A stretch of DNA of 64,000 nt from contig JAFWCB010000005.1 of assembly GCA_017537025.1 (NCBI GenBank), positions 310,001 to 374,000 of the forward strand, written 5' to 3'. This document shows, piece by piece, positions 1-64,000 of this stretch (within the stretch, counting starts at the first letter, position 1; every line of letters starts with the position of its first letter). Made by a program: the position numbers and the translations under genes. The notes under the pieces are model-generated. The model saw nothing but the letters and a program-made list of their open reading frames with translations, did no database searches and was not told the origin of the DNA. Source of the DNA: Sediminibacterium sp. (GTDB lineage: Bacteria > Bacteroidota > Bacteroidia > Chitinophagales > Chitinophagaceae).

Positions 1-81
1 GAATGTTTTAGTATTAATTCTCCTTTTAACCCAAAAGAAGCGACAAATTTTCCGATTTGAATATAATGTTCCATAAAACCG

Positions 82-144
82 GTCTGACCATGGTCAGACG
101 CTTTTAAAATTTAGATGTAAAAATAATATAAAGGGGCGTCTGAC
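82..144. other. three-arm inverted repeat with mutually exclusive pairings
   Basis: Positions 82-99 form a perfect 18-bp palindrome made of GTCTGACCA and its complement. The right half (93-101, GTCAGACGC) is also a perfect 9-bp reverse complement of 136-144 (GCGTCTGAC). The middle arm can therefore pair with either neighbour, an arrangement typical of attenuators. The element lies between the rpsP terminator and whatever gene lies left of the window, possibly rimM on the minus strand. Its role is inferred only from the pairing pattern. Confidence 0.45.
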
Positions 145-161
145 GCTAGCGACAAAATGGC

Positions 162-188
162 AAAAAAAACCCCGACCTTTCGGTCGGG
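162..188 (-). terminator. Rho-independent terminator of rpsP
   Basis: A perfect 7-bp stem (CCCGACC at 171-177, GGTCGGG at 182-188) with a 4-nt loop is followed, in the minus-strand direction, by a run of eight T residues (162-169 on the plus strand are A). It lies 20 bp past the rpsP stop codon, as expected for an intrinsic terminator ending the rpsP transcript. Confidence 0.9.
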
Positions 189-208
189 ACCTTTTCAAAA
201 AAAGTTTA

Positions 209-676
209 TTACGCTTCAGAACTTCCTTCAGCAGCCGGAGCAGCTTCTTCAGTCTTAGTTTCTACTTTCTTTACTACAGGAACATAAGCTTTCTTAGCAC
301 GCTGTTTACTCCTATGTTCTTCATTCCTACGAGCAACATTTGCTTCGTGTTCATTATGCCATACCTGAAACTTAGTCATCGCAGTGGCATCATCAAACAA
401 ACCAAGCTTAACACCACGCAATAGATGCTTAAGGTATAATACTCCCTTGAAAGATAAAATTCTGCGTACAGTATCTGTAGGCTGTGCTCCTTTATTCAAC
501 CACTCCAATGCTTTTTGGCGATCTAACTGAATTGTTGCAGGAACTGTTAATGGGTTGTAAGTTCCAATCTTTTGGATGAACTTACCATCTCTGGGTGCGC
601 GTCCGTCGGCCACTACAATAAAATAGAATGGGCGCTTTTTACTTCCATGACGCTGAAGTCTCATTTTTACTGCCAT
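209..676 (-). CDS. rpsP: 30S ribosomal protein bS16
   Basis: This is the small-subunit ribosomal protein S16, which binds 16S rRNA during 30S assembly. The first ~80 residues carry the family core, including [20 protein letters not shown] and an IGTYNP motif. The 155-aa length exceeds the usual 80-90 aa because of a C-terminal tail rich in Lys, Glu and Ala, a common extension in Bacteroidota. It lies about 100 bp downstream of ffh on the same strand and has its own promoter-like element at 723-730 and a strong terminator, so it is probably transcribed separately. No rimM or trmD follows inside the window; trmD is 10 kb away. Confidence 0.97.
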
Positions 677-722
677 AAATAGAAATTTAAAGGCGTTTAC
701 AAATTTGGTTTAAATAGGGGTG

Positions 723-730
723 CGAAAATA
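723..730 (-). promoter_or_regulatory. putative rpsP promoter -7 element
   Basis: On the minus strand this reads TATTTTCG followed by C, matching the Bacteroidota -7 consensus TAnnTTTG except for one T-to-C change that recurs elsewhere in the window. It lies 46 nt upstream of the rpsP ATG. No convincing -33 TTG was seen. Confidence 0.5.
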
Positions 731-775
731 ATAATTTCATCAATATCATCCAAAATATACTGCAAATCAATGGCT

Positions 776-2098
776 TTAGCGTCTCATTCCCGGAAAACGT
801 CCCCCCATTGGTATATTATTCATCATTTTCATCATTTGCTTCATTTGTTCAAATTGCTTCATAAATGCATTAACCTCGTTCATATCTTTCCCACTACCCT
901 TTGCAATCCTTTGCTTTCTGCTGGGGCTAATGGCATCAGGATTGGCACGTTCAAACGGGGTCATTGAGCTGATAATAGCCTCGATTCCCTTAAATGCATC
1001 ATCATTGATATCAACATCTTTTATAGCTTTCCCAACCCCGGGTATCATCCCCATCAAATCTTTAAGGTTACCCATTTTTTTAATTTGTTGAAGCTGGTCT
1101 AAAAAATCCTGAAAATCAAATTGATTTTTCCGAATTTTCTTCTCTAGTTTTTTTGCTTCGGCTTCATTAAACTGTGCCTGTGCTTTTTCTACTAACGTAG
1201 TGATATCACCCATCCCCAATATCCGCTGTGCCATCCTTTCCGGATAAAACACATCGAGTGTATCCATCTTCTCACCACTGCTTATAAACTTAATAGGCTT
1301 ATCCACCGTGTATTTAATAGATAATGCCGCACCGCCTCTGGTATCTCCATCTAATTTTGTTAGCACTACACCGGTAAAATCAAGTCTGTCGTTAAATGCT
1401 TTCGCAGTATTCACAGCGTCTTGTCCGGTCATAGAATCTACTACAAATAAAATCTCTGTAGGATTCACTGCGGCCTTGATATTGGCCACTTCTTGCATCA
1501 TTATTTCATCTACTGCTAATCGGCCCGCCGTATCAATAATAACAACATTTTTATTGGTAGCTTTCGCTTCTTTAATAGCATTTTGCGCAATGGAAACAAC
1601 ATCTTTATTTTCACGCTCACTGTAGATACTCACTCCTATCTGATCTGCCAGTACGGTTAACTGATCAATAGCTGCCGGTCTGTATATATCCGCAGCAACT
1701 ACTAAAGGAGATTTCCCTTTCTTGGTTTTTAAGTAATTTGCCAACTTACCGGTAAATGTTGTTTTACCACTACCTTGTAAACCTGCAATCAATATCACCG
1801 TGGGATTACTATCTAACTTAAAAGCAGATTCCGTGCCTCCCATGAGCTGGGTTAATTCATCCTGCACAATTTTTACCATCAACTGAGAAGGACTAATCGC
1901 ATTAATTACCTTCTCACCAACTGCTTTTTCTTTTACCTTATCGGTAAACTCTTTCGCTATTTTGAAGTTCACATCCGCATCCAATAAAGCGCGACGGATA
2001 TCTTTAACGGTATTGGCAATATTAAGCTCATTAATACGAGCTTCTCCTTTTAAATTTTTAAAGGCTGATTCTAGCCGCTCTGCTAAATTCTGGAACAT
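776..2098 (-). CDS. ffh: signal recognition particle protein Ffh (SRP54)
   Basis: This is the GTPase subunit of the signal recognition particle. With SRP RNA it binds hydrophobic signal sequences on nascent chains and delivers ribosomes to FtsY at the inner membrane. The 440-aa protein has the expected order: N domain, G domain with the P-loop GLQGSGKTT at about residues 106-114, DTAGR, TKLDGD, then a C-terminal M domain ending in a methionine-rich helix (KQFEQMKQMMKMM). It starts 30 bp after the rpoD stop codon, but a perfect -7 element lies in that gap, so it can be expressed on its own. The ffh-rpsP order recalls the ffh-rpsP-rimM-trmD-rplS cluster of other bacteria. Confidence 0.98.
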   Translation of the reverse strand: MFQNLAERLESAFKNLKGEARINELNIANTVKDIRRALLDADVNFKIAKEFTDKVKEKAVGEKVINAISPSQLMVKIVQDELTQLMGGTESAFKLDSNPTVILIAGLQGSGKTTFTGKLANYLKTKKGKSPLVVAADIYRPAAIDQLTVLADQIGVSIYSERENKDVVSIAQNAIKEAKATNKNVVIIDTAGRLAVDEIMMQEVANIKAAVNPTEILFVVDSMTGQDAVNTAKAFNDRLDFTGVVLTKLDGDTRGGAALSIKYTVDKPIKFISSGEKMDTLDVFYPERMAQRILGMGDITTLVEKAQAQFNEAEAKKLEKKIRKNQFDFQDFLDQLQQIKKMGNLKDLMGMIPGVGKAIKDVDINDDAFKGIEAIISSMTPFERANPDAISPSRKQRIAKGSGKDMNEVNAFMKQFEQMKQMMKMMNNIPMGGRFPGMRR

Positions 2099-2117
2099 AA
2101 CTATTTCTTTCGGGTTG

Positions 2118-2125
2118 CAAATATA
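2118..2125 (-). promoter_or_regulatory. putative ffh promoter -7 element
   Basis: The minus strand reads TATATTTG then C, a perfect match to the Bacteroidota consensus TAnnTTTG. It sits between the rpoD stop and the ffh ATG, 19 nt upstream of that start. Confidence 0.6.
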
Positions 2126-2127
2126 AC

Positions 2128-2997
2128 TTAACCCAAATAGAATCTTAGCTGTTTACAACGACTAGTACTTCTAAGTTTTGTGATAGCCTTATCTTTTATT
2201 TGGCGTACCCTCTCTCTGGTAAGATTAAAGCGTAGGCCTATATCCTCCAAACTGAGTGCATGATCTACCCCTATTCCAAAAAAATAACAAAGAATATCTT
2301 TTTGCCGCTCTGTTAACGTTCTTAAGCTCCGCTCAATTTCTACCTGAAGAGATTCATGATGATCTAATTTTTCATCAGTTTTGGCTGCATTAGGGTTTTC
2401 TAGCACTTCCATTAAAGTTCCTCCTTCCTCTCCTTCACCAAGTGGGGTATCCATACTTACATGCCTAAAACCTGCACTCATAGTAGCACTGATTTCTTCA
2501 ACGGGCATGTCTAACAAATCAGCTAATTCTTGCGGGGTAGGTTCACGCTCAAACTCTTGCTCAAGCTGTTGATACGCTTTACTAATCCGATTCGTTAAGC
2601 CAACTTTATTCAATGGCAGTCTAACAATTCTACTTTGTTCTGCCAATGATTGTAATATGCTTTGTCGGATCCACCATACAGCATAGGAAATAAACTTGAA
2701 ACCCCTTGTTTCATCAAATCTAAGTGCTGCCTTAATGAGCCCTAAATTACCCTCGTTGATTAAATCTGATAAGGTAAGTCCCTGATTCTGATATTGTTTC
2801 GCTACAGAAACCACAAAACGGAGATTGGCTTTCACAAGCCGATCTAATGCTTTCTGATCACCGGCTTTTATTCGGGCAGATAAACTTACCTCTTCTTCTG
2901 CATTGATTAACTCTACCCTGCCGATTTCTTGTAAGTATTTTTCCAAGCTTTGTGACTCCCTATTGGTAATCGACTTGGTAATTTTGAGTTGACGCAT
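2128..2997 (-). CDS. rpoD: primary RNA polymerase sigma factor, Bacteroidota type (RpoD/SigA)
   Basis: This is the housekeeping sigma-70 factor that directs RNA polymerase to promoters. The protein is short (289 aa from the ATG at 2997) and lacks region 1.1, as is normal for primary sigma factors of Bacteroidota. Visible parts are region 1.2 ([15 protein letters not shown]), regions 2.1-2.4 ([41 protein letters not shown]), region 3, and region 4 with a helix-turn-helix ([20 protein letters not shown]). The reading frame extends to a TTG at 3009, but family members start at MRQLKITKS, so the internal ATG is preferred. It should be the factor reading the TAnnTTTG promoters seen throughout the window. 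Confidence 0.95.
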
Positions 2998-3214
2998 ACT
3001 CATGGGCAACGGTTTAAAAGGTGTTTTGGTTGATCCACGCCTGCAGCACTTACCTAAACAGCAATTTACAACATTTTACATGTTACTCAAAAAATGCTTT
3101 CTGGGTAAAAAATACCATTCAACCTTATATAAAAAGGGCTTTTAAAAAAAAAATTGGTTGATATATATAATTTAATATTATTGCACGCCCTCTGATGGGC
3201 AAAAAGAAGCGTTA

Positions 3215-3598
3215 ATGAGTAAAAAGCAGTTATTTACACTTGAGTTCCCGGTAAGATGTTCTCCAGCGATTTTATACGAATTTCTAGCCACTCCGGCAGG
3301 TTTGCAAGAATGGTTTGCGGATAAAGTAGACGAATGGGAGAATACTTTTAGTTTTTCATGGAATGGCGGAACACCTGATAGAGCAGCATTGGTAGACCAA
3401 GAAGAAAACAAGTTTATTCGTTTTCATTGGCTCCACTCCGATAAAAATGAATATTTCGAGTTCCGAATCGAAAAAACGGAGATTTCAAATCAAACCATTT
3501 TAATAATCAAAGATTTTGCTGAGAAATCGGAAATAAAAGATCAAAGCCAACTCTGGGAATATCAGGTGAAAGAATTATTTCATCGTTTAGGAGCCTAG
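3215..3598 (+). CDS. START-like (SRPBCC fold) domain protein
   Basis: This small soluble protein of 127 aa resembles the AHSA1/SRPBCC family: an opening strand (LFTLEFPVRCSPAILYEFLA), then the family-typical P-x-G-L-x-x-W-F helix (TPAGLQEWFAD), then a series of strands. The fold normally encloses a hydrophobic ligand or binds a partner protein; no catalytic residues are evident. Similar stand-alone START-like proteins are conserved in Bacteroidota without a known role. It reads divergently from rpoD across a 217-bp gap containing a run of A residues and AT-rich, promoter-like DNA. Its TAG stop overlaps the stop of the convergent gene by 4 bp (CTAG). Confidence 0.75.
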   Translation: MSKKQLFTLEFPVRCSPAILYEFLATPAGLQEWFADKVDEWENTFSFSWNGGTPDRAALVDQEENKFIRFHWLHSDKNEYFEFRIEKTEISNQTILIIKDFAEKSEIKDQSQLWEYQVKELFHRLGA

Positions 3599-4212
3599 TA
3601 TTCCAGCATTATGGCAAGCATTTTATTAAAATGGGTTGTTAAAAATAATTCCATGTCATCCCACTGTTCCAGTGGGATTTTTTTTGCCAGCTTCAAAAAG
3701 GGTAAGCCGGTAACCCTTTTTCCATCCCACTTATCCAACGATACATAATTATCCTCTTCAAAATAATGTTGCCATGGCTGATCTCCCACACCAATATACC
3801 ATCCTTTGGTTTCAGGTGTATACTTACCCGATAAAGTCAAGAAACGATCGATCGAAGCACCGTATTTTAAAAGATATTTCCCCTTTAACAACAAATGAAT
3901 ACTGCAATGATTACCCCACCAGAAGAAAGTTCGGATAGCAAAGAAATCATTATCCGTAAAGTTTCGGGGAAAGTCGAGCATTACATACGGCAATTGTAAA
4001 TACTGCTCCCCTTTTGAAATTTTAGGTGATAGTGCAAACAAAGTAGACCGCTCAAAATCAGGAAATTTTTTGTAGATATCTATATATTCCGCTGCTACCC
4101 TACCAAAAAGCTCATAAACCTTCTCGATAATCAGATTCTTTGTTAAAATCCAATCTGCATTATTTACCAATTCCTGTTCCTTTGGTGAAAGTGTTATTTT
4201 TGCTCCGCTCAT
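3595..4212 (-). CDS. conserved protein of unknown function
   Basis: I do not recognise this 205-aa protein. It has no signal peptide, no clear membrane segment and no familiar motif. It is rich in aromatic residues (for example FFAIRTFFWWGNHCSIHLLL and TKGWYIGVGDQPWQHYFEED) and looks like a compact soluble protein. It converges on the START-like gene with a 4-bp stop overlap and diverges from the LptF/G-family permease with only 23 bp between start codons. That arrangement suggests independent control and says little about function. Confidence 0.6.
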   Translation of the reverse strand: MSGAKITLSPKEQELVNNADWILTKNLIIEKVYELFGRVAAEYIDIYKKFPDFERSTLFALSPKISKGEQYLQLPYVMLDFPRNFTDNDFFAIRTFFWWGNHCSIHLLLKGKYLLKYGASIDRFLTLSGKYTPETKGWYIGVGDQPWQHYFEEDNYVSLDKWDGKRVTGLPFLKLAKKIPLEQWDDMELFLTTHFNKMLAIMLEY

Positions 4213-4235
4213 AGCAACAATATTAAGAAGCTTAC

Positions 4236-5666
4236 TTGATAAAAAAACTCGATATACTCATTATTCGCTCTTTTATAGGGCCTTTTATTGCCGCTTTTGC
4301 AATATCCATCTTTGTACTAACCATGCAATTTTTTTGGTTATACATTGATGATTTGGTAGGTAAAGGACTGGATTTATTTACCGTTTTAAAGCTGGTAGGA
4401 CTCGTAACCTTATTTTGGGTACCCACCGCTTTACCATTGGCACTCCTATTTTCTTCTATTATGACATTTGGAAATTTAGGGGAATCCTTTGAACTCGTAG
4501 CTATTAAAGCAGCCGGTATCCCACTGGTTCGTTTTATGCGCCCTTTATTGGTGATCACCCTTTTTATTAGTGGGCTTGCCTTTCTGTTTGCCAATAATAT
4601 CATTCCTGTTACACAGTTAAAATTAGCAGCCCTTAAATACGATATTATTGTTTCAAAACCTTCACTCGATATCAAAGAAGGTGTTTTCTTCGATAAAATG
4701 GATGGTTATGTAATTAAATTAGGTAGAAAAGAAAAAGATACTATCATATATGATGTGGTTATTTTTGAGCGAAGCAATACGTTGCAAGACAATATGCTGG
4801 TGGCTAAAAGCGGCGTAATGCGAGTAACCCCGGATAAAAAATTTCTCGAATTTATTTTAAAAGATGGCTGGCGCTATTCCGAAAAAGGAGCCAGAGGAGC
4901 CATCAATACTGAGTTTACCCGAATGGGTTTTTCTACGTACAAAAAAATATTCGACCTGAAAAGTTTTCAATTGAACAAATCAGGAGATAGCGCTTTCTAT
5001 GATCCAAAAATGTTGAGCTTACGACAACTTAACAAAGCCATCGACTCATTAAGTCATCTCGATTCTTTTTATGCCGAAAAATCGTCTCGTGAAGTGCGAC
5101 CATACTTACGTTTCGCAAGATATGCCGATACAGGTTGGAAAAAGGTTAAAAACCCGCTACCCAAACAAAATCCGGAGAAACTATACAAAGACACCAGCGA
5201 TATGAGCCTATTAGATGCCGCTGCAAATCAGCTGGCTACTATTAAAAGTAATGTATACGTAATGGCAAACGATAAAAAAGAAAGATACCAATCACTACTC
5301 TTGCATGAAATTGAATGGCATCGGAAATTCACTTTATCGGTAGCCTGCCTTGTGCTATTCTTAATTGGCGCCCCACTTGGTTCCATTATCCGAAAAGGAG
5401 GATTAGGAACCCCACTTGTATTCGCCATTATATTCTTTGTATTATTTCATCTATTCAACACCTTTGGTGAAAAATTTGTAAAATCTGAGCAAGCAAGCCC
5501 CATTGGTGGTATGTGGCTCTCTACCCTTATTCTTATACCTATAGGCGGTTTTCTTACTTACAAAGCCATGCGCGATTCACAATTATTTAATCAAGAGTTT
5601 TACTACCGAACCTTTAAGCATATTCGTGGCTTTTTTAGTAACTTTAGAAAAACGAATCATGAATAA
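4236..5666 (+). CDS. LptF/LptG-family lipopolysaccharide export permease
   Basis: This is an inner-membrane permease of the YjgP/YjgQ family, a half of the LptB2FG transporter that extracts lipopolysaccharide from the inner membrane. The 476-aa layout is typical: N-terminal membrane helices (FIGPFIAAFAISIFVLTMQF and LFWVPTALPLALLFSS), a long periplasmic beta-jellyroll region (about residues 130-350), then three C-terminal helices. The GNLGESFELVAIKAAGIP motif is characteristic of the coupling region. The start is a TTG preceded by AAGAAG; no ATG fits. The stop overlaps the ATG of the superoxide dismutase gene by 8 bp, so both are probably co-transcribed. F versus G cannot be decided from sequence alone. 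Confidence 0.88.
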   Translation: MIKKLDILIIRSFIGPFIAAFAISIFVLTMQFFWLYIDDLVGKGLDLFTVLKLVGLVTLFWVPTALPLALLFSSIMTFGNLGESFELVAIKAAGIPLVRFMRPLLVITLFISGLAFLFANNIIPVTQLKLAALKYDIIVSKPSLDIKEGVFFDKMDGYVIKLGRKEKDTIIYDVVIFERSNTLQDNMLVAKSGVMRVTPDKKFLEFILKDGWRYSEKGARGAINTEFTRMGFSTYKKIFDLKSFQLNKSGDSAFYDPKMLSLRQLNKAIDSLSHLDSFYAEKSSREVRPYLRFARYADTGWKKVKNPLPKQNPEKLYKDTSDMSLLDAAANQLATIKSNVYVMANDKKERYQSLLLHEIEWHRKFTLSVACLVLFLIGAPLGSIIRKGGLGTPLVFAIIFFVLFHLFNTFGEKFVKSEQASPIGGMWLSTLILIPIGGFLTYKAMRDSQLFNQEFYYRTFKHIRGFFSNFRKTNHE

Positions 5667-6369
5667 AAAAATAACTAGAAGATCTTTTATTGAGACTACC
5701 GGTAAAACTTCTATGGCAGTTGCATTCGCACCCTCCATCCTAAAAGGATCTATACATACCAATATTGGTTTTACACAGCAACCAATACCCTATTCCTACA
5801 ATGCGCTTGAACCGTATATCGACGCACAAACCATGGAAATTCATTATTCAAAACATGCAGCTACCTATACTAAAAATCTAAATGATGCTTGTGTGGCTGA
5901 AAAATTTGATTCCACAAAAAATTCATTAGAATCCCTATTATCCTCTATTTCAAAGTATTCCGCAAAAATGCGTAATAATGGAGGTGGACATTTTAATCAT
6001 GAATTTTTTTGGGAAACTATGAAAGGGGGTGGCCCCGATTCGCCAAAACAAAAAACGCTCGCCGCTATCACTCAAGATTTTGGATCTCTAGATGCTTTCA
6101 AAAATCAATTTGCTGATGCTGCTAAAAATCGTTTCGGAAGCGGCTGGGCCTGGCTCATTAAAAATACCAATAATAAATTGGTAGTTATATCAACCCCAAA
6201 TCAAGATAATCCACTCATGGATATCGCCGAAGTAAAAGGTATACCGATATTAGCCTTAGATGTTTGGGAGCATGCCTATTATCTGAAATATCAAAATAAA
6301 AGAGCTGATTATATTACCAATTGGTGGAATGTAGTGAATTGGGATATAGTAGAAAAAAGATTATCATGA
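5659..6369 (+). CDS. superoxide dismutase (Mn/Fe), Tat-exported
   Basis: It converts superoxide to oxygen and hydrogen peroxide. The metal ligands of the family are present: His62 (EIHYSKH), His114 (GGHFNHEFFW), Asp201 and His205 (LDVWEHAYY). The GGHFNH and NQDNPL (Gln182) motifs are those of manganese or cambialistic enzymes, not strict iron enzymes. The N-terminus carries a twin-arginine signal (KKITRRSFIETTGK followed by a hydrophobic stretch), so the folded, metal-loaded enzyme should be exported by Tat. tatA lies in this same window. The ATG at 5659 is chosen over an upstream GTG because it places the RR motif at the N-terminus and overlaps the preceding stop. Confidence 0.92.
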   Translation: MNKKITRRSFIETTGKTSMAVAFAPSILKGSIHTNIGFTQQPIPYSYNALEPYIDAQTMEIHYSKHAATYTKNLNDACVAEKFDSTKNSLESLLSSISKYSAKMRNNGGGHFNHEFFWETMKGGGPDSPKQKTLAAITQDFGSLDAFKNQFADAAKNRFGSGWAWLIKNTNNKLVVISTPNQDNPLMDIAEVKGIPILALDVWEHAYYLKYQNKRADYITNWWNVVNWDIVEKRLS

Positions 6370-6779
6370 ATCTAGAAGTACATTGGAAAGAAGGCCATGC
6401 ATTTGATGCCATATCTAATACAGGACATATTGTGCGTATCGATTCCGTGGGAGAAAATGAAGGGCCGCCAACCGGTATGAATCCTAAGAAATTATTGTTG
6501 GCTTCTATTTGTGGCTGTAGTGGTATCGATGTGGTAGATATTTTGAAAAAAATGAAAGTGCCCTTTACCAAGCTCAACATTTATGCAGAAACGGAACAAA
6601 CAGATGATATTCCCAAAGTTTTCAAATATGTGAATATTGTTTACGAAGCAGATGTATTGCCGGAAGATGAAGACAAACTTAAGCGAGCAGTAAGTTTATC
6701 GATGGAAAAATATTGCGGCGTATCGGCTATGCTGGCAAAGCATTGCCCCATAAATCATAGCACTAAATTAATACGCTAA
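6366..6779 (+). CDS. OsmC/Ohr-family protein
   Basis: This is a 137-aa member of the OsmC superfamily, whose best-known members reduce organic hydroperoxides with a pair of cysteines. It has the typical layout with GMNPKKLLLASICGCSGIDV around residues 38-55 and EKYCGVSAMLAKHCPI near the end. The cysteine spacing resembles the YhfA branch more than classical Ohr, so peroxidase activity is plausible but not certain. The ATG overlaps the stop of the superoxide dismutase gene (ATGA), which points to translational coupling and a joint oxidative-stress role. Its stop directly abuts the stop of the convergent glycosyltransferase. Confidence 0.85.
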   Translation: MNLEVHWKEGHAFDAISNTGHIVRIDSVGENEGPPTGMNPKKLLLASICGCSGIDVVDILKKMKVPFTKLNIYAETEQTDDIPKVFKYVNIVYEADVLPEDEDKLKRAVSLSMEKYCGVSAMLAKHCPINHSTKLIR

Positions 6780-7814
6780 TTAAGAAACTCTTTCTACAAA
6801 TTTTCTGAAATACTTATACCCGAATATTACCTTTAATAATAGTAATATGCCTAATCGTAAAGTTAAAAAGTTGGGGTATAATGTCATAGATCCGATTGCT
6901 TGACGAACAGCCGTTTTGGTTTGATGATATTCATGATAATACTTATGCGATAGTCTTACAAAATATTCAGCAAAATTCTTTCTGCTTATAGCCGTAATCT
7001 TATTTCGCTGATCATCCGGCATATGTAATTTAATAGTTTGAATGATAGTATAAATATCTCGGATATTTTGACCGGTACGCATGGTATCGCCACTACTATC
7101 CTGATCATGAATGCGATGCCTGGCAAGTATTTGGGGCGAATGCGCAACCCTAAAATGCATAGCTATCCTAATCCACATTTCCCAGTCTTCTCCGTATTGC
7201 ACCCCATAAAAACTTCCTAAACGCTCATAGGTACTCCTTTTAACTACTTTGGCTGGAGGCTGCACCATTTGTTTTTGAGCAATCGTAGTTAACCAATTTT
7301 TTAATACCCCTTTTTCAGGATTCACTACCGGTTTATTCCAAATATTTTTCCCATGTTCATCTATATATTCGTAACCAGTAAATGCAGCTCCAATATGAGG
7401 ATAATCGTTAAACAGTGTTTCTATTTCCGCATAAAAACCAAGTAGTACCTCATCATCACTATGCAAAATATGAATATAGTGCCCTTTGGAAATCTTAATA
7501 CAAGTTTCGAGGTTTCTCAATTTCCCAACATTGATATCCTGCCTGAAATAACCAACCCGCTCTCCGCCTACCCTGCGAACCAATCCTTCTACATTTCCAT
7601 CAGTACTAGCGTCATCCACAACTACGATCTCCATCACTTCTTTACCGATTCCTTGATTGAGTACCGATCGAAGGGCTTGTTCCAAAAATAGAATAGAATT
7701 ATATACCGGTATCATAACCGACCAAAGGGGGCGCTTAGCTCCCTCCAGCACCGGAGGAATTACCGGCGGCTTCGTCGGCACTCGCTCCAGCAGCTTATTT
7801 GATTCTAAATTCAT
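6780..7814 (-). CDS. family 2 glycosyltransferase
   Basis: This is a GT-A fold glycosyltransferase that transfers a sugar from an activated donor, probably in surface polysaccharide or glycoprotein synthesis. The first 130 residues show the GT2 signature: WSVMIPVYNSILFLEQALRS, the nucleotide-binding VVVDDASTDG, and HILHSDDEVL as the metal-binding motif. The ~60 C-terminal residues are basic and end in a hydrophobic stretch (LRLGILLLLKVIF) that may lie at the membrane. It stands alone, converging on the OsmC gene and diverging from a CDF transporter, so its acceptor cannot be inferred. Confidence 0.88.
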   Translation of the reverse strand: MNLESNKLLERVPTKPPVIPPVLEGAKRPLWSVMIPVYNSILFLEQALRSVLNQGIGKEVMEIVVVDDASTDGNVEGLVRRVGGERVGYFRQDINVGKLRNLETCIKISKGHYIHILHSDDEVLLGFYAEIETLFNDYPHIGAAFTGYEYIDEHGKNIWNKPVVNPEKGVLKNWLTTIAQKQMVQPPAKVVKRSTYERLGSFYGVQYGEDWEMWIRIAMHFRVAHSPQILARHRIHDQDSSGDTMRTGQNIRDIYTIIQTIKLHMPDDQRNKITAISRKNFAEYFVRLSHKYYHEYHQTKTAVRQAIGSMTLYPNFLTLRLGILLLLKVIFGYKYFRKFVERVS

Positions 7815-7848
7815 GATTTAAAGTACTAAATAAATACATTCCATCCGA

Positions 7849-8862
7849 ATGGTTTATTTTTATTCTAAAATATGCCCTTTGAACAAATCACTACAAAATT
7901 ATCAGGTTCAAAAGTGGATTACAGTGCTAAGCGTGTTTCTGTTCCTACTAAAAATTATAGCCTATTATTTTACAAACTCACTCGCAATATTATCGGATGC
8001 ATTAGAGAGTATAGTCAATATCATTGCAGGTTTTATTGGTTTATACAGCTTATATATAGCTGCAAAACCAAAAGATACAGAGCATCCTTATGGGCATGGT
8101 AAGGCAGAATTTATATCAGCAGCAGCAGAAGGCAGTTTAGTAATTGCGGCAGGAATTATTATTTTATATGAAACCATAATCAATATCTTAAAAAAAGAGC
8201 AACCACAAAAATTAGATCAAGGCTTATGGCTTGTAGCCATCACTGCTGTCGTTAATTATATTGCCGGGTATATCTGTATTTACTTCGGGAAAAAAAATAA
8301 CTCATTGGCGCTTACGTCTAGCGGCAAACACTTACAACTCGATACGTATTCTACAATTGGTGTGATAGCAGCAGTTTGGCTAATGCTTCTTACTAAGATA
8401 TACTGGATTGATAAAGCCGTAGCGCTTTCTCTGAGTGCTTTCATTATGTATAATGGCTATCATATTCTTAAAAAATCCTTAGCCGGCATTATGGATGAAG
8501 CAGATATGGATGTACTTGCCAAAGTAATAGCTGTGCTTAATGAGAAAAGAAAAGAGAATTGGGTTGATCTGCACAATCTACGCGTTATTAAATACGGAGA
8601 TATGTTGCATGTAGATTGCCATCTTACAGTTCCCTGGTACCTGAATATTCACGAAGCACATCGTGAAATTGATGATATCCTTTCTATCATTAAAAAAGAA
8701 TTTGGCGACGCTATCGATTTATTTGTTCATACCGATGGCTGCCTCGATTTTAGTTGTGCTATATGTACAAAAAATAATTGCCCTGAGCGAAAATCTCCCT
8801 TTCAACAAAAACTTAATTGGAATATGGAGAACGTACTTTCGAATGAGAAACATAGGGTGTAG
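7849..8862 (+). CDS. cation diffusion facilitator (CDF) family metal exporter
   Basis: This is an inner-membrane transporter exporting divalent metals such as Zn(II), Fe(II) or Mn(II) in exchange for protons. It contains several membrane helices, the family-typical metal-site segment SLAILSDALESIVNI in helix 2, an HPYGHGKAEFI loop and a second site near HLQLDTYSTIG in helix 5, followed by a cytoplasmic ferredoxin-like domain. The tail carries an unusual cysteine cluster (CLDFSCAICTKNNCPER) that could bind metal. The start is the first ATG in frame; the true start could be slightly downstream. Confidence 0.88.
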   Translation: MVYFYSKICPLNKSLQNYQVQKWITVLSVFLFLLKIIAYYFTNSLAILSDALESIVNIIAGFIGLYSLYIAAKPKDTEHPYGHGKAEFISAAAEGSLVIAAGIIILYETIINILKKEQPQKLDQGLWLVAITAVVNYIAGYICIYFGKKNNSLALTSSGKHLQLDTYSTIGVIAAVWLMLLTKIYWIDKAVALSLSAFIMYNGYHILKKSLAGIMDEADMDVLAKVIAVLNEKRKENWVDLHNLRVIKYGDMLHVDCHLTVPWYLNIHEAHREIDDILSIIKKEFGDAIDLFVHTDGCLDFSCAICTKNNCPERKSPFQQKLNWNMENVLSNEKHRV

Positions 8863-8898
8863 AAATAATTAAGTAACTAGGTAGAATAAGTAAATAAG

Positions 8899-8906
8899 TA
8901 CATTTG
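8899..8906 (+). promoter_or_regulatory. putative -7 element for the M20 peptidase operon
   Basis: TACATTTG matches TAnnTTTG perfectly and ends 18 nt before the peptidase ATG. It lies in the only gap (62 bp) between the CDF gene and the peptidase-S4-trmD operon. Confidence 0.55.
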
Positions 8907-8924
8907 TAATTCAATTTGCGTATA

Positions 8925-10295
8925 ATGAATAATTGGAAAATATTTCAAGAACAACATAAAGATCGTTTTTTAGAAGAATTATTGGCATTATTACGTATTC
9001 CCAGTGTAAGTGCCCGATCTGAGCATAAGCCAGATATGCAGGCATGCGCCGAAGCAGTAAAAACAAGACTGGAAGAAGCAGGTGCAACAATTGTTACAAT
9101 TTATCAAACCGACGGTCACCCTATTGTTTATGCCGAAAAAATAATTGACCCTTCAAAACCAACAGTGTTAGTGTACGGCCATTATGATGTGCAACCTGCT
9201 GATCCTCTAGAATTATGGCATAGCGGGCCTTTTGAACCCTTACTAAAAGATGGAAAAATATTTGCAAGGGGTGCCTGCGATGATAAAGGTCAGTTTTATA
9301 TGCATGTAAAAGCATTGGAAACTTTTACCAAAACAAATTCCCAACCAACGAATATTAAATTTTTAATTGAAGGAGAAGAAGAAATTGGAAGCCCTAATCT
9401 TGCCACATTCGTAAAGCATAATAAAGATTTATTAAAAGCTGATGTAATTCTTATTAGCGATACTTCTATGTTGAGTATGGAGAACCCTTCTATCGATACC
9501 GGTGTTCGTGGTCTAAGTTATATTGAAGTAGAAGTAACAGGTCCCAATCGCGACTTGCACAGCGGTGTATATGGCGGAGCGGTTGCGAACCCCATTACTA
9601 TGTTAGCCAAGATGATTGCTTCTTGTCATGATGAAAATAATCATATTACCATCCCCGGTTTTTATGATGATGTACTGGAAGCTACTACTGAAGAACGAGC
9701 TAAAATGGCTCAAGCACCTTTTGATGCTACTGAATATAAAAAAGACCTGGGTGTAACTGAATTGTGGGGAGAAAAAGGATACACCACCAACGAAAGAACA
9801 GGTATTCGTCCCACACTTGAAGTAAATGGTATTTGGGGTGGTTATACGGGTGAAGGTGCAAAAACTGTTTTACCATCTAAAGCCTTTGCAAAAATTTCTT
9901 GCCGCTTAGTGCCTAATCAATCTTCTGCTAAAATCACAGAAAAAATATTGAACTATTTCAAATCTATAGCCCCTGAAGGTGTAACGGTGAAGGCTGAAGA
10001 ACATCATGGAGGTGAGCCTTATCTTACACCCATAGATTCTATTGCGTATCGCGCAGCCGCTAAAGCCATCCGTACTACTTTTGGTAAAGATCCCATTCCC
10101 GTTCGTGGTGGAGGCAGTATCCCCATTTGTGCTTTATTTGAAAAAGAATTAGGGTTAAAAATTGTTTTCCTAGGATTTGGTTTAGATAGCGATAACTTAC
10201 ATAGCCCGAATGAAAAATATAATATTGAGAATTTTTATAAGGGTATTGAAACAATTCCTTATTTCCACCAATATTTTGCTGAAATGAATGCCTAA
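8925..10295 (+). CDS. M20-family metallodipeptidase
   Basis: This is a zinc-dependent exopeptidase of the M20/M25/M40 family, probably cleaving dipeptides or small peptides in the cytoplasm. Metal-binding and catalytic motifs are visible: VYGHYDVQPAD (His, then catalytic Asp), ARGACDDKGQ (bridging Asp), LIEGEEEIGSPN (catalytic Glu and a Glu ligand) and a late HSPNEKY. A lid/dimerisation domain lies in the middle (DLHSGVYGGAVANPITML). No signal peptide is seen. The ATG at 8925 is preferred over an in-frame TTG three codons upstream. Its TAA stop overlaps the ATG of the S4 gene by one base, so the two are coupled. Confidence 0.92.
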   Translation: MNNWKIFQEQHKDRFLEELLALLRIPSVSARSEHKPDMQACAEAVKTRLEEAGATIVTIYQTDGHPIVYAEKIIDPSKPTVLVYGHYDVQPADPLELWHSGPFEPLLKDGKIFARGACDDKGQFYMHVKALETFTKTNSQPTNIKFLIEGEEEIGSPNLATFVKHNKDLLKADVILISDTSMLSMENPSIDTGVRGLSYIEVEVTGPNRDLHSGVYGGAVANPITMLAKMIASCHDENNHITIPGFYDDVLEATTEERAKMAQAPFDATEYKKDLGVTELWGEKGYTTNERTGIRPTLEVNGIWGGYTGEGAKTVLPSKAFAKISCRLVPNQSSAKITEKILNYFKSIAPEGVTVKAEEHHGGEPYLTPIDSIAYRAAAKAIRTTFGKDPIPVRGGGSIPICALFEKELGLKIVFLGFGLDSDNLHSPNEKYNIENFYKGIETIPYFHQYFAEMNA

Positions 10296-10684
10296 TGGAA
10301 ACAGCAAAAATCAAAATTCGAATCGATAAATATCTCTGGGCTATTCGCTTATTCAAAACCAGAACCTTAGCAACAGAAGCCTGTGATAAAGGGAAAGTAA
10401 AATGGAATGGAGCAGCCGTAAAAGCAGCTAAAACTGTTCATATTGGTGAAGAATATGAAGTAAAAACGGAAGCTAAAAAATGGGTTATAAAAGTAGCAGG
10501 ACTATTAGATACGAGGGTACAATATAGTGAAGCAATAAAATACTATATAGATATTACACCCGAAGAGGAATTAGACAGGATAAAATTTGTAGCTGCCAGT
10601 TTTCATACGGGTAAACGATTGAGTAAGCAAGGCCGACCTACAAAAAAAGATTTACGCGATTTAAAAGATTTTTTAGAAGATTAA
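10295..10684 (+). CDS. S4-domain RNA-binding protein (Hsp15-like)
   Basis: This small basic protein of 129 aa has an N-terminal S4 domain (IRIDKYLWAIRLFKTRTLAT followed by KGKVKWNGAAVKAAKTVHIG), the RNA-binding module of ribosomal protein S4 and Hsp15. Hsp15 rescues stalled 50S subunits carrying peptidyl-tRNA; this homologue may act similarly. The C-terminal part (SFHTGKRLSKQGRPTKKDLR) is highly basic. It is coupled to the upstream peptidase by a TAATG overlap and followed with no gap by trmD, so it sits in a translation-related operon. Confidence 0.85.
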   Translation: METAKIKIRIDKYLWAIRLFKTRTLATEACDKGKVKWNGAAVKAAKTVHIGEEYEVKTEAKKWVIKVAGLLDTRVQYSEAIKYYIDITPEEELDRIKFVAASFHTGKRLSKQGRPTKKDLRDLKDFLED

Positions 10685-11368
10685 ATGAAAATAGACATCC
10701 TTACTGTTGTTCCCGGCTTATTGGAAAGCCCCTTTTCGCATAGTATTATGAAACGTGCGCAGGAGAAAGGTTTGCTTCATGTACGGGTGCATAATTTACG
10801 GCAGTGGGCTATCAATAAACAAGCTCAGGTGGACGATTACCAATATGGCGGTGGAGCGGGCATGGTTTTAATGTGTGAGCCTTTAGCTCATGCTATCGAA
10901 AGTTTACAGGCAACTACAATATATGACGCCATCATTTATATGACACCGGATGGCAAAACACTAAATCAACAAACAGCAAATCAACTTTCTTTACAAGAAA
11001 ACTTACTGATTATTTGTGGGCATTATAAAGGAATAGATGAGCGCATCCGGCAACGCTTTATTACGCATGAAATATCGATTGGCGATTATGTACTTAGTGG
11101 CGGTGAATTAGCTGCAGCGGTATTGGTTGACGCTATTGGCCGATTATTACCCGGCGTATTAAATGATGAAACATCTGCACTAACCGACTCTTTTCAAGAT
11201 AACCTATTGGCACCGCCCGTTTATACCCGCCCTGCTGATTTTAGGGGAGATAAAGTACCCGATATCCTTCTACAAGGCGACCCTAAAAAAGTAGAAGAAT
11301 GGCGTTACGAACAATCGCTGGAGCGTACTAGAATACGTCGTCCCGATCTTTTAAAAGGCGAAGAATAG
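10685..11368 (+). CDS. trmD: tRNA (guanine37-N1)-methyltransferase TrmD
   Basis: It methylates G37 of tRNAs next to the anticodon using S-adenosylmethionine, which prevents +1 frameshifting. The trefoil-knot SPOUT signatures are clear: MKIDILTVVPGLLESPF at the start, YGGGAGMVLMCEP, ICGHYKGIDERI, and EISIGDYVLSGGELAAAVLV with GRLLPGVL. The 227-aa length is normal. In many bacteria trmD sits in rpsP-rimM-trmD-rplS; here it follows an S4 protein instead, while rpsP and rplS lie elsewhere in the same 64 kb. Confidence 0.97.
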   Translation: MKIDILTVVPGLLESPFSHSIMKRAQEKGLLHVRVHNLRQWAINKQAQVDDYQYGGGAGMVLMCEPLAHAIESLQATTIYDAIIYMTPDGKTLNQQTANQLSLQENLLIICGHYKGIDERIRQRFITHEISIGDYVLSGGELAAAVLVDAIGRLLPGVLNDETSALTDSFQDNLLAPPVYTRPADFRGDKVPDILLQGDPKKVEEWRYEQSLERTRIRRPDLLKGEE

Positions 11369-11442
11369 CATCTATCCTAATTTCTCACCACTCCTCCTTT
11401 TTTAACATCCTTAGCCTCATAATAAGCGCCAACTTCACTGCT

Positions 11443-13659
11443 ATGCGCCTGATAGCCTTTTTGTTTATACTACTTTTTTCCATTGAAAGTTTTACCCAAG
11501 AAAGAAATGGGGAAGCTTTTCAGAAAGACTATCAAATTCACATAAGTAAAGCCTCAGCAAGCATAAAAATTGACGGGGAATTAGACGAACCCGACTGGCA
11601 AAAAGCGCAAATGATATCTAATTTTTGGCAAAAATATCCTGACGATAAAAATAAAGCTAAAAATAAAACTGAAGTACGCACACTATACGACGATAAGTAT
11701 TTATACATTTCATTTAAAGCCTATGATAGTGGTAAAGCATTTATCCAAAGCCTTAAGAGAGATTTTGGGCACGATGGGAATGATTGTGTTGCTATTATTC
11801 TCGATCCCATCAATACACGTAATAATGGATTTTTCTTTGTAGTAAATGCATATAATGCACAAAGTGATGATCAACTAAATTCTTCAGGTGGAGGTGCCAG
11901 TTTTAGTTGGGACCAAACCTGGTACTCTGCCACAAAAAGATCTGAAGGCTACTGGACTGCTGAAATTGCCATCCCTTTTAAATCGATTCGTTATAACGCC
12001 GATAAAAAAAATTGGGGTATTAATTTTTTAAGAGTCAATACAAAAATTAATTCCTACGATACTTGGACAAACGTACCGGTAAATTTTAGATCATATGATA
12101 TCGGATATACCGGTTCTTTAATTTGGGACGAACCACCTCCAAAGCCAGGTAGCAATACGGTTTTGGTTCCTTATATAACATCTGAACTAAATCAACCTGC
12201 AGGCGGTAATTCGTCGCCGGAATTAAAACCCAATGCAGGTTTCGATGCAAAGATTGGATTAACCTCCTCCCTTAATTTAGACCTTACTACAAACCCAGAT
12301 TTTTCTCAAATTGAAGTTGACAGACAAGTAACTAATCTTACCCGTTTTAATATCTTCTTCCCGGAAAGAAGAACTTTTTTTCTGGAGAATTCCGATTTGT
12401 TTTCAGGATATGGGATTGACCCGATTCGCCCATTTTATTCCAGAACAATAGGGCTTGATAAAAATGGAAACCGAATACCTATTTTATTTGGCGCTCGTAT
12501 TACTGGCAATATTGCTAAAACAACGCGCATTGGTTTTATGAATATGCAAACAGGAAGACAAGGAGATTATTCCCCGGAAAACTATACAGCTGCCTCAGTA
12601 GATCAAAGAATATTTAAAAGATCTGTTATAAAAGGTTATTTTTTAAATAGACAGAACTTCATTTCCGACGCAGAAAAAAAAGCCAATCCACTAAGCCAGT
12701 ACGGCAGAAATGCCGGGGTGGAATTTAATTATTCCAACTTAGCCGGAACCTGGCAAACTTGGGTAACCTATCATCATTCATTTAAACCTACTATTAGCGA
12801 TAAAGATAATTATATAAGTACCGGGCTGTCTCATAATAGTAGAAACCTAAATTTTGTACTCGATCTAACTTCACTAGGTACCAATTACTATGCAGATATG
12901 GGTTTTATTCAGCGAATTGAAAACTATGATGCACTTAGAGATACTACTATTCGTGTAGGCTTTAAGCATATATATACAAATATTGCTTATAAAATAATTC
13001 CTACCAAGGGAGCCATAATAGGTTATAATATTCAAGGTGAAAATTATATCGTTTTTAATCCCGATGGCAGCTTCAACGAGCGTAATAGTAATATCAACCT
13101 AAATATTCAGTTTAGGAATACGGCTAACTTAAATATTGGTACATCTCAGAATGAAGTTCAGTTGTTATACCCAATATCCTTTACAGGTAAAACACCTTTA
13201 CCTATAGGAGCTTATCATTATAGCAACGCATTTGTTAACTATAGATCTGATTTTAGGAAGCCATTCAGTTATTTTGGAAATATCGGTTTGGGTAGCTTTT
13301 ATAATGGTTATAATCAATCCTTATCAACCGGTTTTACAATAAGAAAAATACCACATCTTAATCTCGACTTCTCTTTTCAATATAACAATCTTGTATTCCC
13401 GGAATCATATGGAACTGCTGAATTATTTTTAATAGCACAGCGAACAGAAATAAACTTCTCTACCAAAATTTTCTGGACAACCTTTCTACAATACAATACA
13501 CAAAGGAACAATCTTAATATAAACAGCCGTCTTCAATATCGATTCAAACCAATGAGCGACCTATTTTTAGTTTATACCGATAATTATTTTACCGATCCTT
13601 TATTTAAAAGTAGGAGTCGCGCATTGGTGTTCAAATTAAATTATTGGCTCAACCTATAA
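11443..13659 (+). CDS. exported CBM9-like/DUF5916 outer-membrane protein
   Basis: This 738-aa protein has a signal peptide (MRLIAFLFILLFSIESFT) and an N-terminal CBM9-like beta-sandwich (IKIDGELDEPDWQKA ... DKYLYISFKAYD), typical of the DUF5916 family. After it come the family-typical FNIFFPERRTFFLENSDLF segment and a long region of alternating hydrophobic strands that looks like an outer-membrane beta-barrel, ending in an aromatic residue pattern (LVFKLNYWLNL). The family is widespread in Bacteroidota; the substrate is unknown, though CBM9 domains bind carbohydrate ends in xylanases. It converges on the Asp-box gene with a 6-bp overlap. Confidence 0.85.
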   Translation: MRLIAFLFILLFSIESFTQERNGEAFQKDYQIHISKASASIKIDGELDEPDWQKAQMISNFWQKYPDDKNKAKNKTEVRTLYDDKYLYISFKAYDSGKAFIQSLKRDFGHDGNDCVAIILDPINTRNNGFFFVVNAYNAQSDDQLNSSGGGASFSWDQTWYSATKRSEGYWTAEIAIPFKSIRYNADKKNWGINFLRVNTKINSYDTWTNVPVNFRSYDIGYTGSLIWDEPPPKPGSNTVLVPYITSELNQPAGGNSSPELKPNAGFDAKIGLTSSLNLDLTTNPDFSQIEVDRQVTNLTRFNIFFPERRTFFLENSDLFSGYGIDPIRPFYSRTIGLDKNGNRIPILFGARITGNIAKTTRIGFMNMQTGRQGDYSPENYTAASVDQRIFKRSVIKGYFLNRQNFISDAEKKANPLSQYGRNAGVEFNYSNLAGTWQTWVTYHHSFKPTISDKDNYISTGLSHNSRNLNFVLDLTSLGTNYYADMGFIQRIENYDALRDTTIRVGFKHIYTNIAYKIIPTKGAIIGYNIQGENYIVFNPDGSFNERNSNINLNIQFRNTANLNIGTSQNEVQLLYPISFTGKTPLPIGAYHYSNAFVNYRSDFRKPFSYFGNIGLGSFYNGYNQSLSTGFTIRKIPHLNLDFSFQYNNLVFPESYGTAELFLIAQRTEINFSTKIFWTTFLQYNTQRNNLNINSRLQYRFKPMSDLFLVYTDNYFTDPLFKSRSRALVFKLNYWLNL

Positions 13660-16600
13660 ACTTGGTTTAATACCTATTACAGGTATCTGTTTATCATTGA
13701 TCAATTTATTTAATTGCTTCAATTCATTACCCATTACCGATTGAAGTTTGTTTAACTGAATATCTGCTTGGCCTGCTAAATCGGCAAATGCATCAATAGC
13801 TTGCTTTGTAGGTGGGTTTTGTCCGCTTGCAGCCACTCCCCACAGACCGGCTATTTTATCGTTCAACCGAATGGGGAAATTGAGTACATCTTGTCCACTT
13901 TTAGATTTTGTTTGATATAAGGCCTCTTCAACAGCTGTAATTTGCTTTACAATAGAATCACTCATCAGTTTAATCTCCTTATTCGCCTTACTATCAATTC
14001 TTCCATTCAAATCGTTAATCTGTGTTCTAACAGTTCTAATATTTCGAATGGCTTTTTGTATATCATTAAACTTATCACGTACTTGTAATAAGAAGTTAAC
14101 TTGAGCTTCATAATCAGCATCGGTCATTTTATAGGTTGGGTCTGCCTTAACAACAAATGGTACATCTAATGAATCAGTATTATACTTTACACGAGCTTTA
14201 TATGTACCCGGTGCAATTTTTACAGTTCCAACCCCTCCATTCCAAAGAATCATGCCATCAATTCTTTCTCCCGGTGCATGATTCATATCCCACACAAATT
14301 GATTCATCCCTTCATTAATATCTAATTTATCAGCCGCTTCGCGGGAAGAGGTACTAAATGTTTTCAAAGGCTTTTGTTGCTTATCAAATATCGTGATACT
14401 ACATTTACTGCTATCTGTAACTCCTTTTAAATAGTAATTTACTACTAACCCAAGAGGAGGATTCTCACCTGTATTAGGCTCTACAGTAGCCCCGCCTCTT
14501 CTTCCTCTTCTCCCGCCACCGCCATCTAACCGGTAGGTATCATTCACGGGGAATACATGTAAATTCTTCGACAAAATAGCAGCACTTCTTTGTTGAATGA
14601 TAGTAAGATCATCGATCACCCAAAAAGCGCGACCCTGCGTTGCTACTATCAGGTCATTGTTTTTAATCGTAATGTCGGTAATTGGCACTACCGGTAAATT
14701 TAATTGAAAAGACTGCCAGCTGGCACCATCATCATAACTTATATACATGCCATATTCAGTACCCGCATATAATAGACCTGCTCTTTTTTTATCGGCTCTT
14801 ATAGCTCTTGTGAAATGCATGGCAGGAATACCTGTTACAATTTTTTTCCAAGTTTTACCATAATCTTCTGTTTTAAATAAGTAGGGTGCAAAATCATCTA
14901 ACTTATATTTTGTTCCGGCAAAATAAGCAGTGCCTTTTTTAAAAGGATCCGTATCAACACAATTCCACATCATCCATTTACCGGCATCAGGTGGTGTTAC
15001 GTTCTCCCAGTTTTTACCGCCATCTTTACTTACATGTATCAATCCATCATCGCTGCCCGTCCATAACACATCTTTTTCCAATTCCGACTCTGTAGCCGTG
15101 AAAATGGTACAATAATACTCAACCGATGTATTGTCTTTAGTAATAGGTCCACCACTAGATGCTTGTTTAGATTTATCATTTGTAGTTAGATCACCTCCTA
15201 ATGTTTCCCAACTTTGTCCTTCGTTCTCTGTCACAAATAAATGATTACCCCCTGCATATAACCGCTTAGGATTATGCGGTGAAAAGAAGAAAGGAAAATT
15301 CCATTGAAAGCGATATTTCTGTACATCGGCACCGGCTCCCATAGGGTTATCGGGCCAAACATTAATAGCGCGCGATTCACCTGTTCGATGATCCCTTCTT
15401 TCTAATAAGCCTCCATAATTACCTCCGTATACGATTTCAGGATTTGCCGGATCGGCTATCACATAACCACTTTCTGCACCGGCGGTAACTTCCCAATCGC
15501 GCTCGGTAATACTTGAACCCGTTGTTCTACTTTTAATTCGAACAGTGGTATTATCCTGCTGTGCTCCATAAATTCTATAAGGCACAGCATTATCTGTAGA
15601 AACTCTATAAAATTGTGCAGTAGGCTGGTTATTCAGCGTGCTCCAATTTCTACCTGCATCAAAGCTTATTTGGGCACCGCCATCATCGGCAACGATCATT
15701 CTATTTCCATCTTCCGGGTCTATCCATAAATCGTGATGATCCCCATGCGGAGGAGGGGTGTTTGAAAATTGAAAAGTATAACCACCATCTCTGCTCACCA
15801 TAAATTGAACATTCGGACAATACACCAGGTTTTCATTTTTAGGATCTACAAAAACTTTGGTGTAGTACCACGCACGCTGACGAATATTATTATCACTCGA
15901 AGTGAGCGTCCAGGTTTCACCGCCATCATTACTCATATACAATCCGCCATCTTTATTTTCGATGAGTGCATATACTTTATCGGTATTAGAAGGTGCAACT
16001 GCAACACCAACTATTCCCCAAATACCTTTTGGTAACCCTTTTTTGGTAGAAATAGAAGTCCAGGTTTCACCCCCATCTACACTTTTATACATCCCACTTC
16101 CATCACCACCGCTTTCCATACTATAAGGTGTTCTTATAACACGCCACATACCTGCATAAAAAACAGATGGGTTTCCCGGCTCCATCACTAAATCGGAGCA
16201 GCCTGTTTGGTTATTGATATATAAAGTTTTCTTCCAGGTTTTACCACCGTCGGTAGTTTTATAAATACCTCTTTCTTCATTAGGTCCAAATAAATGCCCC
16301 ATCACCGCAACCCATACCGTATTAGGATCACGAGGATGAATAACAATACGAATGATATGGCGACCATCTTTTAATCCAATATTACGCCATGTTCTACCCG
16401 CGTCGTCGCTACGCCACATACCACCTAATCCTTCAGCCACATTACCGCGCATACTGTTTTCACCTTCTCCAACATATACTACCGATTCATCGCTAGGAGC
16501 AACAGCAACTGCACCTATTGTTCCACCAAAATATTTATCAGAAATATTTTTCCAGTTATTTCCACCATCCACTGTTTTCCATACACCACCACCTGTTGCA

Positions 16601-16818
16601 CCAAAATAAAAAGTGGTTTTACTTTTATAGCTACCGGTAACGGCAGCACTTCTACCGCCCCGGAAAGGACCAATAGATCTGTACTTTACTTTTGATAATA
16701 GTGCGGCATCCGACACTTCCTCTTTAACAGGTGCAGGAACGTTTTTTTTGTTTTTGGCATTTTGTGCGAGGCCTACAAAGCAAAGCAAACATGCTGTAGC
16801 AGTTAGTATTTTTCTCAT
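13654..16818 (-). CDS. secreted Asp-box (VPS10/sortilin-like) beta-propeller protein
   Basis: This is a large exported protein (1054 aa from the ATG at 16818) with a signal peptide (MRKILTATACLLCFVGLAQ). I count about eleven Asp-box (BNR) motifs of the pattern S/T-x-D-x-G-x-T-W in the first ~700 residues, for example TVDGGNNWKN, TTDGGKTWKK, SVDGGETWTS, SKDGGKNWEN and SYDDGASWQS. They imply one or two beta-propellers like those of VPS10/sortilin and sialidases. The last ~250 residues form a helical region with heptad-like character. Annotations as 'glycosyl hydrolase' are common for this family, but no catalytic set is evident, so it may be a binding protein. The upstream TTG start is less likely than the ATG. 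Confidence 0.85.
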   Translation of the reverse strand: MRKILTATACLLCFVGLAQNAKNKKNVPAPVKEEVSDAALLSKVKYRSIGPFRGGRSAAVTGSYKSKTTFYFGATGGGVWKTVDGGNNWKNISDKYFGGTIGAVAVAPSDESVVYVGEGENSMRGNVAEGLGGMWRSDDAGRTWRNIGLKDGRHIIRIVIHPRDPNTVWVAVMGHLFGPNEERGIYKTTDGGKTWKKTLYINNQTGCSDLVMEPGNPSVFYAGMWRVIRTPYSMESGGDGSGMYKSVDGGETWTSISTKKGLPKGIWGIVGVAVAPSNTDKVYALIENKDGGLYMSNDGGETWTLTSSDNNIRQRAWYYTKVFVDPKNENLVYCPNVQFMVSRDGGYTFQFSNTPPPHGDHHDLWIDPEDGNRMIVADDGGAQISFDAGRNWSTLNNQPTAQFYRVSTDNAVPYRIYGAQQDNTTVRIKSRTTGSSITERDWEVTAGAESGYVIADPANPEIVYGGNYGGLLERRDHRTGESRAINVWPDNPMGAGADVQKYRFQWNFPFFFSPHNPKRLYAGGNHLFVTENEGQSWETLGGDLTTNDKSKQASSGGPITKDNTSVEYYCTIFTATESELEKDVLWTGSDDGLIHVSKDGGKNWENVTPPDAGKWMMWNCVDTDPFKKGTAYFAGTKYKLDDFAPYLFKTEDYGKTWKKIVTGIPAMHFTRAIRADKKRAGLLYAGTEYGMYISYDDGASWQSFQLNLPVVPITDITIKNNDLIVATQGRAFWVIDDLTIIQQRSAAILSKNLHVFPVNDTYRLDGGGGRRGRRGGATVEPNTGENPPLGLVVNYYLKGVTDSSKCSITIFDKQQKPLKTFSTSSREAADKLDINEGMNQFVWDMNHAPGERIDGMILWNGGVGTVKIAPGTYKARVKYNTDSLDVPFVVKADPTYKMTDADYEAQVNFLLQVRDKFNDIQKAIRNIRTVRTQINDLNGRIDSKANKEIKLMSDSIVKQITAVEEALYQTKSKSGQDVLNFPIRLNDKIAGLWGVAASGQNPPTKQAIDAFADLAGQADIQLNKLQSVMGNELKQLNKLINDKQIPVIGIKPSL

Positions 16819-16884
16819 GATAAGCAAATTGGAGGGGTAAAATACTCATTCTGATTTGCTTCGCAAAAAAATTAGGATAAATGA

Positions 16885-17697
16885 TTAATTACCTGTTTTA
16901 TACCATTTACTATCTATGCCTTCATTTATTTTAATCGTGGTATTTTCAACAAGCGTTTCTACCGGACCAAGACTAATACTATAGGATGAGGGATATTGTA
17001 CACCATTTACCTGTTGGTAAGCCGAAAATATGAGTTCCGCTTTCATATCGCGTTTTACCCCACTACCAAACATTTTCATCATAGCACCAAATCCGGTAAG
17101 ATTAGCCGCCATCTCCCCTGTAGCTTCCATACGTTTTACCAGATGTGTATTATTATCGAAGCTGTACAATATGGTTTGCCCGGTTTTTAATGTAAGTTTC
17201 AATTTTGTACAAGCTTGCTTATTCACCTTTTCAGTTCCAGCTAATTCTATAGTATGCCCTTATGCTTGGTAATCTACCAAGTTCGCAAAAGCGCCGGCAC
17301 AATCCAGCTCATATTGTTGTGAAGTAAGTTCAGCAGCAGTAAGTTTTGTTAAGCTCGCAGCTGTTCCTGGCATATCACCAAAACCACGAACCGAGGGAAT
17401 AAATATATATCCTGCCGTATCTGTTATGAGTGTGTATGTATCGCCCATGCCCATAATACCTCCTAGTTGCCTGCGAAATAATTTATTTTTCTCTCTCACT
17501 TCAGTAACTGGTAATTCGATTGACTGTCCCATTACACCCAACTTAATAGTTCCCATTACTTCAATCTGCTTTATCGCATTTAGTTTTTCTTTACCACCCG
17601 CAGCAGTAATATATTGTGCAATCAGTTCGTCGGCGGTTTGGGCAGATAGGCTATGAGCAACTATAAAAGCCCATACTACACTTATGCATTTTTTCAT
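16885..17697 (-). pseudogene. LolA/outer-membrane lipoprotein-sorting-like gene interrupted by an in-frame TAA
   Basis: Two open segments (17263-17697 and 16885-17259) lie in exactly the same frame, separated only by TAA at 17260-17262. Reading through gives a single ~270-codon protein: signal peptide (ending SLSAQ), then QTADELIAQYITAAGGKEKL, a beta-rich middle, the junction NLVDYQA-stop-GHTIELAGTEKVN, and a C-terminal half with TKLKLTLKTGQTILYSFD. This is the layout of periplasmic proteins resembling LolA or outer-membrane lipoprotein-sorting proteins. The codon before decay was probably a sense codon one base from TAA, such as AAA. Both halves look otherwise intact, so this is a recent nonsense mutation, a sequencing error or a readthrough site. 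Confidence 0.8.
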
Positions 17698-17712
17698 ACA
17701 CGTATTTGAAAT

Positions 17713-17720
17713 TAAAGATA
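17713..17720 (-). promoter_or_regulatory. putative -7 element of the interrupted LolA-like gene
   Basis: The minus strand reads TATCTTTA, a variant of the -7 element recurring before several genes here, 15 nt upstream of the ATG at 17697. Confidence 0.4.
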
Positions 17721-17774
17721 CTATTCAAAAAATGATAACCATTTAGTTTCTGTAATTTAGATTTTTATTAGCTT

Positions 17775-19418
17775 ATGAACAGCAGTCATTTCTCTATAAC
17801 AGCCAATCTAGTAAATATTCTTCAACGCAACATACAAGAAGCGATTATAAATATTGAAAACGGAAAAATAAGTCGTGTTGCGATAAAGGGCGAAGAAAAT
17901 AAAAGTTTACCCTATATGCTGCCAGGTTTTATTGATAGCCATATTCATATTGAAAGCAGTATGCTTATTCCCAGTGAGTTTGCCCGTTTAGCTGTGGTAC
18001 ATGGTACAGTAGCTACTGTGAGCGACCCGCACGAAATTGCTAATGTATGCGGTATAGCAGGTGTTCACTATATGATTGAGAATGGCAAACAAACCCCTTT
18101 CAAATTTAATTTTGGCGCTCCAAGCTGTGTGCCGGCAACGATTTTTGAAACAGCCGGTGCTTCTTTAGATGCAAGTGCTGTTAGCGCATTATTAGCCCTG
18201 CCCGAAATAAAATACCTGAGTGAAATGATGAACTTCCCCGGTGTATTACATAAAGATCCGGAAGTAATGCAAAAAATTGCGGCATCGCATCAATGGGGTA
18301 AACCGGTAGATGGCCATGCACCGGGCCTCAGAGGTGAAGCCGCTCAACAATATATTGAATCGGGTATTTCAACCGATCACGAATGTTTTACCATGGAAGA
18401 AGCACTCGATAAATTAGAACATGGTATGAAAATTATTATAAGGGAAGGAAGTGCTGCCAAAAATTTTGAAGCATTATATGAATTGATAGATGACCATCCG
18501 AATGCTATCATGCTTTGCAGTGATGATAAACACCCGGATAGCCTGGTAGAAGGGCATATTAATCAACTTTGCGCCAGAGCTGTAGCTAAGGGTATTGACG
18601 TATTCAATGTATTGAAAGCTGCTTGTATCAATCCCGTAAAACACTATAAGCTTGATGTTGGTTTATTAAGAGAAGGAGATGCTGCAGATTGTATAATTGT
18701 AAAAGACTTACGGCATTTTAAAGTACTACAAACCTATATTGACGGGATACTGGTTGCAGACAATGGTAAAACCCTTATTTCTTCTGTACCTGCAAGCATC
18801 ATTAATGCATTTGATTGCCAACCAATCAGCAGGGATCAATTAGCTATTCATGAAAATGAATACCCCAAAAGCGAAGAAAAAATACCGGTAATTGAGGCTT
18901 TAGATGGACAATTAATTACCAATACATTATGGCTCGATGGCAAAAAAGAAAATAATCATTGGGTATCAGATACCAATGAAGATATATTGAAAATAATTGT
19001 GGTGAATCGGTATCATCATGCACCCATTGCCAAAGCTTTTATAAAAAACATGGGGTTGAAGGAGGGAGCGATCGCCTCTACTGTTGCACACGACAGTCAC
19101 AATATTGTAGCAGTTGGTGTAGATGATGATTCACTCACAAAAGCTATCAATTTACTGATAGCAACAAAAGGAGGTGTGAGTGCCGTTTCAAATAGAGAAG
19201 CAATTACATTACCATTACCTGTTGCCGGACTCATGAGTACCGATGATGGTTATGCGGTTGCTGAAGCTTACACAAAAATAGATACTCTTGCCAAAGCAAT
19301 GGGATCAACACTTTCAGCTCCCTATATGACCTTGAGTTTTATGGCATTATTAGTGATACCACATATTAAACTCAGTGATAAAGGATTGTTCAACGGAGAT
19401 ACGTTTTCGTTTTATTAG
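17775..19418 (+). CDS. ade: adenine deaminase
   Basis: It deaminates adenine to hypoxanthine and ammonia in purine salvage, using a binuclear metal centre. The amidohydrolase signature GFIDSHIHIESSM with the two metal-binding His residues is at about residues 55-67. VSDPHEIANVCG, GHAPGL, STDHECFTMEEAL and CSDDKHPD follow, all characteristic of Ade. The 547-aa length is normal for the family. The upp gene for uracil salvage lies about 600 bp downstream, so this region holds two base-salvage enzymes. The TAG stop overlaps the convergent lipoprotein gene's stop by 4 bp (TTAG). Confidence 0.95.
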   Translation: MNSSHFSITANLVNILQRNIQEAIINIENGKISRVAIKGEENKSLPYMLPGFIDSHIHIESSMLIPSEFARLAVVHGTVATVSDPHEIANVCGIAGVHYMIENGKQTPFKFNFGAPSCVPATIFETAGASLDASAVSALLALPEIKYLSEMMNFPGVLHKDPEVMQKIAASHQWGKPVDGHAPGLRGEAAQQYIESGISTDHECFTMEEALDKLEHGMKIIIREGSAAKNFEALYELIDDHPNAIMLCSDDKHPDSLVEGHINQLCARAVAKGIDVFNVLKAACINPVKHYKLDVGLLREGDAADCIIVKDLRHFKVLQTYIDGILVADNGKTLISSVPASIINAFDCQPISRDQLAIHENEYPKSEEKIPVIEALDGQLITNTLWLDGKKENNHWVSDTNEDILKIIVVNRYHHAPIAKAFIKNMGLKEGAIASTVAHDSHNIVAVGVDDDSLTKAINLLIATKGGVSAVSNREAITLPLPVAGLMSTDDGYAVAEAYTKIDTLAKAMGSTLSAPYMTLSFMALLVIPHIKLSDKGLFNGDTFSFY

Positions 19419-19828
19419 TACCCTGATGCTGTAATTACTTTCACAGACACGCTATCAGTTCCCTTTGGTGCAAAATATTTTGTTTTGAATTTGATAGTCT
19501 CACCGGGAGGAATATTGTCGTAAACAGTTTCCATAGCCTCATCTAACTTAACTGCTGTTTTACTGAAGAAACTAAGTTTTAATTGTACATCTTTATAAGA
19601 AGCAATGGTAGCCTTATTATGAATAGTTCCTTTTACTACTGTTTGTCCGATTATATTTTTCCGATCCCTGTTTTCAACGACTAAAAACTTAGTGGGGTTA
19701 TTCTTTTCTTTATCAGCCATGTTTTCCTTTACTTCTTCATAGTTGGCCTTATCAAATCCTTTCTCTTTTTTCTCGTTACTACAAGCCAAGAAAGCAAGCA
19801 TAATCAAAACAATACATGAATAACGCAT
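19415..19828 (-). CDS. small lipoprotein of unknown function, FxLYD-like
   Basis: A 137-aa predicted lipoprotein: the lipobox LAFLAC at about residues 11-16 would be cleaved before Cys16. A charged linker (SNEKKEKGFDKANYEEVKEN) follows, then a beta-rich domain containing VVKGTIHNKATIASYKDVQL and DNIPPGETIKFKTKYFAPKG. That pattern resembles the FxLYD-type immunoglobulin-like fold found in exported proteins, but the similarity is by eye only. It diverges from upp across the heptad-repeat region. Confidence 0.65.
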   Translation of the reverse strand: MRYSCIVLIMLAFLACSNEKKEKGFDKANYEEVKENMADKEKNNPTKFLVVENRDRKNIIGQTVVKGTIHNKATIASYKDVQLKLSFFSKTAVKLDEAMETVYDNIPPGETIKFKTKYFAPKGTDSVSVKVITASGY

Positions 19829-19860
19829 AATAAATTTTGTACTAAAGTACTAATATAAAG

Positions 19861-19990
19861 GTCAATAGTCATTAGTCAATGGTCATTAGGAAAAACTAAC
19901 TTTACAAATTTCTTACAACCACTACCCACTACCCACTACCCACTACCCACTACCCACTACCCACTACCCACTGACCACTGACCACTGACT
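19861..19990. repeat. heptanucleotide repeat array upstream of upp
   Basis: The left part is four degenerate 7-bp units, GTCAATA, GTCATTA, GTCAATG and GTCATTA (19861-19888). After a 32-bp spacer come seven perfect copies of ACTACCC (19921-19969), then ACTGACC twice and ACTGACT (19970-19990). The left units are imperfect reverse complements of the ACTGACC units, so the ends could form a hairpin. The 7-bp register runs on through ATTCCCT into the upp -7 element. The perfect copies make copy-number change by slippage likely. Confidence 0.9.
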
Positions 19991-19996
19991 ATTCCC

Positions 19997-20004
19997 TATC
20001 TTCG
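19997..20004 (+). promoter_or_regulatory. putative upp promoter -7 element
   Basis: TATCTTCG followed by C, directly at the end of the heptad array and 15 nt before the upp ATG. It is the TTCG variant of the Bacteroidota -7 element. Confidence 0.5.
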
Positions 20005-20019
20005 CAAAAACCCCTTCCA

Positions 20020-20673
20020 ATGGTCATTAATCTCAGCGAACAGCACAGTTTAGTAAGTAATTGGGTATCGGAACTAAGAAATACCGAAATACAGGGCGAT
20101 CGTTTACGCTTTAGAAGAAATTTAGAGCGGATCGGAGAAATTGCAGCCTATGAAATTAGTAAGCAACTTCCTTTTAAAATTCAGGAGACCCCCACCCCAT
20201 TAGGAACACACGAAAGTAAAGTACTCGCAGCCCAGCCTGTGCTGGCCACCATATTGAGAGCCGGACTACCCTTGCATAATGGTATGCTCAATTATTTTGA
20301 TAAAGCAGATAATGCTTTTATCTCTGCTTACCGTAAACATCACAAGGATGGAAGTTTTGAAATCAGTTTGGAATATATGAGTTGTCCGGTTTTAGAAAAC
20401 CGCGTAATTATTATAAGCGACCCTATGTTGGCCACCGGGGCTTCCATTGTAAAAACTATTCAATATATGAAAAATGAAGGCAACCCAGCGGCTATACATG
20501 TTGTAGTAGCTATTGCCTGTACCATAGGTATTGAATTTATTCATCGTGAATGTGGTGCCGAAATTCCCATCTGGTGCGGTGATATAGATGATGAACTCAC
20601 TGCCAAAGGATACATTGTTCCAGGATTGGGTGATGCCGGGGATTTGGCTTTTGGTTCCAAATTGCAAGCCTGA
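20020..20673 (+). CDS. upp: uracil phosphoribosyltransferase
   Basis: It salvages uracil by joining it to PRPP to give UMP. The PRPP-binding loop is clear (IIISDPMLATGASIVKTI, about residues 127-144), along with the ATILRAGLPLHNGML segment and a C-terminal uracil-binding region (CGDIDDELTAKGYIVPGLGDAGD). The 217-aa length is normal. It has a promoter-like element 15 nt upstream and is preceded by an array of 7-bp repeats, so its expression might respond to repeat copy number. Confidence 0.95.
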   Translation: MVINLSEQHSLVSNWVSELRNTEIQGDRLRFRRNLERIGEIAAYEISKQLPFKIQETPTPLGTHESKVLAAQPVLATILRAGLPLHNGMLNYFDKADNAFISAYRKHHKDGSFEISLEYMSCPVLENRVIIISDPMLATGASIVKTIQYMKNEGNPAAIHVVVAIACTIGIEFIHRECGAEIPIWCGDIDDELTAKGYIVPGLGDAGDLAFGSKLQA

Positions 20674-20725
20674 TTAACATATCCTTCTCAATTTTTTTGG
20701 TATATTTATTCTAAGGTTAGTTTGT

Positions 20726-21733
20726 ATGCGTAGTGTATTGTTTGTAGTAGTCTTGTTTTTGATAACCAAAAATATAACGGCTCAGGATCCGAATTTTTCA
20801 CAATTCTTTTCCTCTCCGCTTACATTAAACCCTGCTTTTACAGGCAAATTCTTTGGGGCTTACCGGTTCGCTGCAAATCACAGAAACCAATGGCCTACAA
20901 TCAATAATGCATTCACCACCACTACCGCTTCTGTTGATTTTCAAATTTTAAAAAATAAAATCGCTGCTAATGATACCTGGGGTGTTGGATTTTCCGGCTT
21001 GAGCGACCAGGGCGCAGCGGGTGCAGTAAAATTTAATTATGGCTCCTTCTCCACAGCTTATCATAAAGGATTAGACGAAGACGGCTTTCATCAATTAGGG
21101 GCTGCTTTTCAGGTTACCTATGCTAATATGTTTGTAGATCTTACAAAAATTAAATTTGCAGATCAGTTAACCACTCTTGGGTTCACCGGTGTTACATCAG
21201 AAGTATTTGATTTTAATACACTTAAATCTAATTATGTAGATATCAATGCAGGCTTATTGTATAATGGAAGTACAAGCGATAAAAATAATTTTTATGTAGG
21301 CGTGAGCATGTATCATATTAACCGACCCGCTCAGCAATTTACAGGTGCCTCGTATCTAATAAATCCCAGAACAAATTTTCATGCGGGCGGCTATTTCCCA
21401 ATCGGTGAAACTAGCACACTCCATCTTAGTGCTTCGCAAATTTTACAAGCAGGTGCATCACAAACGATGCTTGGAGGTGCCGTGCAGTTAACTGCATCGA
21501 GTAGCGACCCTAATAAACCCACGAGTATTTATGCAGGTAGCTGGATTCGTTTTAATGACGCGATCATCCCTTATATTGGTATTGAATTCAATGATTTTAG
21601 AATTGGTGCTACCTACGATTATAATTATTCTTCATTAAGAACTGCATCACAAAATCGAGGTGGTATCGAAGTGTCAATCATTTATATCCATCGCCCTTCT
21701 ACCGATAGACCGGTAAACTGTCCGAAATTTTAA
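20726..21733 (+). CDS. PorP/SprF-family type IX secretion membrane protein
   Basis: A 335-aa outer-membrane protein with a signal peptide (MRSVLFVVVLFLITKNITAQ) followed immediately by the family motif DPNFSQFFSSPLTLNPAFTG. PorP/SprF proteins are about 300-aa beta-barrels that anchor surface proteins or accompany type IX secretion and gliding components. The rest alternates hydrophobic strands (for example FYVGVSMYHINRPAQQF and FRIGATYDYNYSSL). No large adhesin partner sits beside it, as many SprF-like genes have, so the partner is unknown. Confidence 0.88.
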   Translation: MRSVLFVVVLFLITKNITAQDPNFSQFFSSPLTLNPAFTGKFFGAYRFAANHRNQWPTINNAFTTTTASVDFQILKNKIAANDTWGVGFSGLSDQGAAGAVKFNYGSFSTAYHKGLDEDGFHQLGAAFQVTYANMFVDLTKIKFADQLTTLGFTGVTSEVFDFNTLKSNYVDINAGLLYNGSTSDKNNFYVGVSMYHINRPAQQFTGASYLINPRTNFHAGGYFPIGETSTLHLSASQILQAGASQTMLGGAVQLTASSSDPNKPTSIYAGSWIRFNDAIIPYIGIEFNDFRIGATYDYNYSSLRTASQNRGGIEVSIIYIHRPSTDRPVNCPKF

Positions 21734-21749
21734 TTGCCTACTTTGTTAG

Positions 21750-21757
21750 TATCTTAG
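21750..21757 (+). promoter_or_regulatory. possible -7 element of the EI24 gene
   Basis: TATCTTAG followed by C, one substitution away from TATCTTTG/TATCTTCG, 18 nt before the TTG start. Confidence 0.35.
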
Positions 21758-21775
21758 CAAAAAAACAGTCCCCCT

Positions 21776-22552
21776 TTGCTAAAAGAGATTATTATAGCAT
21801 TACGAGCCTATAGAGAGGCGCATCTGTTTATTAAAGCAAACAAATTGTGGAAATGGATTATTATTCCCGGAATCATTTATACAATCCTTTTTTTACTAGG
21901 GGCTATTTATTTTAGTGATACTTCGAGTGATGCCATTAGTTGGATAGCCTTAAAAACCGGCTTAAAAGGATGGCTCGATAGAACAGATAGCGGCTTACTA
22001 GGTTTCATTTTCACCATGGGAGGCTTAATTCTTTGGCTCATTTTAATGTTATTTTATTTTTCTCTTTTTAAATATTTATTCTTGATTATAGGTTCTCCCG
22101 TATTCTCCTATTTAAGTGAAAAGACAGAAGCTATTATTGAAGGGAAAGATTTTCCTTTTTCTTTTTATAAAATTATTCATGATGCCATAAGAGGTGTAAA
22201 ACTTGCTGCCAGAAATAGTTTATGGCAAACCGTTTATCTCATCAGTATCATTCTTTTAAATTTAATTCCGGTTGTAGGTTGGTTAACACCTGTATTAGCT
22301 ATTTTAATTGAATGCTACTACTATGGTTTTTCCATGATCGATTATACTATGGAACGCCACAATAAAACTTCTGCTCAAAGTATTGATTTCATCAGTACAC
22401 ATAAAGGGCTGGCGATTGGAAATGGACTGGTTTTTTATTTGATGCACTTAGTACCAATAATTGGCTGGATATTCGCACCATCTTATGCAGTGGTTGCCGC
22501 TACCTTAAGTGTATACCCCCTTAAAGAACAACATACTGCGAATAATGAGTAA
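21776..22552 (+). CDS. EI24/CysZ-like integral membrane protein
   Basis: This 258-aa membrane protein belongs to the EI24-domain family that includes the sulfate permease CysZ. Predicted membrane segments include WIIIPGIIYTILFLLGAIYF, LILWLILMLFYFSLFKYLFL, TVYLISIILLNLIPVVGWL and a late LVPIIGWIFAPSYAVVAATL. The short VGSPVFSYLSEKTE-like segment (here IGSPVFSYLSEKTEAIIEG) is typical of the family. Sulfate transport cannot be concluded, because no sulfur genes are nearby. The start is TTG; no ATG fits. It overlaps the following methyltransferase gene by 8 bp. Confidence 0.82.
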   Translation: MLKEIIIALRAYREAHLFIKANKLWKWIIIPGIIYTILFLLGAIYFSDTSSDAISWIALKTGLKGWLDRTDSGLLGFIFTMGGLILWLILMLFYFSLFKYLFLIIGSPVFSYLSEKTEAIIEGKDFPFSFYKIIHDAIRGVKLAARNSLWQTVYLISIILLNLIPVVGWLTPVLAILIECYYYGFSMIDYTMERHNKTSAQSIDFISTHKGLAIGNGLVFYLMHLVPIIGWIFAPSYAVVAATLSVYPLKEQHTANNE

Positions 22553-23249
22553 ACAAGGAAACGTGATCCTCTTACCCATGGAATTGTATGAAAATACCGC
22601 ACATACCATTCCACCCTATGCTATTGAAGCGATCAAAAGCTGTTCTTCGTTTTTTGTGGAAAATGAGAAAACAGCGCGTCGTTTTTTTAAAAGAGTTTGG
22701 AGAGAAATGATAATTGATGATTATCGTTGGTATACTATTCATAAAACAGAAGAATCGGTAAAAAAAGATTTTTACAAAGAGCTAGAGGCGGGTAATACTA
22801 TTGGTATTATGAGCGAAGCAGGTTGTGCAGGCATTGCCGATCCCGGGCAAATATTGATTGCTCTCGCACAAGAAAAGGGATACCCGGTAAAGCCATTAGT
22901 GGGCCCAAGTTCTATTTTATTGGCGTTGATGGCTAGTGGAATGAACGGACAATCATTTCAGTTTAATGGTTATCTACCCATTGAAACCCAAGAGCGAAGA
23001 AAAAAAATAAAAGAATTAGAAACATTAGCTATTAAACAAGAACGTACACAAATTTTTATAGAGACTCCCTACCGTAATAATCAAATACTTAAAGATATTA
23101 TAGATACTTGTGCTAAAGAAACAAAGCTTTGTATTGCCGTAGATATTACTGCAAATTCTGAGAGTATTAAAACAAAAACCATCCGAGAATGGATGGTTCA
23201 ATTACCCGATTTACATAAGAAACCGGTTATATTTTTACTAGGAACTTAG
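22545..23249 (+). CDS. SAM-dependent methyltransferase, RsmI/tetrapyrrole methylase-like
   Basis: A 234-aa protein of the COG0313 type. RsmI itself methylates the 2'-O of C1402 in 16S rRNA. Conserved family parts are visible: NVILLPMELYENTAHTIPPY in place of the usual PIGN motif, SEAGCAGIADPGQILI, VGPSSILLALMASGMNGQSF and QIFIETPYRNNQIL. The divergent N-terminal motif suggests the shorter second paralogue common in Bacteroidota rather than RsmI proper, so no symbol is given. The ATG at 22545 is inside the end of the upstream gene; the longer upstream reading is unlikely. Confidence 0.82.
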   Translation: MSKQGNVILLPMELYENTAHTIPPYAIEAIKSCSSFFVENEKTARRFFKRVWREMIIDDYRWYTIHKTEESVKKDFYKELEAGNTIGIMSEAGCAGIADPGQILIALAQEKGYPVKPLVGPSSILLALMASGMNGQSFQFNGYLPIETQERRKKIKELETLAIKQERTQIFIETPYRNNQILKDIIDTCAKETKLCIAVDITANSESIKTKTIREWMVQLPDLHKKPVIFLLGT

Positions 23250-23641
23250 TGTTTAGGTGTTATCACAGTTTCTCCGGCAACACCTCTAATTTCCAATACA
23301 CTATCTACGATATATTTTTCAACTCCCCGCCAAGGAAGAGCACCTAAATATCGCTTATAATGCAAGTTCATTTCCCGGCCTGAATTTGCTTCAAGTATAC
23401 GCGCAATATTTTCTTCTTCTACGCTGAAATTAAATTCATTACTCTGTATGTTTTTTTGAAATCCGCTTTGGATAATTTTTCCTTCATAGGTTTTGAATAC
23501 AAAGCCCTTTTTTTGAAATGTATTTAATTGCCCCGCCTTAGTGCCTTCGGAGTAAACAAAATAAAAACGCCAATAACCGGCTACGAGTAACACAAGCAAA
23601 ATAACAGTAACGGTACTCCAGATAAATTTTTTTGTTGTCAT
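23246..23641 (-). CDS. membrane-anchored conserved protein of unknown function
   Basis: A 131-aa protein with one N-terminal membrane helix (WSTVTVILLVLLVAGYWRF) and a periplasmic domain rich in strands (GQLNTFQKKGFVFKTYEGKI ... NSGREMNLHYKRYLGALPWR). I recognise the pattern as a small conserved Bacteroidota protein but know of no function. It lies one base past the M28 peptidase stop on the same strand, so the two are probably co-transcribed. It overlaps the convergent methyltransferase stop by 4 bp (TTAG). Confidence 0.7.
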   Translation of the reverse strand: MTTKKFIWSTVTVILLVLLVAGYWRFYFVYSEGTKAGQLNTFQKKGFVFKTYEGKIIQSGFQKNIQSNEFNFSVEEENIARILEANSGREMNLHYKRYLGALPWRGVEKYIVDSVLEIRGVAGETVITPKH

Positions 23642-23642
23642 A

Positions 23643-25007
23643 TTATAATCCGTATTGATCTACAAGATAAACTAAGGCTGCCATATTCAATGCCCCTAAG
23701 AGTAATTCTCTTTTGTGCACATTTTCGAAAATATCCGACCTAGCATGATGTACATCAAAATAGCGCTGCGCATCGGGTAAAAAGCCTCCCAAAGCTGTTC
23801 CCAGATTCCGATTTAGTGGGCCAATATCGGCACCCCCGCCACCCATTCTTAAAATACCTGTTCCATACGGTGCTAATAAGGGCATCCAAGACTGTACTTT
23901 TTTCAACTGTGTTGTATTCATAGTAAAACCGAATCCTCTGGGGGTAAAACCACCTTCATCACTTTCTAGCGCAAACAAATGCTTCTCATTCTTCGCTTTT
24001 GCTTCTTCAGCATATTTAGTACCACCTCTTAATCCATTTTCTTCGTTGGCAAATAATACAAACCGAATGCTGTGTTTTGGCTGATAGCCTAAGGCTTTTA
24101 GGGTTCTTAAAATTTCCAAAGTATGAACCACACCTGCGCCATCATCATGTGCCCCTTCATTTACATCCCAACTATCTAAATGTCCGCCAATCGTTATATA
24201 TGTATCAGCATTAACCGATCCTTTTAATTCACCGATAACATTATATCCTTTAGCATCGGGCAAAAATTTACCGCTAGTAGTCATGGATATGGTGAAAGAA
24301 GATTTCTTTCCTAAACTCCAGAGATAATCGGCGTCATCTCCACCAACTGCAACTGCAGGAATTTTTGGAAAAGAATCATTATAAGTCATCCCACCTGTGT
24401 GCGGATTATTATCTGTGGCTTCTGTTAAAGAGCGTATTATCACTCCAACAGCTCCGTATTTTGCAGCTCTACTAGCACCGCTTCTCCGATATTGACCGGC
24501 TTCTGCATATGATATAGAGGGATCAATATTTCGAGGATTAAATTTATAATTGTAGTAAACAATTTTACCTTTTAACAGATCCTTCTTTGCTTCAAGTTCA
24601 GTATAATCTGCAACTGTAATTACCTCTGCAGTAACAGGGTTACCGTTAGTACCTAAAGAGTTTCCCAGAGCTAATACATCTAGAGATCTATTAGATTTTT
24701 TACCATCAATAGTAATGATAGTTGCTGCATCTCTACCCCCTCTATTCCAGTTAGGCATCATACATTCTTGCAGTGTCACATTATCTGCACCCGCTTCTTT
24801 CATTACCGCTTCTCCCCATTTTACCGCTTTCTCAAACTGTGGAGAACCTGCTAACCGACCTCCTATCTGTTTAGTAAGTTGCCTCAACCATTCGTAGGCC
24901 CTTCCATTTGTTAGCAGTTCATCTGCCATTTTTCTGATAAATAGGGAATCGTTTACTTGTGCTTTTGAAAATAGGGGTAAGCAAAAGAAGATTAATAATT
25001 TTTTCAT
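23643..25007 (-). CDS. secreted M28-family metallopeptidase with PA domain
   Basis: This is an exported zinc aminopeptidase/carboxypeptidase of family M28. It has a short signal peptide (MKKLLIFFCLPLFSKAQ), a protease-associated insert domain in the middle (about residues 110-240), and the catalytic domain with metal and active-site motifs: GGHLDSWDVNEGAHDDGAG, FANEENGLRGG, ALESDEGG and DVHHARSD. These supply the two-zinc ligands and general base. It probably trims peptides in the periplasm or outside the cell. A -7 element lies only 4 nt upstream of the ATG, suggesting a leaderless transcript. Confidence 0.92.
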   Translation of the reverse strand: MKKLLIFFCLPLFSKAQVNDSLFIRKMADELLTNGRAYEWLRQLTKQIGGRLAGSPQFEKAVKWGEAVMKEAGADNVTLQECMMPNWNRGGRDAATIITIDGKKSNRSLDVLALGNSLGTNGNPVTAEVITVADYTELEAKKDLLKGKIVYYNYKFNPRNIDPSISYAEAGQYRRSGASRAAKYGAVGVIIRSLTEATDNNPHTGGMTYNDSFPKIPAVAVGGDDADYLWSLGKKSSFTISMTTSGKFLPDAKGYNVIGELKGSVNADTYITIGGHLDSWDVNEGAHDDGAGVVHTLEILRTLKALGYQPKHSIRFVLFANEENGLRGGTKYAEEAKAKNEKHLFALESDEGGFTPRGFGFTMNTTQLKKVQSWMPLLAPYGTGILRMGGGGADIGPLNRNLGTALGGFLPDAQRYFDVHHARSDIFENVHKRELLLGALNMAALVYLVDQYGL

Positions 25008-25011
25008 AAAC

Positions 25012-25019
25012 TAAAGATA
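25012..25019 (-). promoter_or_regulatory. putative -7 element of the M28 peptidase gene (leaderless)
   Basis: The minus strand reads TATCTTTA, then GTTT, then the ATG of the peptidase gene. With only 4 nt between the element and the start codon, transcription probably begins at or next to the ATG. Confidence 0.45.
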
Positions 25020-25028
25020 GGGAATACA

Positions 25029-25147
25029 AATCTTCAATCAATAATCTGGAATCTACAATCTTCAATCTGAAGAACGCATACCCTATACCCTACACCCTGT
25101 ACCCTTCATCCTATTACCTACTACCATTCTCCCAATAACTTAATACC
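25029..25147. repeat. seventeen-unit degenerate heptad array between M28 gene and bshA
   Basis: The segment divides into seventeen consecutive 7-bp units in one register. The first six follow AATCTNN (AATCTTC, AATCAAT, AATCTGG, AATCTAC, AATCTTC, AATCTGA). After one irregular unit come ATACCCT, ATACCCT, ACACCCT, GTACCCT, TCATCCT, ATTACCT, ACTACCA and looser units, ending in TAATACC, which is part of the bshA -7 element. The AATCTNN units recur at 62808-62878. It fills the whole gap between two divergent promoters. Confidence 0.85.
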
Positions 25148-25151
25148 TTTG
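25144..25151 (+). promoter_or_regulatory. putative bshA promoter -7 element
   Basis: TACCTTTG followed by C, a perfect TAnnTTTG match, 17 nt before the bshA ATG and contiguous with the heptad array. Confidence 0.6.
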
Positions 25152-25168
25152 CATTTCAATAGTTAATC

Positions 25169-26302
25169 ATGCGTATAGGAATTGTTTGCTACCCAACCTT
25201 TGGCGGAAGTGGCGTGTTGGCAACAGAATTAGGAAAAGCATTGGCCGATAAGGGGCATGAAGTTCATTTTATTACGTACCAGCAGCCGGTAAGATTAAAT
25301 GTTTTTAATACCAATATTTTTTATCATGAAGTAAGGGTACCTACTTATCCCTTATTCGATTATCCTCCATACGAAGTAGCACTGGCAAGTACTATGGTAG
25401 ATGTGATCATTAATCATGATCTCGATTTATTACATGTACATTATGCTATTCCGCATGCTTCAGCTGCTTATATGGCTAAGCAAATTGTAAAACAAAAAAA
25501 TGGCAGAAATGTGCCTGTTATTACAACCCTGCATGGTACCGATATAACTTTGGTTGGAAAAGACAAAACCTATGAACCGGTAGTTACTTTCTCCATTAAT
25601 CAAAGTGATGCCATTACTGCTGTTTCAAATAATTTGCGCGAAGAAACCTACAGTTCTTTTCCGATAGAGAAAGAAATAGAAGTCATCTATAATTTTGTAG
25701 ATGTTACCCGTTTCGATAAAAAACCTTTAGATGCTTTTAGAAAAGTGATTGCGCCTAATGGCGAAAAAATACTCATCCATGCCTCTAACTTCAGAAAGGT
25801 AAAACGAGTGCCTGATGTGCTGCATGTATTTGCGAATCTTTTGAAAGAGGTACCTGCAAAATTATTGATGGTAGGTGATGGACCTGAACGCCCTGCCTGC
25901 GAGGAGTTAGCTCGTGCCTTAGGTGTAGACGATCATGTTCGTTTTTTAGGTAAGCAAGAGCAAATGGAAGATATTTTAGCAGTAAGTGATATTTTTTTAC
26001 TGCCATCCGAATATGAAAGTTTTGGCCTAGCCGCTTTGGAAGCCATGGCAGCACATAGTGTGGTGATCAGCACTAATGCAGGAGGTTTAAATGAAATAAA
26101 TATTCAGGATAAAACAGGATTCATGGCCAATGTAGGTGATATAAATGCCATGAGTCATTTTGCTATTCATTTGCTAAAGGATAATGATAGATTGAATTCT
26201 TTTAAAGAAGCTGCTTATCAGCACGCTTTACAATTCGATATCAAGCACATAATTCCCGTATATGAAAAATTATATGGCAGATTTTGTAGGATGGATTGTT
26301 GA
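25169..26302 (+). CDS. bshA: N-acetyl-alpha-D-glucosaminyl L-malate synthase BshA
   Basis: It catalyses the first step of bacillithiol synthesis, joining N-acetylglucosamine from UDP-GlcNAc to L-malate. The 377-aa GT4 glycosyltransferase matches BshA closely: MRIGIVCYPTFGGSGVLATE at the start, HVHYAIPHASAAYMA, TTLHGTDITLVG, then ASNFRKVKRVPDV and LPSEYESFGLAALEAMA with NAGGLNE as the donor-binding E-x7-E region. Its presence implies that this organism makes bacillithiol as a low-molecular-weight thiol; bshB and bshC are not in the window. The last 33 bp overlap the 3' end of the convergent aminotransferase gene. Confidence 0.95.
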   Translation: MRIGIVCYPTFGGSGVLATELGKALADKGHEVHFITYQQPVRLNVFNTNIFYHEVRVPTYPLFDYPPYEVALASTMVDVIINHDLDLLHVHYAIPHASAAYMAKQIVKQKNGRNVPVITTLHGTDITLVGKDKTYEPVVTFSINQSDAITAVSNNLREETYSSFPIEKEIEVIYNFVDVTRFDKKPLDAFRKVIAPNGEKILIHASNFRKVKRVPDVLHVFANLLKEVPAKLLMVGDGPERPACEELARALGVDDHVRFLGKQEQMEDILAVSDIFLLPSEYESFGLAALEAMAAHSVVISTNAGGLNEINIQDKTGFMANVGDINAMSHFAIHLLKDNDRLNSFKEAAYQHALQFDIKHIIPVYEKLYGRFCRMDC

Positions 26303-27493
26303 GGTAGCTGATACACCGGAAATAATAGACGATAGTAATTTCTTTATTAGTTCATCGAGTTCCTCATAACTGATACATAAAGGTGGTGCAATTCGTAATC
26401 TATCCGGAGCAAATAAAAACCAATCAGTAATCAACCCATTCATAACACAAGTATGTGCAATTGATTGTGCTATTGTATCTGATTCAAATTGTAATGATAT
26501 CCATAATCCTGCTTCGTTAATTTGTAGAATATCAGGATGCTCTAATTTGCTTTTTAGATACCGCCCTTTTTCTTTTACTTCTGCAATCCATTCTTCTCCT
26601 AGTAAAACTTCGAAAGCTGCTTTGCCTGCAGCACAGGATACAGGATGACCTCCAAATGTGGTGATATGTCCGAGTACAGGATTATAAGTAAGCGTTTGCA
26701 TTAATTTTTTGTCGGCAATAAAAGCACCTAGTGGCATACCACCGCCCAATGCCTTCCCAAGTAATAAAATATCAGGAACTATATTCATTTGTTCAAATGC
26801 CCATAAGCTACCGGTGCGACCAAATCCTGCTTGTATTTCATCTAATATCAATAGCACACAATGAGTATCGCATTTTTTTCGCACTGCTTGGAACCATGTT
26901 TTATCAGGGACCGAAATACCACTTTCAGCTTGGATAGTTTCCAATATTACACAAGCTGTATTACTATCGATTGCATCAATTAACTCTTGGCTATTATAGG
27001 CATACTGGAAAGTATCGGGCAAAAGTGGACGAAAAGCCTGCTTATAATATTCATCACCCATTACACTTAAGGCACCTTGTGTACTACCATGATAGGCATT
27101 CTTGGCAGAAATAATTTTAGATCTACAGGTAATTCTTTTTGCCAATTTCATGGCACCCTCTGTAGCTTCCGCTCCACTATTTGTAAAATAAACGCAGTTT
27201 AAAGAAGCAGGAAGATGATCTGTTAGTAATTTGGCATACGCAACCTGTGGTTGTTCGATGAATTCCCCATACACAATGGTATGCATATAAGCCGCAGCTT
27301 GTTCTTGAACAGCTCTTATTACTGCCGGGTTAGAGTGCCCAATATTGGCTACGCTAAACCCTGAAATACCGTCTATATACCCTTTCCCGGATACATCGTA
27401 TAGGTACACCCCCGAAGCGCTTGTGATCTCTACACCAATAGGTTTAGGAGATGTTTGCGCTACATGTTGCAAGAATAGTTGTCGGTAGTTCAT
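26270..27493 (-). CDS. class III PLP-dependent aminotransferase
   Basis: A fold-type I aminotransferase of the acetylornithine/ornithine class. Key parts are VYFTNSGAEATEGAMKLAKR (phosphate binding), AYHGSTQGALSVMG, VLLILDEIQAGFGRTGSLWA (Asp contacting the pyridine nitrogen) and LLLGKALGGGMPLGAF, with the Schiff-base lysine in LGKALGGG. The 407-aa length is normal. Substrate cannot be fixed; candidates are ornithine, acetylornithine or 4-aminobutyrate. No arginine genes are nearby. The C-terminal tail (SATSTIHPTKSAI) lies in the stretch overlapping bshA and may be a recent extension. Confidence 0.88.
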   Translation of the reverse strand: MNYRQLFLQHVAQTSPKPIGVEITSASGVYLYDVSGKGYIDGISGFSVANIGHSNPAVIRAVQEQAAAYMHTIVYGEFIEQPQVAYAKLLTDHLPASLNCVYFTNSGAEATEGAMKLAKRITCRSKIISAKNAYHGSTQGALSVMGDEYYKQAFRPLLPDTFQYAYNSQELIDAIDSNTACVILETIQAESGISVPDKTWFQAVRKKCDTHCVLLILDEIQAGFGRTGSLWAFEQMNIVPDILLLGKALGGGMPLGAFIADKKLMQTLTYNPVLGHITTFGGHPVSCAAGKAAFEVLLGEEWIAEVKEKGRYLKSKLEHPDILQINEAGLWISLQFESDTIAQSIAHTCVMNGLITDWFLFAPDRLRIAPPLCISYEELDELIKKLLSSIISGVSATSTIHPTKSAI

Positions 27494-27502
27494 GTGGTAA
27501 AG

Positions 27503-27611
27503 GTAATAGAGAATAGGTTATAGGATGGAGGTAGAAAGCATATTGACTTATTCTAGTTATTTTACTAATTTCACCACACTATACATTACCCACTAAACAC
27601 TATAAACCCCT
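27503..27611. repeat. paired heptad runs between the aminotransferase and gamma-carbonic anhydrase genes
   Basis: The left side has purine-rich 7-bp units GTAATAG, AGAATAG, GTTATAG, GATGGAG and GTAGAAA (27503-27537). The right side has pyrimidine-rich units CACTATA, CATTACC, CACTAAA, CACTATA and AACCCCT (27577-27611) that end 3 bp before the ATG. The two sides have roughly complementary composition, as in the other arrays. Unlike them, no clear -7 element follows. Confidence 0.7.
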
Positions 27612-27614
27612 ACC

Positions 27615-28151
27615 ATGCCCACCATTCTCCCTGTACTAGGAAAACATCCGCAATTTGGCAACGACTGTTTTATTGCTCCCAATGCCACCATAGTGGGTGA
27701 TGTAATTATGGGGAATGAATGTAGCGTATGGTTCAATACAGTAATAAGAGGCGACGTACATTATATTAGAATCGGTAATAAAGTTAATATTCAAGATGGG
27801 GCAGTAATACATTGTACCTATCAGAAAAACCCTACGGAGATAGGGAATAATATTTCTATCGGACATAATGCGCTTGTTCATGGATGTACGCTGCACGATA
27901 ACGTGTTGATCGGAATGGGAGCTATTGTAATGGATCGGTGTGTGATACATTCGAACTCCATTATTGCCGCCGGAGCAGTATTATTGGAGGGAACAATAGT
28001 AGAAGCCGGGGGTATTTATGCCGGGGTGCCTGCTAAAAAAGTAAAAGATATTTCGAAGGAACTTATTAGCGGTGAAATAGATAGAATCGCTAATAATTAT
28101 GTTCAATATGCTTCCTGGTTCAGTGATTATAATCACAATTTTATCAAATAA
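27615..28151 (+). CDS. gamma-class carbonic anhydrase family protein
   Basis: A left-handed beta-helix protein of 178 aa built from hexapeptide repeats (for example NATIVGDVIMGNECSVWFN and GAVIHCTYQKNPTEIGNNIS). The histidines expected for the trimer's zinc site are present (HCTY, IGHNALVHGC). Family members hydrate CO2 or act as acyltransferase-like scaffolds; many annotated members have no measured activity. No signal peptide is seen, so it is cytoplasmic. It reads divergently from the aminotransferase gene. Confidence 0.9.
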   Translation: MPTILPVLGKHPQFGNDCFIAPNATIVGDVIMGNECSVWFNTVIRGDVHYIRIGNKVNIQDGAVIHCTYQKNPTEIGNNISIGHNALVHGCTLHDNVLIGMGAIVMDRCVIHSNSIIAAGAVLLEGTIVEAGGIYAGVPAKKVKDISKELISGEIDRIANNYVQYASWFSDYNHNFIK

Positions 28152-28196
28152 ATAGGAACCTTTTACGTTATACAAATACCAACCTACACCCCAATT

Positions 28197-28412
28197 ATGC
28201 GCAAATTAACTTTACTGCTAGTGTTAGCCATCTTTAGCCTCAGTTCTTGTAAGCTATTAGGTATTGGTAAAAATGCGTCCGGTAAAAATGCAAAACAAGA
28301 TGGCGGCTGCCCTACCAATGGTAAAAATGTAGGTGCCGAAAAATTATTGAGCGATGATAAGGCAGCCGTTAAAGCGCCAAAATATACTAAGGGTAAACAA
28401 CTGATCTATTAA
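28197..28412 (+). CDS. very small predicted lipoprotein
   Basis: A 71-aa protein with a lipoprotein signal (MRKLTLLLVLAIFSLSSC, lipobox LSSC with Cys18). The mature part is short, basic and glycine/lysine rich, with a second cysteine (DGGCPTNGKNVGAEKLLSDD) and no recognisable domain. Similar tiny lipoproteins ending near a KGKQLIY tail are common in Chitinophagaceae but have no known function. Its stop overlaps the convergent rsgA stop by 4 bp (TTAA). Confidence 0.65.
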   Translation: MRKLTLLLVLAIFSLSSCKLLGIGKNASGKNAKQDGGCPTNGKNVGAEKLLSDDKAAVKAPKYTKGKQLIY

Positions 28413-29335
28413 TATAGATTTTCTTCTATCGTATCTTTTATAGTAAGATAGCTAACATATCTCTCCTCCGAAATAAGTCCGTCACCTACTGCTTGCTTTA
28501 CCACACAGCCCGGCTCATTATAGTGCATACAATTATTAAACTGACAATCATTTAATACTTTTCGCATCTCGGGAAAATAGTGCGACAGTTCTTGTTTTGA
28601 AACAGCTGTTATACCAAGCTCCCGAATACCGGGTGTATCAACTACCTTACTAAACGCATCAATATCAAACATCTCAGCAAAGGTAGTGGTATGCATACCC
28701 TTCCCACTCCAACTACTTACCTCCTGTGTACGTAATTCAAAATCGGGAAATAGCGCATTAATCAAAGTAGATTTACCAACGCCACTATGGCCGCTTAATA
28801 GGGTTGTTTTTCCCAATAATTTTTCCTTCACTTCCGCCAATCCTTCCTCCCTTTCAACACTGGTAAGCAAAACATCATAACCAATACTGGTGTATATGTC
28901 ATGATATCGCTCATATTGCAGCATCTCCTTCTCCTTATAAATATCTGCTTTATTGAAAATGAGAACTGCAGGAATATGAAAGGATTCACAAGCAATTAAA
29001 AAACGATCTATAAACCCTTGTGAGGTTTTTGGAGATTTTAGGGTAACAAATAGAAAGCTCTGGTCTATATTCGACGCAATGATATGATGCTGCCGTTTAT
29101 TATGAGGCGATACCCGCGCTACATAATTTTGCCTATCAAGAATTTCCTCTATAAGGGCTGAGGCTTCCTCCGTATTTTCAAAAGAAATATCAACTTCATC
29201 ACCAACTGCTATCGGGTTTGTGGAAGTTATTCCATCTATTTTGAAAATTCCTTTTACACGGGCATTATGGAATTGACCATCAGCTGTTTTCACAACATAC
29301 CAACTACCGGTAGATTTGTATACAATTGCTCTCAC
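28409..29335 (-). CDS. rsgA: ribosome small-subunit-dependent GTPase RsgA
   Basis: A circularly permuted GTPase that checks late 30S maturation and releases RbfA. Parts in order: an N-terminal OB fold, then the permuted G domain with LIFNKADIY (G4), GHSGVGKSTLINALFP (G1) and DTPGIRELG (G3), and a C-terminal zinc knuckle whose Cys and His residues are visible in CQFNNCMHYNEPGCVV. The 308-aa length is normal. It stands alone between a small lipoprotein gene (convergent) and menG (divergent). Confidence 0.96.
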   Translation of the reverse strand: MRAIVYKSTGSWYVVKTADGQFHNARVKGIFKIDGITSTNPIAVGDEVDISFENTEEASALIEEILDRQNYVARVSPHNKRQHHIIASNIDQSFLFVTLKSPKTSQGFIDRFLIACESFHIPAVLIFNKADIYKEKEMLQYERYHDIYTSIGYDVLLTSVEREEGLAEVKEKLLGKTTLLSGHSGVGKSTLINALFPDFELRTQEVSSWSGKGMHTTTFAEMFDIDAFSKVVDTPGIRELGITAVSKQELSHYFPEMRKVLNDCQFNNCMHYNEPGCVVKQAVGDGLISEERYVSYLTIKDTIEENLY

Positions 29336-29418
29336 AGATGATGAAGATAAAGCCTTTTTCAGCCTTATCTAACTAATTTTTAGGAAATATTAACCATCCT
29401 CAAGCATAATAAAATCAA

Positions 29419-29426
29419 TATCTTTG
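29419..29426 (+). promoter_or_regulatory. putative menG promoter -7 element (leaderless)
   Basis: TATCTTTG, a perfect TAnnTTTG match, followed by ACGC and then the menG ATG. The 4-nt spacing predicts transcription starting at the start codon. Confidence 0.6.
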
Positions 29427-29430
29427 ACGC

Positions 29431-30174
29431 ATGGCGAAATACGCACATGACGATATTGTTCCTTTTGAAGCCAGCACACTTGATAAAAAGGAGCAAGTGG
29501 CAGATATGTTCAACAGTATTGCCTTTAGATATGATTTTTTAAATCGTTTCTTGAGTGCAGGTATTGATATTAATTGGCGCAAAAAGGCCATTAAAGAATT
29601 AGCCGCGCTGCAACCAAAAATAATTCTTGATGTAGCTACCGGCACTGCTGATGTAGCCTTACTCACACAGAAAATATTGAAGCCAAACAAAATTATAGGT
29701 ATCGATATTTCAGCAGGAATGTTAGCCGTAGGCAGAACGAAAATTGCAGCTGCCAATCTTCAGGAAACGATTGAATTAACAGAAGCGGATAGTGCTATTA
29801 TTCCCTTTGTTGATAATTACTTCGATGCTATTACCGTTGCCTTTGGCGTACGTAATTTCCAACACTTGGAAAAAGGAATAGCGGAGATGTATCGCGTATT
29901 AAAGCCGGGAGGCAAACTGGTGGTACTTGAATTTTCAAAACCGACTACAGCAGGTTTCAAACAATTTTATAATCTCTACATGGATTTTATAACCCCTTCT
30001 ATTGGTAAAGTATTCTCAAACAATAAGGAAGCTTATGCGTATCTTAACAAAAGCGTACAAGCGTTTCCCGAGGGGCTCACTTTTTTAAACATCATGAATG
30101 AAGCAGGATTTACCCAAACTTATTTGAAAAAACTTAGTTTCGGAATATGCACGATATACTGCGGAAGCAAATAA
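29431..30174 (+). CDS. menG: demethylmenaquinone methyltransferase (UbiE/MenG)
   Basis: It methylates demethylmenaquinone in the last step of menaquinone synthesis, using S-adenosylmethionine. The class I methyltransferase fold is clear: VADMFNSIAFRYDFLNRFLS, the SAM-binding ILDVATGTADVALL, GIDISAGMLAVG, TVAFGVRNFQHLEKGIAEMY and the family-typical YRVLKPGGKLVVLEFSKP. The protein is 247 aa. It overlaps the following PorT-like gene by 28 bp. The menG-porT pairing is common in Bacteroidota. Confidence 0.95.
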   Translation: MAKYAHDDIVPFEASTLDKKEQVADMFNSIAFRYDFLNRFLSAGIDINWRKKAIKELAALQPKIILDVATGTADVALLTQKILKPNKIIGIDISAGMLAVGRTKIAAANLQETIELTEADSAIIPFVDNYFDAITVAFGVRNFQHLEKGIAEMYRVLKPGGKLVVLEFSKPTTAGFKQFYNLYMDFITPSIGKVFSNNKEAYAYLNKSVQAFPEGLTFLNIMNEAGFTQTYLKKLSFGICTIYCGSK

Positions 30175-30869
30175 TCCTGCTTTTATCGGTGCTACTAGGC
30201 ATTGTTTTTTCAGCTAATGCACAAAAACAATTGTATCGTCTTCAACGAGAGGATCAACTGTATTATTTTGGCATTACGCTGGGGTATAACAGTTCTTATT
30301 TGCATCAGGTAAAATCAACTACTTTTCTCGCCAGCGATAGCATCCTTAGCGCTGAGCCGGGATCTAGCGGAGGTATTGCTATGGGGCTGTTAGCTACTGC
30401 TCGATTAACCGATCATTTTCAGGTAAGGGTAAATCCACAACTCATTATCGGAGGTGCCAAAACAATCAGGTACAGCTTAGGTTCTAGCCGAGTAGGTGAG
30501 GGAACAAACCAGGTACAAACCCTTCCTTCAACACTTATCAGTTTCCCTTTACAAATAAAATTTAATTCCGATCGCATCGGTAATTTCAGAACTTATTTAT
30601 TAGGTGGCATCAAATATGATATTGATCTTTCCAGTAATGCCTCTACCCGTAATGCCGAGGATTTAGTGAAGTTAAAAAGAAATGATTTTGGGTTAGAAGC
30701 AGGTATCGGATTCAATTTTTATTTACCCTTTGTAACAGTGAGCCCAGAAATCAAAATCAGTTACGGACTAAGTAATATTCACCAACGCGATGCCGCTTTA
30801 AAATATTCAAGCGCACTCGATAAAATTCAATCTCGCATGATTGTTTTCTCCATTCATTTAGAAGATTAA
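30147..30869 (+). CDS. porT: type IX secretion protein PorT-like outer-membrane beta-barrel
   Basis: A 240-aa outer-membrane protein with a signal peptide (QIILLLSVLLGIVFSANAQ) and an eight-strand-type barrel pattern: YYFGITLGYNSSYLHQV near the start, ARLTDHFQVRVNPQLIIG in the middle and FGLEAGIGFNFYLPFVTV near the end. PorT is required for type IX secretion in Porphyromonas and gliding bacteria, and its gene often follows the menaquinone methyltransferase gene, as here. The assignment rests on size, barrel pattern and that context. Its stop overlaps the convergent Wzi-like gene's stop by 4 bp (TTAA). Confidence 0.8.
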   Translation: MHDILRKQIILLLSVLLGIVFSANAQKQLYRLQREDQLYYFGITLGYNSSYLHQVKSTTFLASDSILSAEPGSSGGIAMGLLATARLTDHFQVRVNPQLIIGGAKTIRYSLGSSRVGEGTNQVQTLPSTLISFPLQIKFNSDRIGNFRTYLLGGIKYDIDLSSNASTRNAEDLVKLKRNDFGLEAGIGFNFYLPFVTVSPEIKISYGLSNIHQRDAALKYSSALDKIQSRMIVFSIHLED

Positions 30870-32560
30870 AAAACAAACTCTCGCCTAGCCATATTCCATC
30901 GTATGCCACCGGATATCATAGTGGCTTCCGGAGCTGTTCCTCCCAATAAAGAACTACTGGATCTTTTATTTATATTAATATCTAAAAATAAATTCTCGGC
31001 AAGTTCGTAAGATAGTTGTAAGGTTAATAGTAACACTTTTGTTTCATCGCCGCTACCAACTTTTAAAAAATCGTTTCTTAACCTGTCGGTATAGGGTCGC
31101 ATCGGATTAGCGCCCAAATTGAACCCCAACGAATCTCTTCCTTGTTTGTAATATACGGCTCTGGCATTCACATATAATTGCTTCAAAGGTTGCGCCCGCA
31201 GAATGGCAACATATTCCTGAAAATTAGCTCCTAATGGATGAGCAAAAGGTTGATTATAGTGTATCCAATTACTGGTACTATCTAAATGCGAATACGTGAA
31301 TGGCCGAACCCTATTCGATTCTAACTGTAGGTCAACATTTTTTATACCAAATACATCGATATATTTTAATCCTAACTGATAGCCATATTTATTCTGCCAA
31401 TTATATTTGTTTGAAAATATTTCCTTCGTAATAAACTCATCAAAATTTATTTGCCCATATAATTGAAAGCGTTTGGCAATATTGGCTTTAGCGTCTATAC
31501 CTAACATGGTATTATCCGGACTACCAATCTGTTGCTGGCCGGGAACTAGAAAAAGTATCGGATTGAGGTACATAAAATCAAAATGATCCCCCCTGCTAAA
31601 CATCACCGCATCAAAAATGCCCACATTCAACCACTTAGTAGCATTGACACTTAAGTGATTCATCCGAAAATATTTTCTTGGCAAGTTTCTTCCCCCGTTC
31701 GCAATAAAGCCATTCGGTTGAATTAACTCCATAAATAGATTCTCATAATTCAGTTTCCAAATTCTCGTATTAACTTTTAGAAAGAGTCCACTATTGCTAA
31801 AGTCGCTCATAAACATACTTCTAAACCCATTTCCAATAAAATTGCGGTCATACCCAAACTGCATATCAATAAATTTAGCAGCTTTAAAACTGATAGATCC
31901 TCGCACTTCGGTATAATCATAGCCTTCCACCACCCCTAAAGGTTTATAAAAACCCGCACCCGGTACGGCTTTATATTGTTTTACCCAAGCCTGCACATAC
32001 CGAGGATCCCGCTCTTGGTTATCGGTAAAATACACGTCAAATCCAATTTTATCGGCTATTCTTCCTCGAATATATAAGCCTCGTGTATTTTGAAAAATAG
32101 GCTTATCATACCCATTTTCCTGTCCGCTTTGTATGTTTATCAACGGACTGGCCTGCACATAAAAATCCTTATTATTTACTTCAAATAAATTGCCTTTGGA
32201 ATGGAAAAAATCATGAAACATATTTTGCGGTTTCCGTAAATCTTCCCGAGTAGTCCATTCCGCATTATTTGTTAGAAAGCGTTGCATATTGTAAATATCT
32301 ACGCTGCTAAGCCTAGCTTTCAAATTTTCGTTACTATACCGCATACTATCAATGATCTCTACTTGCTTAGTATAATATTTTCGATTATAGGGCCTAACAT
32401 GTGTAAAGAAAAGATCTTGCTGCTTCGTTTTAATTTCTAATCGATCCAATAAGATATAATCTTTCATCCCCATAGGGATATAGGTAGATTGTGCTTTTAT
32501 GAATAACGGGCTTAGAAAAAATAGTAGGTAGCGAACAGATTTAATAAATTGCATTCTCAT
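30866..32560 (-). CDS. outer-membrane beta-barrel protein, capsule-assembly Wzi-like
   Basis: A protein of about 564 aa with a signal peptide (KSVRYLLFFLSPLFIKAQS). The remainder alternates amphipathic strands ending in aromatic residues and contains DVYFTDNQERDPRYVQAW and QFGYDRNFIGNGFRSMFMSD, which resemble the Wzi-type capsule-attachment barrels of Bacteroidota. The final strand (RWNMARREFVF) ends in Phe as outer-membrane proteins do. I chose the ATG at 32560 because it puts the signal peptide at the N-terminus; the longer upstream frame adds 25 unlikely residues. Function remains inferred. Confidence 0.72.
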   Translation of the reverse strand: MRMQFIKSVRYLLFFLSPLFIKAQSTYIPMGMKDYILLDRLEIKTKQQDLFFTHVRPYNRKYYTKQVEIIDSMRYSNENLKARLSSVDIYNMQRFLTNNAEWTTREDLRKPQNMFHDFFHSKGNLFEVNNKDFYVQASPLINIQSGQENGYDKPIFQNTRGLYIRGRIADKIGFDVYFTDNQERDPRYVQAWVKQYKAVPGAGFYKPLGVVEGYDYTEVRGSISFKAAKFIDMQFGYDRNFIGNGFRSMFMSDFSNSGLFLKVNTRIWKLNYENLFMELIQPNGFIANGGRNLPRKYFRMNHLSVNATKWLNVGIFDAVMFSRGDHFDFMYLNPILFLVPGQQQIGSPDNTMLGIDAKANIAKRFQLYGQINFDEFITKEIFSNKYNWQNKYGYQLGLKYIDVFGIKNVDLQLESNRVRPFTYSHLDSTSNWIHYNQPFAHPLGANFQEYVAILRAQPLKQLYVNARAVYYKQGRDSLGFNLGANPMRPYTDRLRNDFLKVGSGDETKVLLLTLQLSYELAENLFLDININKRSSSSLLGGTAPEATMISGGIRWNMARREFVF

Positions 32561-32587
32561 AGTATAAAGACACAAATTGGTAAATAT

Positions 32588-33931
32588 ATGCAGCATACAA
32601 TTATTAAAGATACGTGCATCATTAACGAGCAACAAAGAATTTACGGTGATTTATTGATTACAGGAGATAGAATTGAAAGAATTGGTGGCGAAATAGATAT
32701 AAAAGCCCGAGCTAAAGAAATAGATGGTTCCCATCAAATACTCATACCCGGGGCTATCGACGATCAGGTTCATTTTCGGGAACCCGGACTTACCCATAAA
32801 GCAACTATTTATACCGAAGCCAAAGCTGCTGTTGCCGGTGGTGTTACCTCATTCATGGAAATGCCTAATACAAACCCACCTGCTTTTACAGTAGAACTAT
32901 TGGAAGATAAATATGCTATAGCAAGTAAATCGGCATTAGCAAATTATTCTTTTTTCATGGGTACTTCAAATGATAATATAGAAGAGATCAGGAAAATAAA
33001 TAAGAAGAAAAATGAAGTGTGCGGAATAAAAATTTTTATGGGATCCTCAACAGGCAATTTATTGGTAGATAACCCTTTAGTACTAGAGAATGTATTTGCA
33101 GAATCGGAATTACTGATCGCTACGCATTGTGAGGAAGAATCGATGATTAAAGAAAACTTGCAAAAGATCAGATCCATAAAATCGGTTTTAGAACCGGCAG
33201 ATCATCCTATTATTCGTAATGAAGACGTGTGTTTTGAATCTTCTTTTAAAGCCATCCAGTATGCCAAAAAGCATGGAAGCAGGTTGCATATTTTGCATAT
33301 CACTACTGAGAAAGAGTTACAACTATTTTCAAATATGCTGCCTTTAGCAGATAAGCGTATTACCTGCGAAGTATGTGTACACCATCTACATTTTACGGCT
33401 GACGATTACGCTCGTTTGGGTAATCAAATAAAATGTAATCCGGCCATCAAAGCAACGCATAATAAAGAAGCCTTGTGGAAAGCCTTAATAGATGATCGCA
33501 TCGACGTTATAGCTACCGATCATGCTCCGCATACCTGGGCCGAAAAACAAGAAGATTATGAACACGCTCATGCAGGTTTACCGCTTGTGCAACATTCGGT
33601 TTTGTTAATGTTACATTATGTTGCCGAAGGCAGGTTAACTGTTGAACAAATGGTACAAAAAATGAGCCATGCTGTTGCCGACTGCTTCCAAATAAAAGAA
33701 AGAGGTTATATACGAGAGGGCTATTTTGCAGACCTGGTTTTAATTGATCAACAACAAAAAACAACAGTTACTAGGGAAAATTTACTATATAAATGTGGCT
33801 GGAGCCCCTTAGAGGGTATGCGTTTACCTGCTGTTATAAAAAATACTTTTGTAAACGGACATATGGTTTATGGAAATGGGGTGTTCGATGAATCTCAATG
33901 GGGATCTAGATTATCCTTTAATCGTCAATAA
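32588..33931 (+). CDS. pyrC: dihydroorotase
   Basis: It interconverts carbamoyl-aspartate and dihydroorotate in pyrimidine synthesis. The 447-aa amidohydrolase shows the class I (PyrC/AllB-like) pattern: PGAIDDQVHFREPGLTHKAT with the metal-binding His and Arg, MEMPNTNPPA, HCEEESM, LHILHITTEKEL and VIATDHAPHTWAEK with the catalytic Asp. Allantoinase is the main alternative, but FREPG followed by the dihydroorotase-like length and context favours PyrC. The ATG at 32588 is preferred over an in-frame start 13 codons upstream. A MutS-like gene follows after 7 bp. Confidence 0.88.
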   Translation: MQHTIIKDTCIINEQQRIYGDLLITGDRIERIGGEIDIKARAKEIDGSHQILIPGAIDDQVHFREPGLTHKATIYTEAKAAVAGGVTSFMEMPNTNPPAFTVELLEDKYAIASKSALANYSFFMGTSNDNIEEIRKINKKKNEVCGIKIFMGSSTGNLLVDNPLVLENVFAESELLIATHCEEESMIKENLQKIRSIKSVLEPADHPIIRNEDVCFESSFKAIQYAKKHGSRLHILHITTEKELQLFSNMLPLADKRITCEVCVHHLHFTADDYARLGNQIKCNPAIKATHNKEALWKALIDDRIDVIATDHAPHTWAEKQEDYEHAHAGLPLVQHSVLLMLHYVAEGRLTVEQMVQKMSHAVADCFQIKERGYIREGYFADLVLIDQQQKTTVTRENLLYKCGWSPLEGMRLPAVIKNTFVNGHMVYGNGVFDESQWGSRLSFNRQ

Positions 33932-33938
33932 AGATTGC

Positions 33939-35249
33939 ATGCAAATAGATAAAACAACTTTGTACGATTTGGGCGTTTTTCATGCTGAAGAAGAACAGTC
34001 TGTTTTCCATTATTTAAACTTTACCAATACCAATGATGGAAGAGATTATTTAAAATATTTACTCGGTAATCCACTTACTACACTAAAGGAAATTAAAGAA
34101 ACCCAACAAACCATTCGCCATTTACAATCAGTAGCCGATAAATGGCCAACTACACTTACGAATGGTACCATTATGGTGCTTCAAAAGTTTTATGAATCGC
34201 CAATAGATGCCTATCCGAGTGTGCAGGGTAATTTTCCCGCATACATATATAAGTTATTAAAAGGCGAAGATTATGCTTTATCTGAATTTAGTGTTAAACA
34301 CAGCATTGATTTTTTTCAGGCACTGTCTGTCATTCAATCATTGATCAGCAATAGCAATAGCCCTTTACTCGGAATTATTGCTACGCGGATGGAAATATTA
34401 TTGAAGAAAGGGCTAGTGCCGAACATGATCCAGCAAAATAAAGAAACACTGTATCCATCAATTGTATTAGAATATGCACAATATATACGAAAGGGATATA
34501 AAGGTTTTGCTTTTGACTTGATAGATATGTATAGCCAGCTCGATGCGTATATGAGTTTAGCTATAGCAGGCAATAAGTATCAATTTCAATTTCCTCATTT
34601 TATGGAAAGCGAGGAGCCCCATTTTTCTGCAAAAAAATTATTTCATTTCCAAATCCCAACACCCGTTGCCTATTCCGTTGAACTCTTACCCGCTTCCAAT
34701 TTCCTTTTCTTAACCGGCGCGAATATGGCAGGAAAAAGTACATTTATTAAAGCATGTGGGTTGGCGGTATATTTAGCCCATATTGGTATGGCTGTACCGG
34801 CAGAAACTATGCAACTAAGTTTTTTTGATGGATTGTTGAGTAATATTCAAGTAACTGATAATATTAGCAAGGGAGAAAGTTTCTTTTTCAATGAAGTTCA
34901 GCGTATAAAAAATACTGTTGAGCGTATTAGCGATCGAAAAAAATGGCTGATTCTCATCGATGAATTATTTAAAGGTACGAATCAACAAGATGCTGTAAAA
35001 TGCAGTACTACGGTTATTGAGGGCTTACGAAAATTAAATAATGGCTTGTTTATTTTATCTACTCACCTATACGAAATTGCCGATTCTTTACATCAATATC
35101 CGAATATATTATTTCGCTATTTCGAAACGGCTGTTGATAATGATCAATTAGTATTCAGTTATCAGCTCAAAGAAGGTGTGAGTAATGATAGGCTTGGATA
35201 TCTGATTTTAAAACAACAGGGAGTTGTTGATATTTTAGAGAAATTATGA
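33939..35249 (+). CDS. MutS-like ATPase lacking mismatch-recognition domains
   Basis: A 436-aa protein with a MutS core/lever region followed by the MutS-family ATPase: Walker A LTGANMAGKSTFIKACG, the ISKGESFFFNEVQRIK signature, LILIDELFKGTNQQD (Walker B with the MutS-typical GTN motif) and LSTHLYEIAD. It lacks the N-terminal mismatch-binding and connector domains of true MutS and the Smr nuclease tail of MutS2. Such truncated paralogues are common in Bacteroidota; a DNA-structure binding or recombination role is possible but unproven. The start MQIDKTTLYDL matches homologues better than an upstream ATG inside pyrC. Confidence 0.88.
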   Translation: MQIDKTTLYDLGVFHAEEEQSVFHYLNFTNTNDGRDYLKYLLGNPLTTLKEIKETQQTIRHLQSVADKWPTTLTNGTIMVLQKFYESPIDAYPSVQGNFPAYIYKLLKGEDYALSEFSVKHSIDFFQALSVIQSLISNSNSPLLGIIATRMEILLKKGLVPNMIQQNKETLYPSIVLEYAQYIRKGYKGFAFDLIDMYSQLDAYMSLAIAGNKYQFQFPHFMESEEPHFSAKKLFHFQIPTPVAYSVELLPASNFLFLTGANMAGKSTFIKACGLAVYLAHIGMAVPAETMQLSFFDGLLSNIQVTDNISKGESFFFNEVQRIKNTVERISDRKKWLILIDELFKGTNQQDAVKCSTTVIEGLRKLNNGLFILSTHLYEIADSLHQYPNILFRYFETAVDNDQLVFSYQLKEGVSNDRLGYLILKQQGVVDILEKL

Positions 35250-35285
35250 TACCTTGTTGAGTATCTAAAACTTAATGAGTAAATC

Positions 35286-36428
35286 ATGAGAAAATTTATT
35301 TTATCATTGTTAATTGTTGTTACAATTAGCAGCTTCACATTTGCACAGTCGATATATTTTCCGGATACCACTTGGCAAACAAAAACAGCTCCCCAACTTA
35401 AACTCAATCAGGTTTTATTAGATAGTGCTGTGAGATTAGCAATTAATAACGAAAACAAAGTAGAAAAGGACCTTAGAATTGCTATACTTAAATCCTACGC
35501 CAATGAGCCCGATTATAAAATAATAGGCCCCACGAAAGAGCGGGGAACTGCAGCCGGAATAATTGTAAAAAACGGATATATAGTTGCACAATGGGGAGAT
35601 ATTAATCGGGTGGATATGACCTTTAGTGCTACTAAAAGTTTTTTGTCTACCACCGCAGGATTAGCGGTGGATAAGGGTTTAATTAAAAGCACGCAGGATT
35701 ATGTTCAAAATTATGTATGGGATGAAACATTCAGAGGGCCACATAATAGCAAAATTACTTGGGATCATTTATTAACCCAATCCTCCGATTGGAGCGGTAC
35801 GCTTTTTGGTTTGCATGATTGGGCCGATCGCCCACCCCGTGAAGGAACGATCGATGATTGGAAAAAAAGAAAATTAAATGAACCAGGTACATTTTATAAG
35901 TACAACGATGTACGTGTAAATATTTTAGCTTATTCCCTTTTGCAGGTTTGGAGAAAACCATTACCACAAGTACTAAAAGAAAAGATCATGGATCCTATCG
36001 GAGCTAGCACAACCTGGCGTTGGTATGGTTATGATAATTCATTTCTAAACATAGATGGTATCATGACACAATCTGTTAGTGGTGGCGGGCATCATGGTGG
36101 CGGCTTATTTATCAGTACCATCGATATGGCTCGTTTTGGCCTACTATTCTTACGCAACGGCAAATGGAATAATCAACAACTAATTTCAGAAAAATGGGTA
36201 AATGCAGTACAACAACCTTCATTGGCCAATAAAGAATATGGTTATTTATGGTGGCTCAACAGTACCGGTAAATGGAAAAACGTATCTCCAACTGTTTATT
36301 ATGCGGCGGGCTATGGAGGTAATTATATTGTAATAGATAAAGAACACGATTTACTTATTGTAACGCGTTGGATAGATGATAGTAAAATAGGAGAATTGGT
36401 GGCGTTAGTTACTAAGTCGATAAATTAA
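35286..36428 (+). CDS. exported serine hydrolase, class C beta-lactamase/PBP4 fold
   Basis: A 380-aa protein with a signal peptide (MRKFILSLLIVVTISSFTFA). Active-site motifs of the serine beta-lactamase-like family are present: TFSATKSF (Ser-x-x-Lys), YKYNDVRVN (Tyr-x-Asn) and a late GGGHHGGGLFIS element in the region of the third motif. Most members are esterases or peptidases acting on cell-wall or D-amino-acid substrates rather than resistance enzymes; nothing here indicates drug resistance. It lies between the MutS-like gene and the YdeI gene with short gaps. Confidence 0.87.
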   Translation: MRKFILSLLIVVTISSFTFAQSIYFPDTTWQTKTAPQLKLNQVLLDSAVRLAINNENKVEKDLRIAILKSYANEPDYKIIGPTKERGTAAGIIVKNGYIVAQWGDINRVDMTFSATKSFLSTTAGLAVDKGLIKSTQDYVQNYVWDETFRGPHNSKITWDHLLTQSSDWSGTLFGLHDWADRPPREGTIDDWKKRKLNEPGTFYKYNDVRVNILAYSLLQVWRKPLPQVLKEKIMDPIGASTTWRWYGYDNSFLNIDGIMTQSVSGGGHHGGGLFISTIDMARFGLLFLRNGKWNNQQLISEKWVNAVQQPSLANKEYGYLWWLNSTGKWKNVSPTVYYAAGYGGNYIVIDKEHDLLIVTRWIDDSKIGELVALVTKSIN

Positions 36429-36443
36429 TATAACAAATCTTGC

Positions 36444-37022
36444 ATGAATCCTAAAGTTGACTTCTTCTTTGCAAAAGCAAAAAAATGGCAGGAAGAATTA
36501 TTGCTACTAAGAGAAATTGCCCTTACAACTGCTTTACCTGAAGAACTAAAATGGGGTTGCCCATGCTATACGTATAATAAATCAAATATTGTTCTCATTC
36601 ATGCATTTAAAGAATATTTTGCTTTACTATTTTTTAAAGGGGCATTATTAAAAGATGATAAAAGAATATTAATCCAGCAAACTGAGAATGTACAATCTGC
36701 CCGACAAATACGCTTCACCAATTCAAAAGAAATAAAAAAATTACAGGCTACTATCAAAGCCTATATTTTTGAAGCGATAGAAGTAGAAAAAGTGGGACTC
36801 AAAGTAGCGTACAAGAAGCCGGCAGCATTTACCATGGCGGATGAGTTTAAAATAGCGCTCACAAAAAACAGTAAACTAAAAAAAGCTTTTGAAGCATTAA
36901 CACCGGGCCGACAAAGAGCATATCTGCTTCATTTCTCACAGCCTAAACTATCACAAACTAGAATAACTCGAGTTGAAAAAGCGATTCCACAAATATTAGC
37001 CGGGAAAGGCTTACAAGACTAG
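36444..37022 (+). CDS. YdeI/OmpD-associated family protein
   Basis: A 192-aa cytoplasmic protein. The N-terminal ~110 residues match the DUF1801/YdeI fold (ALPEELKWGCPCYTYNKSNI, LIHAFKEYFALLFFKGALL), and the C-terminal part has the helical YdeI-type tail (LKKAFEALTPGRQRAYLLHF, then KLSQTRITRVEKAIPQI). The family is widespread and has no firmly established function. It follows the serine hydrolase by 15 bp and is probably in the same transcript. Confidence 0.87.
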   Translation: MNPKVDFFFAKAKKWQEELLLLREIALTTALPEELKWGCPCYTYNKSNIVLIHAFKEYFALLFFKGALLKDDKRILIQQTENVQSARQIRFTNSKEIKKLQATIKAYIFEAIEVEKVGLKVAYKKPAAFTMADEFKIALTKNSKLKKAFEALTPGRQRAYLLHFSQPKLSQTRITRVEKAIPQILAGKGLQD

Positions 37023-37146
37023 TCGTTTATTTGCGTTTACAAACGAATATTGTTATTTCTCCAGTTCTCTGGTTCACAGATCCGCTTATCTTTACTTTGT
37101 TTGTAGCCCTTCCAATTCCCCAAGGGAGGTTTTCCCGAAATTTTAC

Positions 37147-38691
37147 ATGTTGGTTAAATCATTTGGCAGCGCTGTTTACGGCGTTGAAGCTATTACAATT
37201 ACCATAGAAGTAAATGTGAGTATGGGCCAGGGTTATGCCATAGTAGGCCTACCCGATAGTGCTGTAAGAGAAAGCTTGCAGAGAACAGAGAGTGCAATAA
37301 AAAGTAACGAGTATTATATGCCTCGTACGAAAGTAGTGGTAAACTTGGCTCCCGCCGATATTAAGAAAACAGGATCTTCTTTTGATCTACCGATTGCATT
37401 AGGTGTTTTAGGTGCCAGTGAGCAGATCAACGATATTGAAAAAGTTTCCCGCTATATTATTATGGGAGAACTAGGTTTAGATGGTTCTGTACAACCTATC
37501 AAAGGGGCGCTACCTATTGCCATTCAAGCACGCAAAGAGGCTTATGAAGGATTGATATTACCTATTGCTAATGCCCGAGAAGCAGGTATGGTAAATCAAC
37601 TAAAAGTATATGGTGTAGCCCATTTGAGAGAAGTGGTAGATTTCTTTAACGGAGAAAAAAACCTAGAACCTACCATCGTAAATACAAGAGAAGAATTTTA
37701 TGACACGCAAAGTAATTTTGAGTTCGACTTTGAGGAAGTACGTGGACAAGAAAACATAAAACGTGCATTAGAAATTGCAGCTGCAGGTTCGCATAATGCC
37801 ATACTGATCGGACCTCCCGGAGCAGGTAAAACAATGTTAGCAAAAAGACTACCCACTATTCTCCCTCCTTTAAGTTTATCGGAAGCTTTAGAAACCACTA
37901 AAATCCATAGTGTATCCGGCCGCTTACCTGCCAATAGTTCGCTTATTAATAAACGTCCATTTCGTTCACCCCATCATACTATTTCAGATGTAGCCTTGGT
38001 AGGCGGGGGCGGATTCCCCTTACCGGGCGAAATTTCCCTAGCCCATAATGGAGTTTTATTTTTAGATGAGCTACCTGAATTTAAACGCACTGTTTTAGAA
38101 GTTATGCGCCAACCCATGGAAGAAAGAAAAGTAAGTATTTCGAGAGCCAAGATTGCCCTCGATTTTCCGGCCAATTTTATGCTAATCGCTTCTATGAATC
38201 CTTGTCCATGCGGATATTATAACCACCCGGATAAAGAATGTACCTGTGCGCCCGGTATTGTTCAAAAATACCTGAATAAAGTATCCGGTCCTTTGTTAGA
38301 TAGGATAGATTTACATGTAGAAGTAACCCCATCGGCTTTCGCAGAACTTACTAAACAACACAAAGGAGAGCCATCAGCACAGGTAAGAGAGCGTGTAATA
38401 GCAGCAAGAGCCATACAACTCGATAGGTTCTCGGAAGCTACAGGCATTTATGCAAATGCACAAATGACCACTAAAATGTTACAGGAAATTTGTGTATTAG
38501 ACCAGGCATCGGAGCTCTTGCTAAAGCGTGCAATGGAAAAATTAAATTTAAGTGGAAGAGCTTATGATAGAATTTTGAAAGTAAGTAGAACCATTGCCGA
38601 TTTAGCGTCTTCTTCCAATATTAAATCTGAACATTTAGCCGAAGCCATACAATACAGAAGTTTGGATAGAGAAGGATGGGGAGGGTTTTAA
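37147..38691 (+). CDS. comM: YifB/ComM-family Mg-chelatase-like AAA+ ATPase
   Basis: ComM is a hexameric helicase that promotes branch migration during natural transformation and recombination. The 514-aa protein has an N-terminal Lon-protease-like domain (MLVKSFGSAVYGVEAITITI), the AAA+ core with Walker A (LIGPPGAGKTMLAKRLP), the RPFRSPHHTISDVALVGGG element, Walker B (GVLFLDELPEF), a CPCGYYNHPDKECTC zinc-finger-like loop, and a C-terminal helical domain. Its last 59 bp are repeated at 39472-39530 beyond a RAYT unit. Acinetobacter resistance islands also use comM as an integration site, although within the gene and by another mechanism. Confidence 0.94.
   Translation: MLVKSFGSAVYGVEAITITIEVNVSMGQGYAIVGLPDSAVRESLQRTESAIKSNEYYMPRTKVVVNLAPADIKKTGSSFDLPIALGVLGASEQINDIEKVSRYIIMGELGLDGSVQPIKGALPIAIQARKEAYEGLILPIANAREAGMVNQLKVYGVAHLREVVDFFNGEKNLEPTIVNTREEFYDTQSNFEFDFEEVRGQENIKRALEIAAAGSHNAILIGPPGAGKTMLAKRLPTILPPLSLSEALETTKIHSVSGRLPANSSLINKRPFRSPHHTISDVALVGGGGFPLPGEISLAHNGVLFLDELPEFKRTVLEVMRQPMEERKVSISRAKIALDFPANFMLIASMNPCPCGYYNHPDKECTCAPGIVQKYLNKVSGPLLDRIDLHVEVTPSAFAELTKQHKGEPSAQVRERVIAARAIQLDRFSEATGIYANAQMTTKMLQEICVLDQASELLLKRAMEKLNLSGRAYDRILKVSRTIADLASSSNIKSEHLAEAIQYRSLDREGWGGF
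38632..38690 (+). repeat. 59-bp direct repeat, copy 1 (3' end of comM)
   Basis: This copy encodes the last residues of ComM (HLAEAIQYRSLDREGWGGF). It is repeated at 39472-39530 with a single difference (C at 38655, T at 39495), synonymous in the ComM frame. Confidence 0.97.
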
Positions 38692-38708
38692 AAAATTTTA
38701 AGCCGGCT

Positions 38709-38742
38709 AACTTTTGGAAAGTTTGGGAACTTTCCAAAAGTT
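38709..38742. repeat. left REP-like palindrome of the RAYT unit
   Basis: A perfect 15-bp stem (AACTTTTGGAAAGTT at 38709-38723 and its complement at 38728-38742) around TGGG. It matches the right palindrome almost exactly. It could also terminate comM transcription. Confidence 0.93.
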
Positions 38743-38812
38743 CACTGTAGCAGCATTGATCAGTTTAGCAGCATCCCGCTCATATACCTTCAACAAGCTA
38801 ACAAAAAATCTC

Positions 38813-39424
38813 ATGTTACTTCCAAGTCAATTCTACCATCTTTATAACCATGCCAATGGAAGCGAAGATTTATTTAGAGAAGAAAAGAACTATCATTTCT
38901 TTCTTGAAAAAGTAGGAAAATACCTGAGTCCTTACATGAAAATCTATGCCTATTGCCTCATGCCAAATCATTTCCATTTGGTTATTAGAATAAAAGAAGA
39001 AAAGGAGTTATGCGAGATGTTGTCCAAATCAAGTAGTTTTAAAAAATTGAGCGAAACAGATCAGATTAAATACATGTATAATAAAATCAGTAAATCTCTT
39101 TCCAATCTTTTCAGTAGCTATACACAATCCTATAACAGAATCTACCAACGTAGAGGTAGTTTATTCATGCCTAACTTTAAAACAAATGATATAGAAGATG
39201 ATCTGGCTTTTTGTGCCATTACACATTACATACATGCTAATCCGGTGCATCATGGTTTTGTAAAAGATATTAGAGAATGGAGATTTTCTTCATTTAAGGC
39301 ATTGCACTCTGATAAACTTACGAGACTTGAACGGGATTATGTTTTGAACATATTTGGAAACAAACAGGCCTTCCTAAACTATCATGACAAACCTATTGAC
39401 CGCAAGTACAAATGGCATGAGTAA
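38813..39424 (+). CDS. REP-associated tyrosine transposase (RAYT, Y1/HUH family)
   Basis: A 203-aa single-strand DNA nuclease-transposase related to IS200/IS605 TnpA. It shows FYHLYNHANGSEDLF near the start, the metal-binding HUH motif in CLMPNHFHLVIR (His53, His55), YQRRGSLFMPNFK and a catalytic-tyrosine region (ITHYIHANPVHHGFV, Tyr139 likely). RAYTs act on REP palindromes rather than moving as classical insertion sequences. The frame stays open upstream to a TTG inside the left palindrome, but the ATG at 38813 matches family starts. Both palindromes that would be its substrates flank it. Confidence 0.92.
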   Translation: MLLPSQFYHLYNHANGSEDLFREEKNYHFFLEKVGKYLSPYMKIYAYCLMPNHFHLVIRIKEEKELCEMLSKSSSFKKLSETDQIKYMYNKISKSLSNLFSSYTQSYNRIYQRRGSLFMPNFKTNDIEDDLAFCAITHYIHANPVHHGFVKDIREWRFSSFKALHSDKLTRLERDYVLNIFGNKQAFLNYHDKPIDRKYKWHE

Positions 39425-39433
39425 TTTTATGTA

Positions 39434-39469
39434 AAACTTTTGGAAAGTTTCGAAACTTTCCAAAAGTTT
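39434..39469. repeat. right REP-like palindrome of the RAYT unit
   Basis: A perfect 36-bp palindrome: AAACTTTTGGAAAGTTT (39434-39450), CG, and its exact complement (39453-39469). It shares the CTTTTGGAAAGTT arm with the left palindrome. Confidence 0.95.
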
Positions 39470-39471
39470 CG

Positions 39472-39530
39472 CATTTAGCCGAAGCCATACAATATAGAAG
39501 TTTGGATAGAGAAGGATGGGGAGGGTTTTA
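39472..39530 (+). repeat. 59-bp direct repeat, copy 2
   Basis: A non-coding copy of the comM 3' end attached to the 3' end of the CoA-binding gene, with one difference from copy 1. Its last three bases (39528-39530) hold that gene's stop codon. Confidence 0.97.
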
Positions 39531-39887
39531 GTACTGCCCTGTGCTCAACAGTACCAATGTACATGCTTCTAAAGCTTGAATCCCTTTTCCTTGTGCAAGT
39601 TGCTCTAATTCCTCGTTCTCAGCCCCGGGATTAAAAATAATACGCTTAGGTTTCAAAGAAAATATATAATCGTAATAGTCTTTCTGTGCGGTTGGGTTTA
39701 TATATAGCGTAACGGTATCAACATCGTCGATAGGACTATGTTCTGTAATAATTTCTGTATCGCCAACTTTTGATGCTCTTCTTCCTATCGCAATTACCGG
39801 ATGTTGATGAGATCGCAATCGCTGTACAGCCAAATAGCTATACCGCTCAGGATTATCAGAGGCACCAAGTACCACTGTTTTTTTCAT
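39528..39887 (-). CDS. CoA-binding domain protein (YccU-like)
   Basis: A 119-aa protein consisting of a single Rossmann-like CoA-binding domain: MKKTVVLGASDNPERYSYLA, HPVIAIGRRASKVGD and VDTVTLYINPTAQKDYYDYI, ending in ALEACTLVLLSTGQY. Stand-alone versions such as YccU bind CoA, but their cellular role is unclear. Its start overlaps the CDGSH gene's stop by one base (ATGA), so both are in one operon. Its stop codon is inside repeat copy 2. Confidence 0.9.
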   Translation of the reverse strand: MKKTVVLGASDNPERYSYLAVQRLRSHQHPVIAIGRRASKVGDTEIITEHSPIDDVDTVTLYINPTAQKDYYDYIFSLKPKRIIFNPGAENEELEQLAQGKGIQALEACTLVLLSTGQY

Positions 39888-40318
39888 CAGTCTTTAAATT
39901 CAATTTTTTTATGTGCCCCGTCACAATATGGCTTATTTGCAGAGGCACCACACCTACATAAAGCAGTAACCCCTTCGCGTATTTCTACCGATCCATCAGG
40001 TTTGGTTACGGCACAACTTGTTTGAACTAAAATAGGGCCATTGGGCTTAATGTGTATGGCAACAGGTTCTTTAGTAGTTTCTTGATTATTCATATTATTT
40101 TCTATTGAAGAGAGAATTGATAAGGCGCCACTCGGACATTTTTTTACTTGCGCAACGATCGCATCCAAAGAAGCTCCTTCCATATTCACCCAGGGTTTTT
40201 TGAATGGATCAAACACCTCTCGCAAATCCGTCCAGCAGATTTTACTATGAATACATTGTTCGGGTTTCCAAACAACGGTAACTTCATCTCGGTTATACTT
40301 AAAAGTCTTTAGTGGCAT
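39887..40318 (-). CDS. iron-sulfur protein: Fer4_19 (mono-cluster) fused to CDGSH domain
   Basis: A 143-aa protein with an N-terminal divergent ferredoxin-like domain (WKPEQCIHSKICWTDLREVF and KKCPSGALS) and a C-terminal CDGSH-type motif binding a 2Fe-2S cluster through three Cys and one His (CRCGASANKPYCDGAH). This fusion occurs in many bacteria. Such proteins are thought to store or pass iron-sulfur clusters or electrons. The ATG at 40318 is chosen over a start six codons upstream. The gene lies downstream of a metal-related TonB receptor operon. Confidence 0.9.
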   Translation of the reverse strand: MPLKTFKYNRDEVTVVWKPEQCIHSKICWTDLREVFDPFKKPWVNMEGASLDAIVAQVKKCPSGALSILSSIENNMNNQETTKEPVAIHIKPNGPILVQTSCAVTKPDGSVEIREGVTALCRCGASANKPYCDGAHKKIEFKD

Positions 40319-40325
40319 CTTGCCA

Positions 40326-40333
40326 TAAAGATA
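40326..40333 (-). promoter_or_regulatory. possible -7 element of the CDGSH gene
   Basis: The minus strand reads TATCTTTA, then 7 nt, then the ATG. It is a member of the TAYCTTT(G/A) class seen close to start codons here. Confidence 0.4.
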
Positions 40334-40353
40334 CAACTAATAAATATCTTGAA

Positions 40354-40821
40354 CTATTGTACTATTTTCCCAATGGCTGTAAGTAACTCTCTGGCAGACA
40401 AATAACCACCGGCATTATCTATAACTGATAAATCGGAGCGTAGAAAACTCGTGGATGGATATCCCATTTCCTGCTGGGACATTCCTAATGCAAAAAGTAC
40501 TTCATGATACCCGGTTCCCTTACCGGTTGGTACAAATACAAATTTTTTACCCCTAAAATAAATATCCGTTTGCTGCTCCCCATTAAATGAAATAACATAA
40601 AACTGTTTGTTCAATACCTCTATTAGTTTTTTATTTCGAAAAGAAGTATACCGCATTTGTTTACAATACACACACCAATCTGCATACATAAAAACTAGTA
40701 CAGGCCTGGGTTGCGAACGTTGTAAGCTATCGAGTTGCTCAATCTTATACTGTTGTAACTGTGCCTGAACAAATACGGTTATAAAAAGAAAAAAGATCGA
40801 TATGCTGATTTTATACAACAT
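40354..40821 (-). CDS. exported thioredoxin-like protein
   Basis: A 155-aa periplasmic thioredoxin-fold protein with a signal peptide (MLYKISISIFFLFITVFVQA). The redox motif is ADWCVYCKQM (Cys-Val-Tyr-Cys), and a cis-Pro region is seen in MGYPSTSFLRSD. It probably reduces or shuffles disulfides, or carries a DsbD-like electron role, in the periplasm. It starts 4 bp after the TonB-receptor stop on the same strand, so the pair forms an operon. A role in metal or cofactor maturation is possible. Confidence 0.85.
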   Translation of the reverse strand: MLYKISISIFFLFITVFVQAQLQQYKIEQLDSLQRSQPRPVLVFMYADWCVYCKQMRYTSFRNKKLIEVLNKQFYVISFNGEQQTDIYFRGKKFVFVPTGKGTGYHEVLFALGMSQQEMGYPSTSFLRSDLSVIDNAGGYLSARELLTAIGKIVQ

Positions 40822-40825
40822 GAAA

Positions 40826-42895
40826 TTATCGTATATGTATCCGCAAACCTACAAAAAAACGAATACCCTGATTGGGAGCATATACATAATTTGGATCAAA
40901 ACTTAGCGCATAAGGATTATCGGAAGTAGCCAGAATTTGTCCATTAGCCCCATATTGTACCTGCTTATCAAAAGGATCATGCGTACGAGCAATCAAAAAA
41001 GGCAAGCCATTACCCGGTAAATAATTCAATAGATTTTTCACACCGCCATATATCTCTACACCCTTCAGTCGATGCCATCGTACTTGTATATTTTGTATAC
41101 TCCACCAGGGGCTCATTTCTGGTCGCGGATCTAATGCCCCTAGTAATGGTAAACGCATAGGACTATAGATATTCCCGGTATAATCAATATCCAAATGTTG
41201 TACAGGAAGCGTATAAGAAACAGTCCAGGTACCGGTAAATCTCTCCGTTAATATTTGCTGTTCTTTTATACCATTCTCCACAACACTTACATCCATATAG
41301 GTAGCTCCAACTCCGAGTTTCCATCTACCTGCCGTGCGATAATCAGTATTAATGGATACGCCTTTACTTTCAGCGAATCCATGCAAGTTTTGATATATAA
41401 TCTGATTAGGATCAGTATCAAAGTCGCCTATGATTCTATTATTAAAGTAGGTATAGAAAGAAGTAATATCCAGATTACACGTAGAGCCGTCTTTCCCAAA
41501 CCAACGTTTCGTGTAATTAAGATTAATATTGTAGGATCGTTCCGGTTTTAAATCTTCTTTTATCACTACGGTTCTGGCACCGGTTAAAGCCGCATGATCT
41601 TCAGTAAATAAATTCACAACTCTAAAGCCGGTACCGGCATTCAATCTTATAAAGCTATTATCATTGATCGTGTATTTGTAAGCAATACGAGGGGTATAAA
41701 TATTTCCGTGTGCAGAATTATAGTCATACCGAAAGCCTACTAGTAGTTTATGCTTATCGGAAAAACGAATTTCATCTTGTATAAAAATACCCGGTAAACT
41801 AATTTTTTGTGGATTCGTACCCCACTTATCAGGTGCCGGTGATCCTGTGGCGGGTGTATTATCGTTATAATGCGTATACCTAAAAGCGGTTCCTGCCAAG
41901 AGATCGTGTTTTGCTATGGTTTTATCCCAAGTAAGTTGCGCAAAGCCGATTTGCTGATTAGCAATATAAGAACTGTTACCATACCTACTATCCTGCTCGT
42001 GTCGGTTATAAGAGAAAGACAATAAAATTTTCTCTTTAGTAGGAAGCTGATAATTACCAATTAACTCTACTCTACGGGTATAAATACTCTCACCATATAC
42101 GATATCCGTTCCCCTAAATTTTTCGTTCCAATTCATATCTCCACCCCATCTGTTTTCATAAAAATACCTACCGGCAACGCTTGCTATCCGCGATTCTCTA
42201 CGTTTAAAATTCCATTTTTGAAAAACAGAAAAACGATTTTGTAAACTGATATCGGTAAAACCATCATTATTATTATCGATACGATTATTGAATCCGAAAT
42301 AATGCAGTCCAGTTAATATGGTTGTTTTTTTTCCTATACTGTTCGTAAAACCTATATCGATATTAAACTCACCCCAACTTGTGCTCATCATTTCTGCACT
42401 AACCCTATTAGATAACGTTGGTTTTTTTGTAATGATATTTATCAAGCCGCCTACCGCTTCACTACCATAAAGAGAAGAAGCAGGTCCCTTTACAATTTCT
42501 ATTCTTTCCACAAAGGCATTTGGAATACCCGATAAGCCATACACCGTACTTAAACTACTCACCATTGGCATACCATCAATCAATACCATGGTATACGCAC
42601 CGGGTAAACCATTGATACGAATATCTCCTGTATTGCAGACATTACAGTTAAGCTGGGGTCTTACGCCATTTATCTGCTGCATGGCATCAAAAATATTAGA
42701 TGTAGGGTTCTTACGAAAAAAAGCAGCACTGTATAGTTCAACGGCTACCGGACTTTCCGATCTTTTTACCTCCTTCAACGTGCCTGTTACCACTACATCT
42801 GCAGAAACTCCGGCCATCATCGTATCCTGTTGCGCAAAACCATATTCCGGTATGCCCGATAGCCACACTAATACATATAATAACCGTTGTTTCAT
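40826..42895 (-). CDS. TonB-dependent outer-membrane receptor, probably metal-related
   Basis: A 689-aa receptor with a signal peptide, a plug domain (SADVVVTGTLKEVKR, NGLPGAYTMVLIDGMPMVSS, VKGPASSLYGSEAVGGLINI) and a 22-strand-type barrel ending in FFVGLRIHIR. The plug contains a conspicuous Cys-x-x-Cys (NCNVCNTGDIRINGL) that could bind a metal or form a disulfide. It is divergent from a DtxR/MntR-family regulator with a DtxR-like palindrome between them, so it is probably repressed by Fe or Mn sufficiency. Substrate unknown; a metal chelate, haem or cobalamin is possible. Confidence 0.9.
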   Translation of the reverse strand: MKQRLLYVLVWLSGIPEYGFAQQDTMMAGVSADVVVTGTLKEVKRSESPVAVELYSAAFFRKNPTSNIFDAMQQINGVRPQLNCNVCNTGDIRINGLPGAYTMVLIDGMPMVSSLSTVYGLSGIPNAFVERIEIVKGPASSLYGSEAVGGLINIITKKPTLSNRVSAEMMSTSWGEFNIDIGFTNSIGKKTTILTGLHYFGFNNRIDNNNDGFTDISLQNRFSVFQKWNFKRRESRIASVAGRYFYENRWGGDMNWNEKFRGTDIVYGESIYTRRVELIGNYQLPTKEKILLSFSYNRHEQDSRYGNSSYIANQQIGFAQLTWDKTIAKHDLLAGTAFRYTHYNDNTPATGSPAPDKWGTNPQKISLPGIFIQDEIRFSDKHKLLVGFRYDYNSAHGNIYTPRIAYKYTINDNSFIRLNAGTGFRVVNLFTEDHAALTGARTVVIKEDLKPERSYNINLNYTKRWFGKDGSTCNLDITSFYTYFNNRIIGDFDTDPNQIIYQNLHGFAESKGVSINTDYRTAGRWKLGVGATYMDVSVVENGIKEQQILTERFTGTWTVSYTLPVQHLDIDYTGNIYSPMRLPLLGALDPRPEMSPWWSIQNIQVRWHRLKGVEIYGGVKNLLNYLPGNGLPFLIARTHDPFDKQVQYGANGQILATSDNPYALSFDPNYVYAPNQGIRFFVGLRIHIR

Positions 42896-42920
42896 AATGT
42901 TATATCCGCAAAAATATAAA

Positions 42921-42938
42921 TGTTAGATTAACCTAACA
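42921..42938. promoter_or_regulatory. DtxR/MntR-like operator
   Basis: TGTTAGATTAACCTAACA is an 18-bp inverted repeat with one mismatched pair. It resembles the DtxR/IdeR/MntR operator core (TTAGGTTA-TAACCTAA type). It sits between the divergent start codons of the TonB receptor and the regulator, placed to control both. Confidence 0.7.
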
Positions 42939-42971
42939 AATTTAATTCGATATTTTGCTTAATATTGGCCT

Positions 42972-43649
42972 ATGTTATCATTTACGGAAGAGAATTATAT
43001 AAAGGCATTATTTCAGCTCACGCTGGAAGATGGCAGCAAAAAAGAGGCCGGCACCAATGAACTAGCACAGCATTTAAACCTAAAACCGGCCACGGTAAAT
43101 GATATGCTTAAGAAATTAAAAGAAAAGAAACTAATTCATTACGAACGATATGGGAAATCATCCCTTACCAAAGAAGGAAGAAAATGGGCGATAGATATTG
43201 TGAGGAAACACCGCCTATGGGAAACTTTTCTATTCGAAAAATTAGGATTTAGTTGGGATGAAGTACATGAAGTAGCGGAACAACTGGAACATATTCAATC
43301 AAGAAAACTCATTGATAGGCTCGACCAATTTCTCAACTATCCGGCTATCGATCCACACGGGGATAGTATTCCGAATGCAAAAGGTGAGATCATTACATTA
43401 AGTAAAAAAACATTATTAGAAGAAGAGGTGGGTCATCAATGCAAAGTAGTGGGTGTAAAAGATAATTCGCCTACCTTTTTACAATATGCCGATCGAATTG
43501 GTATTTCACTTAATCAATTGGTTAAAGTAAAGGCCAAGCAAGCATATGATGACCTGATTGAAATAGAAGTAAACGGGAAAAAAAGCAGCATCAGCCCAAA
43601 GTTTGCTGAAAATATCATTATTGTTTGTAATGAATGTGGAAAGAAATAA
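42972..43649 (+). CDS. DtxR/MntR-family metal-dependent transcriptional regulator
   Basis: A 225-aa repressor activated by Fe(II) or Mn(II). It has an N-terminal winged helix (FTEENYIKALFQL, then LAQHLNLKPATVNDMLKKLK), a dimerisation/metal-binding domain (LWETFLFEKLGFSWDEVHEV, AEQLEHIQSRKLIDRLDQF) and a C-terminal FeoA/SH3-like domain (LNQLVKVKAKQAYDDLIEIE). The tail ends in CNECGKK, a Cys-x-x-Cys unusual for the family core. A matching palindrome lies just upstream, so autoregulation and control of the divergent receptor are likely. Confidence 0.92.
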   Translation: MLSFTEENYIKALFQLTLEDGSKKEAGTNELAQHLNLKPATVNDMLKKLKEKKLIHYERYGKSSLTKEGRKWAIDIVRKHRLWETFLFEKLGFSWDEVHEVAEQLEHIQSRKLIDRLDQFLNYPAIDPHGDSIPNAKGEIITLSKKTLLEEEVGHQCKVVGVKDNSPTFLQYADRIGISLNQLVKVKAKQAYDDLIEIEVNGKKSSISPKFAENIIIVCNECGKK

Positions 43650-43660
43650 AATCGATTATA

Positions 43661-45061
43661 CTAATCAATTTTACCTTCACCCTTCTCCATTTTCTTGAGC
43701 ACTGTTTCAAAAACACCGCTATTATACCCACGTTTATTATTCAACTCGATTGCTTTCTTCTGCCAATTTATAGCTTCGGCTTTGTTTCCTGTTTTATATA
43801 ATAAACGGGCATAAGTATCCGCCACTTCCGGTGTTTCAAAAAACTCTACTGCTTTACGAGCCATTTGAAGTGCTTTGGTTAAGTAAGTGATATTATCGGT
43901 ATACTGATAAATTGTCCAAGCCCCTTCATTTAATGTATTTGCATAAAATTGCGCTTTAGGAGCATAGGTAACCATTTGCTTAGCCACAATACCTCCCCTA
44001 CTTTTAATCAACGCCTTGATACTATCCGGTAACTGATCCAAAGCCGCCTGATTCATTCTTTCCATCTCAGGGTTTTGAGTCTTTCTGGCATTAATCAACA
44101 TTAATGAATCTTCTCGTTTTATATCAGCTACAGTTAGTTGCATATAGAAGCGATCATAAAAATTAAAAACTTGCCGCATATAACTAACGGTATCATTAAT
44201 TCCTTTATAATAATCCAGCATAGTTTTCATATTAGCTCTTGCGCCATCCTCCTGCTTATCTAAATAAGTAGCTTGATTATAGGCAGCTACTTGATAAGCA
44301 TAAGATGGATTTTTTTCAGCAATTGCTTTTTGAGTAGATTTCCAAATTAGGCGCTGGTTTATTGAGATCCGCTCGCGTGTATCCATACGATACCAAGCCA
44401 TATTGTAATTATCCCGATTCTTTTCTACAAACCGAAACGCAATTGAGCCAACGAGTGGGGCAAATCGCATAACATTCGACAAAAATGAAAGTGAAGCAGC
44501 AGAATCTAAGGGCGCTTTTTGCACTAACTCATCTATTAAAAAACCTTCCGGTTCAAATCCAATGGACTTAATCTTATTGAGTAAATTGTATACAGCTGAA
44601 AAGTTCTTTACCTCCTTATAATAGGCTTCTTTATAAAATTGAAATGAGCTATTGGTATTAGCCGCTTCATTTTTTGCAGTCTCCATCCCTTTTACATATT
44701 CATTACTAAAGGTTGTGCTGCCATTTTTAATACTTAACGGGTTAAAATCTTTGTCGAACCATATCACTCCGAAAAGATCTTTAGGAATCATAAAAAGAGA
44801 CGGAATGGAAAAAACGCCTGCGGGTACACCTGTATTCGAAACAATAACACAATTTTCTTCTAATCTTTTTCGAACACTTTTAATACCCGCTTCAGCAACC
44901 TCATTACACTGATTGCAAGTTGGTGATTGCACAACTAGCATGATCATCTTGTTCTCTTTAATGGCAGACTTTTGCGCATCAATTAAAGAATTTGGTAAGG
45001 TGTTTTGTGAAAAAGATTGACCAGCCAGAAAAAGTAGCGTAATGAGTAGGTAATTTCTCAT
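43661..45061 (-). CDS. exported thioredoxin-like protein with TPR-like C-terminus
   Basis: A 466-aa protein with a signal peptide (MRNYLLITLLFLAGQSFSQ), a thioredoxin-like domain with a Cys-x-x-Cys (VVQSPTCNQCNEVAEAGI, then IPSLFMIPK as the likely cis-Pro region), a long helical middle region, and TPR-like helices at the end (EVADTYARLLYKTGNKAEAI and INWQKKAIELNNKRGYNSG). Similar periplasmic thioredoxin proteins with helical tails are frequent in Bacteroidota; partners are unknown. It converges on the DtxR-family gene with an 11-bp gap. Confidence 0.75.
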   Translation of the reverse strand: MRNYLLITLLFLAGQSFSQNTLPNSLIDAQKSAIKENKMIMLVVQSPTCNQCNEVAEAGIKSVRKRLEENCVIVSNTGVPAGVFSIPSLFMIPKDLFGVIWFDKDFNPLSIKNGSTTFSNEYVKGMETAKNEAANTNSSFQFYKEAYYKEVKNFSAVYNLLNKIKSIGFEPEGFLIDELVQKAPLDSAASLSFLSNVMRFAPLVGSIAFRFVEKNRDNYNMAWYRMDTRERISINQRLIWKSTQKAIAEKNPSYAYQVAAYNQATYLDKQEDGARANMKTMLDYYKGINDTVSYMRQVFNFYDRFYMQLTVADIKREDSLMLINARKTQNPEMERMNQAALDQLPDSIKALIKSRGGIVAKQMVTYAPKAQFYANTLNEGAWTIYQYTDNITYLTKALQMARKAVEFFETPEVADTYARLLYKTGNKAEAINWQKKAIELNNKRGYNSGVFETVLKKMEKGEGKID

Positions 45062-45086
45062 ATATGGATATTTAGATTGAAAATAC

Positions 45087-46859
45087 TTAATAATCTATTT
45101 CCAACCGTAATTTATCTTTTAATTCTTTTACCAGTGGATATTGCTCCGCGATTCTTTCAAATTTTTGTTTACTATTTAATCGCAAATGCATAGGTACATC
45201 TGTTTGCTCTGTAGCAGCCACTAAAACAGTAAACCCGATAGAGCGGTTATTAAACTCGGTATGCAACTGATCCAAAAGCGTCATTTTCTCCTGCTCAATA
45301 AATTTTTGAGCAGTAATAGCCGATACAGTTACCGTAAAATGAATATCATTATCAATTTCTAAGGCAGCGATCTTAAAAGTTCCAGCTGCGGAATGTTTTT
45401 GTTGTGCTAATAAGGATTCACCAAATTGATCCCAAAATTGCATGAGCCTCTCTTTGGTAAGTGGCTCCGCTTCTTTCACTTCTTGTATCGCGTATCGCTC
45501 ACCGGCCCTTTCTTTTAAAACATCCAGTAACGATTTTTTACTAGCATTTGGTGAAACAGGCGCTGGCTTAGCAACAGGAACTTTAACGGGTGGAACAGAT
45601 AACGTTTTATCTACGTATAGTTTGGCATCTACGCTAGTGCTTGGTGCAACACCTCCCCCACTTGTGCTTGGGGATAAAGGCTTAATCGATTTAGTACGAA
45701 GTGCTATGGGAGCATCAATTCGTTTTTTTTTAACAACAACACCATTATCAACCGCCAAATCTATGGCCTGCTGTAAGAAACTTAATTTGATCAACGCTAA
45801 TTCAACATGTAATCGCTTATTTCGAGCCATCTTAAAATTAACTTCTGCCTCGTTTAAGATATTCAAAGCACTAATCAAATACGCCATACCCGCTTTAGCT
45901 GCCATGGCTACATATTTCTGCTCCATACCCTCCACCACTTCAAGCAAGGTGGCAGACTTAGGATCCTTACACACTAAAAGATTTCTGAAAAACTCCGCAA
46001 ACCCGTTCAACACTAAATCTCCCTCAAAACCTTTTCTATTGATCGTATCAAATAATACCATAGCGCCGGCCATATCCTGCTCCAGCATACAATCTAATAA
46101 TTGGAAAAAATAATCTTCATCCAATATATTCAAATGCTCCAATGTATTTTGGTAGGTTACGGAGCCGTTTGTAAAACTTACGATCTTATCTAAAATACTC
46201 AAAGAATCGCGCATACATCCTTCACTTTTTTGCGCAATAATTTGTAAAGCAGCTTTCTCAACTTGTATTTGTTCTTTATCTGCTATTTCTTGTAAATGAA
46301 GAACCGTATCGTTGTTCGTGATACGCTTAAAATCAAAAATCTGACAGCGACTTAAAATAGTAGGCAGTATTTTATGCTTTTCCGTTGTAGCTAAAATAAA
46401 TATGGCATGTGCCGGAGGCTCTTCCAATGTTTTGAGGAAAGCATTGAAAGCACTCGTACTTAACATGTGTACCTCATCTACAATATATACTTTATATTTC
46501 CCTGCCTGAGGCGCAAACCTAACTTGTTCTACCAACACCCGAATATCATCTACCGAATTATTACTGGCAGCATCTAACTCATGAATATTTAAAGAAGAAC
46601 CCGCATCAAAAGAAACACAGCTATTACAGGTGTTGCAAGCTTCTCCTTCAGCAGTTTGATTGGTGCAATTAATTGTTTTCGCCAAAATTCGTGCACAAGT
46701 TGTTTTACCAACCCCCCTTGGCCCACAAAACAAAAATGCATGCGCCAGTTGATTATGTTTAATCGCATTTTTTAAAGTAGTAGTAATATGCGATTGACCC
46801 ACAACTGTACTAAAATTTTGTGGGCGATACTTACGGGCAGAAACTACAAAATTATCCAT
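45087..46859 (-). CDS. dnaX: DNA polymerase III subunits gamma/tau
   Basis: The clamp-loader ATPase. It has Walker A (FCGPRGVGKTTCARILA), a four-cysteine zinc module (CTNQ ... CNTCNSC), Walker B/DEx (VYIVDEVHML), the SRC sensor (ILSRCQIF) and clamp-loader domain III up to about residue 365. A Pro/Lys-rich linker and a C-terminal tau-specific domain follow. Codons 377-379 form an A9 homopolymer (plus-strand T run 45723-45731) right after domain III. One extra A would give K-K-K-T-N-stop and one fewer would also stop within nine codons. Production of a short gamma form of about 381 aa by slippage is therefore plausible, as known for Thermus dnaX. Confidence 0.96.
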   Translation of the reverse strand: MDNFVVSARKYRPQNFSTVVGQSHITTTLKNAIKHNQLAHAFLFCGPRGVGKTTCARILAKTINCTNQTAEGEACNTCNSCVSFDAGSSLNIHELDAASNNSVDDIRVLVEQVRFAPQAGKYKVYIVDEVHMLSTSAFNAFLKTLEEPPAHAIFILATTEKHKILPTILSRCQIFDFKRITNNDTVLHLQEIADKEQIQVEKAALQIIAQKSEGCMRDSLSILDKIVSFTNGSVTYQNTLEHLNILDEDYFFQLLDCMLEQDMAGAMVLFDTINRKGFEGDLVLNGFAEFFRNLLVCKDPKSATLLEVVEGMEQKYVAMAAKAGMAYLISALNILNEAEVNFKMARNKRLHVELALIKLSFLQQAIDLAVDNGVVVKKKRIDAPIALRTKSIKPLSPSTSGGGVAPSTSVDAKLYVDKTLSVPPVKVPVAKPAPVSPNASKKSLLDVLKERAGERYAIQEVKEAEPLTKERLMQFWDQFGESLLAQQKHSAAGTFKIAALEIDNDIHFTVTVSAITAQKFIEQEKMTLLDQLHTEFNNRSIGFTVLVAATEQTDVPMHLRLNSKQKFERIAEQYPLVKELKDKLRLEIDY

Positions 46860-46879
46860 ATTCGAACCTGCAATATAGC

Positions 46880-48052
46880 TTATTTATACTCCATTATTGG
46901 ATGCCTTTCAAAAGGGTATTTATCGTTGAATATATACCGATAAGTGACCATTCTCCGACTTTGCTTTCCCCCTAGACTCTTATATATATTGTACATTTTA
47001 GGGTTCCAATCGCCCGCCCAACCCATTTCATATCGATGATACCAACCTTTACCTTGTAAATGTAACCCACAGGCATAAATTAAATAACTATCTACTCCTA
47101 ATGCCTGATATTTTGGTACCACACCAAAAGCAAGACCAGTAAGCTGTTTATTGGTACCCCGCCATTTCATCCAAATCAAACGTAATTTTTCCAACCACCC
47201 CAGCCTTCCATTAAAATGTTTAAAATACTGATTCAAATCCGGTAAATTAACAAACATGGCTATCGGTTCTTCTTTATAATACGCAAACCAAACTGCCCGC
47301 TCATCCATAATTGGCTTCATTTTACTAAATAACTTTATTACCTGTTCTTTAGTAATTTCTTTAGCTTCTCCATGTTGCGCCCAGGCTGCATTATATACAG
47401 TTGCAAAATCACCTGCATATTTATCGAGTTCACCCAGCTTAACATGTTTCGCAGCATAACCAGGTTTATTATTGAATTTTTCGTACCGCTCCGGAAATTT
47501 CGCCGGGAGCGGATCATCTACATTCATATAATAGTAATACTGATTGTAGTAATTCCGAAACCCATACCCTTCAAAAAGGGATTCATAATAACTGGGATTG
47601 AACGACATGCCATACATAGGCTCTCTATCAAAACCCTCAACCATTAAACCCCACCATTTATCTCGATCTCCGAAATTTACTGGGCCATCCATGGCTTCTG
47701 CCCCACATTCAATCAGCCAGTCCTTAGCTGTATCAAATAATAGATTGGCAGTTGCCTGATCATTAATACAATCAAAAAAGCCAACACATCCGGTTACAAA
47801 ATCAGTACCCTTATTAATATATTTCGAACTGATAAAAGCAGCAATTCTTCCCACTAAATCACCATCATCTGTTTTGGCAACCCATCTGCAGGCTTTGCCA
47901 TATTTAAACTGTTTATTTTTTTCAGGATCAAATACTTCTTCTACTTCATTATTAAGGGGACGAATATAATTCGGATTACCTGCATTCATTAATACGTTTA
48001 CCTGTAGAAACTCAGCAACCGATGCCTTATCATATACTTCAATAATCTGCAT
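46880..48052 (-). CDS. GNAT-fold N-acetyltransferase-like protein (YghO-type)
   Basis: A 390-aa cytoplasmic protein with the look of the YghO-like GNAT acyltransferase family: an N-terminal substrate-binding half (GRIAAFISSKYINKG, FFDCINDQATANLLFDTA, MDGPVNFGDRDKWWGLMVEG) and a C-terminal half with TGLAFGVVPKYQALGVDSYL as the likely acyl-CoA-binding region. The substrate is unknown. The in-frame TTG two codons upstream is less likely than the ATG at 48052. A -7 element lies 3 nt before this ATG, inside the end of the L,D-transpeptidase gene. Confidence 0.75.
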   Translation of the reverse strand: MQIIEVYDKASVAEFLQVNVLMNAGNPNYIRPLNNEVEEVFDPEKNKQFKYGKACRWVAKTDDGDLVGRIAAFISSKYINKGTDFVTGCVGFFDCINDQATANLLFDTAKDWLIECGAEAMDGPVNFGDRDKWWGLMVEGFDREPMYGMSFNPSYYESLFEGYGFRNYYNQYYYYMNVDDPLPAKFPERYEKFNNKPGYAAKHVKLGELDKYAGDFATVYNAAWAQHGEAKEITKEQVIKLFSKMKPIMDERAVWFAYYKEEPIAMFVNLPDLNQYFKHFNGRLGWLEKLRLIWMKWRGTNKQLTGLAFGVVPKYQALGVDSYLIYACGLHLQGKGWYHRYEMGWAGDWNPKMYNIYKSLGGKQSRRMVTYRYIFNDKYPFERHPIMEYK

Positions 48053-48055
48053 ATT

Positions 48056-48063
48056 CAAATCTA
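48056..48063 (-). promoter_or_regulatory. possible -7 element of the acetyltransferase-like gene
   Basis: The minus strand reads TAGATTTG (TAnnTTTG), then AAT, then ATG. It overlaps the 3' end of the upstream gene, so it would be an internal, near-leaderless promoter. Confidence 0.4.
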
Positions 48064-49665
48064 TTTACTGAATAATTTAGCGGCCATTTTCTCGTCGTGC
48101 CCGTAAATATCTTTTCTAAAATTTAAAACACCATTCTTATCTACCCAGGCCGTAAAATAAACTAAAAATACCGGTATAGTTTTTTTTAAACCAACCCATT
48201 TCTCTTTGGCTAAATGCATGGCACTATCAATTTTATTACTGTTCCAAATCGCACTATCTTCTCGAAGCAGGTACTGGGCAAATTTTTTCGGTTCTCCTAA
48301 ACGAATACAACCATGGCTCAAACTCCGGCTAGATTGGCTAAATAAATTTCTATTGGGTGTATCATGAAAATAAATATTATAGTTATTAGGGAATAAAAAC
48401 TTAACTAACCCTAATGAATTTTTATTGCCGGGTTTCTGTCTTACAATAGGTATCTTACCAGAATATCCTGTTATTTCCATTTCATTCTTGGCAATATAGT
48501 TCTTATCTTTTGCCATTGCAGGCATAATCTCTTTCTTTACTATACTCTCCGGAACATTCCAATACGGACTAAACACAACATATTTCAAATTGCCATTGAA
48601 TATGACCGTACTATTAATGGCAGACCCTACAATAACATTCATATCAAAAGCTAATCTGCCACTATCATATACATGCATTTTATATTCGGGTATATTCACT
48701 ACAATATAATTGCTATCATTTTCAGGAGGCATCCAACGCATGCGTTCCATATTTACCAGTAGCTGTTGTATTCTTTTTTCCAGGGGAACATTGAGTTCCG
48801 CTATCATTCTATTACCAATAGCGCCATCCACATATAAACCCATTGAGCGTTGAAACCTTTTAGTAGCTTTCACCAAACTAGTATCGAAGTTTCCACTAGA
48901 ATCCAGCGGAATATCGGGCTGTAATAGATATAAGCGACGTTTTATTTGAACAATAATATCAGCGGAATCGCCACTTCGTAAAGGCTTTGAAACAAATAAA
49001 ATAGTATCGGTTGATTCTTGCTTTTGTTTATCTACATATATCGGTACTAAAGCTTCTAGTTTTTTATATTGATCATTTAGTGGCACATATTGCTCTGGTG
49101 TAGCTACTTTTTTATTTATCATCGTATCTAATAAAGCGGTTACATCAATTTTTTTACGTGGGATAAACCAACCCAATTCAGCAGCATCAATATCAGACCC
49201 ACCATATACTTTAGAAGCATACTTAAAAAATTGTCCGGTTAATAATAACTCTGTATTGGCAATAACAAGATCCTTGCTACTAGGGGTGAATGTCTTTAGG
49301 TTCAATGAATCGTATAATTTCTCTAATATGTTATTATAGATTGTGCTATCTCCAATATTGCCAATATAATTACTTTGTAAGTTGTAGAAATTGTGTGCTT
49401 GTTCCGATAAACCAGCTGAATCAAACCATGCTAATTCAAAATTACGCTGGGTATAAAAATCAATAAATTGCTGTTTATACGATGCAAACTCAGGATATCT
49501 GTTCAGAAAAGTATTAATAACACTACTGTCGAAAAAAAGGGTGTTAAAGGAGGTAGTTTCTGTAATAGTGGTATCTCTAATAACAAGTGGTTTCTTTTTT
49601 TTCAATCGATCGCAACCCTGAAAAAAAAGGGCAACTAAACATAGGAAAATAGTGAGTTTACGCAT
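48061..49665 (-). CDS. YcbB-like L,D-transpeptidase lipoprotein
   Basis: A 534-aa cell-wall enzyme that would form 3-3 crosslinks in peptidoglycan. It has a lipoprotein signal (MRKLTIFLCLVALFFQGC, Cys18), a long helical scaffold region, a peptidoglycan-binding repeat (DIIVQIKRRLYLLQPDIPLD, then VDGAIGNRMIAELN), and the YkuD catalytic domain with NIYFHDTPNRNLFSQ and the active-site SHGCIRLGEP containing the catalytic Cys. Membrane anchoring by lipid fits a periplasmic role. A -7 element sits 4 nt upstream of the ATG. Confidence 0.92.
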   Translation of the reverse strand: MRKLTIFLCLVALFFQGCDRLKKKKPLVIRDTTITETTSFNTLFFDSSVINTFLNRYPEFASYKQQFIDFYTQRNFELAWFDSAGLSEQAHNFYNLQSNYIGNIGDSTIYNNILEKLYDSLNLKTFTPSSKDLVIANTELLLTGQFFKYASKVYGGSDIDAAELGWFIPRKKIDVTALLDTMINKKVATPEQYVPLNDQYKKLEALVPIYVDKQKQESTDTILFVSKPLRSGDSADIIVQIKRRLYLLQPDIPLDSSGNFDTSLVKATKRFQRSMGLYVDGAIGNRMIAELNVPLEKRIQQLLVNMERMRWMPPENDSNYIVVNIPEYKMHVYDSGRLAFDMNVIVGSAINSTVIFNGNLKYVVFSPYWNVPESIVKKEIMPAMAKDKNYIAKNEMEITGYSGKIPIVRQKPGNKNSLGLVKFLFPNNYNIYFHDTPNRNLFSQSSRSLSHGCIRLGEPKKFAQYLLREDSAIWNSNKIDSAMHLAKEKWVGLKKTIPVFLVYFTAWVDKNGVLNFRKDIYGHDEKMAAKLFSK

Positions 49666-49669
49666 AGCA

Positions 49670-49677
49670 TAAAGATA
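49670..49677 (-). promoter_or_regulatory. putative -7 element of the L,D-transpeptidase gene (leaderless)
   Basis: The minus strand reads TATCTTTA, then TGCT, then the ATG at 49665. The 4-nt spacing is the same as for menG, the M28 peptidase and the ABC exporter. Confidence 0.45.
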
Positions 49678-49681
49678 TCAT

Positions 49682-50383
49682 TTAATGATGTTGCAATAAA
49701 GTAACTGCTACCAAACCCGCCGTTTCAGTTCTTAAGCGAGTTTGTCCCAAATCTAGTGCCAAACAACCGGCATCTGTAGCGGTTGCTATCTCTGCTCTGG
49801 TAAAATCTCCTTCCGGACCAATTAAAACCCTCCTATATGCAGCAAGTGGTAAATATTGAGCCAGCGGTTTTGTACCTTCCAAGCAATGAGCTATAAAAGT
49901 TGAACCTGAAAAGGGTACAGCTAGTAATTCTTTTACTGTAGCAGCTTTATGCAATATTGGCTTATACACTTGTTTACTTTGCAACATCGCAGAAATTAAA
50001 ATATTATCCCATCTTTCTGATTTAGCAACTGTTTTTTCAGATCGCTCACAAATTAATGGGACGATACCAACAACTCCAATTTCAGTTGCTTTCTCTAAAA
50101 GCCATTCTATCCGCGAAGGGTTTTTTACAAAAGAAATGGCTAAGGTGGTTTGAATAGTTGCTGGTTCTTTATACATAGCAACTGATGTTTGCACCGCCAT
50201 TCTTTTTTTATCGGCTGTTATTATCGTAGCTTCTGTTAACCAGCCCGTACCGTTTGTTAGCAGTATTTTCTCACCTAACTGCATCCGCAGAACTTGTATA
50301 CAATGCTTACTGGTTTGCTCTGAAACCGTTAGTACACTCGATTCTTGTGGTAATATAGTTTCGTAAAAAAAAGGTAGCTGCAT
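49682..50383 (-). CDS. rsmE: 16S rRNA (uracil1498-N3)-methyltransferase RsmE
   Basis: A SPOUT methyltransferase modifying U1498 of 16S rRNA. The 233-aa protein has the N-terminal PUA-like domain (LTVSEQTSKHCIQVLRMQLG) and the knotted C-terminal domain with KNPSRIEWLLEKATEIGVVG, VPLICERSEKTVAKSERW, RVLIGPEGDFTRAEI and LDLGQTRLRTETAGLVAV, all classic RsmE signatures. It lies 8 bp downstream of dnaB on the same strand and is probably co-transcribed with it. Confidence 0.95.
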   Translation of the reverse strand: MQLPFFYETILPQESSVLTVSEQTSKHCIQVLRMQLGEKILLTNGTGWLTEATIITADKKRMAVQTSVAMYKEPATIQTTLAISFVKNPSRIEWLLEKATEIGVVGIVPLICERSEKTVAKSERWDNILISAMLQSKQVYKPILHKAATVKELLAVPFSGSTFIAHCLEGTKPLAQYLPLAAYRRVLIGPEGDFTRAEIATATDAGCLALDLGQTRLRTETAGLVAVTLLQHH

Positions 50384-50391
50384 GGTTTTTA

Positions 50392-51966
50392 TTAGAAAGG
50401 AGATTGCTGATCGGCATCAATACCTTCATCAAAATCACCAACATCGTTCATTCTACTTCCTTTTTGAATAAAGAATTTACCACCATCATTGGCACCACCA
50501 CCCGTGCTAGGAATGTTAGGAGTAATAGGCTTCCAACTACTACTTCCACTATTACCGTCTTCCCATTCTTCAAAACTTTGAATATCTAAACGAGCGCGTA
50601 GTTTCACCGTTTCCAAAGAACCATTTCTGTGTTTAGCAATACGAATATGTGTTTCTCCACTCGTACTCTCGCCCATTTCATTACTCATTACTTCATAATA
50701 CTCTGGGCGATAAATAAACATAACCATATCTGCATCTTGTTCAATAGCTCCCGATTCACGTAAATCACTTAATTGAGGCATCTTACTCTCTTTACGCGTT
50801 TCAACAGCCCGGCTTAACTGACTTAGTGCTATGATTGGTACATTTAACTCTTTAGCCAATGCTTTTAGGTTTCGCGAGATATTACTAATCTCTTGCTCAC
50901 GATTACTACCCCTATCGCCACTGCCACTCATCAACTGCAAATAATCGATTAATATTAATCCGACGTTATGCTTATTTACTAATCGTCTGGCTTTTGCCCT
51001 GAATTCAAAAATATTTAATGCTGCCGTATCGTCAATAAAAATAGGTGCTGTTTCTAATTTTTTAATCCCCTTACTATGCAACTGCTGGTATTCATATTCT
51101 TCTAATTTACCCCTGCTTATTTTCTCCATTTTAATTTCACTCTCAGCACTTAAAATACGTTGTACCAATTGTGAGGCGCTCATTTCTAGCGAGAAAAAAC
51201 CAACAGGAACAGGTTTGGTTGGGTGCAAAGCCGCATGGCGCGCCAGGTTTAACGCAAAAGCCGTTTTACCCACTGAGGGACGTGCTGCTAAAATAATTAA
51301 ATCCGTAGGTTGCCAACCATAAGTAACCCTATCTAAGCTGGCAAATCCACTCGGAACACCGGAAATATCTTCTGTTTTTGTTCTTAACTCGTCAATTCTA
51401 TTGATTGTTTTTACCAATACATTACCGATATCCTCGAAATTCTTTTTTAGATAATTATTGGTGATGTTGAACATCTTCGTTTCACTATCATCCAATAAAT
51501 CAAACACATCCGTGCTATCTTCATAGGCATCCCCAATAATTTCTCCACTGATTCTGATCAACTCTCTTTGAATAAATTTCTGCAATACGATGCGAGCATG
51601 GGCTTCAATATTAGCTGTAGATACAACCGTATTGGTTAGTTTGGTAACATAGTAAGGGCCACCCACTAAATCGAGCTGCTCTCTGAATTTCAATTCTTCT
51701 ACAACAGTAAGGATATCAATGGGAATATTCTTTTGTTGTAAGCCTTGCATGGCTTTGAAAATATGCTGATGTGCTTCTACATAAAAACACTCGGGCTTAA
51801 TAATTTCAGTGATTGTATCAAAAGCACTTTTCTCCAACATTACAGCACCTAATATTGCCTCTTCTAATTCTTTTGCTTGTGGAGGAACCTTACCATATAC
51901 CATCGTGCTAAGATCTACAGAAGTACTTCTTCTCTTACGTTCTTTATTGAGGCTGGTGATGTCCAT
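50392..51966 (-). CDS. dnaB: replicative DNA helicase DnaB
   Basis: The hexameric 5'-3' helicase that unwinds DNA at the fork. The 524-aa protein has the N-terminal helical collar domain (PPQAKELEEAILGAVMLEKS ... VEELKFREQLDLVGG) and the RecA-like motor: Walker A in ILAARPSVGKTAFALNLAR, GFFSLEMSASQLVQRIL, LILIDYLQLMSG (Walker B) and MPQLSDLRESGAIEQDADMV. The acidic, glycine-rich tail ends in QQSPF. It is divergent from pheT, separated by a 451-bp gap with origin-like features. No intein is present. Confidence 0.97.
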   Translation of the reverse strand: MDITSLNKERKRRSTSVDLSTMVYGKVPPQAKELEEAILGAVMLEKSAFDTITEIIKPECFYVEAHQHIFKAMQGLQQKNIPIDILTVVEELKFREQLDLVGGPYYVTKLTNTVVSTANIEAHARIVLQKFIQRELIRISGEIIGDAYEDSTDVFDLLDDSETKMFNITNNYLKKNFEDIGNVLVKTINRIDELRTKTEDISGVPSGFASLDRVTYGWQPTDLIILAARPSVGKTAFALNLARHAALHPTKPVPVGFFSLEMSASQLVQRILSAESEIKMEKISRGKLEEYEYQQLHSKGIKKLETAPIFIDDTAALNIFEFRAKARRLVNKHNVGLILIDYLQLMSGSGDRGSNREQEISNISRNLKALAKELNVPIIALSQLSRAVETRKESKMPQLSDLRESGAIEQDADMVMFIYRPEYYEVMSNEMGESTSGETHIRIAKHRNGSLETVKLRARLDIQSFEEWEDGNSGSSSWKPITPNIPSTGGGANDGGKFFIQKGSRMNDVGDFDEGIDADQQSPF

Positions 51967-52282
51967 GGTGCTTAAAATCTATGCGTTAGTAATGGTTTCC
52001 TTTATCAGTGGAATAATTCTAATGTTAAGAAATTGTTTCCAACGAATAAGGGGGAGCGAATATAAGGGCAGTAACCGGGTCGTGAAAATATTTTATTAAT
52101 CTATATTATTCCACCACTCATACACCGCTCGTTCACAAATAACTCGTAACTATTCACACAATTTACCAAGCTTATCCACTATTTTCAAAAGTTTTGCGCT
52201 TTTATTCCGCACAATTCACATTTAGATGTGCAGAAAGATATTTGGGAAAAAGGGGGGAGGTTTGAGATTAATAGATTAAATC

Positions 52283-52362
52283 AAAGTCCAGAAGAAAGTC
52301 AAAAAGAAAGTCTGTGAGCCGAGTCCGACTTTCTCATAGACTGGCTTACCGACTTTCTTATG
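52283..52362. repeat. 12-bp-periodic imperfect hairpin upstream of pheT
   Basis: Three left units, AAAGTCCAGAAG, AAAGTCAAAAAG and AAAGTCTGTGAG (52283-52318), mirror three right units CTCATAGACTGG, CTTACCGACTTT and CTTATGGACTCC (from 52333). Each pair in nested order matches at 9 of 12 positions, so the whole could fold as one 36-bp imperfect stem with a 14-nt loop. Further GACT-containing units continue towards the promoter. Confidence 0.8.
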
Positions 52363-52387
52363 GACTCCTCATCTCCCCGACTTCCCT

Positions 52388-52395
52388 TACCTTCG
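52388..52395 (+). promoter_or_regulatory. putative pheT promoter -7 element
   Basis: TACCTTCG followed by C, 22 nt before the pheT ATG and downstream of the periodic hairpin. Confidence 0.5.
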
Positions 52396-52417
52396 CGCAA
52401 ACTAGATTATTGAAGCG

Positions 52418-54826
52418 ATGACCATTAGCTATAACTGGCTTTCCGACTATTTACCCGAAACCATTGCACCGGCACAACTTTCTAAAATACTTACTGCCAT
52501 TGGTCTTGAGGTAGAGAGCTTGGAAGTTTTTGAGAAAATTAAAGGCAGTTTACAAGGTGTAATAATTGGTGAAGTACTTACCTGCGAACAACACCCAAAT
52601 GCCGATAAACTAAAAATCACAACTGTTCATATCGGAGCAGCACAACCCCTTACTATTGTTTGCGGTGCATCTAATGTTGCAGTAGGTCAAAAAGTGGCCG
52701 TAGCTACTATCGGATCCACCATTTACCCTATCCATGGTGAACCCATAACGATGAAAGCCGCTAAAATACGCGGACAAGAAAGCCAAGGTATGATCTGCGC
52801 CGAAGATGAACTTGGGCTCGGAACCAGTCACGACGGAATTATGGTACTCCCAAATGAGTTGGAACCCGGAACGCCCGCAGCCGACTACTTCAAACCTTAT
52901 AGCGATTGGATCTTTGAAATAGGGCTTACCCCAAATCGTATGGATGCCATGAGCCATTTAGGGGTAGCCCGCGATGTTTGCGCCTATCTAACACATCATC
53001 AAAAAGAATCAAAAGTACAATCGCCATTTACCAACGGCTTCAAAACTGATACAACAGAAACACCGATAGCGGTAACTGTTGAAAATACAGAAGCCTGTTT
53101 ACGATACGCAGGCATTACGATCAAAAATGTAAAAGTGTCTGCTTCACCGGAATGGTTGGTAAATAAGCTTACCGCCATTGGGCTTCGGAGCATCAATAAT
53201 ATTGTAGATATTACCAATTTTATATTGCACGAAACCGGACAACCGCTGCACGCATTTGATGCAGCTGCCATTACAGGTAATCAAGTGATTGTAAAAACAT
53301 TAGCCTCTAACACTGAATTCATTACCCTGGACGAAAAGAAAAGAACATTGCATGAACAAGATCTGATGATTTGTAATGCAACAGATGGTATGTGTATAGC
53401 CGGTGTTTTTGGAGGTATGAAAAGTGGCGTAAGCGAAACCACCACAAGTATTTTTTTAGAGAGCGCCTGCTTTCATCCCACCTGGATTCGAAAAACATCT
53501 TTACGTCATGAATTGAGAACGGATGCTGCTACACGCTTTGAAAAAGGGGTAGATATTTCCAATACAGTAAACGTTCTAAAAAGGGCAGCTCTATTGATCA
53601 AGGAAATAGCAGGCGGTGAAATCTGCGGAGATATCATCGATATATACCCGAATCCGAAACCAAAAGTTTCTGTAACTATCAAATATCACTACTTAAAAAA
53701 GCTAAGTGGTAAAAATTATCATCCCGATCAGGTGAAGAAAATCCTTTCTGCACTTGGGTTTGAGATAGTGAAAGAAGGCTTGGATGAATTATGGGTAGCC
53801 GTTCCTTACAGCAAACCGGATATTAGTATTCCGGCTGATCTGGTAGAAGAAATTTTAAGAATCGATGGACTAGACAATGTAGAAATACCACAGACCATTA
53901 CGATTAGTCCTGCTACGGAGCAACTGGGTATCAAGGAAAATCTTAGAGAAAAAATTACGGCTTTCCTCGTGGGAAGAGGATTTTCGGAAATCGTAACGAA
54001 CTCTATCACCAATAGTAAATATTTTGAGCAAGATGGTGTTGCCATTGTAAAAATGCTCAATAATTTGAGTATAGAGTTAGATACCTTACGACCATCTATG
54101 CTGGAAACCGGGTTAGAAACGATTGCCTATAATATCAACAGAAAAAATAATAGTTTACAATTATTTGAATTTGGCAAAACCTATCATCCGCAGGAATCGG
54201 GGTATAGCGAGGAAGAACATTGTACGCTTTTTGTTACCGGTAAAAAAATGGAACAAGGGTGGAGAACCAAGGCCGTTAATAACGATTTCTTCGACCTGAA
54301 AGGCTTAACCACAGCTATTTTACAGTGGTGTGGTTTAGCGCATATCGGCATTCAAGAAACGGAACAACTGGGTTATTTTACCGTAAAAGCGGGCAAACAA
54401 ACCCTTGGATTTTTACAGGAAGTAAGCACACAAAAATTGAATAATTTCAATATCAAACAACCCGTATATCAGCTAGATATCAACTTCAATACGTTGATAA
54501 AGCATGTTGAGGGTATCAAAATAAGCTATAAGGAGGTAAATAAATTTCCGGAAGTAACACGCGATTTGGCATTGGTAGTAGATCGCACTATTACATACCA
54601 GCAGCTGGAAAAAGTGGTACAACAAACAAAACCCGCCAAGTTACAGTCGATGCGTTTATTTGATGTATTTGAAAGCGATAAGTTAGGCGCTAATAAAAAA
54701 TCTATGGCCGTAAGTTTCACTTTTGCCGATGATACAAAAACGCTTACCGATAAGGAAATTGATAGTATGATGCAGAAGTTGATAGGTGGCTTCGAAAAAG
54801 AAATACAAGCCGAAATAAGAAAATAA
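52418..54826 (+). CDS. pheT: phenylalanine--tRNA ligase beta subunit
   Basis: Beta chain of the alpha2-beta2 enzyme that charges tRNA-Phe. The 802-aa length is normal. Domains in order: N-terminal region (MTISYNWLSDYLPETI), a tRNA-binding/EMAP-like OB fold (VIIGEVLTCEQHPNADKLKI), B3/B4 editing domain (ESACFHPTWIRKTSLRHELR, TDAATRFEKGVD), B5 (YHPDQVKKILSALGFEIV), the catalytic-like core, and the C-terminal anticodon-binding ferredoxin fold (YKEVNKFPEVTRDLALVVD). pheS is not adjacent; the split is common in Bacteroidota. A coiled-coil gene follows after 18 bp. Confidence 0.97.
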   Translation: MTISYNWLSDYLPETIAPAQLSKILTAIGLEVESLEVFEKIKGSLQGVIIGEVLTCEQHPNADKLKITTVHIGAAQPLTIVCGASNVAVGQKVAVATIGSTIYPIHGEPITMKAAKIRGQESQGMICAEDELGLGTSHDGIMVLPNELEPGTPAADYFKPYSDWIFEIGLTPNRMDAMSHLGVARDVCAYLTHHQKESKVQSPFTNGFKTDTTETPIAVTVENTEACLRYAGITIKNVKVSASPEWLVNKLTAIGLRSINNIVDITNFILHETGQPLHAFDAAAITGNQVIVKTLASNTEFITLDEKKRTLHEQDLMICNATDGMCIAGVFGGMKSGVSETTTSIFLESACFHPTWIRKTSLRHELRTDAATRFEKGVDISNTVNVLKRAALLIKEIAGGEICGDIIDIYPNPKPKVSVTIKYHYLKKLSGKNYHPDQVKKILSALGFEIVKEGLDELWVAVPYSKPDISIPADLVEEILRIDGLDNVEIPQTITISPATEQLGIKENLREKITAFLVGRGFSEIVTNSITNSKYFEQDGVAIVKMLNNLSIELDTLRPSMLETGLETIAYNINRKNNSLQLFEFGKTYHPQESGYSEEEHCTLFVTGKKMEQGWRTKAVNNDFFDLKGLTTAILQWCGLAHIGIQETEQLGYFTVKAGKQTLGFLQEVSTQKLNNFNIKQPVYQLDINFNTLIKHVEGIKISYKEVNKFPEVTRDLALVVDRTITYQQLEKVVQQTKPAKLQSMRLFDVFESDKLGANKKSMAVSFTFADDTKTLTDKEIDSMMQKLIGGFEKEIQAEIRK

Positions 54827-54844
54827 AAATAGTTATCTTCAAGT

Positions 54845-55132
54845 ATGCTTGAGTTAAACGCTTCTTTAGATGAGCTGCAAATGAAAATGCAGGAATTGCT
54901 GAAAGCATATAGGCAATTACGTAAGGATAATGAGCGCCTAACAAAAGAGCTCCAGGAAGTGAAGCAACAAGATGAGGCAGCCCGGAAGAAACTACAAGAA
55001 CTCGATCAAAAATTAGCGGCAGCCCGAATCAGTAATGGTAATTGGAGTGAATTGGAGAAACAATCCTTACAAAAAAAGATAGATACCTATTTAAAAGAAA
55101 TAGACAAGTGCATGGCACTTTTACACGCATAA
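54845..55132 (+). CDS. short coiled-coil protein next to zapA
   Basis: A 95-aa protein that is almost entirely a predicted coiled coil, with a heptad pattern from MLELNASLDELQMKMQELLK through KDNERLTKELQEVKQQ to the C-terminal LEKQSLQKKIDTYLKEIDKC. It has no signal peptide. It lies one base upstream of zapA and is surely co-transcribed with it. By size, structure and context it resembles ZapB-type or ZapA-partner division proteins, but I see no sequence match that proves this. Confidence 0.78.
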   Translation: MLELNASLDELQMKMQELLKAYRQLRKDNERLTKELQEVKQQDEAARKKLQELDQKLAAARISNGNWSELEKQSLQKKIDTYLKEIDKCMALLHA

Positions 55133-55133
55133 T

Positions 55134-55415
55134 ATGAGTGAATTGATCCCTGTAAATATCGTAGTGGGCGATCGTACGTATCGCCTAAAAATTGAACCCG
55201 CCGACGAGGAAATGGTACGTAAAACGGCTAACCTGATCAATGAAAAAATCAGCTCCTTCAAACTACAGTTCGCGGGAAAAGATATGCAGGACTACATTTC
55301 AATGGTATTATTATGGTTTGCCACCGAGCAAAAACAGGGTACTAGCCCCGTAGAAGCCCAGGAAGCCCTGCATAAAATCAGGGAATTAACCGCTTTGGTG
55401 GAGAAGAGCCTTTAA
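55134..55415 (+). CDS. zapA: cell division protein ZapA
   Basis: ZapA binds FtsZ and bundles its filaments at the division ring. The 93-aa protein has the N-terminal beta-alpha FtsZ-binding domain (VNIVVGDRTYRLKIEPADEE, then MVRKTANLINEKISSFK) and a C-terminal coiled-coil tetramerisation helix (VEAQEALHKIRELTALVEKS). In many bacteria 6S RNA follows zapA; here the following gap contains a repeat array and the rny promoter instead. Confidence 0.92.
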   Translation: MSELIPVNIVVGDRTYRLKIEPADEEMVRKTANLINEKISSFKLQFAGKDMQDYISMVLLWFATEQKQGTSPVEAQEALHKIRELTALVEKSL

Positions 55416-55420
55416 GGGAC

Positions 55421-55550
55421 AAGGTATAAGGTTTAAGCAGTAAGGTTGGATCGGAGCGTCAGAGCTATCTAAAAATACACTCAATTTATTCTTTACCTTT
55501 ACAGATTCCTCCCGTCTCCCGTCTCCCGTCTATCATCTATTTTCATTATC
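55421..55550. repeat. paired heptad runs upstream of rny
   Basis: The left run is AAGGTAT, AAGGTTT, AAGCAGT, AAGGTTG (55421-55448). The right run is CTCCCGT three times, then CTATCAT, CTATTTT, CATTATC (55509-55550), which flows without a break into the rny -7 element (TATC shared, then TTCG). The 60 bp between the runs show no obvious period. The perfect CTCCCGT copies are open to slippage. Confidence 0.85.
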
Positions 55551-55554
55551 TTCG
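55547..55554 (+). promoter_or_regulatory. putative rny promoter -7 element
   Basis: TATCTTCG followed by C. It lies 81 nt before the rny ATG, giving a longer leader than the other promoters here. Confidence 0.5.
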
Positions 55555-55635
55555 CAAAAACCGACACTTATTAGTAAAAAATGAGATGTGTAACGGAAAA
55601 TAGGATTGTGAAATTTTTAAACCCTTGCCAAAGTC

Positions 55636-57201
55636 ATGGATCAAACACTTATATCAATACTTGTAGGCGCTGTTGCGCTTATAATTGGAGTAGTAGCGGG
55701 TAAAATCATTTTTGCCAAAAACACTAAACAACAAGTAGAAGAAGCAAACCTCCAGGCTCAAACCATTATCAAAGAAGCGGAACTAAGAGCCGAAACCATA
55801 AAAAAGGAAAAACAACTCGAAGCCAAAGAGCGTTTCGTTCAGTTGAAGGCTGAGCATGATCGGGAAGTACTCGATAAGAACCGTAAAATCGGAGAAGCCG
55901 AGAACCGTATCAAGCAAAAAGAAATTGCCATCAATCAAAAAGAAGCCGGTATAGATAAGCAGGTTAAAGAAAATGAGGCCATCAAAGAAAACCTGAATCG
56001 CCAGATTGAACTGGTAAATCATAAGCGTACTGAACTGGAAAAACACCAGGAAGAACATATTCGCAGGCTCGAAAAAGTAGCCGGCTTAAGTGCAGAAGAT
56101 GCCAAACAACAATTGATCGAAAGCCTTAAACAAGAGGCTCAAACCCAGGCGCTTTCGTTACAGCAAGAGATTATTGAGGAGGCCAAACAAAAAGCGAATA
56201 AAGAAGCTCGTAAAATCGTTATTCAGTCTATACAGCGTACCGCGGCTGAGCAAACCATTGAAAATACCGTTACTGTTTTCAACTTGGAAACAGATGAAAT
56301 AAAAGGACAAATTATTGGTAGAGAAGGACGTAATATCCGTGCCATAGAAGCCGCAACCGGTGTGGATTTGATCGTAGATGATACCCCCGAAGCCATTGTA
56401 CTTTCTTCCTTCGACCCACTCCGTAGAGAAATTGCCCGCTTAAGCTTACAGCGTTTAGTGGCAGATGGTAGAATTCACCCGGCTCGTATTGAGGAGGTTG
56501 TAGAAAAAACGCGCCGACAATTAGAAGAGCAGGTGATGGAAATTGGAGAGCGTACCGTTATTGAGATGGGTATTCATGGTTTGCATAAAGAGTTAGTACG
56601 TGTAGTGGGGAAGATGAGATTCCGCTCCTCTTACGGACAAAACCTCCTCATGCACAGTCGCGAAACAGCTAATTTATGCGGCATTATGGCTGCCGAATTG
56701 GGAATGAACCCTAAATTGGCTAAAAGAGCCGGTTTACTACATGATATCGGTAAAGTACCCGATGAAGAAACAGAGTTAAGTCACGCCTTGTTAGGCGCTA
56801 AACTGGCGGAAAAATACGGTGAAAATCCGGCCGTTGTAAATGCTATCGGCGCCCACCACGATGAAATGGAAATGCTCTATGTAATTTCCCCCATCGTTCA
56901 GGCTTGCGATGCCATTAGCGGTGCCCGCCCCGGTGCCAGAAGGGAAATTATGCAGCAATATCTGCAGAGAATCAAAGACTTAGAGAACTTGGCGCTAGCC
57001 TATCAAGGTGTGGAGAAAGCGTATGCGATACAGGCAGGTAGAGAGTTAAGGGTGATCGTGGAAGCGGAAAAAGTAACCGATACCGATAGTGATAAGCTCA
57101 GTTTTGAAATAGCCCAGAAAATTCAAACAGAAATGACCTATCCCGGTCAAATCAAAGTAACCGTAATACGAGAAAAAAGGGCCGTAAACGTTGCGAGGTA
57201 A
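55636..57201 (+). CDS. rny: ribonuclease Y
   Basis: A membrane-anchored endoribonuclease that initiates mRNA decay. The 521-aa protein has an N-terminal membrane helix ([20 protein letters not shown]), a long coiled coil (about residues 30-200), a KH RNA-binding domain ([20 protein letters not shown]) and an HD domain with the metal ligands in [12 protein letters not shown] and [11 protein letters not shown]. The C-terminal region is normal ([18 protein letters not shown]). It is preceded by a repeat array and a -7 element 81 nt upstream. Confidence 0.97.
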
Positions 57202-57240
57202 AAAAAACCAAAAAGAGTAGCACAATATTGGTTTTTTCCC

Positions 57241-57248
57241 TACCTTTG
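57241..57248 (+). promoter_or_regulatory. putative rplS promoter -7 element
   Basis: TACCTTTG followed by C, a perfect TAnnTTTG match 21 nt before the rplS ATG. Confidence 0.65.
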
Positions 57249-57269
57249 CCGTCCGCAAAAATTAAAGTT

Positions 57270-57620
57270 ATGAACGCAGCAGTTCAGTTTGTACATGAGC
57301 AATTGACCGTAAAGAAGGAATATCCTAAATTCAAAGCAGGTGATAACATCACTGTGAATTATAAGATTATTGAAGGTGGAAAAGAGCGTATCCAGAGCTT
57401 CCGTGGAGATGTTATTAAACTTCAAGGAAATGGTGCTACGTCTTCATTCACTGTTCGTAAAATATCTGATGGTGTTGGAGTTGAACGTTTGTTCCCTATC
57501 CTTTCACCAAATATCGACTCTATCGTTTTAAACAAAAGCGGTAAAGTACGCAGAGCTAAATTATTTTACCTTCGTGAAAGAAGCGGTAAAAGTGCTCGTA
57601 TTAAAGAAAAACGTTTCTAA
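57270..57620 (+). CDS. rplS: 50S ribosomal protein bL19
   Basis: L19 lies at the 30S-50S interface and contacts 16S rRNA. The 116-aa protein has the family pattern: [54 protein letters not shown], then [20 protein letters not shown]. The ATG at 57270 fits family starts; an earlier GTG in frame would add 14 odd residues and would lie upstream of the promoter element. It is monocistronic, with its own promoter and a strong terminator. Confidence 0.97.
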
Positions 57621-57638
57621 TCGTTTTGGAATGATAAG

Positions 57639-57671
57639 AAAAAGCGAAAACCCATGGTTTTCGCTTTTTTA
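57639..57671 (+). terminator. Rho-independent terminator of rplS
   Basis: A 14-bp stem (AAAAAGCGAAAACC and its complement) around a 3-nt loop, followed by a T run, 18 bp past the rplS stop codon. The A-rich left arm means it could also work in reverse. Confidence 0.93.
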
Positions 57672-57696
57672 TTGTACTTGCACCATTCAATTATAT

Positions 57697-57704
57697 TACC
57701 TTTA
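57697..57704 (+). promoter_or_regulatory. possible tatA promoter -7 element
   Basis: TACCTTTA followed by C, 19 nt before the tatA ATG. It belongs to the TAYCTTT(G/A) class. Confidence 0.4.
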
Positions 57705-57723
57705 CGAAACTAAATAAAACATC

Positions 57724-57912
57724 ATGGGCAATTTAGGTTTTCAAGAACTATTAATCATCGGATTGGTAGTATTAGTTTTATTCGGTGGTAGAAAAATCCC
57801 CGAGTTCATGCGCGGCTTAGGAAAAGGTATTCGCGAATTTAACGACGCCAAAAACAACGTTAAAAAAGAACTCGAAGAAGGCATGAAAGAAAAAGATAGC
57901 ACTAACGCATAA
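57724..57912 (+). CDS. tatA: twin-arginine translocase subunit TatA/TatE
   Basis: A 62-aa Tat pore-forming subunit: one N-terminal membrane helix ([20 protein letters not shown]), then the amphipathic helix with [20 protein letters not shown] and a charged tail. The length is typical of the short TatA of Bacteroidota. It could export the superoxide dismutase encoded at 5.7 kb, which carries an RR signal. tatC is not in the window. gatA follows after 23 bp. Confidence 0.93.
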
Positions 57913-57935
57913 TTTTTGGTTTAACGCTTATTGCA

Positions 57936-59381
57936 TTGTTTCGTTTTCACTCTATCTCCGATTATCATAAAGCATTACAGAACGGCCAAACCACCTGTGT
58001 GGAGGCCGTTCGTTTTTATATTGATGCCATAACAGAGCACGCTTATTTAAATGCTTACATAGAAGTTTTTGAAGAGGAAGCCCTTACTAAAGCTAATGAG
58101 CTGGATGAACTTCGCGCTAAAGAAGGAATCAATACATCTTTACATGGTGTTATTGTGGGCTTGAAAGATGTGATATGCTATAAAGATCATGCCGTATCGG
58201 CTGCTTCAAAAATTTTACAGCCTTTTACATCTATATACAGCGCTACAGCTACGCAAAAACTAATAGACGCCGGAGCTATCATTATTGGCCGACAAAATTG
58301 CGATGAATTTGCTATGGGTAGTAGCAATGAAAATTCAGCTTATGGTCCTGTAAAAAATGCGCGGGATACCAGTCGCGTTCCCGGCGGATCTTCCGGTGGT
58401 TCGGCAGTTGCCGTTCAAGCGGGTTTGTGTATGGTAAGCTTGGGCTCCGATACAGGTGGCTCGGTAAGACAGCCCGCTGATTTCTGTGGAATCGTAGGCT
58501 TAAAACCAAGCTATGGAAGGATATCCCGGTACGGACTGATTGCCTATGCTTCTTCCTTCGATCAGATAGGTATTTTTGCTAACAATATTCCCGATGCTGC
58601 TGTTGTGCTTGAAACCATTGCCGGAGATGATGAATATGACAGCACTGTTTCTACGCATCCGGTACCTGCCTACAGTTCATCGTTAACGCCACCCCCAAAA
58701 GCCTATAAAATTGCCTATTTTGAGGAAGCGCTGAATCATCCGGCACTCGACCCAACGATTAAAAAAGAAATTAAGAATACCATTGAATCTTTACAGTCAG
58801 CCGGACATGATGTGCAGCCTGTGTCCTTCCGTTTATTAAACTATGTAGTGCCCACTTACTATGTACTCACCACAGCAGAAGCTTCCAGTAATCTATCAAG
58901 ATTCGATGGCGTTCGCTTTGGTAGCCGTACAAAAAAAGAAGGACTCGATTTAACCGATATGTACAAAGCCACTCGCAGCGAGGGTTTTGGAGAAGAAGTA
59001 AAACGTAGAATTTTATTGGGAACCTTTGTATTGAGTGAAGGTTTTTTTGATGCTTATTTTACCAAAGCACAACAGGTTCGCCAATTACTAAAGCAACAAA
59101 CAGACACCATTTTTACAAATTTTGATTGTATCATTTCTCCTACCGTATCGGCTCCTGCTTTTAAACTAGGGGAAAAAACAAGCGATCCGATTGAAATGTT
59201 TTTGGCAGATATATTTACGGTATATCCAAATCTGGTTGGTATTCCTGCTATCTCCATTCCTCTCTATACCCACGAAAACGGAATGCCCTTTGGCTTACAA
59301 CTGATGACAGCAGCTTTCAATGAATTAACTTTGCTACAGCTTTCGCAAACACTGATGGCTAAGCAAGATGAAAGAATATAA
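57936..59381 (+). CDS. gatA: Asp-tRNA(Asn)/Glu-tRNA(Gln) amidotransferase subunit A
   Basis: The amidase subunit of GatCAB, which releases ammonia from glutamine to convert mischarged Glu-tRNA(Gln) or Asp-tRNA(Asn). The Ser-cisSer-Lys triad region is present: GVIVGLKDVICYKDH (Lys), RVPGGSSGGSAVAVQAG and VSLGSDTGGSVRQPADFCG (catalytic Ser). GLKPSYGRISRYGLIAYASS is also typical. The start is probably the TTG at 57936, as no ATG fits the family N-terminus. It overlaps the lytic transglycosylase start by 14 bp. Confidence 0.95.
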   Translation: MFRFHSISDYHKALQNGQTTCVEAVRFYIDAITEHAYLNAYIEVFEEEALTKANELDELRAKEGINTSLHGVIVGLKDVICYKDHAVSAASKILQPFTSIYSATATQKLIDAGAIIIGRQNCDEFAMGSSNENSAYGPVKNARDTSRVPGGSSGGSAVAVQAGLCMVSLGSDTGGSVRQPADFCGIVGLKPSYGRISRYGLIAYASSFDQIGIFANNIPDAAVVLETIAGDDEYDSTVSTHPVPAYSSSLTPPPKAYKIAYFEEALNHPALDPTIKKEIKNTIESLQSAGHDVQPVSFRLLNYVVPTYYVLTTAEASSNLSRFDGVRFGSRTKKEGLDLTDMYKATRSEGFGEEVKRRILLGTFVLSEGFFDAYFTKAQQVRQLLKQQTDTIFTNFDCIISPTVSAPAFKLGEKTSDPIEMFLADIFTVYPNLVGIPAISIPLYTHENGMPFGLQLMTAAFNELTLLQLSQTLMAKQDERI

Positions 59382-60357
59382 GATCATATTATTTTACTGC
59401 TTTCTTTTTTTTACTTCTTTATTATCGGCCCAAAAAGATAGTACCGATAAAATTGGTTTTAGCTCGCTGTTTAAGAACAAATTCGATTCTTCCAAACCAT
59501 ATGCAGCTCAGCTAAATCCACGTGCTGTTTCCTTTGTACAAGAGTATATAAAAAAACAGGGCAAAGAATTGGAACGCATGAAGAGCTGGGGTAAGCCCTA
59601 TTTTGATGTGTATGATAATATTCTCAAACTTTACGGCATACCTACAGAAATGAAATACCTCAGTGTAATTGAAAGTCATTTGCAATCGGGTTTGGTATCT
59701 TGGGCAGGTGCTGTAGGTCCCTGGCAAATTATGGACTATGAAGCCAAACGATTCGGATTGCGTGTTGGGGTTAATGATGAGAGAACCGATTATGTTAAAA
59801 GTACCCATGTAGCAGCCAAATTAATGCGTGAATTATATGCTGAATTTAATGATTGGCTCTTGGTTGTTGCGGCCTATAATGGCGGTGCAGGAAGAGTTCG
59901 GCAATGTATTCGTAAATCAGGTAGCAGGAGTTTTTGGGATTTACAATACTATCTTCCGGAAGAAACCAGAAATCATGTAAAAAAATTTATTGCAACCCAT
60001 TATATTTTCGAAGGGGGCGGCGGCTGGACCACTATGACGGCGGCTGAAACAAAATACCACAAAGAAAATATGCCCTTGCTTACAAAACCGATTCTTACTG
60101 ATGAAGAAGAAGCCACTACTACCACTATTGAGATAAGTGGCAGGTATCAATCACTTATTATTGCTAATGAGCTACTGATCAATATTGGTTTGTTCAATAA
60201 ATGGAATCCCGGTTTAGATAAACAGTTGTCGGAGGGAAAAAAATATTCGCTCCGAATTCCAAGAGATAAGCTTGCCATCTTTGAGGCCAAGAAACCTCAA
60301 TTACTGGCCGCATCACTACGGGCATTATTAGAAGGGAGTATACCCGGCAAACAGTAA
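59368..60357 (+). CDS. exported lytic transglycosylase (SLT domain)
   Basis: A 329-aa peptidoglycan-cleaving enzyme with a signal peptide (IILFYCFLFFTSLLSAQ). The transglycosylase domain shows the catalytic Glu in KYLSVIESHLQSG, then SWAGAVGPWQIMDYEAKRFG and VVAAYNGGAGRVRQC, typical of family 1 (MltD-like). The C-terminal ~80 residues lack a clear LysM repeat but include a short module (YQSLIIANELLINIGLFNKW) that may bind peptidoglycan. It overlaps gatA by 14 bp, so the two are translationally linked. Confidence 0.9.
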   Translation: MKEYKIILFYCFLFFTSLLSAQKDSTDKIGFSSLFKNKFDSSKPYAAQLNPRAVSFVQEYIKKQGKELERMKSWGKPYFDVYDNILKLYGIPTEMKYLSVIESHLQSGLVSWAGAVGPWQIMDYEAKRFGLRVGVNDERTDYVKSTHVAAKLMRELYAEFNDWLLVVAAYNGGAGRVRQCIRKSGSRSFWDLQYYLPEETRNHVKKFIATHYIFEGGGGWTTMTAAETKYHKENMPLLTKPILTDEEEATTTTIEISGRYQSLIIANELLINIGLFNKWNPGLDKQLSEGKKYSLRIPRDKLAIFEAKKPQLLAASLRALLEGSIPGKQ

Positions 60358-60358
60358 C

Positions 60359-60832
60359 CTAGTTCACTACTTTATCGGCGCAACAACTGCTAGCAAAGGC
60401 TTCCGGCTTGGCTTTGAAAGCAAATCCCATTCCCAGGATATAACCCATTGCTTCCCGCAAAGCATCATTACTCTTAAATTGGGGATTGGTGTTGATATCG
60501 GCATGCACTTCCATATCAACATGATACTCGATAAACAGGTTACATAACTCGTAAGCGATTTCGATACTCTTCGCAACTTCTACCAGCATCCTTTCTTTGA
60601 TATGGTATTTCTGCTTTGTTTTTTCATTGTGGATATACATGAATCCACCATTATGCTCACGCAAAAAAACAATTACAGTTGCAAACTCAGTATCATCGCC
60701 TTTAACCTGACTGTCGGTGCCGATACATACTTTTAAACGAGTACCTAGAGCTGTTTCCCTTTTGATGGCTTCTTCAACTGCATCCTTTATGGGAAGTGTA
60801 ATGGGCTCGCCATTGAATTTTCTCCAACGCAT
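60359..60832 (-). CDS. RNase H-like YkuK-family protein
   Basis: A 157-aa protein of the YkuK (DUF458) family with a predicted RNase H-like fold. Candidate metal-binding acidic residues occur in CIGTDSQVKGDDTEFATVIV and MEVHADINTNPQFKSND, spaced as in RNase H-type nucleases. Function is not established. It ends one base from the convergent lytic transglycosylase stop and diverges from the ABC exporter across a 185-bp gap that contains a repeat array. Confidence 0.85.
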   Translation of the reverse strand: MRWRKFNGEPITLPIKDAVEEAIKRETALGTRLKVCIGTDSQVKGDDTEFATVIVFLREHNGGFMYIHNEKTKQKYHIKERMLVEVAKSIEIAYELCNLFIEYHVDMEVHADINTNPQFKSNDALREAMGYILGMGFAFKAKPEAFASSCCADKVVN

Positions 60833-60920
60833 ATAATGAAGGTTTTTGTAAGTTACGTATGTTCCGTACTACAAAAATCAACCCCTCATCAAATTATTAT
60901 TAACAGTTGGGGATTGTTAT

Positions 60921-61010
60921 AGACGAAGGACGGTAGCCGGTAGACCATAAATCTGACTTTCGGACTTCCCGACTCGCGGACTGTAAACACGTATCTCGTA
61001 ACCCGTATCT
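60921..61010. repeat. 7- and 8-bp periodic array upstream of the ABC exporter
   Basis: The left run is AGACGAA, GGACGGT, AGCCGGT, AGACCAT (60921-60948). In the middle are four 8-bp units, GACTTTCG, GACTTCCC, GACTCGCG and GACTGTAA (60955-60986). The right run is CGTATCT, CGTAACC, CGTATCT (60990-61010), whose last unit overlaps the -7 element. The GACT units recall those upstream of pheT. Confidence 0.85.
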
Positions 61011-61013
61011 TCG
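61006..61013 (+). promoter_or_regulatory. putative -7 element of the ABC exporter gene (leaderless)
   Basis: TATCTTCG, then CATC, then the ATG. With 4 nt between, the transcript probably starts at the start codon. Confidence 0.5.
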
Positions 61014-61017
61014 CATC

Positions 61018-62808
61018 ATGAAACTACTGTTGCAATACCTGAAACCTTATAAATGGCTGGTAATGCTGGCTTTACTATTAGCCGCTATCAACCAGTCATT
61101 CTCTATGTTAGACCCCTATTTCTTCGGAAAAATGCTGGACAAATATGGCATGCACCCACTACAAATAGGTTATTTTAATGAAAGCAAACAATTTGTGGCC
61201 ACCGGCACAAGAACTCAATCAGAATTTATTTGGGGGGTATTGGGTTTCTTAGGAATCCTAATCAGTGTAGCCATGGTATCTCGTATTGCCAAAGCTTTTC
61301 AGGATTATTTTAGTAATGTGGTTGTTCAAAAATTTGGGGCAAAAATTTTTACCGATGGTTTAAAACATTCTATGCAACTGCCTTATCAAGAATTTGAAGA
61401 TCAACGCAGTGGCGAAACACTCTCTATTCTTTCTAAAGTAAGAACCGATACAGAAAGGTTTATCATTGCTTTTATCAATGTACTATTTAGTATTTTGGTA
61501 GGTATCGTTTTTATTTCCGTATACTCCTTCCGCCTACATTGGTCGATCATGCCTATTTACGCAGCCGGTATTATACTATTGTCCTTACTTACAAACTTAT
61601 TAAGTAAAAAAATAAAGGTTATTCAAAAAACCATCGTTAAAGAAACTACTTCTTTAGCCGGTACAACCACCGAAAGCCTTCGCAATATTGAATTGGTAAA
61701 AAGCTTAGGATTAACAGATCAGGAAATATCCCGATTGAATAAGAATACATATAAAATACTAGGACTCGAATTGCGCAAAGTAAAAAGTGTTCGCTCCCTA
61801 AGTTTTGTGCAGGGTACTTTTGTAAACTTTCTCAGGCAAATTATTATGTTCACCTTACTGTGGCTAGTTTTTAGTGGGAAGTTAACAGCGGGTGAGGTCA
61901 TGACACTTACTTTTTATTCTTTCTTTATTTTTGGTCCGTTACAGGAGATTGGGAATATCATTCTCTCCTATAGAGAAGCAGAAGCTTCTTTAAATAATTT
62001 TCACAATCTCATGCAGAAGCCTTCCGAGCCCATACCTGCTGCACCCCATAAAATTGGCAAAATTGCTTCCTTAACATTTGAGCATATTACTTTCAAACAC
62101 CAAACAGCTCAGTACAATGCGCTAGACGATATTAGTTTTGATGTGACGAAGGGAGAAACCATCGCTTTTGTAGGCCCTTCCGGTGCCGGTAAAAGTACTT
62201 TAGTTAAACTCTTAGCCGGTTTATATCGTGCGCAAAAAGGAACTATCAAATACAATGGTATAGATGCTAATGAAATAAATTTCGATGAACTAAGATCACA
62301 GATAGGATTTGTAACGCAAGACACACAATTATTTGCAGGAACCATCCGGGAAAATTTATTATTTGTTCATCCTACTGCCACAGACGAAGATTTACATGAA
62401 GCGATGCATAAAGCAAGCTGCGATAATCTTTTAGCTCGTGCAGAAAAAGGAATTGATACGATGATTGGAGAAGGCGGATTAAAATTAAGTGGAGGAGAAA
62501 AACAAAGGCTTTCAATAGCACGAGCTTTAATACGTCATCCACAACTGCTTATTTTTGATGAAGCCACTTCTGCATTAGATAGTATCACAGAAGAAGAAAT
62601 TACGAATACCATTCGTTCTATCTCTGCTCAAAAAGAACAAATCACCGTAATGATTGCGCATAGGCTAAGTACCATTATGCATGCCGATCGTATTTATGTA
62701 TTAGAAAAAGGGCAAGTGGCTGAAACAGGCACCCATTCGGATCTTATAGCCGAAAAAGGTTTGTACTATGCCATGTGGCGCCAACAGATTGGGGAGAGGA
62801 AGCAGTAA
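61018..62808 (+). CDS. ABC exporter, fused membrane and ATPase domains
   Basis: A 596-aa half-transporter of the MsbA/multidrug type that works as a homodimer in the inner membrane. The first ~330 residues hold six membrane helices (for example YKWLVMLALLLAAINQSFSM and FIIAFINVLFSILVGIVFIS). The ATPase follows with Walker A (VGPSGAGKSTLVKLLAG), Q-loop (GFVTQDTQLFAGTIRENLLF), signature (GGLKLSGGEKQRLSIARALI), Walker B (LLIFDEATSALD) and the H-loop (MIAHRLSTIMHADRI). Substrate unknown; lipid or drug-like molecules are typical. Its stop codon overlaps a heptad hairpin. Confidence 0.93.
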   Translation: MKLLLQYLKPYKWLVMLALLLAAINQSFSMLDPYFFGKMLDKYGMHPLQIGYFNESKQFVATGTRTQSEFIWGVLGFLGILISVAMVSRIAKAFQDYFSNVVVQKFGAKIFTDGLKHSMQLPYQEFEDQRSGETLSILSKVRTDTERFIIAFINVLFSILVGIVFISVYSFRLHWSIMPIYAAGIILLSLLTNLLSKKIKVIQKTIVKETTSLAGTTTESLRNIELVKSLGLTDQEISRLNKNTYKILGLELRKVKSVRSLSFVQGTFVNFLRQIIMFTLLWLVFSGKLTAGEVMTLTFYSFFIFGPLQEIGNIILSYREAEASLNNFHNLMQKPSEPIPAAPHKIGKIASLTFEHITFKHQTAQYNALDDISFDVTKGETIAFVGPSGAGKSTLVKLLAGLYRAQKGTIKYNGIDANEINFDELRSQIGFVTQDTQLFAGTIRENLLFVHPTATDEDLHEAMHKASCDNLLARAEKGIDTMIGEGGLKLSGGEKQRLSIARALIRHPQLLIFDEATSALDSITEEEITNTIRSISAQKEQITVMIAHRLSTIMHADRIYVLEKGQVAETGTHSDLIAEKGLYYAMWRQQIGERKQ

Positions 62809-62878
62809 ATCTGGAATCTTCAATCTTCAATACGATAATAAAATATTTGTACAGATTTCAGATTGTAGATTCCAGATT
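62808..62878. repeat. heptad hairpin filling the gap between two convergent genes
   Basis: The left arm is AATCTGG, AATCTTC, AATCTTC, AAT (62808-62831). The right arm (62853-62878), read on the other strand, is AATCTGG, AATCTAC, AATCTGA, AATCT. The arms can pair over 24 bp with three mismatches. They begin inside the stop codons of both flanking genes. The same AATCTNN units occur at 25029-25070. It could serve as a two-way terminator. Confidence 0.9.
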
Positions 62879-63323
62879 ATCCCTCTCGGTCAAACTTCTT
62901 CTTAATATACTCTATCACAGAAGGATCTTCTAACCCTTCCATATCACTGAGTTCAAGTTCTAGGGCTTTTGTGCTCAATTGTATTTCTACGAGTGAAATA
63001 AATAATGAAATAGCGAAACTCAATAAGCTAAAGGCGAAAATCCAGTGCGCCATGATCATCCATTCAATATAAATAAAATACATACAAAGAATACTACTTA
63101 AGAAAGTAAGTACGCCTAGTGCCTGCATATTTTTGATAAGCTTTAACCTGTAACGCAGGTTACGGATTTGGGCATGTACAATATCCTTTTGTTTATGTCC
63201 ATCATATTTATCGTGTAAAGATCTTACCCGATTGGATAGTGCCAGAAAGCGATTGGTATACGCTAACATGATTAAGCTAATCGCCGGAAATAACAAAGCG
63301 GGGGTATTGATACTAATATCCAT
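62877..63323 (-). CDS. DUF2721 membrane protein
   Basis: A 148-aa integral membrane protein matching the DUF2721 pattern: an N-terminal membrane segment followed by a conserved NRFLALSNRVRSLHDKYD motif, then two helices (MQALGVLTFLSSILCMYFIY and MAHWIFAFSLLSFAISLFIS) and a cytoplasmic tail. The function of the family is unknown. The stop codon lies within the heptad hairpin. It starts 8 bp after the sterol-desaturase-like gene on the same strand, so the two are probably co-transcribed. Confidence 0.82.
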   Translation of the reverse strand: MDISINTPALLFPAISLIMLAYTNRFLALSNRVRSLHDKYDGHKQKDIVHAQIRNLRYRLKLIKNMQALGVLTFLSSILCMYFIYIEWMIMAHWIFAFSLLSFAISLFISLVEIQLSTKALELELSDMEGLEDPSVIEYIKKKFDREG

Positions 63324-63331
63324 CTATAAAA

Positions 63332-64000
63332 CTAAGAATAATTATAGAGTACTCGTACATACCTGCTTTGGATATTTTTGTAGTATAATAAAATAACCAG
63401 TAATCCGAGTAATAACAGGTTCAATAGAACCACGGAAGGGTAAAAACTAAAAATAAATGCTCCAATCAATGTTAATCGGGCGAAATCCAAATAGAAAACC
63501 CATTTCCTTTGCTCAATCATCGCACCGGTACTGATCACGCTTAATAAAATAAAAATTGTACCAATAAATAATTGCCAGCCATTATAATAATGCTCGAATA
63601 AAACAAAGAAAAATAATAAGCTCAGCGTTATAATGGTTTGAAGGGCAATTAAGGATCGCAAAAAAGCAGTTTGGGAATAATGTTCATTTTTGCTTAGTAA
63701 TCTCTTCTCCAATAAAATACGAATACGTGGGTCAATGCGATCAGGCCTTCCGAAAATAACTTTAAGCTTTTCCCAAAAACCGGTAGCCCTTCTGTAAGCC
63801 ACAATCATTTCTAACAAAAAATGAAAATGCTGCCACAAAAAACTATGGCTATTAAGCGGTTTTGTTAAACCATATATGGGTTTTTCCGTCTCTGCTGCAA
63901 ATGTTCCGAAGAGTTTATCCCAAATAATAAGCACATCACCGTAATTTTTATCTAAATAAATGTCGTTGCTACTATGATGTACCCGATGATGAGAAGGGGT
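63332..64000 (-). CDS. sterol desaturase/fatty acid hydroxylase family protein (5' end beyond window)
   Basis: The C-terminal 222 codons plus stop of a membrane di-iron oxygenase. The frame stays open to the right edge, and the first visible codons read TPSHHRVHHSSNDIYLDKNY, which holds the last histidine cluster (HHRVHH) of the family's eight-His metal site. GDVLIIWDKLFGTFAAE follows, a family hallmark. The GTG at 63934 is internal, not the start. The C-terminal part adds three or four further membrane helices after the catalytic domain. Members hydroxylate or desaturate lipids; the substrate is unknown. Confidence 0.9.
   Translation of the reverse strand, partial: TPSHHRVHHSSNDIYLDKNYGDVLIIWDKLFGTFAAETEKPIYGLTKPLNSHSFLWQHFHFLLEMIVAYRRATGFWEKLKVIFGRPDRIDPRIRILLEKRLLSKNEHYSQTAFLRSLIALQTIITLSLLFFFVLFEHYYNGWQLFIGTIFILLSVISTGAMIEQRKWVFYLDFARLTLIGAFIFSFYPSVVLLNLLLLGLLVILLYYKNIQSRYVRVLYNYS

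Follow-up and report, generated by a model that had tools for sequence, protein, structure and literature searches.

Several intergenic gaps in a 64,000-nucleotide stretch of a Sediminibacterium sp. genome (hereafter, the window) contain degenerate short repeats, which raises the question of what class of element these arrays represent, what determines their position, and how different sites come to carry different repeat words. A preliminary description, made from the sequence of the window alone, viewed them as a dispersed, promoter-linked family with periods of 7, 8 and 12 bp.

Period-7 arrays in the genome and in the window

As that description proposed, lag-7 autocorrelation in intergenic DNA was compared with shuffled controls, and a large excess was found in this genome: a self-match scan of 375 intergenic gaps (108 kb) recovered 49 lag-7 segments with a score of at least 13, versus 0.3 per shuffle. 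The same 108 kb contained eight lag-8 and two lag-12 segments (0.0 per shuffle for either period); from coding DNA, after scaling, 1.6, 0.3 and 0.2 segments would be expected at lags 7, 8 and 12, respectively. The period-7 repeats are thus genuine and spread across the whole genome, bearing out the dispersed family of degenerate arrays; of the other periods claimed, 8 is minor and 12 rare.

Also as described earlier, the unit words differ between sites and period 7 dominates. A small number of word families (TAGTGNN, ATAGGNN, AGATTNN, GAATTAN, GTCAATA, TAGACNN, CGTATCN and 8-mers) recurs at many unlinked sites; CCACTACx3, with at most 3 mismatches, has 57 overlapping matches genome-wide and its reversed control 0. 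For the families labeled D and G, the core-NN-core counts (15 and 2) are not clearly above those of the reversed cores (12 and 4, the 12 being partly AATCT-family words), so that their assignment draws on the other array scans and on reading. In a sample of 395 genomes of the phylum, CACTANNx4 was found in 38 and its reversed control in 30 (counted from the table); since tandem heptamers built on other words occur widely there, a single clean array has little meaning. This genome is exceptional in the number of CACTANNx4 matches (62, versus 0 for the control) and in its mixed units. In the genus sample, AATCTNNx4 was present in 5 of 121 genomes, with counts of 37 here and 55 in the sister species G031. 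Rfam returned no match within the window. Genes were called with a simple purpose-made caller, so their starts are approximate.

Heptamers belong to the commonest kinds of long simple repeat in bacteria, and they formed the leading class in most genomes surveyed (Mrazek 2007, as cited in PMC4679880). This abundance favors a neutral alternative, in which slippage makes and homogenizes arrays of simple-sequence DNA, fold-back replication gives the arms, selection only excludes arrays from genes and promoters, and word changes reflect loss and regrowth or imports. We give this alternative a substantial chance, although one well short of even; the recurrence of a few word families at many unlinked sites speaks against it.

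Pfam matches at the window sites correspond to upp, a glycosyltransferase consistent with bshA, pheT, rny and an ABC exporter. The features delineated there, with copies in the sister species G535 and G031 where informative, are as follows:

19861..19889, unstranded: 5' arm of the upp site, GTCAATA/GTCATTA words (the inverse of GACTATT); TRF period 7/14, lag-7 score 11.4
19919..19999, unstranded: 3' arm of the upp site, 7.7 copies of CCACTAC passing into CACTGAC and GACTATT; TRF, lag-7 score 60.8
19997..20004, + strand: -7-like element of upp, TATCTTCG, touching the array; sequence and motif scan
25029..25068, unstranded: AATCTNN array of the bshA site; lag-7 score 13.2, kept in G535
25078..25125, unstranded: ATACCCT array of the bshA site; lag-7 score 16.8, units fewer and altered in G535
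25144..25151, + strand: -7-like element of bshA, TACCTTTG, the array ending 18 bp before it; sequence and motif scan
27500..27530, unstranded: degenerate AGGTAAT/ATAGG array, sub-threshold in this genome; the G535 copy scores 17.4
27577..27605, unstranded: degenerate CACTA-type array, sub-threshold; sequence, by eye
52283..52312, unstranded: 5' arm of the pheT site, GAAAGTC words with 8/12 spacing; TRF period 12, lag-12 score 13.6
52327..52387, unstranded: 3' arm of the pheT site, GACTTTC words (8-mer-like family); TRF period 12, arm antisense score 16.5
52388..52395, + strand: -7-like element of pheT, TACCTTCG, identical in 3/3 species
55414..55444, unstranded: 5' array of the rny site, AAGGTAT; lag-7 score 10.8, beginning inside the stop TAA (55413-55415) of the upstream called gene
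55509..55540, unstranded: CTCCCGT array of the rny site, 3 full units (8 in G535); TRF and sister comparison
55547..55554, + strand: -7-like element of rny, TATCTTCG, kept in 3/3 species
60919..60947, unstranded: 5' part of the ABC exporter site, GACGGTAG-type, sub-threshold; sequence, by eye
60955..61009, unstranded: GGACTTTC followed by CGTATCT words at the ABC exporter site, sub-threshold in this genome; sister comparison
61006..61013, + strand: -7-like element at the ABC exporter, TATCTTCG, which is the last array word; sequence
62806..62832, unstranded: 5' arm of the convergent site, AATCTNN; lag-7 score 12.6, beginning in the stop TAA of the ABC exporter gene
62852..62879, unstranded: 3' arm of the convergent site, AGATTNN; lag-7 score 11.2, arm antisense score 16.5

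The cut-off of 13 was that of the shuffle control; for the site-by-site listing in the window and the sisters it was set at 10. On this scale, the seven gaps originally named as repeat sites held up in part: four reach 13 and a fifth nearly does so (12.6), whereas no self-match of at least 10 was found in this genome in 27503-27611 and 60921-61010, the G535 copies of which score 17.4 and 11.8. The rny gap (55421-55550) gives two lag-7 scores, 10.8 and 18.4.

Inverted arms, stop codons and promoters

An antisense partner lies within 120 nt of 81 of the 188 non-coding arms, compared with 16 of 188 when sought in the flanks of another arm, and direct-repeat partners in the same test number 5 versus 7 in the control. 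The earlier impression of a purine-rich left run facing a complementary right run is thus upheld. Pairing scores are 16.6 across loci of one family and 16.0 within a locus, so the notion that the arms of a locus are copies of one another was rejected. Loops are mostly not common to different hairpins; an exception is C17:75680, which shares loop and arms with C19:620680 and C19:222924 (97% identity over 34 nt).

Convergent gaps with arrays fold with a mean z of -2.85 relative to shuffles (n=13), z being below -2 in 8 of the 13 and above -2 in 5, and array-free convergent gaps with a mean of -3.22 (n=34); that array hairpins here fold no better than array-free gaps counts against the 3'-end function proposed below. 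Classical intrinsic terminators (a GC-rich stem and then a run of Ts) were found at 0 of 68 array ends versus 72 of 523 other ends (p = 1e-4), a difference that speaks for that function but may arise because the array occupies the space.

The stop codon is the anchor of the arrays and is often included in them, as at the convergent site, where the 3' arm terminates within the stop of the DUF2721 gene encoded on the minus strand. The median array-to-stop distance is 6 nt, versus 17 for random placement (0 of 1000 placements as low), and array edges peak at the stop, with 31 edges located 0-4 nt from its first base; the array-to-start median of 38, versus 30 at random, indicates no attraction to starts. 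TAG makes up 33 of 75 stops beside arrays versus 261 of 1170 elsewhere (p = 6e-5), and TAGTG, TAGGG, TAGAC, TAGTC and TGAATTA are stop-carrying words. Selection of words for the stop codons they carry was nevertheless rejected, since stops are mostly absent from the 8-mers and from the AATCT arm on the stop side.

The more gene 3' ends a gap contains, the more often it carries an array: arrays occupy 19 of 69 convergent, 75 of 551 co-directional and 10 of 162 divergent gaps (convergent versus divergent, Fisher p = 3.7e-5), with a flatter trend in the G535 pieces (6/16, 21/125 and 6/43, respectively). The neutral alternative fits this distribution, since mere tolerance would likewise place arrays close to stops and clear of promoters; the depletion between divergent promoters is predicted by it, too. 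The ten divergent gaps that do carry arrays are at odds with a 3'-end role.

The link to promoters fared differently. A -7 motif, taken as TANNTTYG no more than 150 nt from a start, accompanies 22 of the 82 promoter-side ends that carry arrays and 190 of the 670 that do not. In 10 of the 22 cases, the motif has an array within -8 to 20 bp, versus 5.9 under random placement (p = 0.026), a weak adjacency that may merely reflect arrays filling the free space up to the promoter. The unit register had been said to run straight into the -7 element in four cases; it does so at upp and the ABC exporter, comes within 6 bp at rny, and stops 18 bp short at bshA, with pheT (52283) being a further flush case. 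These flush or near elements and the weak adjacency are what a promoter-linked switch would have in its favor, with arrays fused to the -7 element varying promoter spacing and tuning expression by phase variation. Against such a switch stand the lack of a -7 excess beside arrays, their rarity in divergent gaps, the absence of attraction to starts and the 19 array gaps between convergent genes, and we give it a very slim chance. Promoter linkage as an organizing principle was rejected on the -7 counts and the placement test.

Turnover and replacement of repeat words

This genome (G000) was compared with G535 and G031, to which it is roughly 80-95% identical at the DNA level; beyond the window, the G031 loci were mostly picked by the AATCT pattern. 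At several orthologous sites, arrays are shown to lengthen and shorten by whole units, as slippage gives. The CTCCCGT array at rny has 3 units here and 8 in G535, the 27500..27530 array has a 7-bp insertion in the G535 copy, and conserved arrays differ between sisters by gaps of 7 and 14 bp. Alignment gaps are multiples of 7 in 8 of 19 cases inside arrays versus 3 of 76 outside, the 19 being what was kept of 38 after setting aside 19 from the incompletely conserved sites 17163, 361904 and 168995. Whole-unit changes of this kind are expected under the neutral alternative as well.

Likeness between neighboring units varies with the family. Units of families F (18/88 versus 21.6 for random draws), E (14/45 versus 13.0) and, for adjacent units, A (4/30 versus 4.9) behave as independent draws, which, together with the equal arm pairing across loci, is as shuffling between loci would give; the independent draws also weigh against a neutral origin. 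By contrast, units resemble their own array in family B (22/99 versus 10.4 at random, and 21.2 when shuffled within arrays), weakly in C (10/20 versus 6.3, p = 0.044) and, at a two-unit distance, in A (6/17 versus 2.7, p = 0.033), as slippage and the neutral alternative predict.

Different words occupy the same place in at least one sister at 5 of the 7 window sites: in G535 at 4 of 7 (upp, 52283, 60921 and 62808) and in G031 at 2 of the 3 comparable sites (55421 and 60921). Three of these sites, 52283, 55421 and 62808, have a score of at least 10, the level of the repeat test, in both copies. Thus, at the pheT site, G535 has a CACTA hairpin in place of the GAAAGTC/GACTTTC arms; at the convergent site, it has a TAGTG/CACTA hairpin (score 23.2); and the 5' array of rny is longer in G535 (29.0) and corresponds in G031 to a hairpin of the 8-mer CGTCAGAA (17.0 and 16.6). 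The ABC exporter site carries other hairpins in G535 (11.8) and G031 (10.0), and the upp site of G535 has degenerate ATAGGTAAT/CCTATTCCC words by eye, with a score below the repeat test. Upstream of upp, the outgroup G023 has about 60 nt and, by eye, no array.

In ten comparisons at eight hand-picked sites, arm antisense scores averaged 11.2 for own copies, 16.4 for sister copies, 7.0 for chimeras and 5.9 for shuffles (95th percentile 8.0). Three sites, 52283 (in comparison with G535), 62808 and C23:629806, give 13.5-30.0 in both species and 4.0-6.0 for their chimeras. The own copy does not rise above noise at 4 of the 8 sites (4.0-6.0), and neither does the sister copy at upp (7.5). At three sites, therefore, both arms have clearly changed family jointly, with the flanking genes and the promoter or stops kept, and joint replacement is likely at further sites. 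This joint change argues against the neutral alternative. Most orthologous arrays, on the other hand, simply diverge and are not swapped, which favors that alternative and counts against the reading preferred below: of 15 array gaps of up to 450 bp, 13 are at least 80% identical between this genome and G535. One of these, 17163, carries no information, as shuffles give 0.86 identity, and two gaps that are swapped wholly or in part, 361904 and 25408, were lost to the length limit. Whole-gap identity was rejected as a swap measure, being too blunt.

An assembly or binning artefact might be suspected, given that both sisters are metagenome-assembled genomes and that G031 is in about 650 pieces and has one tract with gaps identical to those of this genome. 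Yet three separate assemblies agree on the flanks, with 82-95% identity and the array inside one contig, and we consider the probability of such an artefact negligible.

Origin, function and relation to known systems

The reading that we tentatively prefer, giving it nearly an even chance, is that of REP/BIME-like hairpins at gene 3' ends, which slippage and the copying of words would renew. It places the sites in a single genome-wide class of intergenic hairpins. Many of these are inverted pairs of one-family 7-bp (sometimes 8-bp) arrays that, as seen at the sites above, often span from in or just after a stop codon to the stop or promoter of the next gene. Arrays gain and lose whole units, as slippage gives, and the hairpin at a site can be replaced by that of another word family, both arms together. 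The replacement may be copied between array loci or lineages, by template switching or ectopic conversion at shared word cores or by allelic exchange. The hairpin might be retained because it serves as a transcript 3'-end structure, a terminator or RNA stabilizer, for which any word family would suffice. The sister species thus present a natural experiment, with equal gene order, promoters and hairpin place and different words, so that the conserved features (inverted arms, period, stop-codon anchor) can be told apart from the free ones (the words); through the swapped sites, both 3'-end function and word origin are directly testable.

The arrays might instead be the work of a dedicated mobile or writing enzyme, either a RAYT/REP-type transposase that moves hairpins or a reverse transcriptase that adds repeats, like DRT10, which is described as making tandem-repeat DNA (PMC12632851). 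RAYT (Y1_Tnp) matches in all three carriers (this genome, G535 and G031) and the few hairpins with shared loops and arms are compatible with this possibility, but most loops are unshared, and RAYT is also present in G010, G035 and G036, genus members without AATCTNNx4. No array scoring at least 10 adjoins the gene at the two RAYT loci read, although degenerate GGACT-type words lie near that of this genome, and RAYT mobilization was set aside for want of a clear link to the arrays. A reverse transcriptase or telomerase-like writer was rejected, RVT_1 having no match in this genome (94.7% complete), G535 or G031 (76% complete). Overall, a dedicated enzyme appears very unlikely.

Each of the three sisters has 63-105 places with AGATTNNAGATTNNAGATT; of the far genomes, two WOR-3 MAGs have 76 and 138 and one Chloroflexi MAG has 187. 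The reversed control gave no hit in any of the six. The AATCTNN/AGATTNN core is used in similar style in these far phyla, with the variable letters partly differing; sharing of the AATCT word was selected for, because the far genomes were found by the AATCT pattern. That some process copies or writes whole period-7 hairpins after stops, one family per site, so that sister species would write one hairpin in different words, with the process or the words perhaps traveling between phyla, strikes us as improbable.

REP, BIME and REPIN elements are many-copy dispersed hairpins at gene 3' ends that are rare between divergent genes, and the arrays resemble them in all these respects. Unlike REP/BIME, the arrays share no palindrome conserved across copies, just period and word family, apart from one small shared-loop subset, and a clear RAYT link is lacking. 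The cyanobacterial STRR heptanucleotides, reportedly described by Mazel in 1990, are likewise dispersed tandem heptanucleotides with a few coexisting words; inverted arms, stop anchoring and orthologous word replacement are, to our knowledge, absent from the STRR description. The comparison with STRR drawn earlier is therefore fair, although the Xanthomonas GGGAATC repeats (PMC4692102) are closer; three STRR words in Calothrix are cited in the same source.

Among intergenic heptamer arrays, the TAACTGA direct repeats of Beggiatoaceae, cyanobacteria and a few Bacteroidetes (MacGregor 2015, PMC4679880) are patchy across phyla, with stops noted in all frames, and other heptamer repeats accompany them in Gramella forsetii and Elizabethkingia. 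As described there, they use one word, mostly just upstream of starts, with one inverted case, whereas the arrays reported here are at stop codons. Over the 1.6 Mb scanned here, no copy of TAACTGAx2, GGGAATCx2 or GGGANTNx3 was found. In-place word replacement has no published description in the literature searched.

The closest published match found is the Xanthomonas GGGAATC/(GGGANTN)n family, described together with the Nostoc heptamer GGGGA(C/T)T (Rehm et al. 2015, PMC4692102). According to that account, these heterogeneous heptamers occupy 186 and 183 loci in two Xanthomonas genomes, with 70 and 75 inverted pairs; they lie near or overlap stop codons, on the coding strand, with few between divergent genes, and they differ in length between species, with the repeat kept at 83% of sites in a sister species. 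Degenerate intergenic 7-bp units, inverted pairs, stop proximity and scarcity in divergent gaps are thus common to both systems, whereas the Xanthomonas family, as portrayed there, is built on a single G-rich quadruplex-forming word and the arrays described here on several coexisting families, replaceable in place. Stop-codon-associated inverted heptamers are therefore already on record (PMC4692102), and it is the swapping of words that looks new.

Period-7 arrays and their word families

All seven array sites of the window (upp, 19861; bshA, 25029; 27503; pheT, 52283; rny, 55421; ABC exporter, 60921; and the convergent gap at 62808) were examined with Tandem Repeats Finder and by reading of the sequence. 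The window genome (G000) comprises 3.19 Mb in 29 contigs, of which 1.6 Mb was sampled in stretches, with genes called using a simple codon model; the window itself corresponds to C19:310001-374000. The first 800 kb of this sample contained 375 intergenic gaps (108 kb) with 49 lag-7 segments, 8 lag-8 segments and 2 lag-12 segments, as well as 22, 15 and 7 segments at lags 14, 21 and 28, compared with 0.0-0.3 segments per shuffle at each lag. The excess of period 7 in intergenic DNA expected in the preliminary description is borne out against shuffled controls. Mean lag-7 matching in the gaps was likewise elevated (z 7.6, and 12.4 at lag 21); since lag 3 was raised too (z 19.0), the segment test gives the cleaner measure. 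At a looser threshold, arrays were present in 56/375 gaps of the 800 kb and 104/782 gaps of the whole sample.

Clustering of 64 lag-7 arrays from the 800-kb sample yielded four clusters, of 37, 24, 2 and 1 arrays, within which families were named by sight.

Word families of the arrays, named by sight
Family A: ATAGGNN
Family B: TAGTGNN
Family C: GTCAATA/GTCATTA
Family D: TAGACNN
Family E: GAATTAN
Family F: AGATTNN
Family G: CGTATCN
8-mers, beside the 7-bp families: e.g. CGGACTTN

The core-NN-core arrangement occurs in gaps 89 times for CACTA and 85 times for AATCT, with no occurrences of the reversed forms, and in coding DNA, seven times the amount, 8 and 21 times, respectively; by this count, families D and G show no clear excess over reversed cores. 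The variable pair of AATCTNN is constrained, being TC, GG or AC in 75 of the 85 cases. An antisense partner lies within 120 nt of 81 of the 188 non-coding arms, compared with 16 of 188 when the flanks of another arm are searched; same-direction partners number 5 versus 7 in the control, so that many arrays are inverted pairs, candidate hairpins. At several unlinked places (C19:222932, C19:620688 and C17:75699 in the window genome; L122:6901 and L136:5096 in other genomes), AATCT/AGATT arms enclose or adjoin a 14-bp palindrome, TTCGCCNNGGCGAA; these represent a small hairpin subset with a common loop. An 8-bp family, CTTTGCGTCTTAGCGCC, forms inverted pairs between convergent genes at C23:593113, C19:519842, C19:571141 and C19:197053, and similar words are found in the same-order genome G047.

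Arrays at gene ends

Arrays occupy 19/69 convergent, 75/551 co-directional and 10/162 divergent gaps in G000, and 6/16, 21/125 and 6/43, respectively, in the pieces of the sister-species MAG G535. The median distance from array edge to stop codon is 6 nt (17 under random placement), with edges most frequent at the codon's first position; the distance to the start is 38 nt (random placement, 30). TAG is twice as frequent among stop codons next to arrays (33/75) as elsewhere (261/1170). Arrays can even encode protein termini: QueA of the sister finishes in array-coded residues (...WNLESGIWDRE), whereas the G000 protein (...LLYSG) terminates at a TAG with which the array begins.

The promoter link proposed in the preliminary description does not hold as an enrichment, with the -7 motif found at 22/82 promoter-side ends with arrays versus 190/670 without; what persists is a weak tendency of arrays to adjoin the motif (10/22 versus 5.9, p = 0.026).

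GC-rich, T-tailed terminators were detected at 0/68 gene ends with arrays versus 72/523 others and, in convergent gaps, at 0/13 with arrays versus 18/39 without. Their absence fits substitution by arrays and may also be forced by space. When folding of convergent gaps was compared with shuffles, gaps with and without arrays performed similarly: mean z was -2.85 for array gaps (n = 13) and -3.22 for array-free gaps (n = 34), exceeding -2 in 5/13 of the former. To the reading of arrays as 3'-end hairpins renewed by copying we assign nearly an even chance; that the arrays are neutral is a little less likely.

Replacement of words between sister species

AATCTNNx4 was carried by 5/121 genomes of the genus sample (G000, 37; G031, 55; G033, 6; G525, 3; G533, 2). 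A scan of all genome contigs for AATCTTCAATCTGGAATCTNNAATCT, from which records of the window's own genome were possibly left out, returned 19 stretches: 7 in the Flavihumibacter nbed40b60 MAG (G535), 9 in a Chitinophagaceae MAG (G031), 2 in WOR-3 and 1 in Chloroflexi. Aligned blocks are mostly 83-96% identical between G000 and the sister species G535, and 79-88% between G000 and G031. An 8-kb tract (L122 versus C19:541516-549482) reaches 96% identity between G000 and G535 over a background of mostly 83-94%, which suggests recombination between the two lineages. At the G031 locus L138, three gaps are identical (1.00) to C19:514079-516862 in genomes otherwise mostly 79-88% identical, reflecting either recent exchange or a binning error.

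G535 is comparable at 7/7 window sites, with other words at upp, 52283, 60921 and 62808, and words kept but units changed at bshA, 27503 and 55421. G031 is comparable at three, of which 55421 and 60921 differ and 52283 has the same 8-mer family. The G535 copy of upp, the G000 copy of 60921 and the G031 copy of 52283 score below 10 in lag self-match and were assigned by eye; both copies pass in the swaps at 52283 and 62808 (versus G535) and 55421 (versus G031). Flanks of the compared sites are 82-95% identical, and the -7 elements of pheT and rny are kept. The clearest swaps fill convergent gaps from stop to stop: at 62808, AATCT in G000 corresponds to TAGTG/CACTA in G535, and at C23:629806, TAGTG/CACTA in G000 corresponds to AATCT in G031, whose loci outside the window were mostly chosen by the AATCT pattern, with a bias towards AATCT swaps.

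In ten comparisons at eight hand-picked sites, arm pairing averaged 11.2 and 16.4 within species, 7.0 in chimeras and 5.9 in shuffles (95th percentile 8.0). Both arms clearly changed together at 52283 (G535), 62808 and C23:629806; G000 arm scores were at noise level at 4/8 sites, and the 52283 chimeras with G031, of the same family, paired as well as real arms. Word swapping is not constant: array gaps of at most 450 bp were at least 80% identical in 13/15 cases versus G535 and 3/9 versus G031, and array-free gaps in 36/40 and 10/12, respectively.

Whole-unit changes show slippage. The rny CTCCCGT array has 3 units in G000 and 8 in G535, and 8/19 alignment gap lengths in arrays at conserved sites, a figure excluding 19 gaps from three unconserved sites, are multiples of seven, compared with 3/76 elsewhere. 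Neighbouring units resemble each other no more than random family draws do in families F, E and A, and arms pair across different loci as well as within one; likeness within arrays was seen in families B and C, and in A at two-unit distance. If units are shuffled from locus to locus, with templates switching at the common cores, this would account for F and E and a large part of A.

At the queA site, a gene between two array stretches has 63% protein identity between G000 and G535 (queA, 90%; the kinase on the other side, 78%), and its flanking arrays consist of CACTA words in one species and AATCT in the other. At C19:17163, the sister has ~400 bp extra, coding-like by eye, between the array arms. 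Arrays may therefore bound exchanged blocks.

Wider distribution and published relatives

Lag-7 segments number 122 in 1.6 Mb of G000, 45 in 364 kb of G535 and 3 in 120 kb from other genus members, the latter loci not being random. CACTANNx4 was found in 38/395 phylum genomes, where most of the places listed hold clean arrays; its reversed control was found in 30. The same-order genomes G047 and G046 have arrays in a partly common style (TACCCAC, CATAACT, CACTAAC) and lack AGATTNN. In three far genomes (two WOR-3 MAGs and one Chloroflexi MAG), AGATTNNAGATTNNAGATT occurs in 76-187 places each (control, 0); the loci read are GC-rich, with partly different dinucleotide palettes (GC, GT, TG, GA, AG). 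Because these genomes were picked by the AATCT pattern, they show recurrence of the style, not transfer of words. In L139 (WOR-3 UBA2258, GC 61%), array use is heavier than in G000, with gaps crowded by arrays of many different 7-bp words, one of ~280 bp. Near genes for REP-type transposases (RAYT), L215:17486-17950 of G535 contains, after the gene, successive GACTCTAACCCCGAAGGGGTGA-type copies of a different repeat class, and L219 carries CCATCGC and ATGGGCG heptamer arrays, with complementary words, in G036, which belongs to the genus and lacks AATCTNNx4.

No case of one word family giving way to another at an orthologous site was found in the open-licence PMC papers searched, including the consulted portions of two close ones, PMC4692102 and PMC4679880. 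TAACTGA arrays are described, and other heptamer assemblages in Bacteroidetes mentioned, in the portion of PMC4679880 consulted, and three coexisting heptanucleotides in Calothrix are cited in that of PMC4692102. Heterogeneity of heptamers, inverted pairs, closeness to stop codons and scarcity of divergent sites are already known from Xanthomonas, where, according to the same portion of PMC4692102, 83% of heptamer sites are kept in the sister species.
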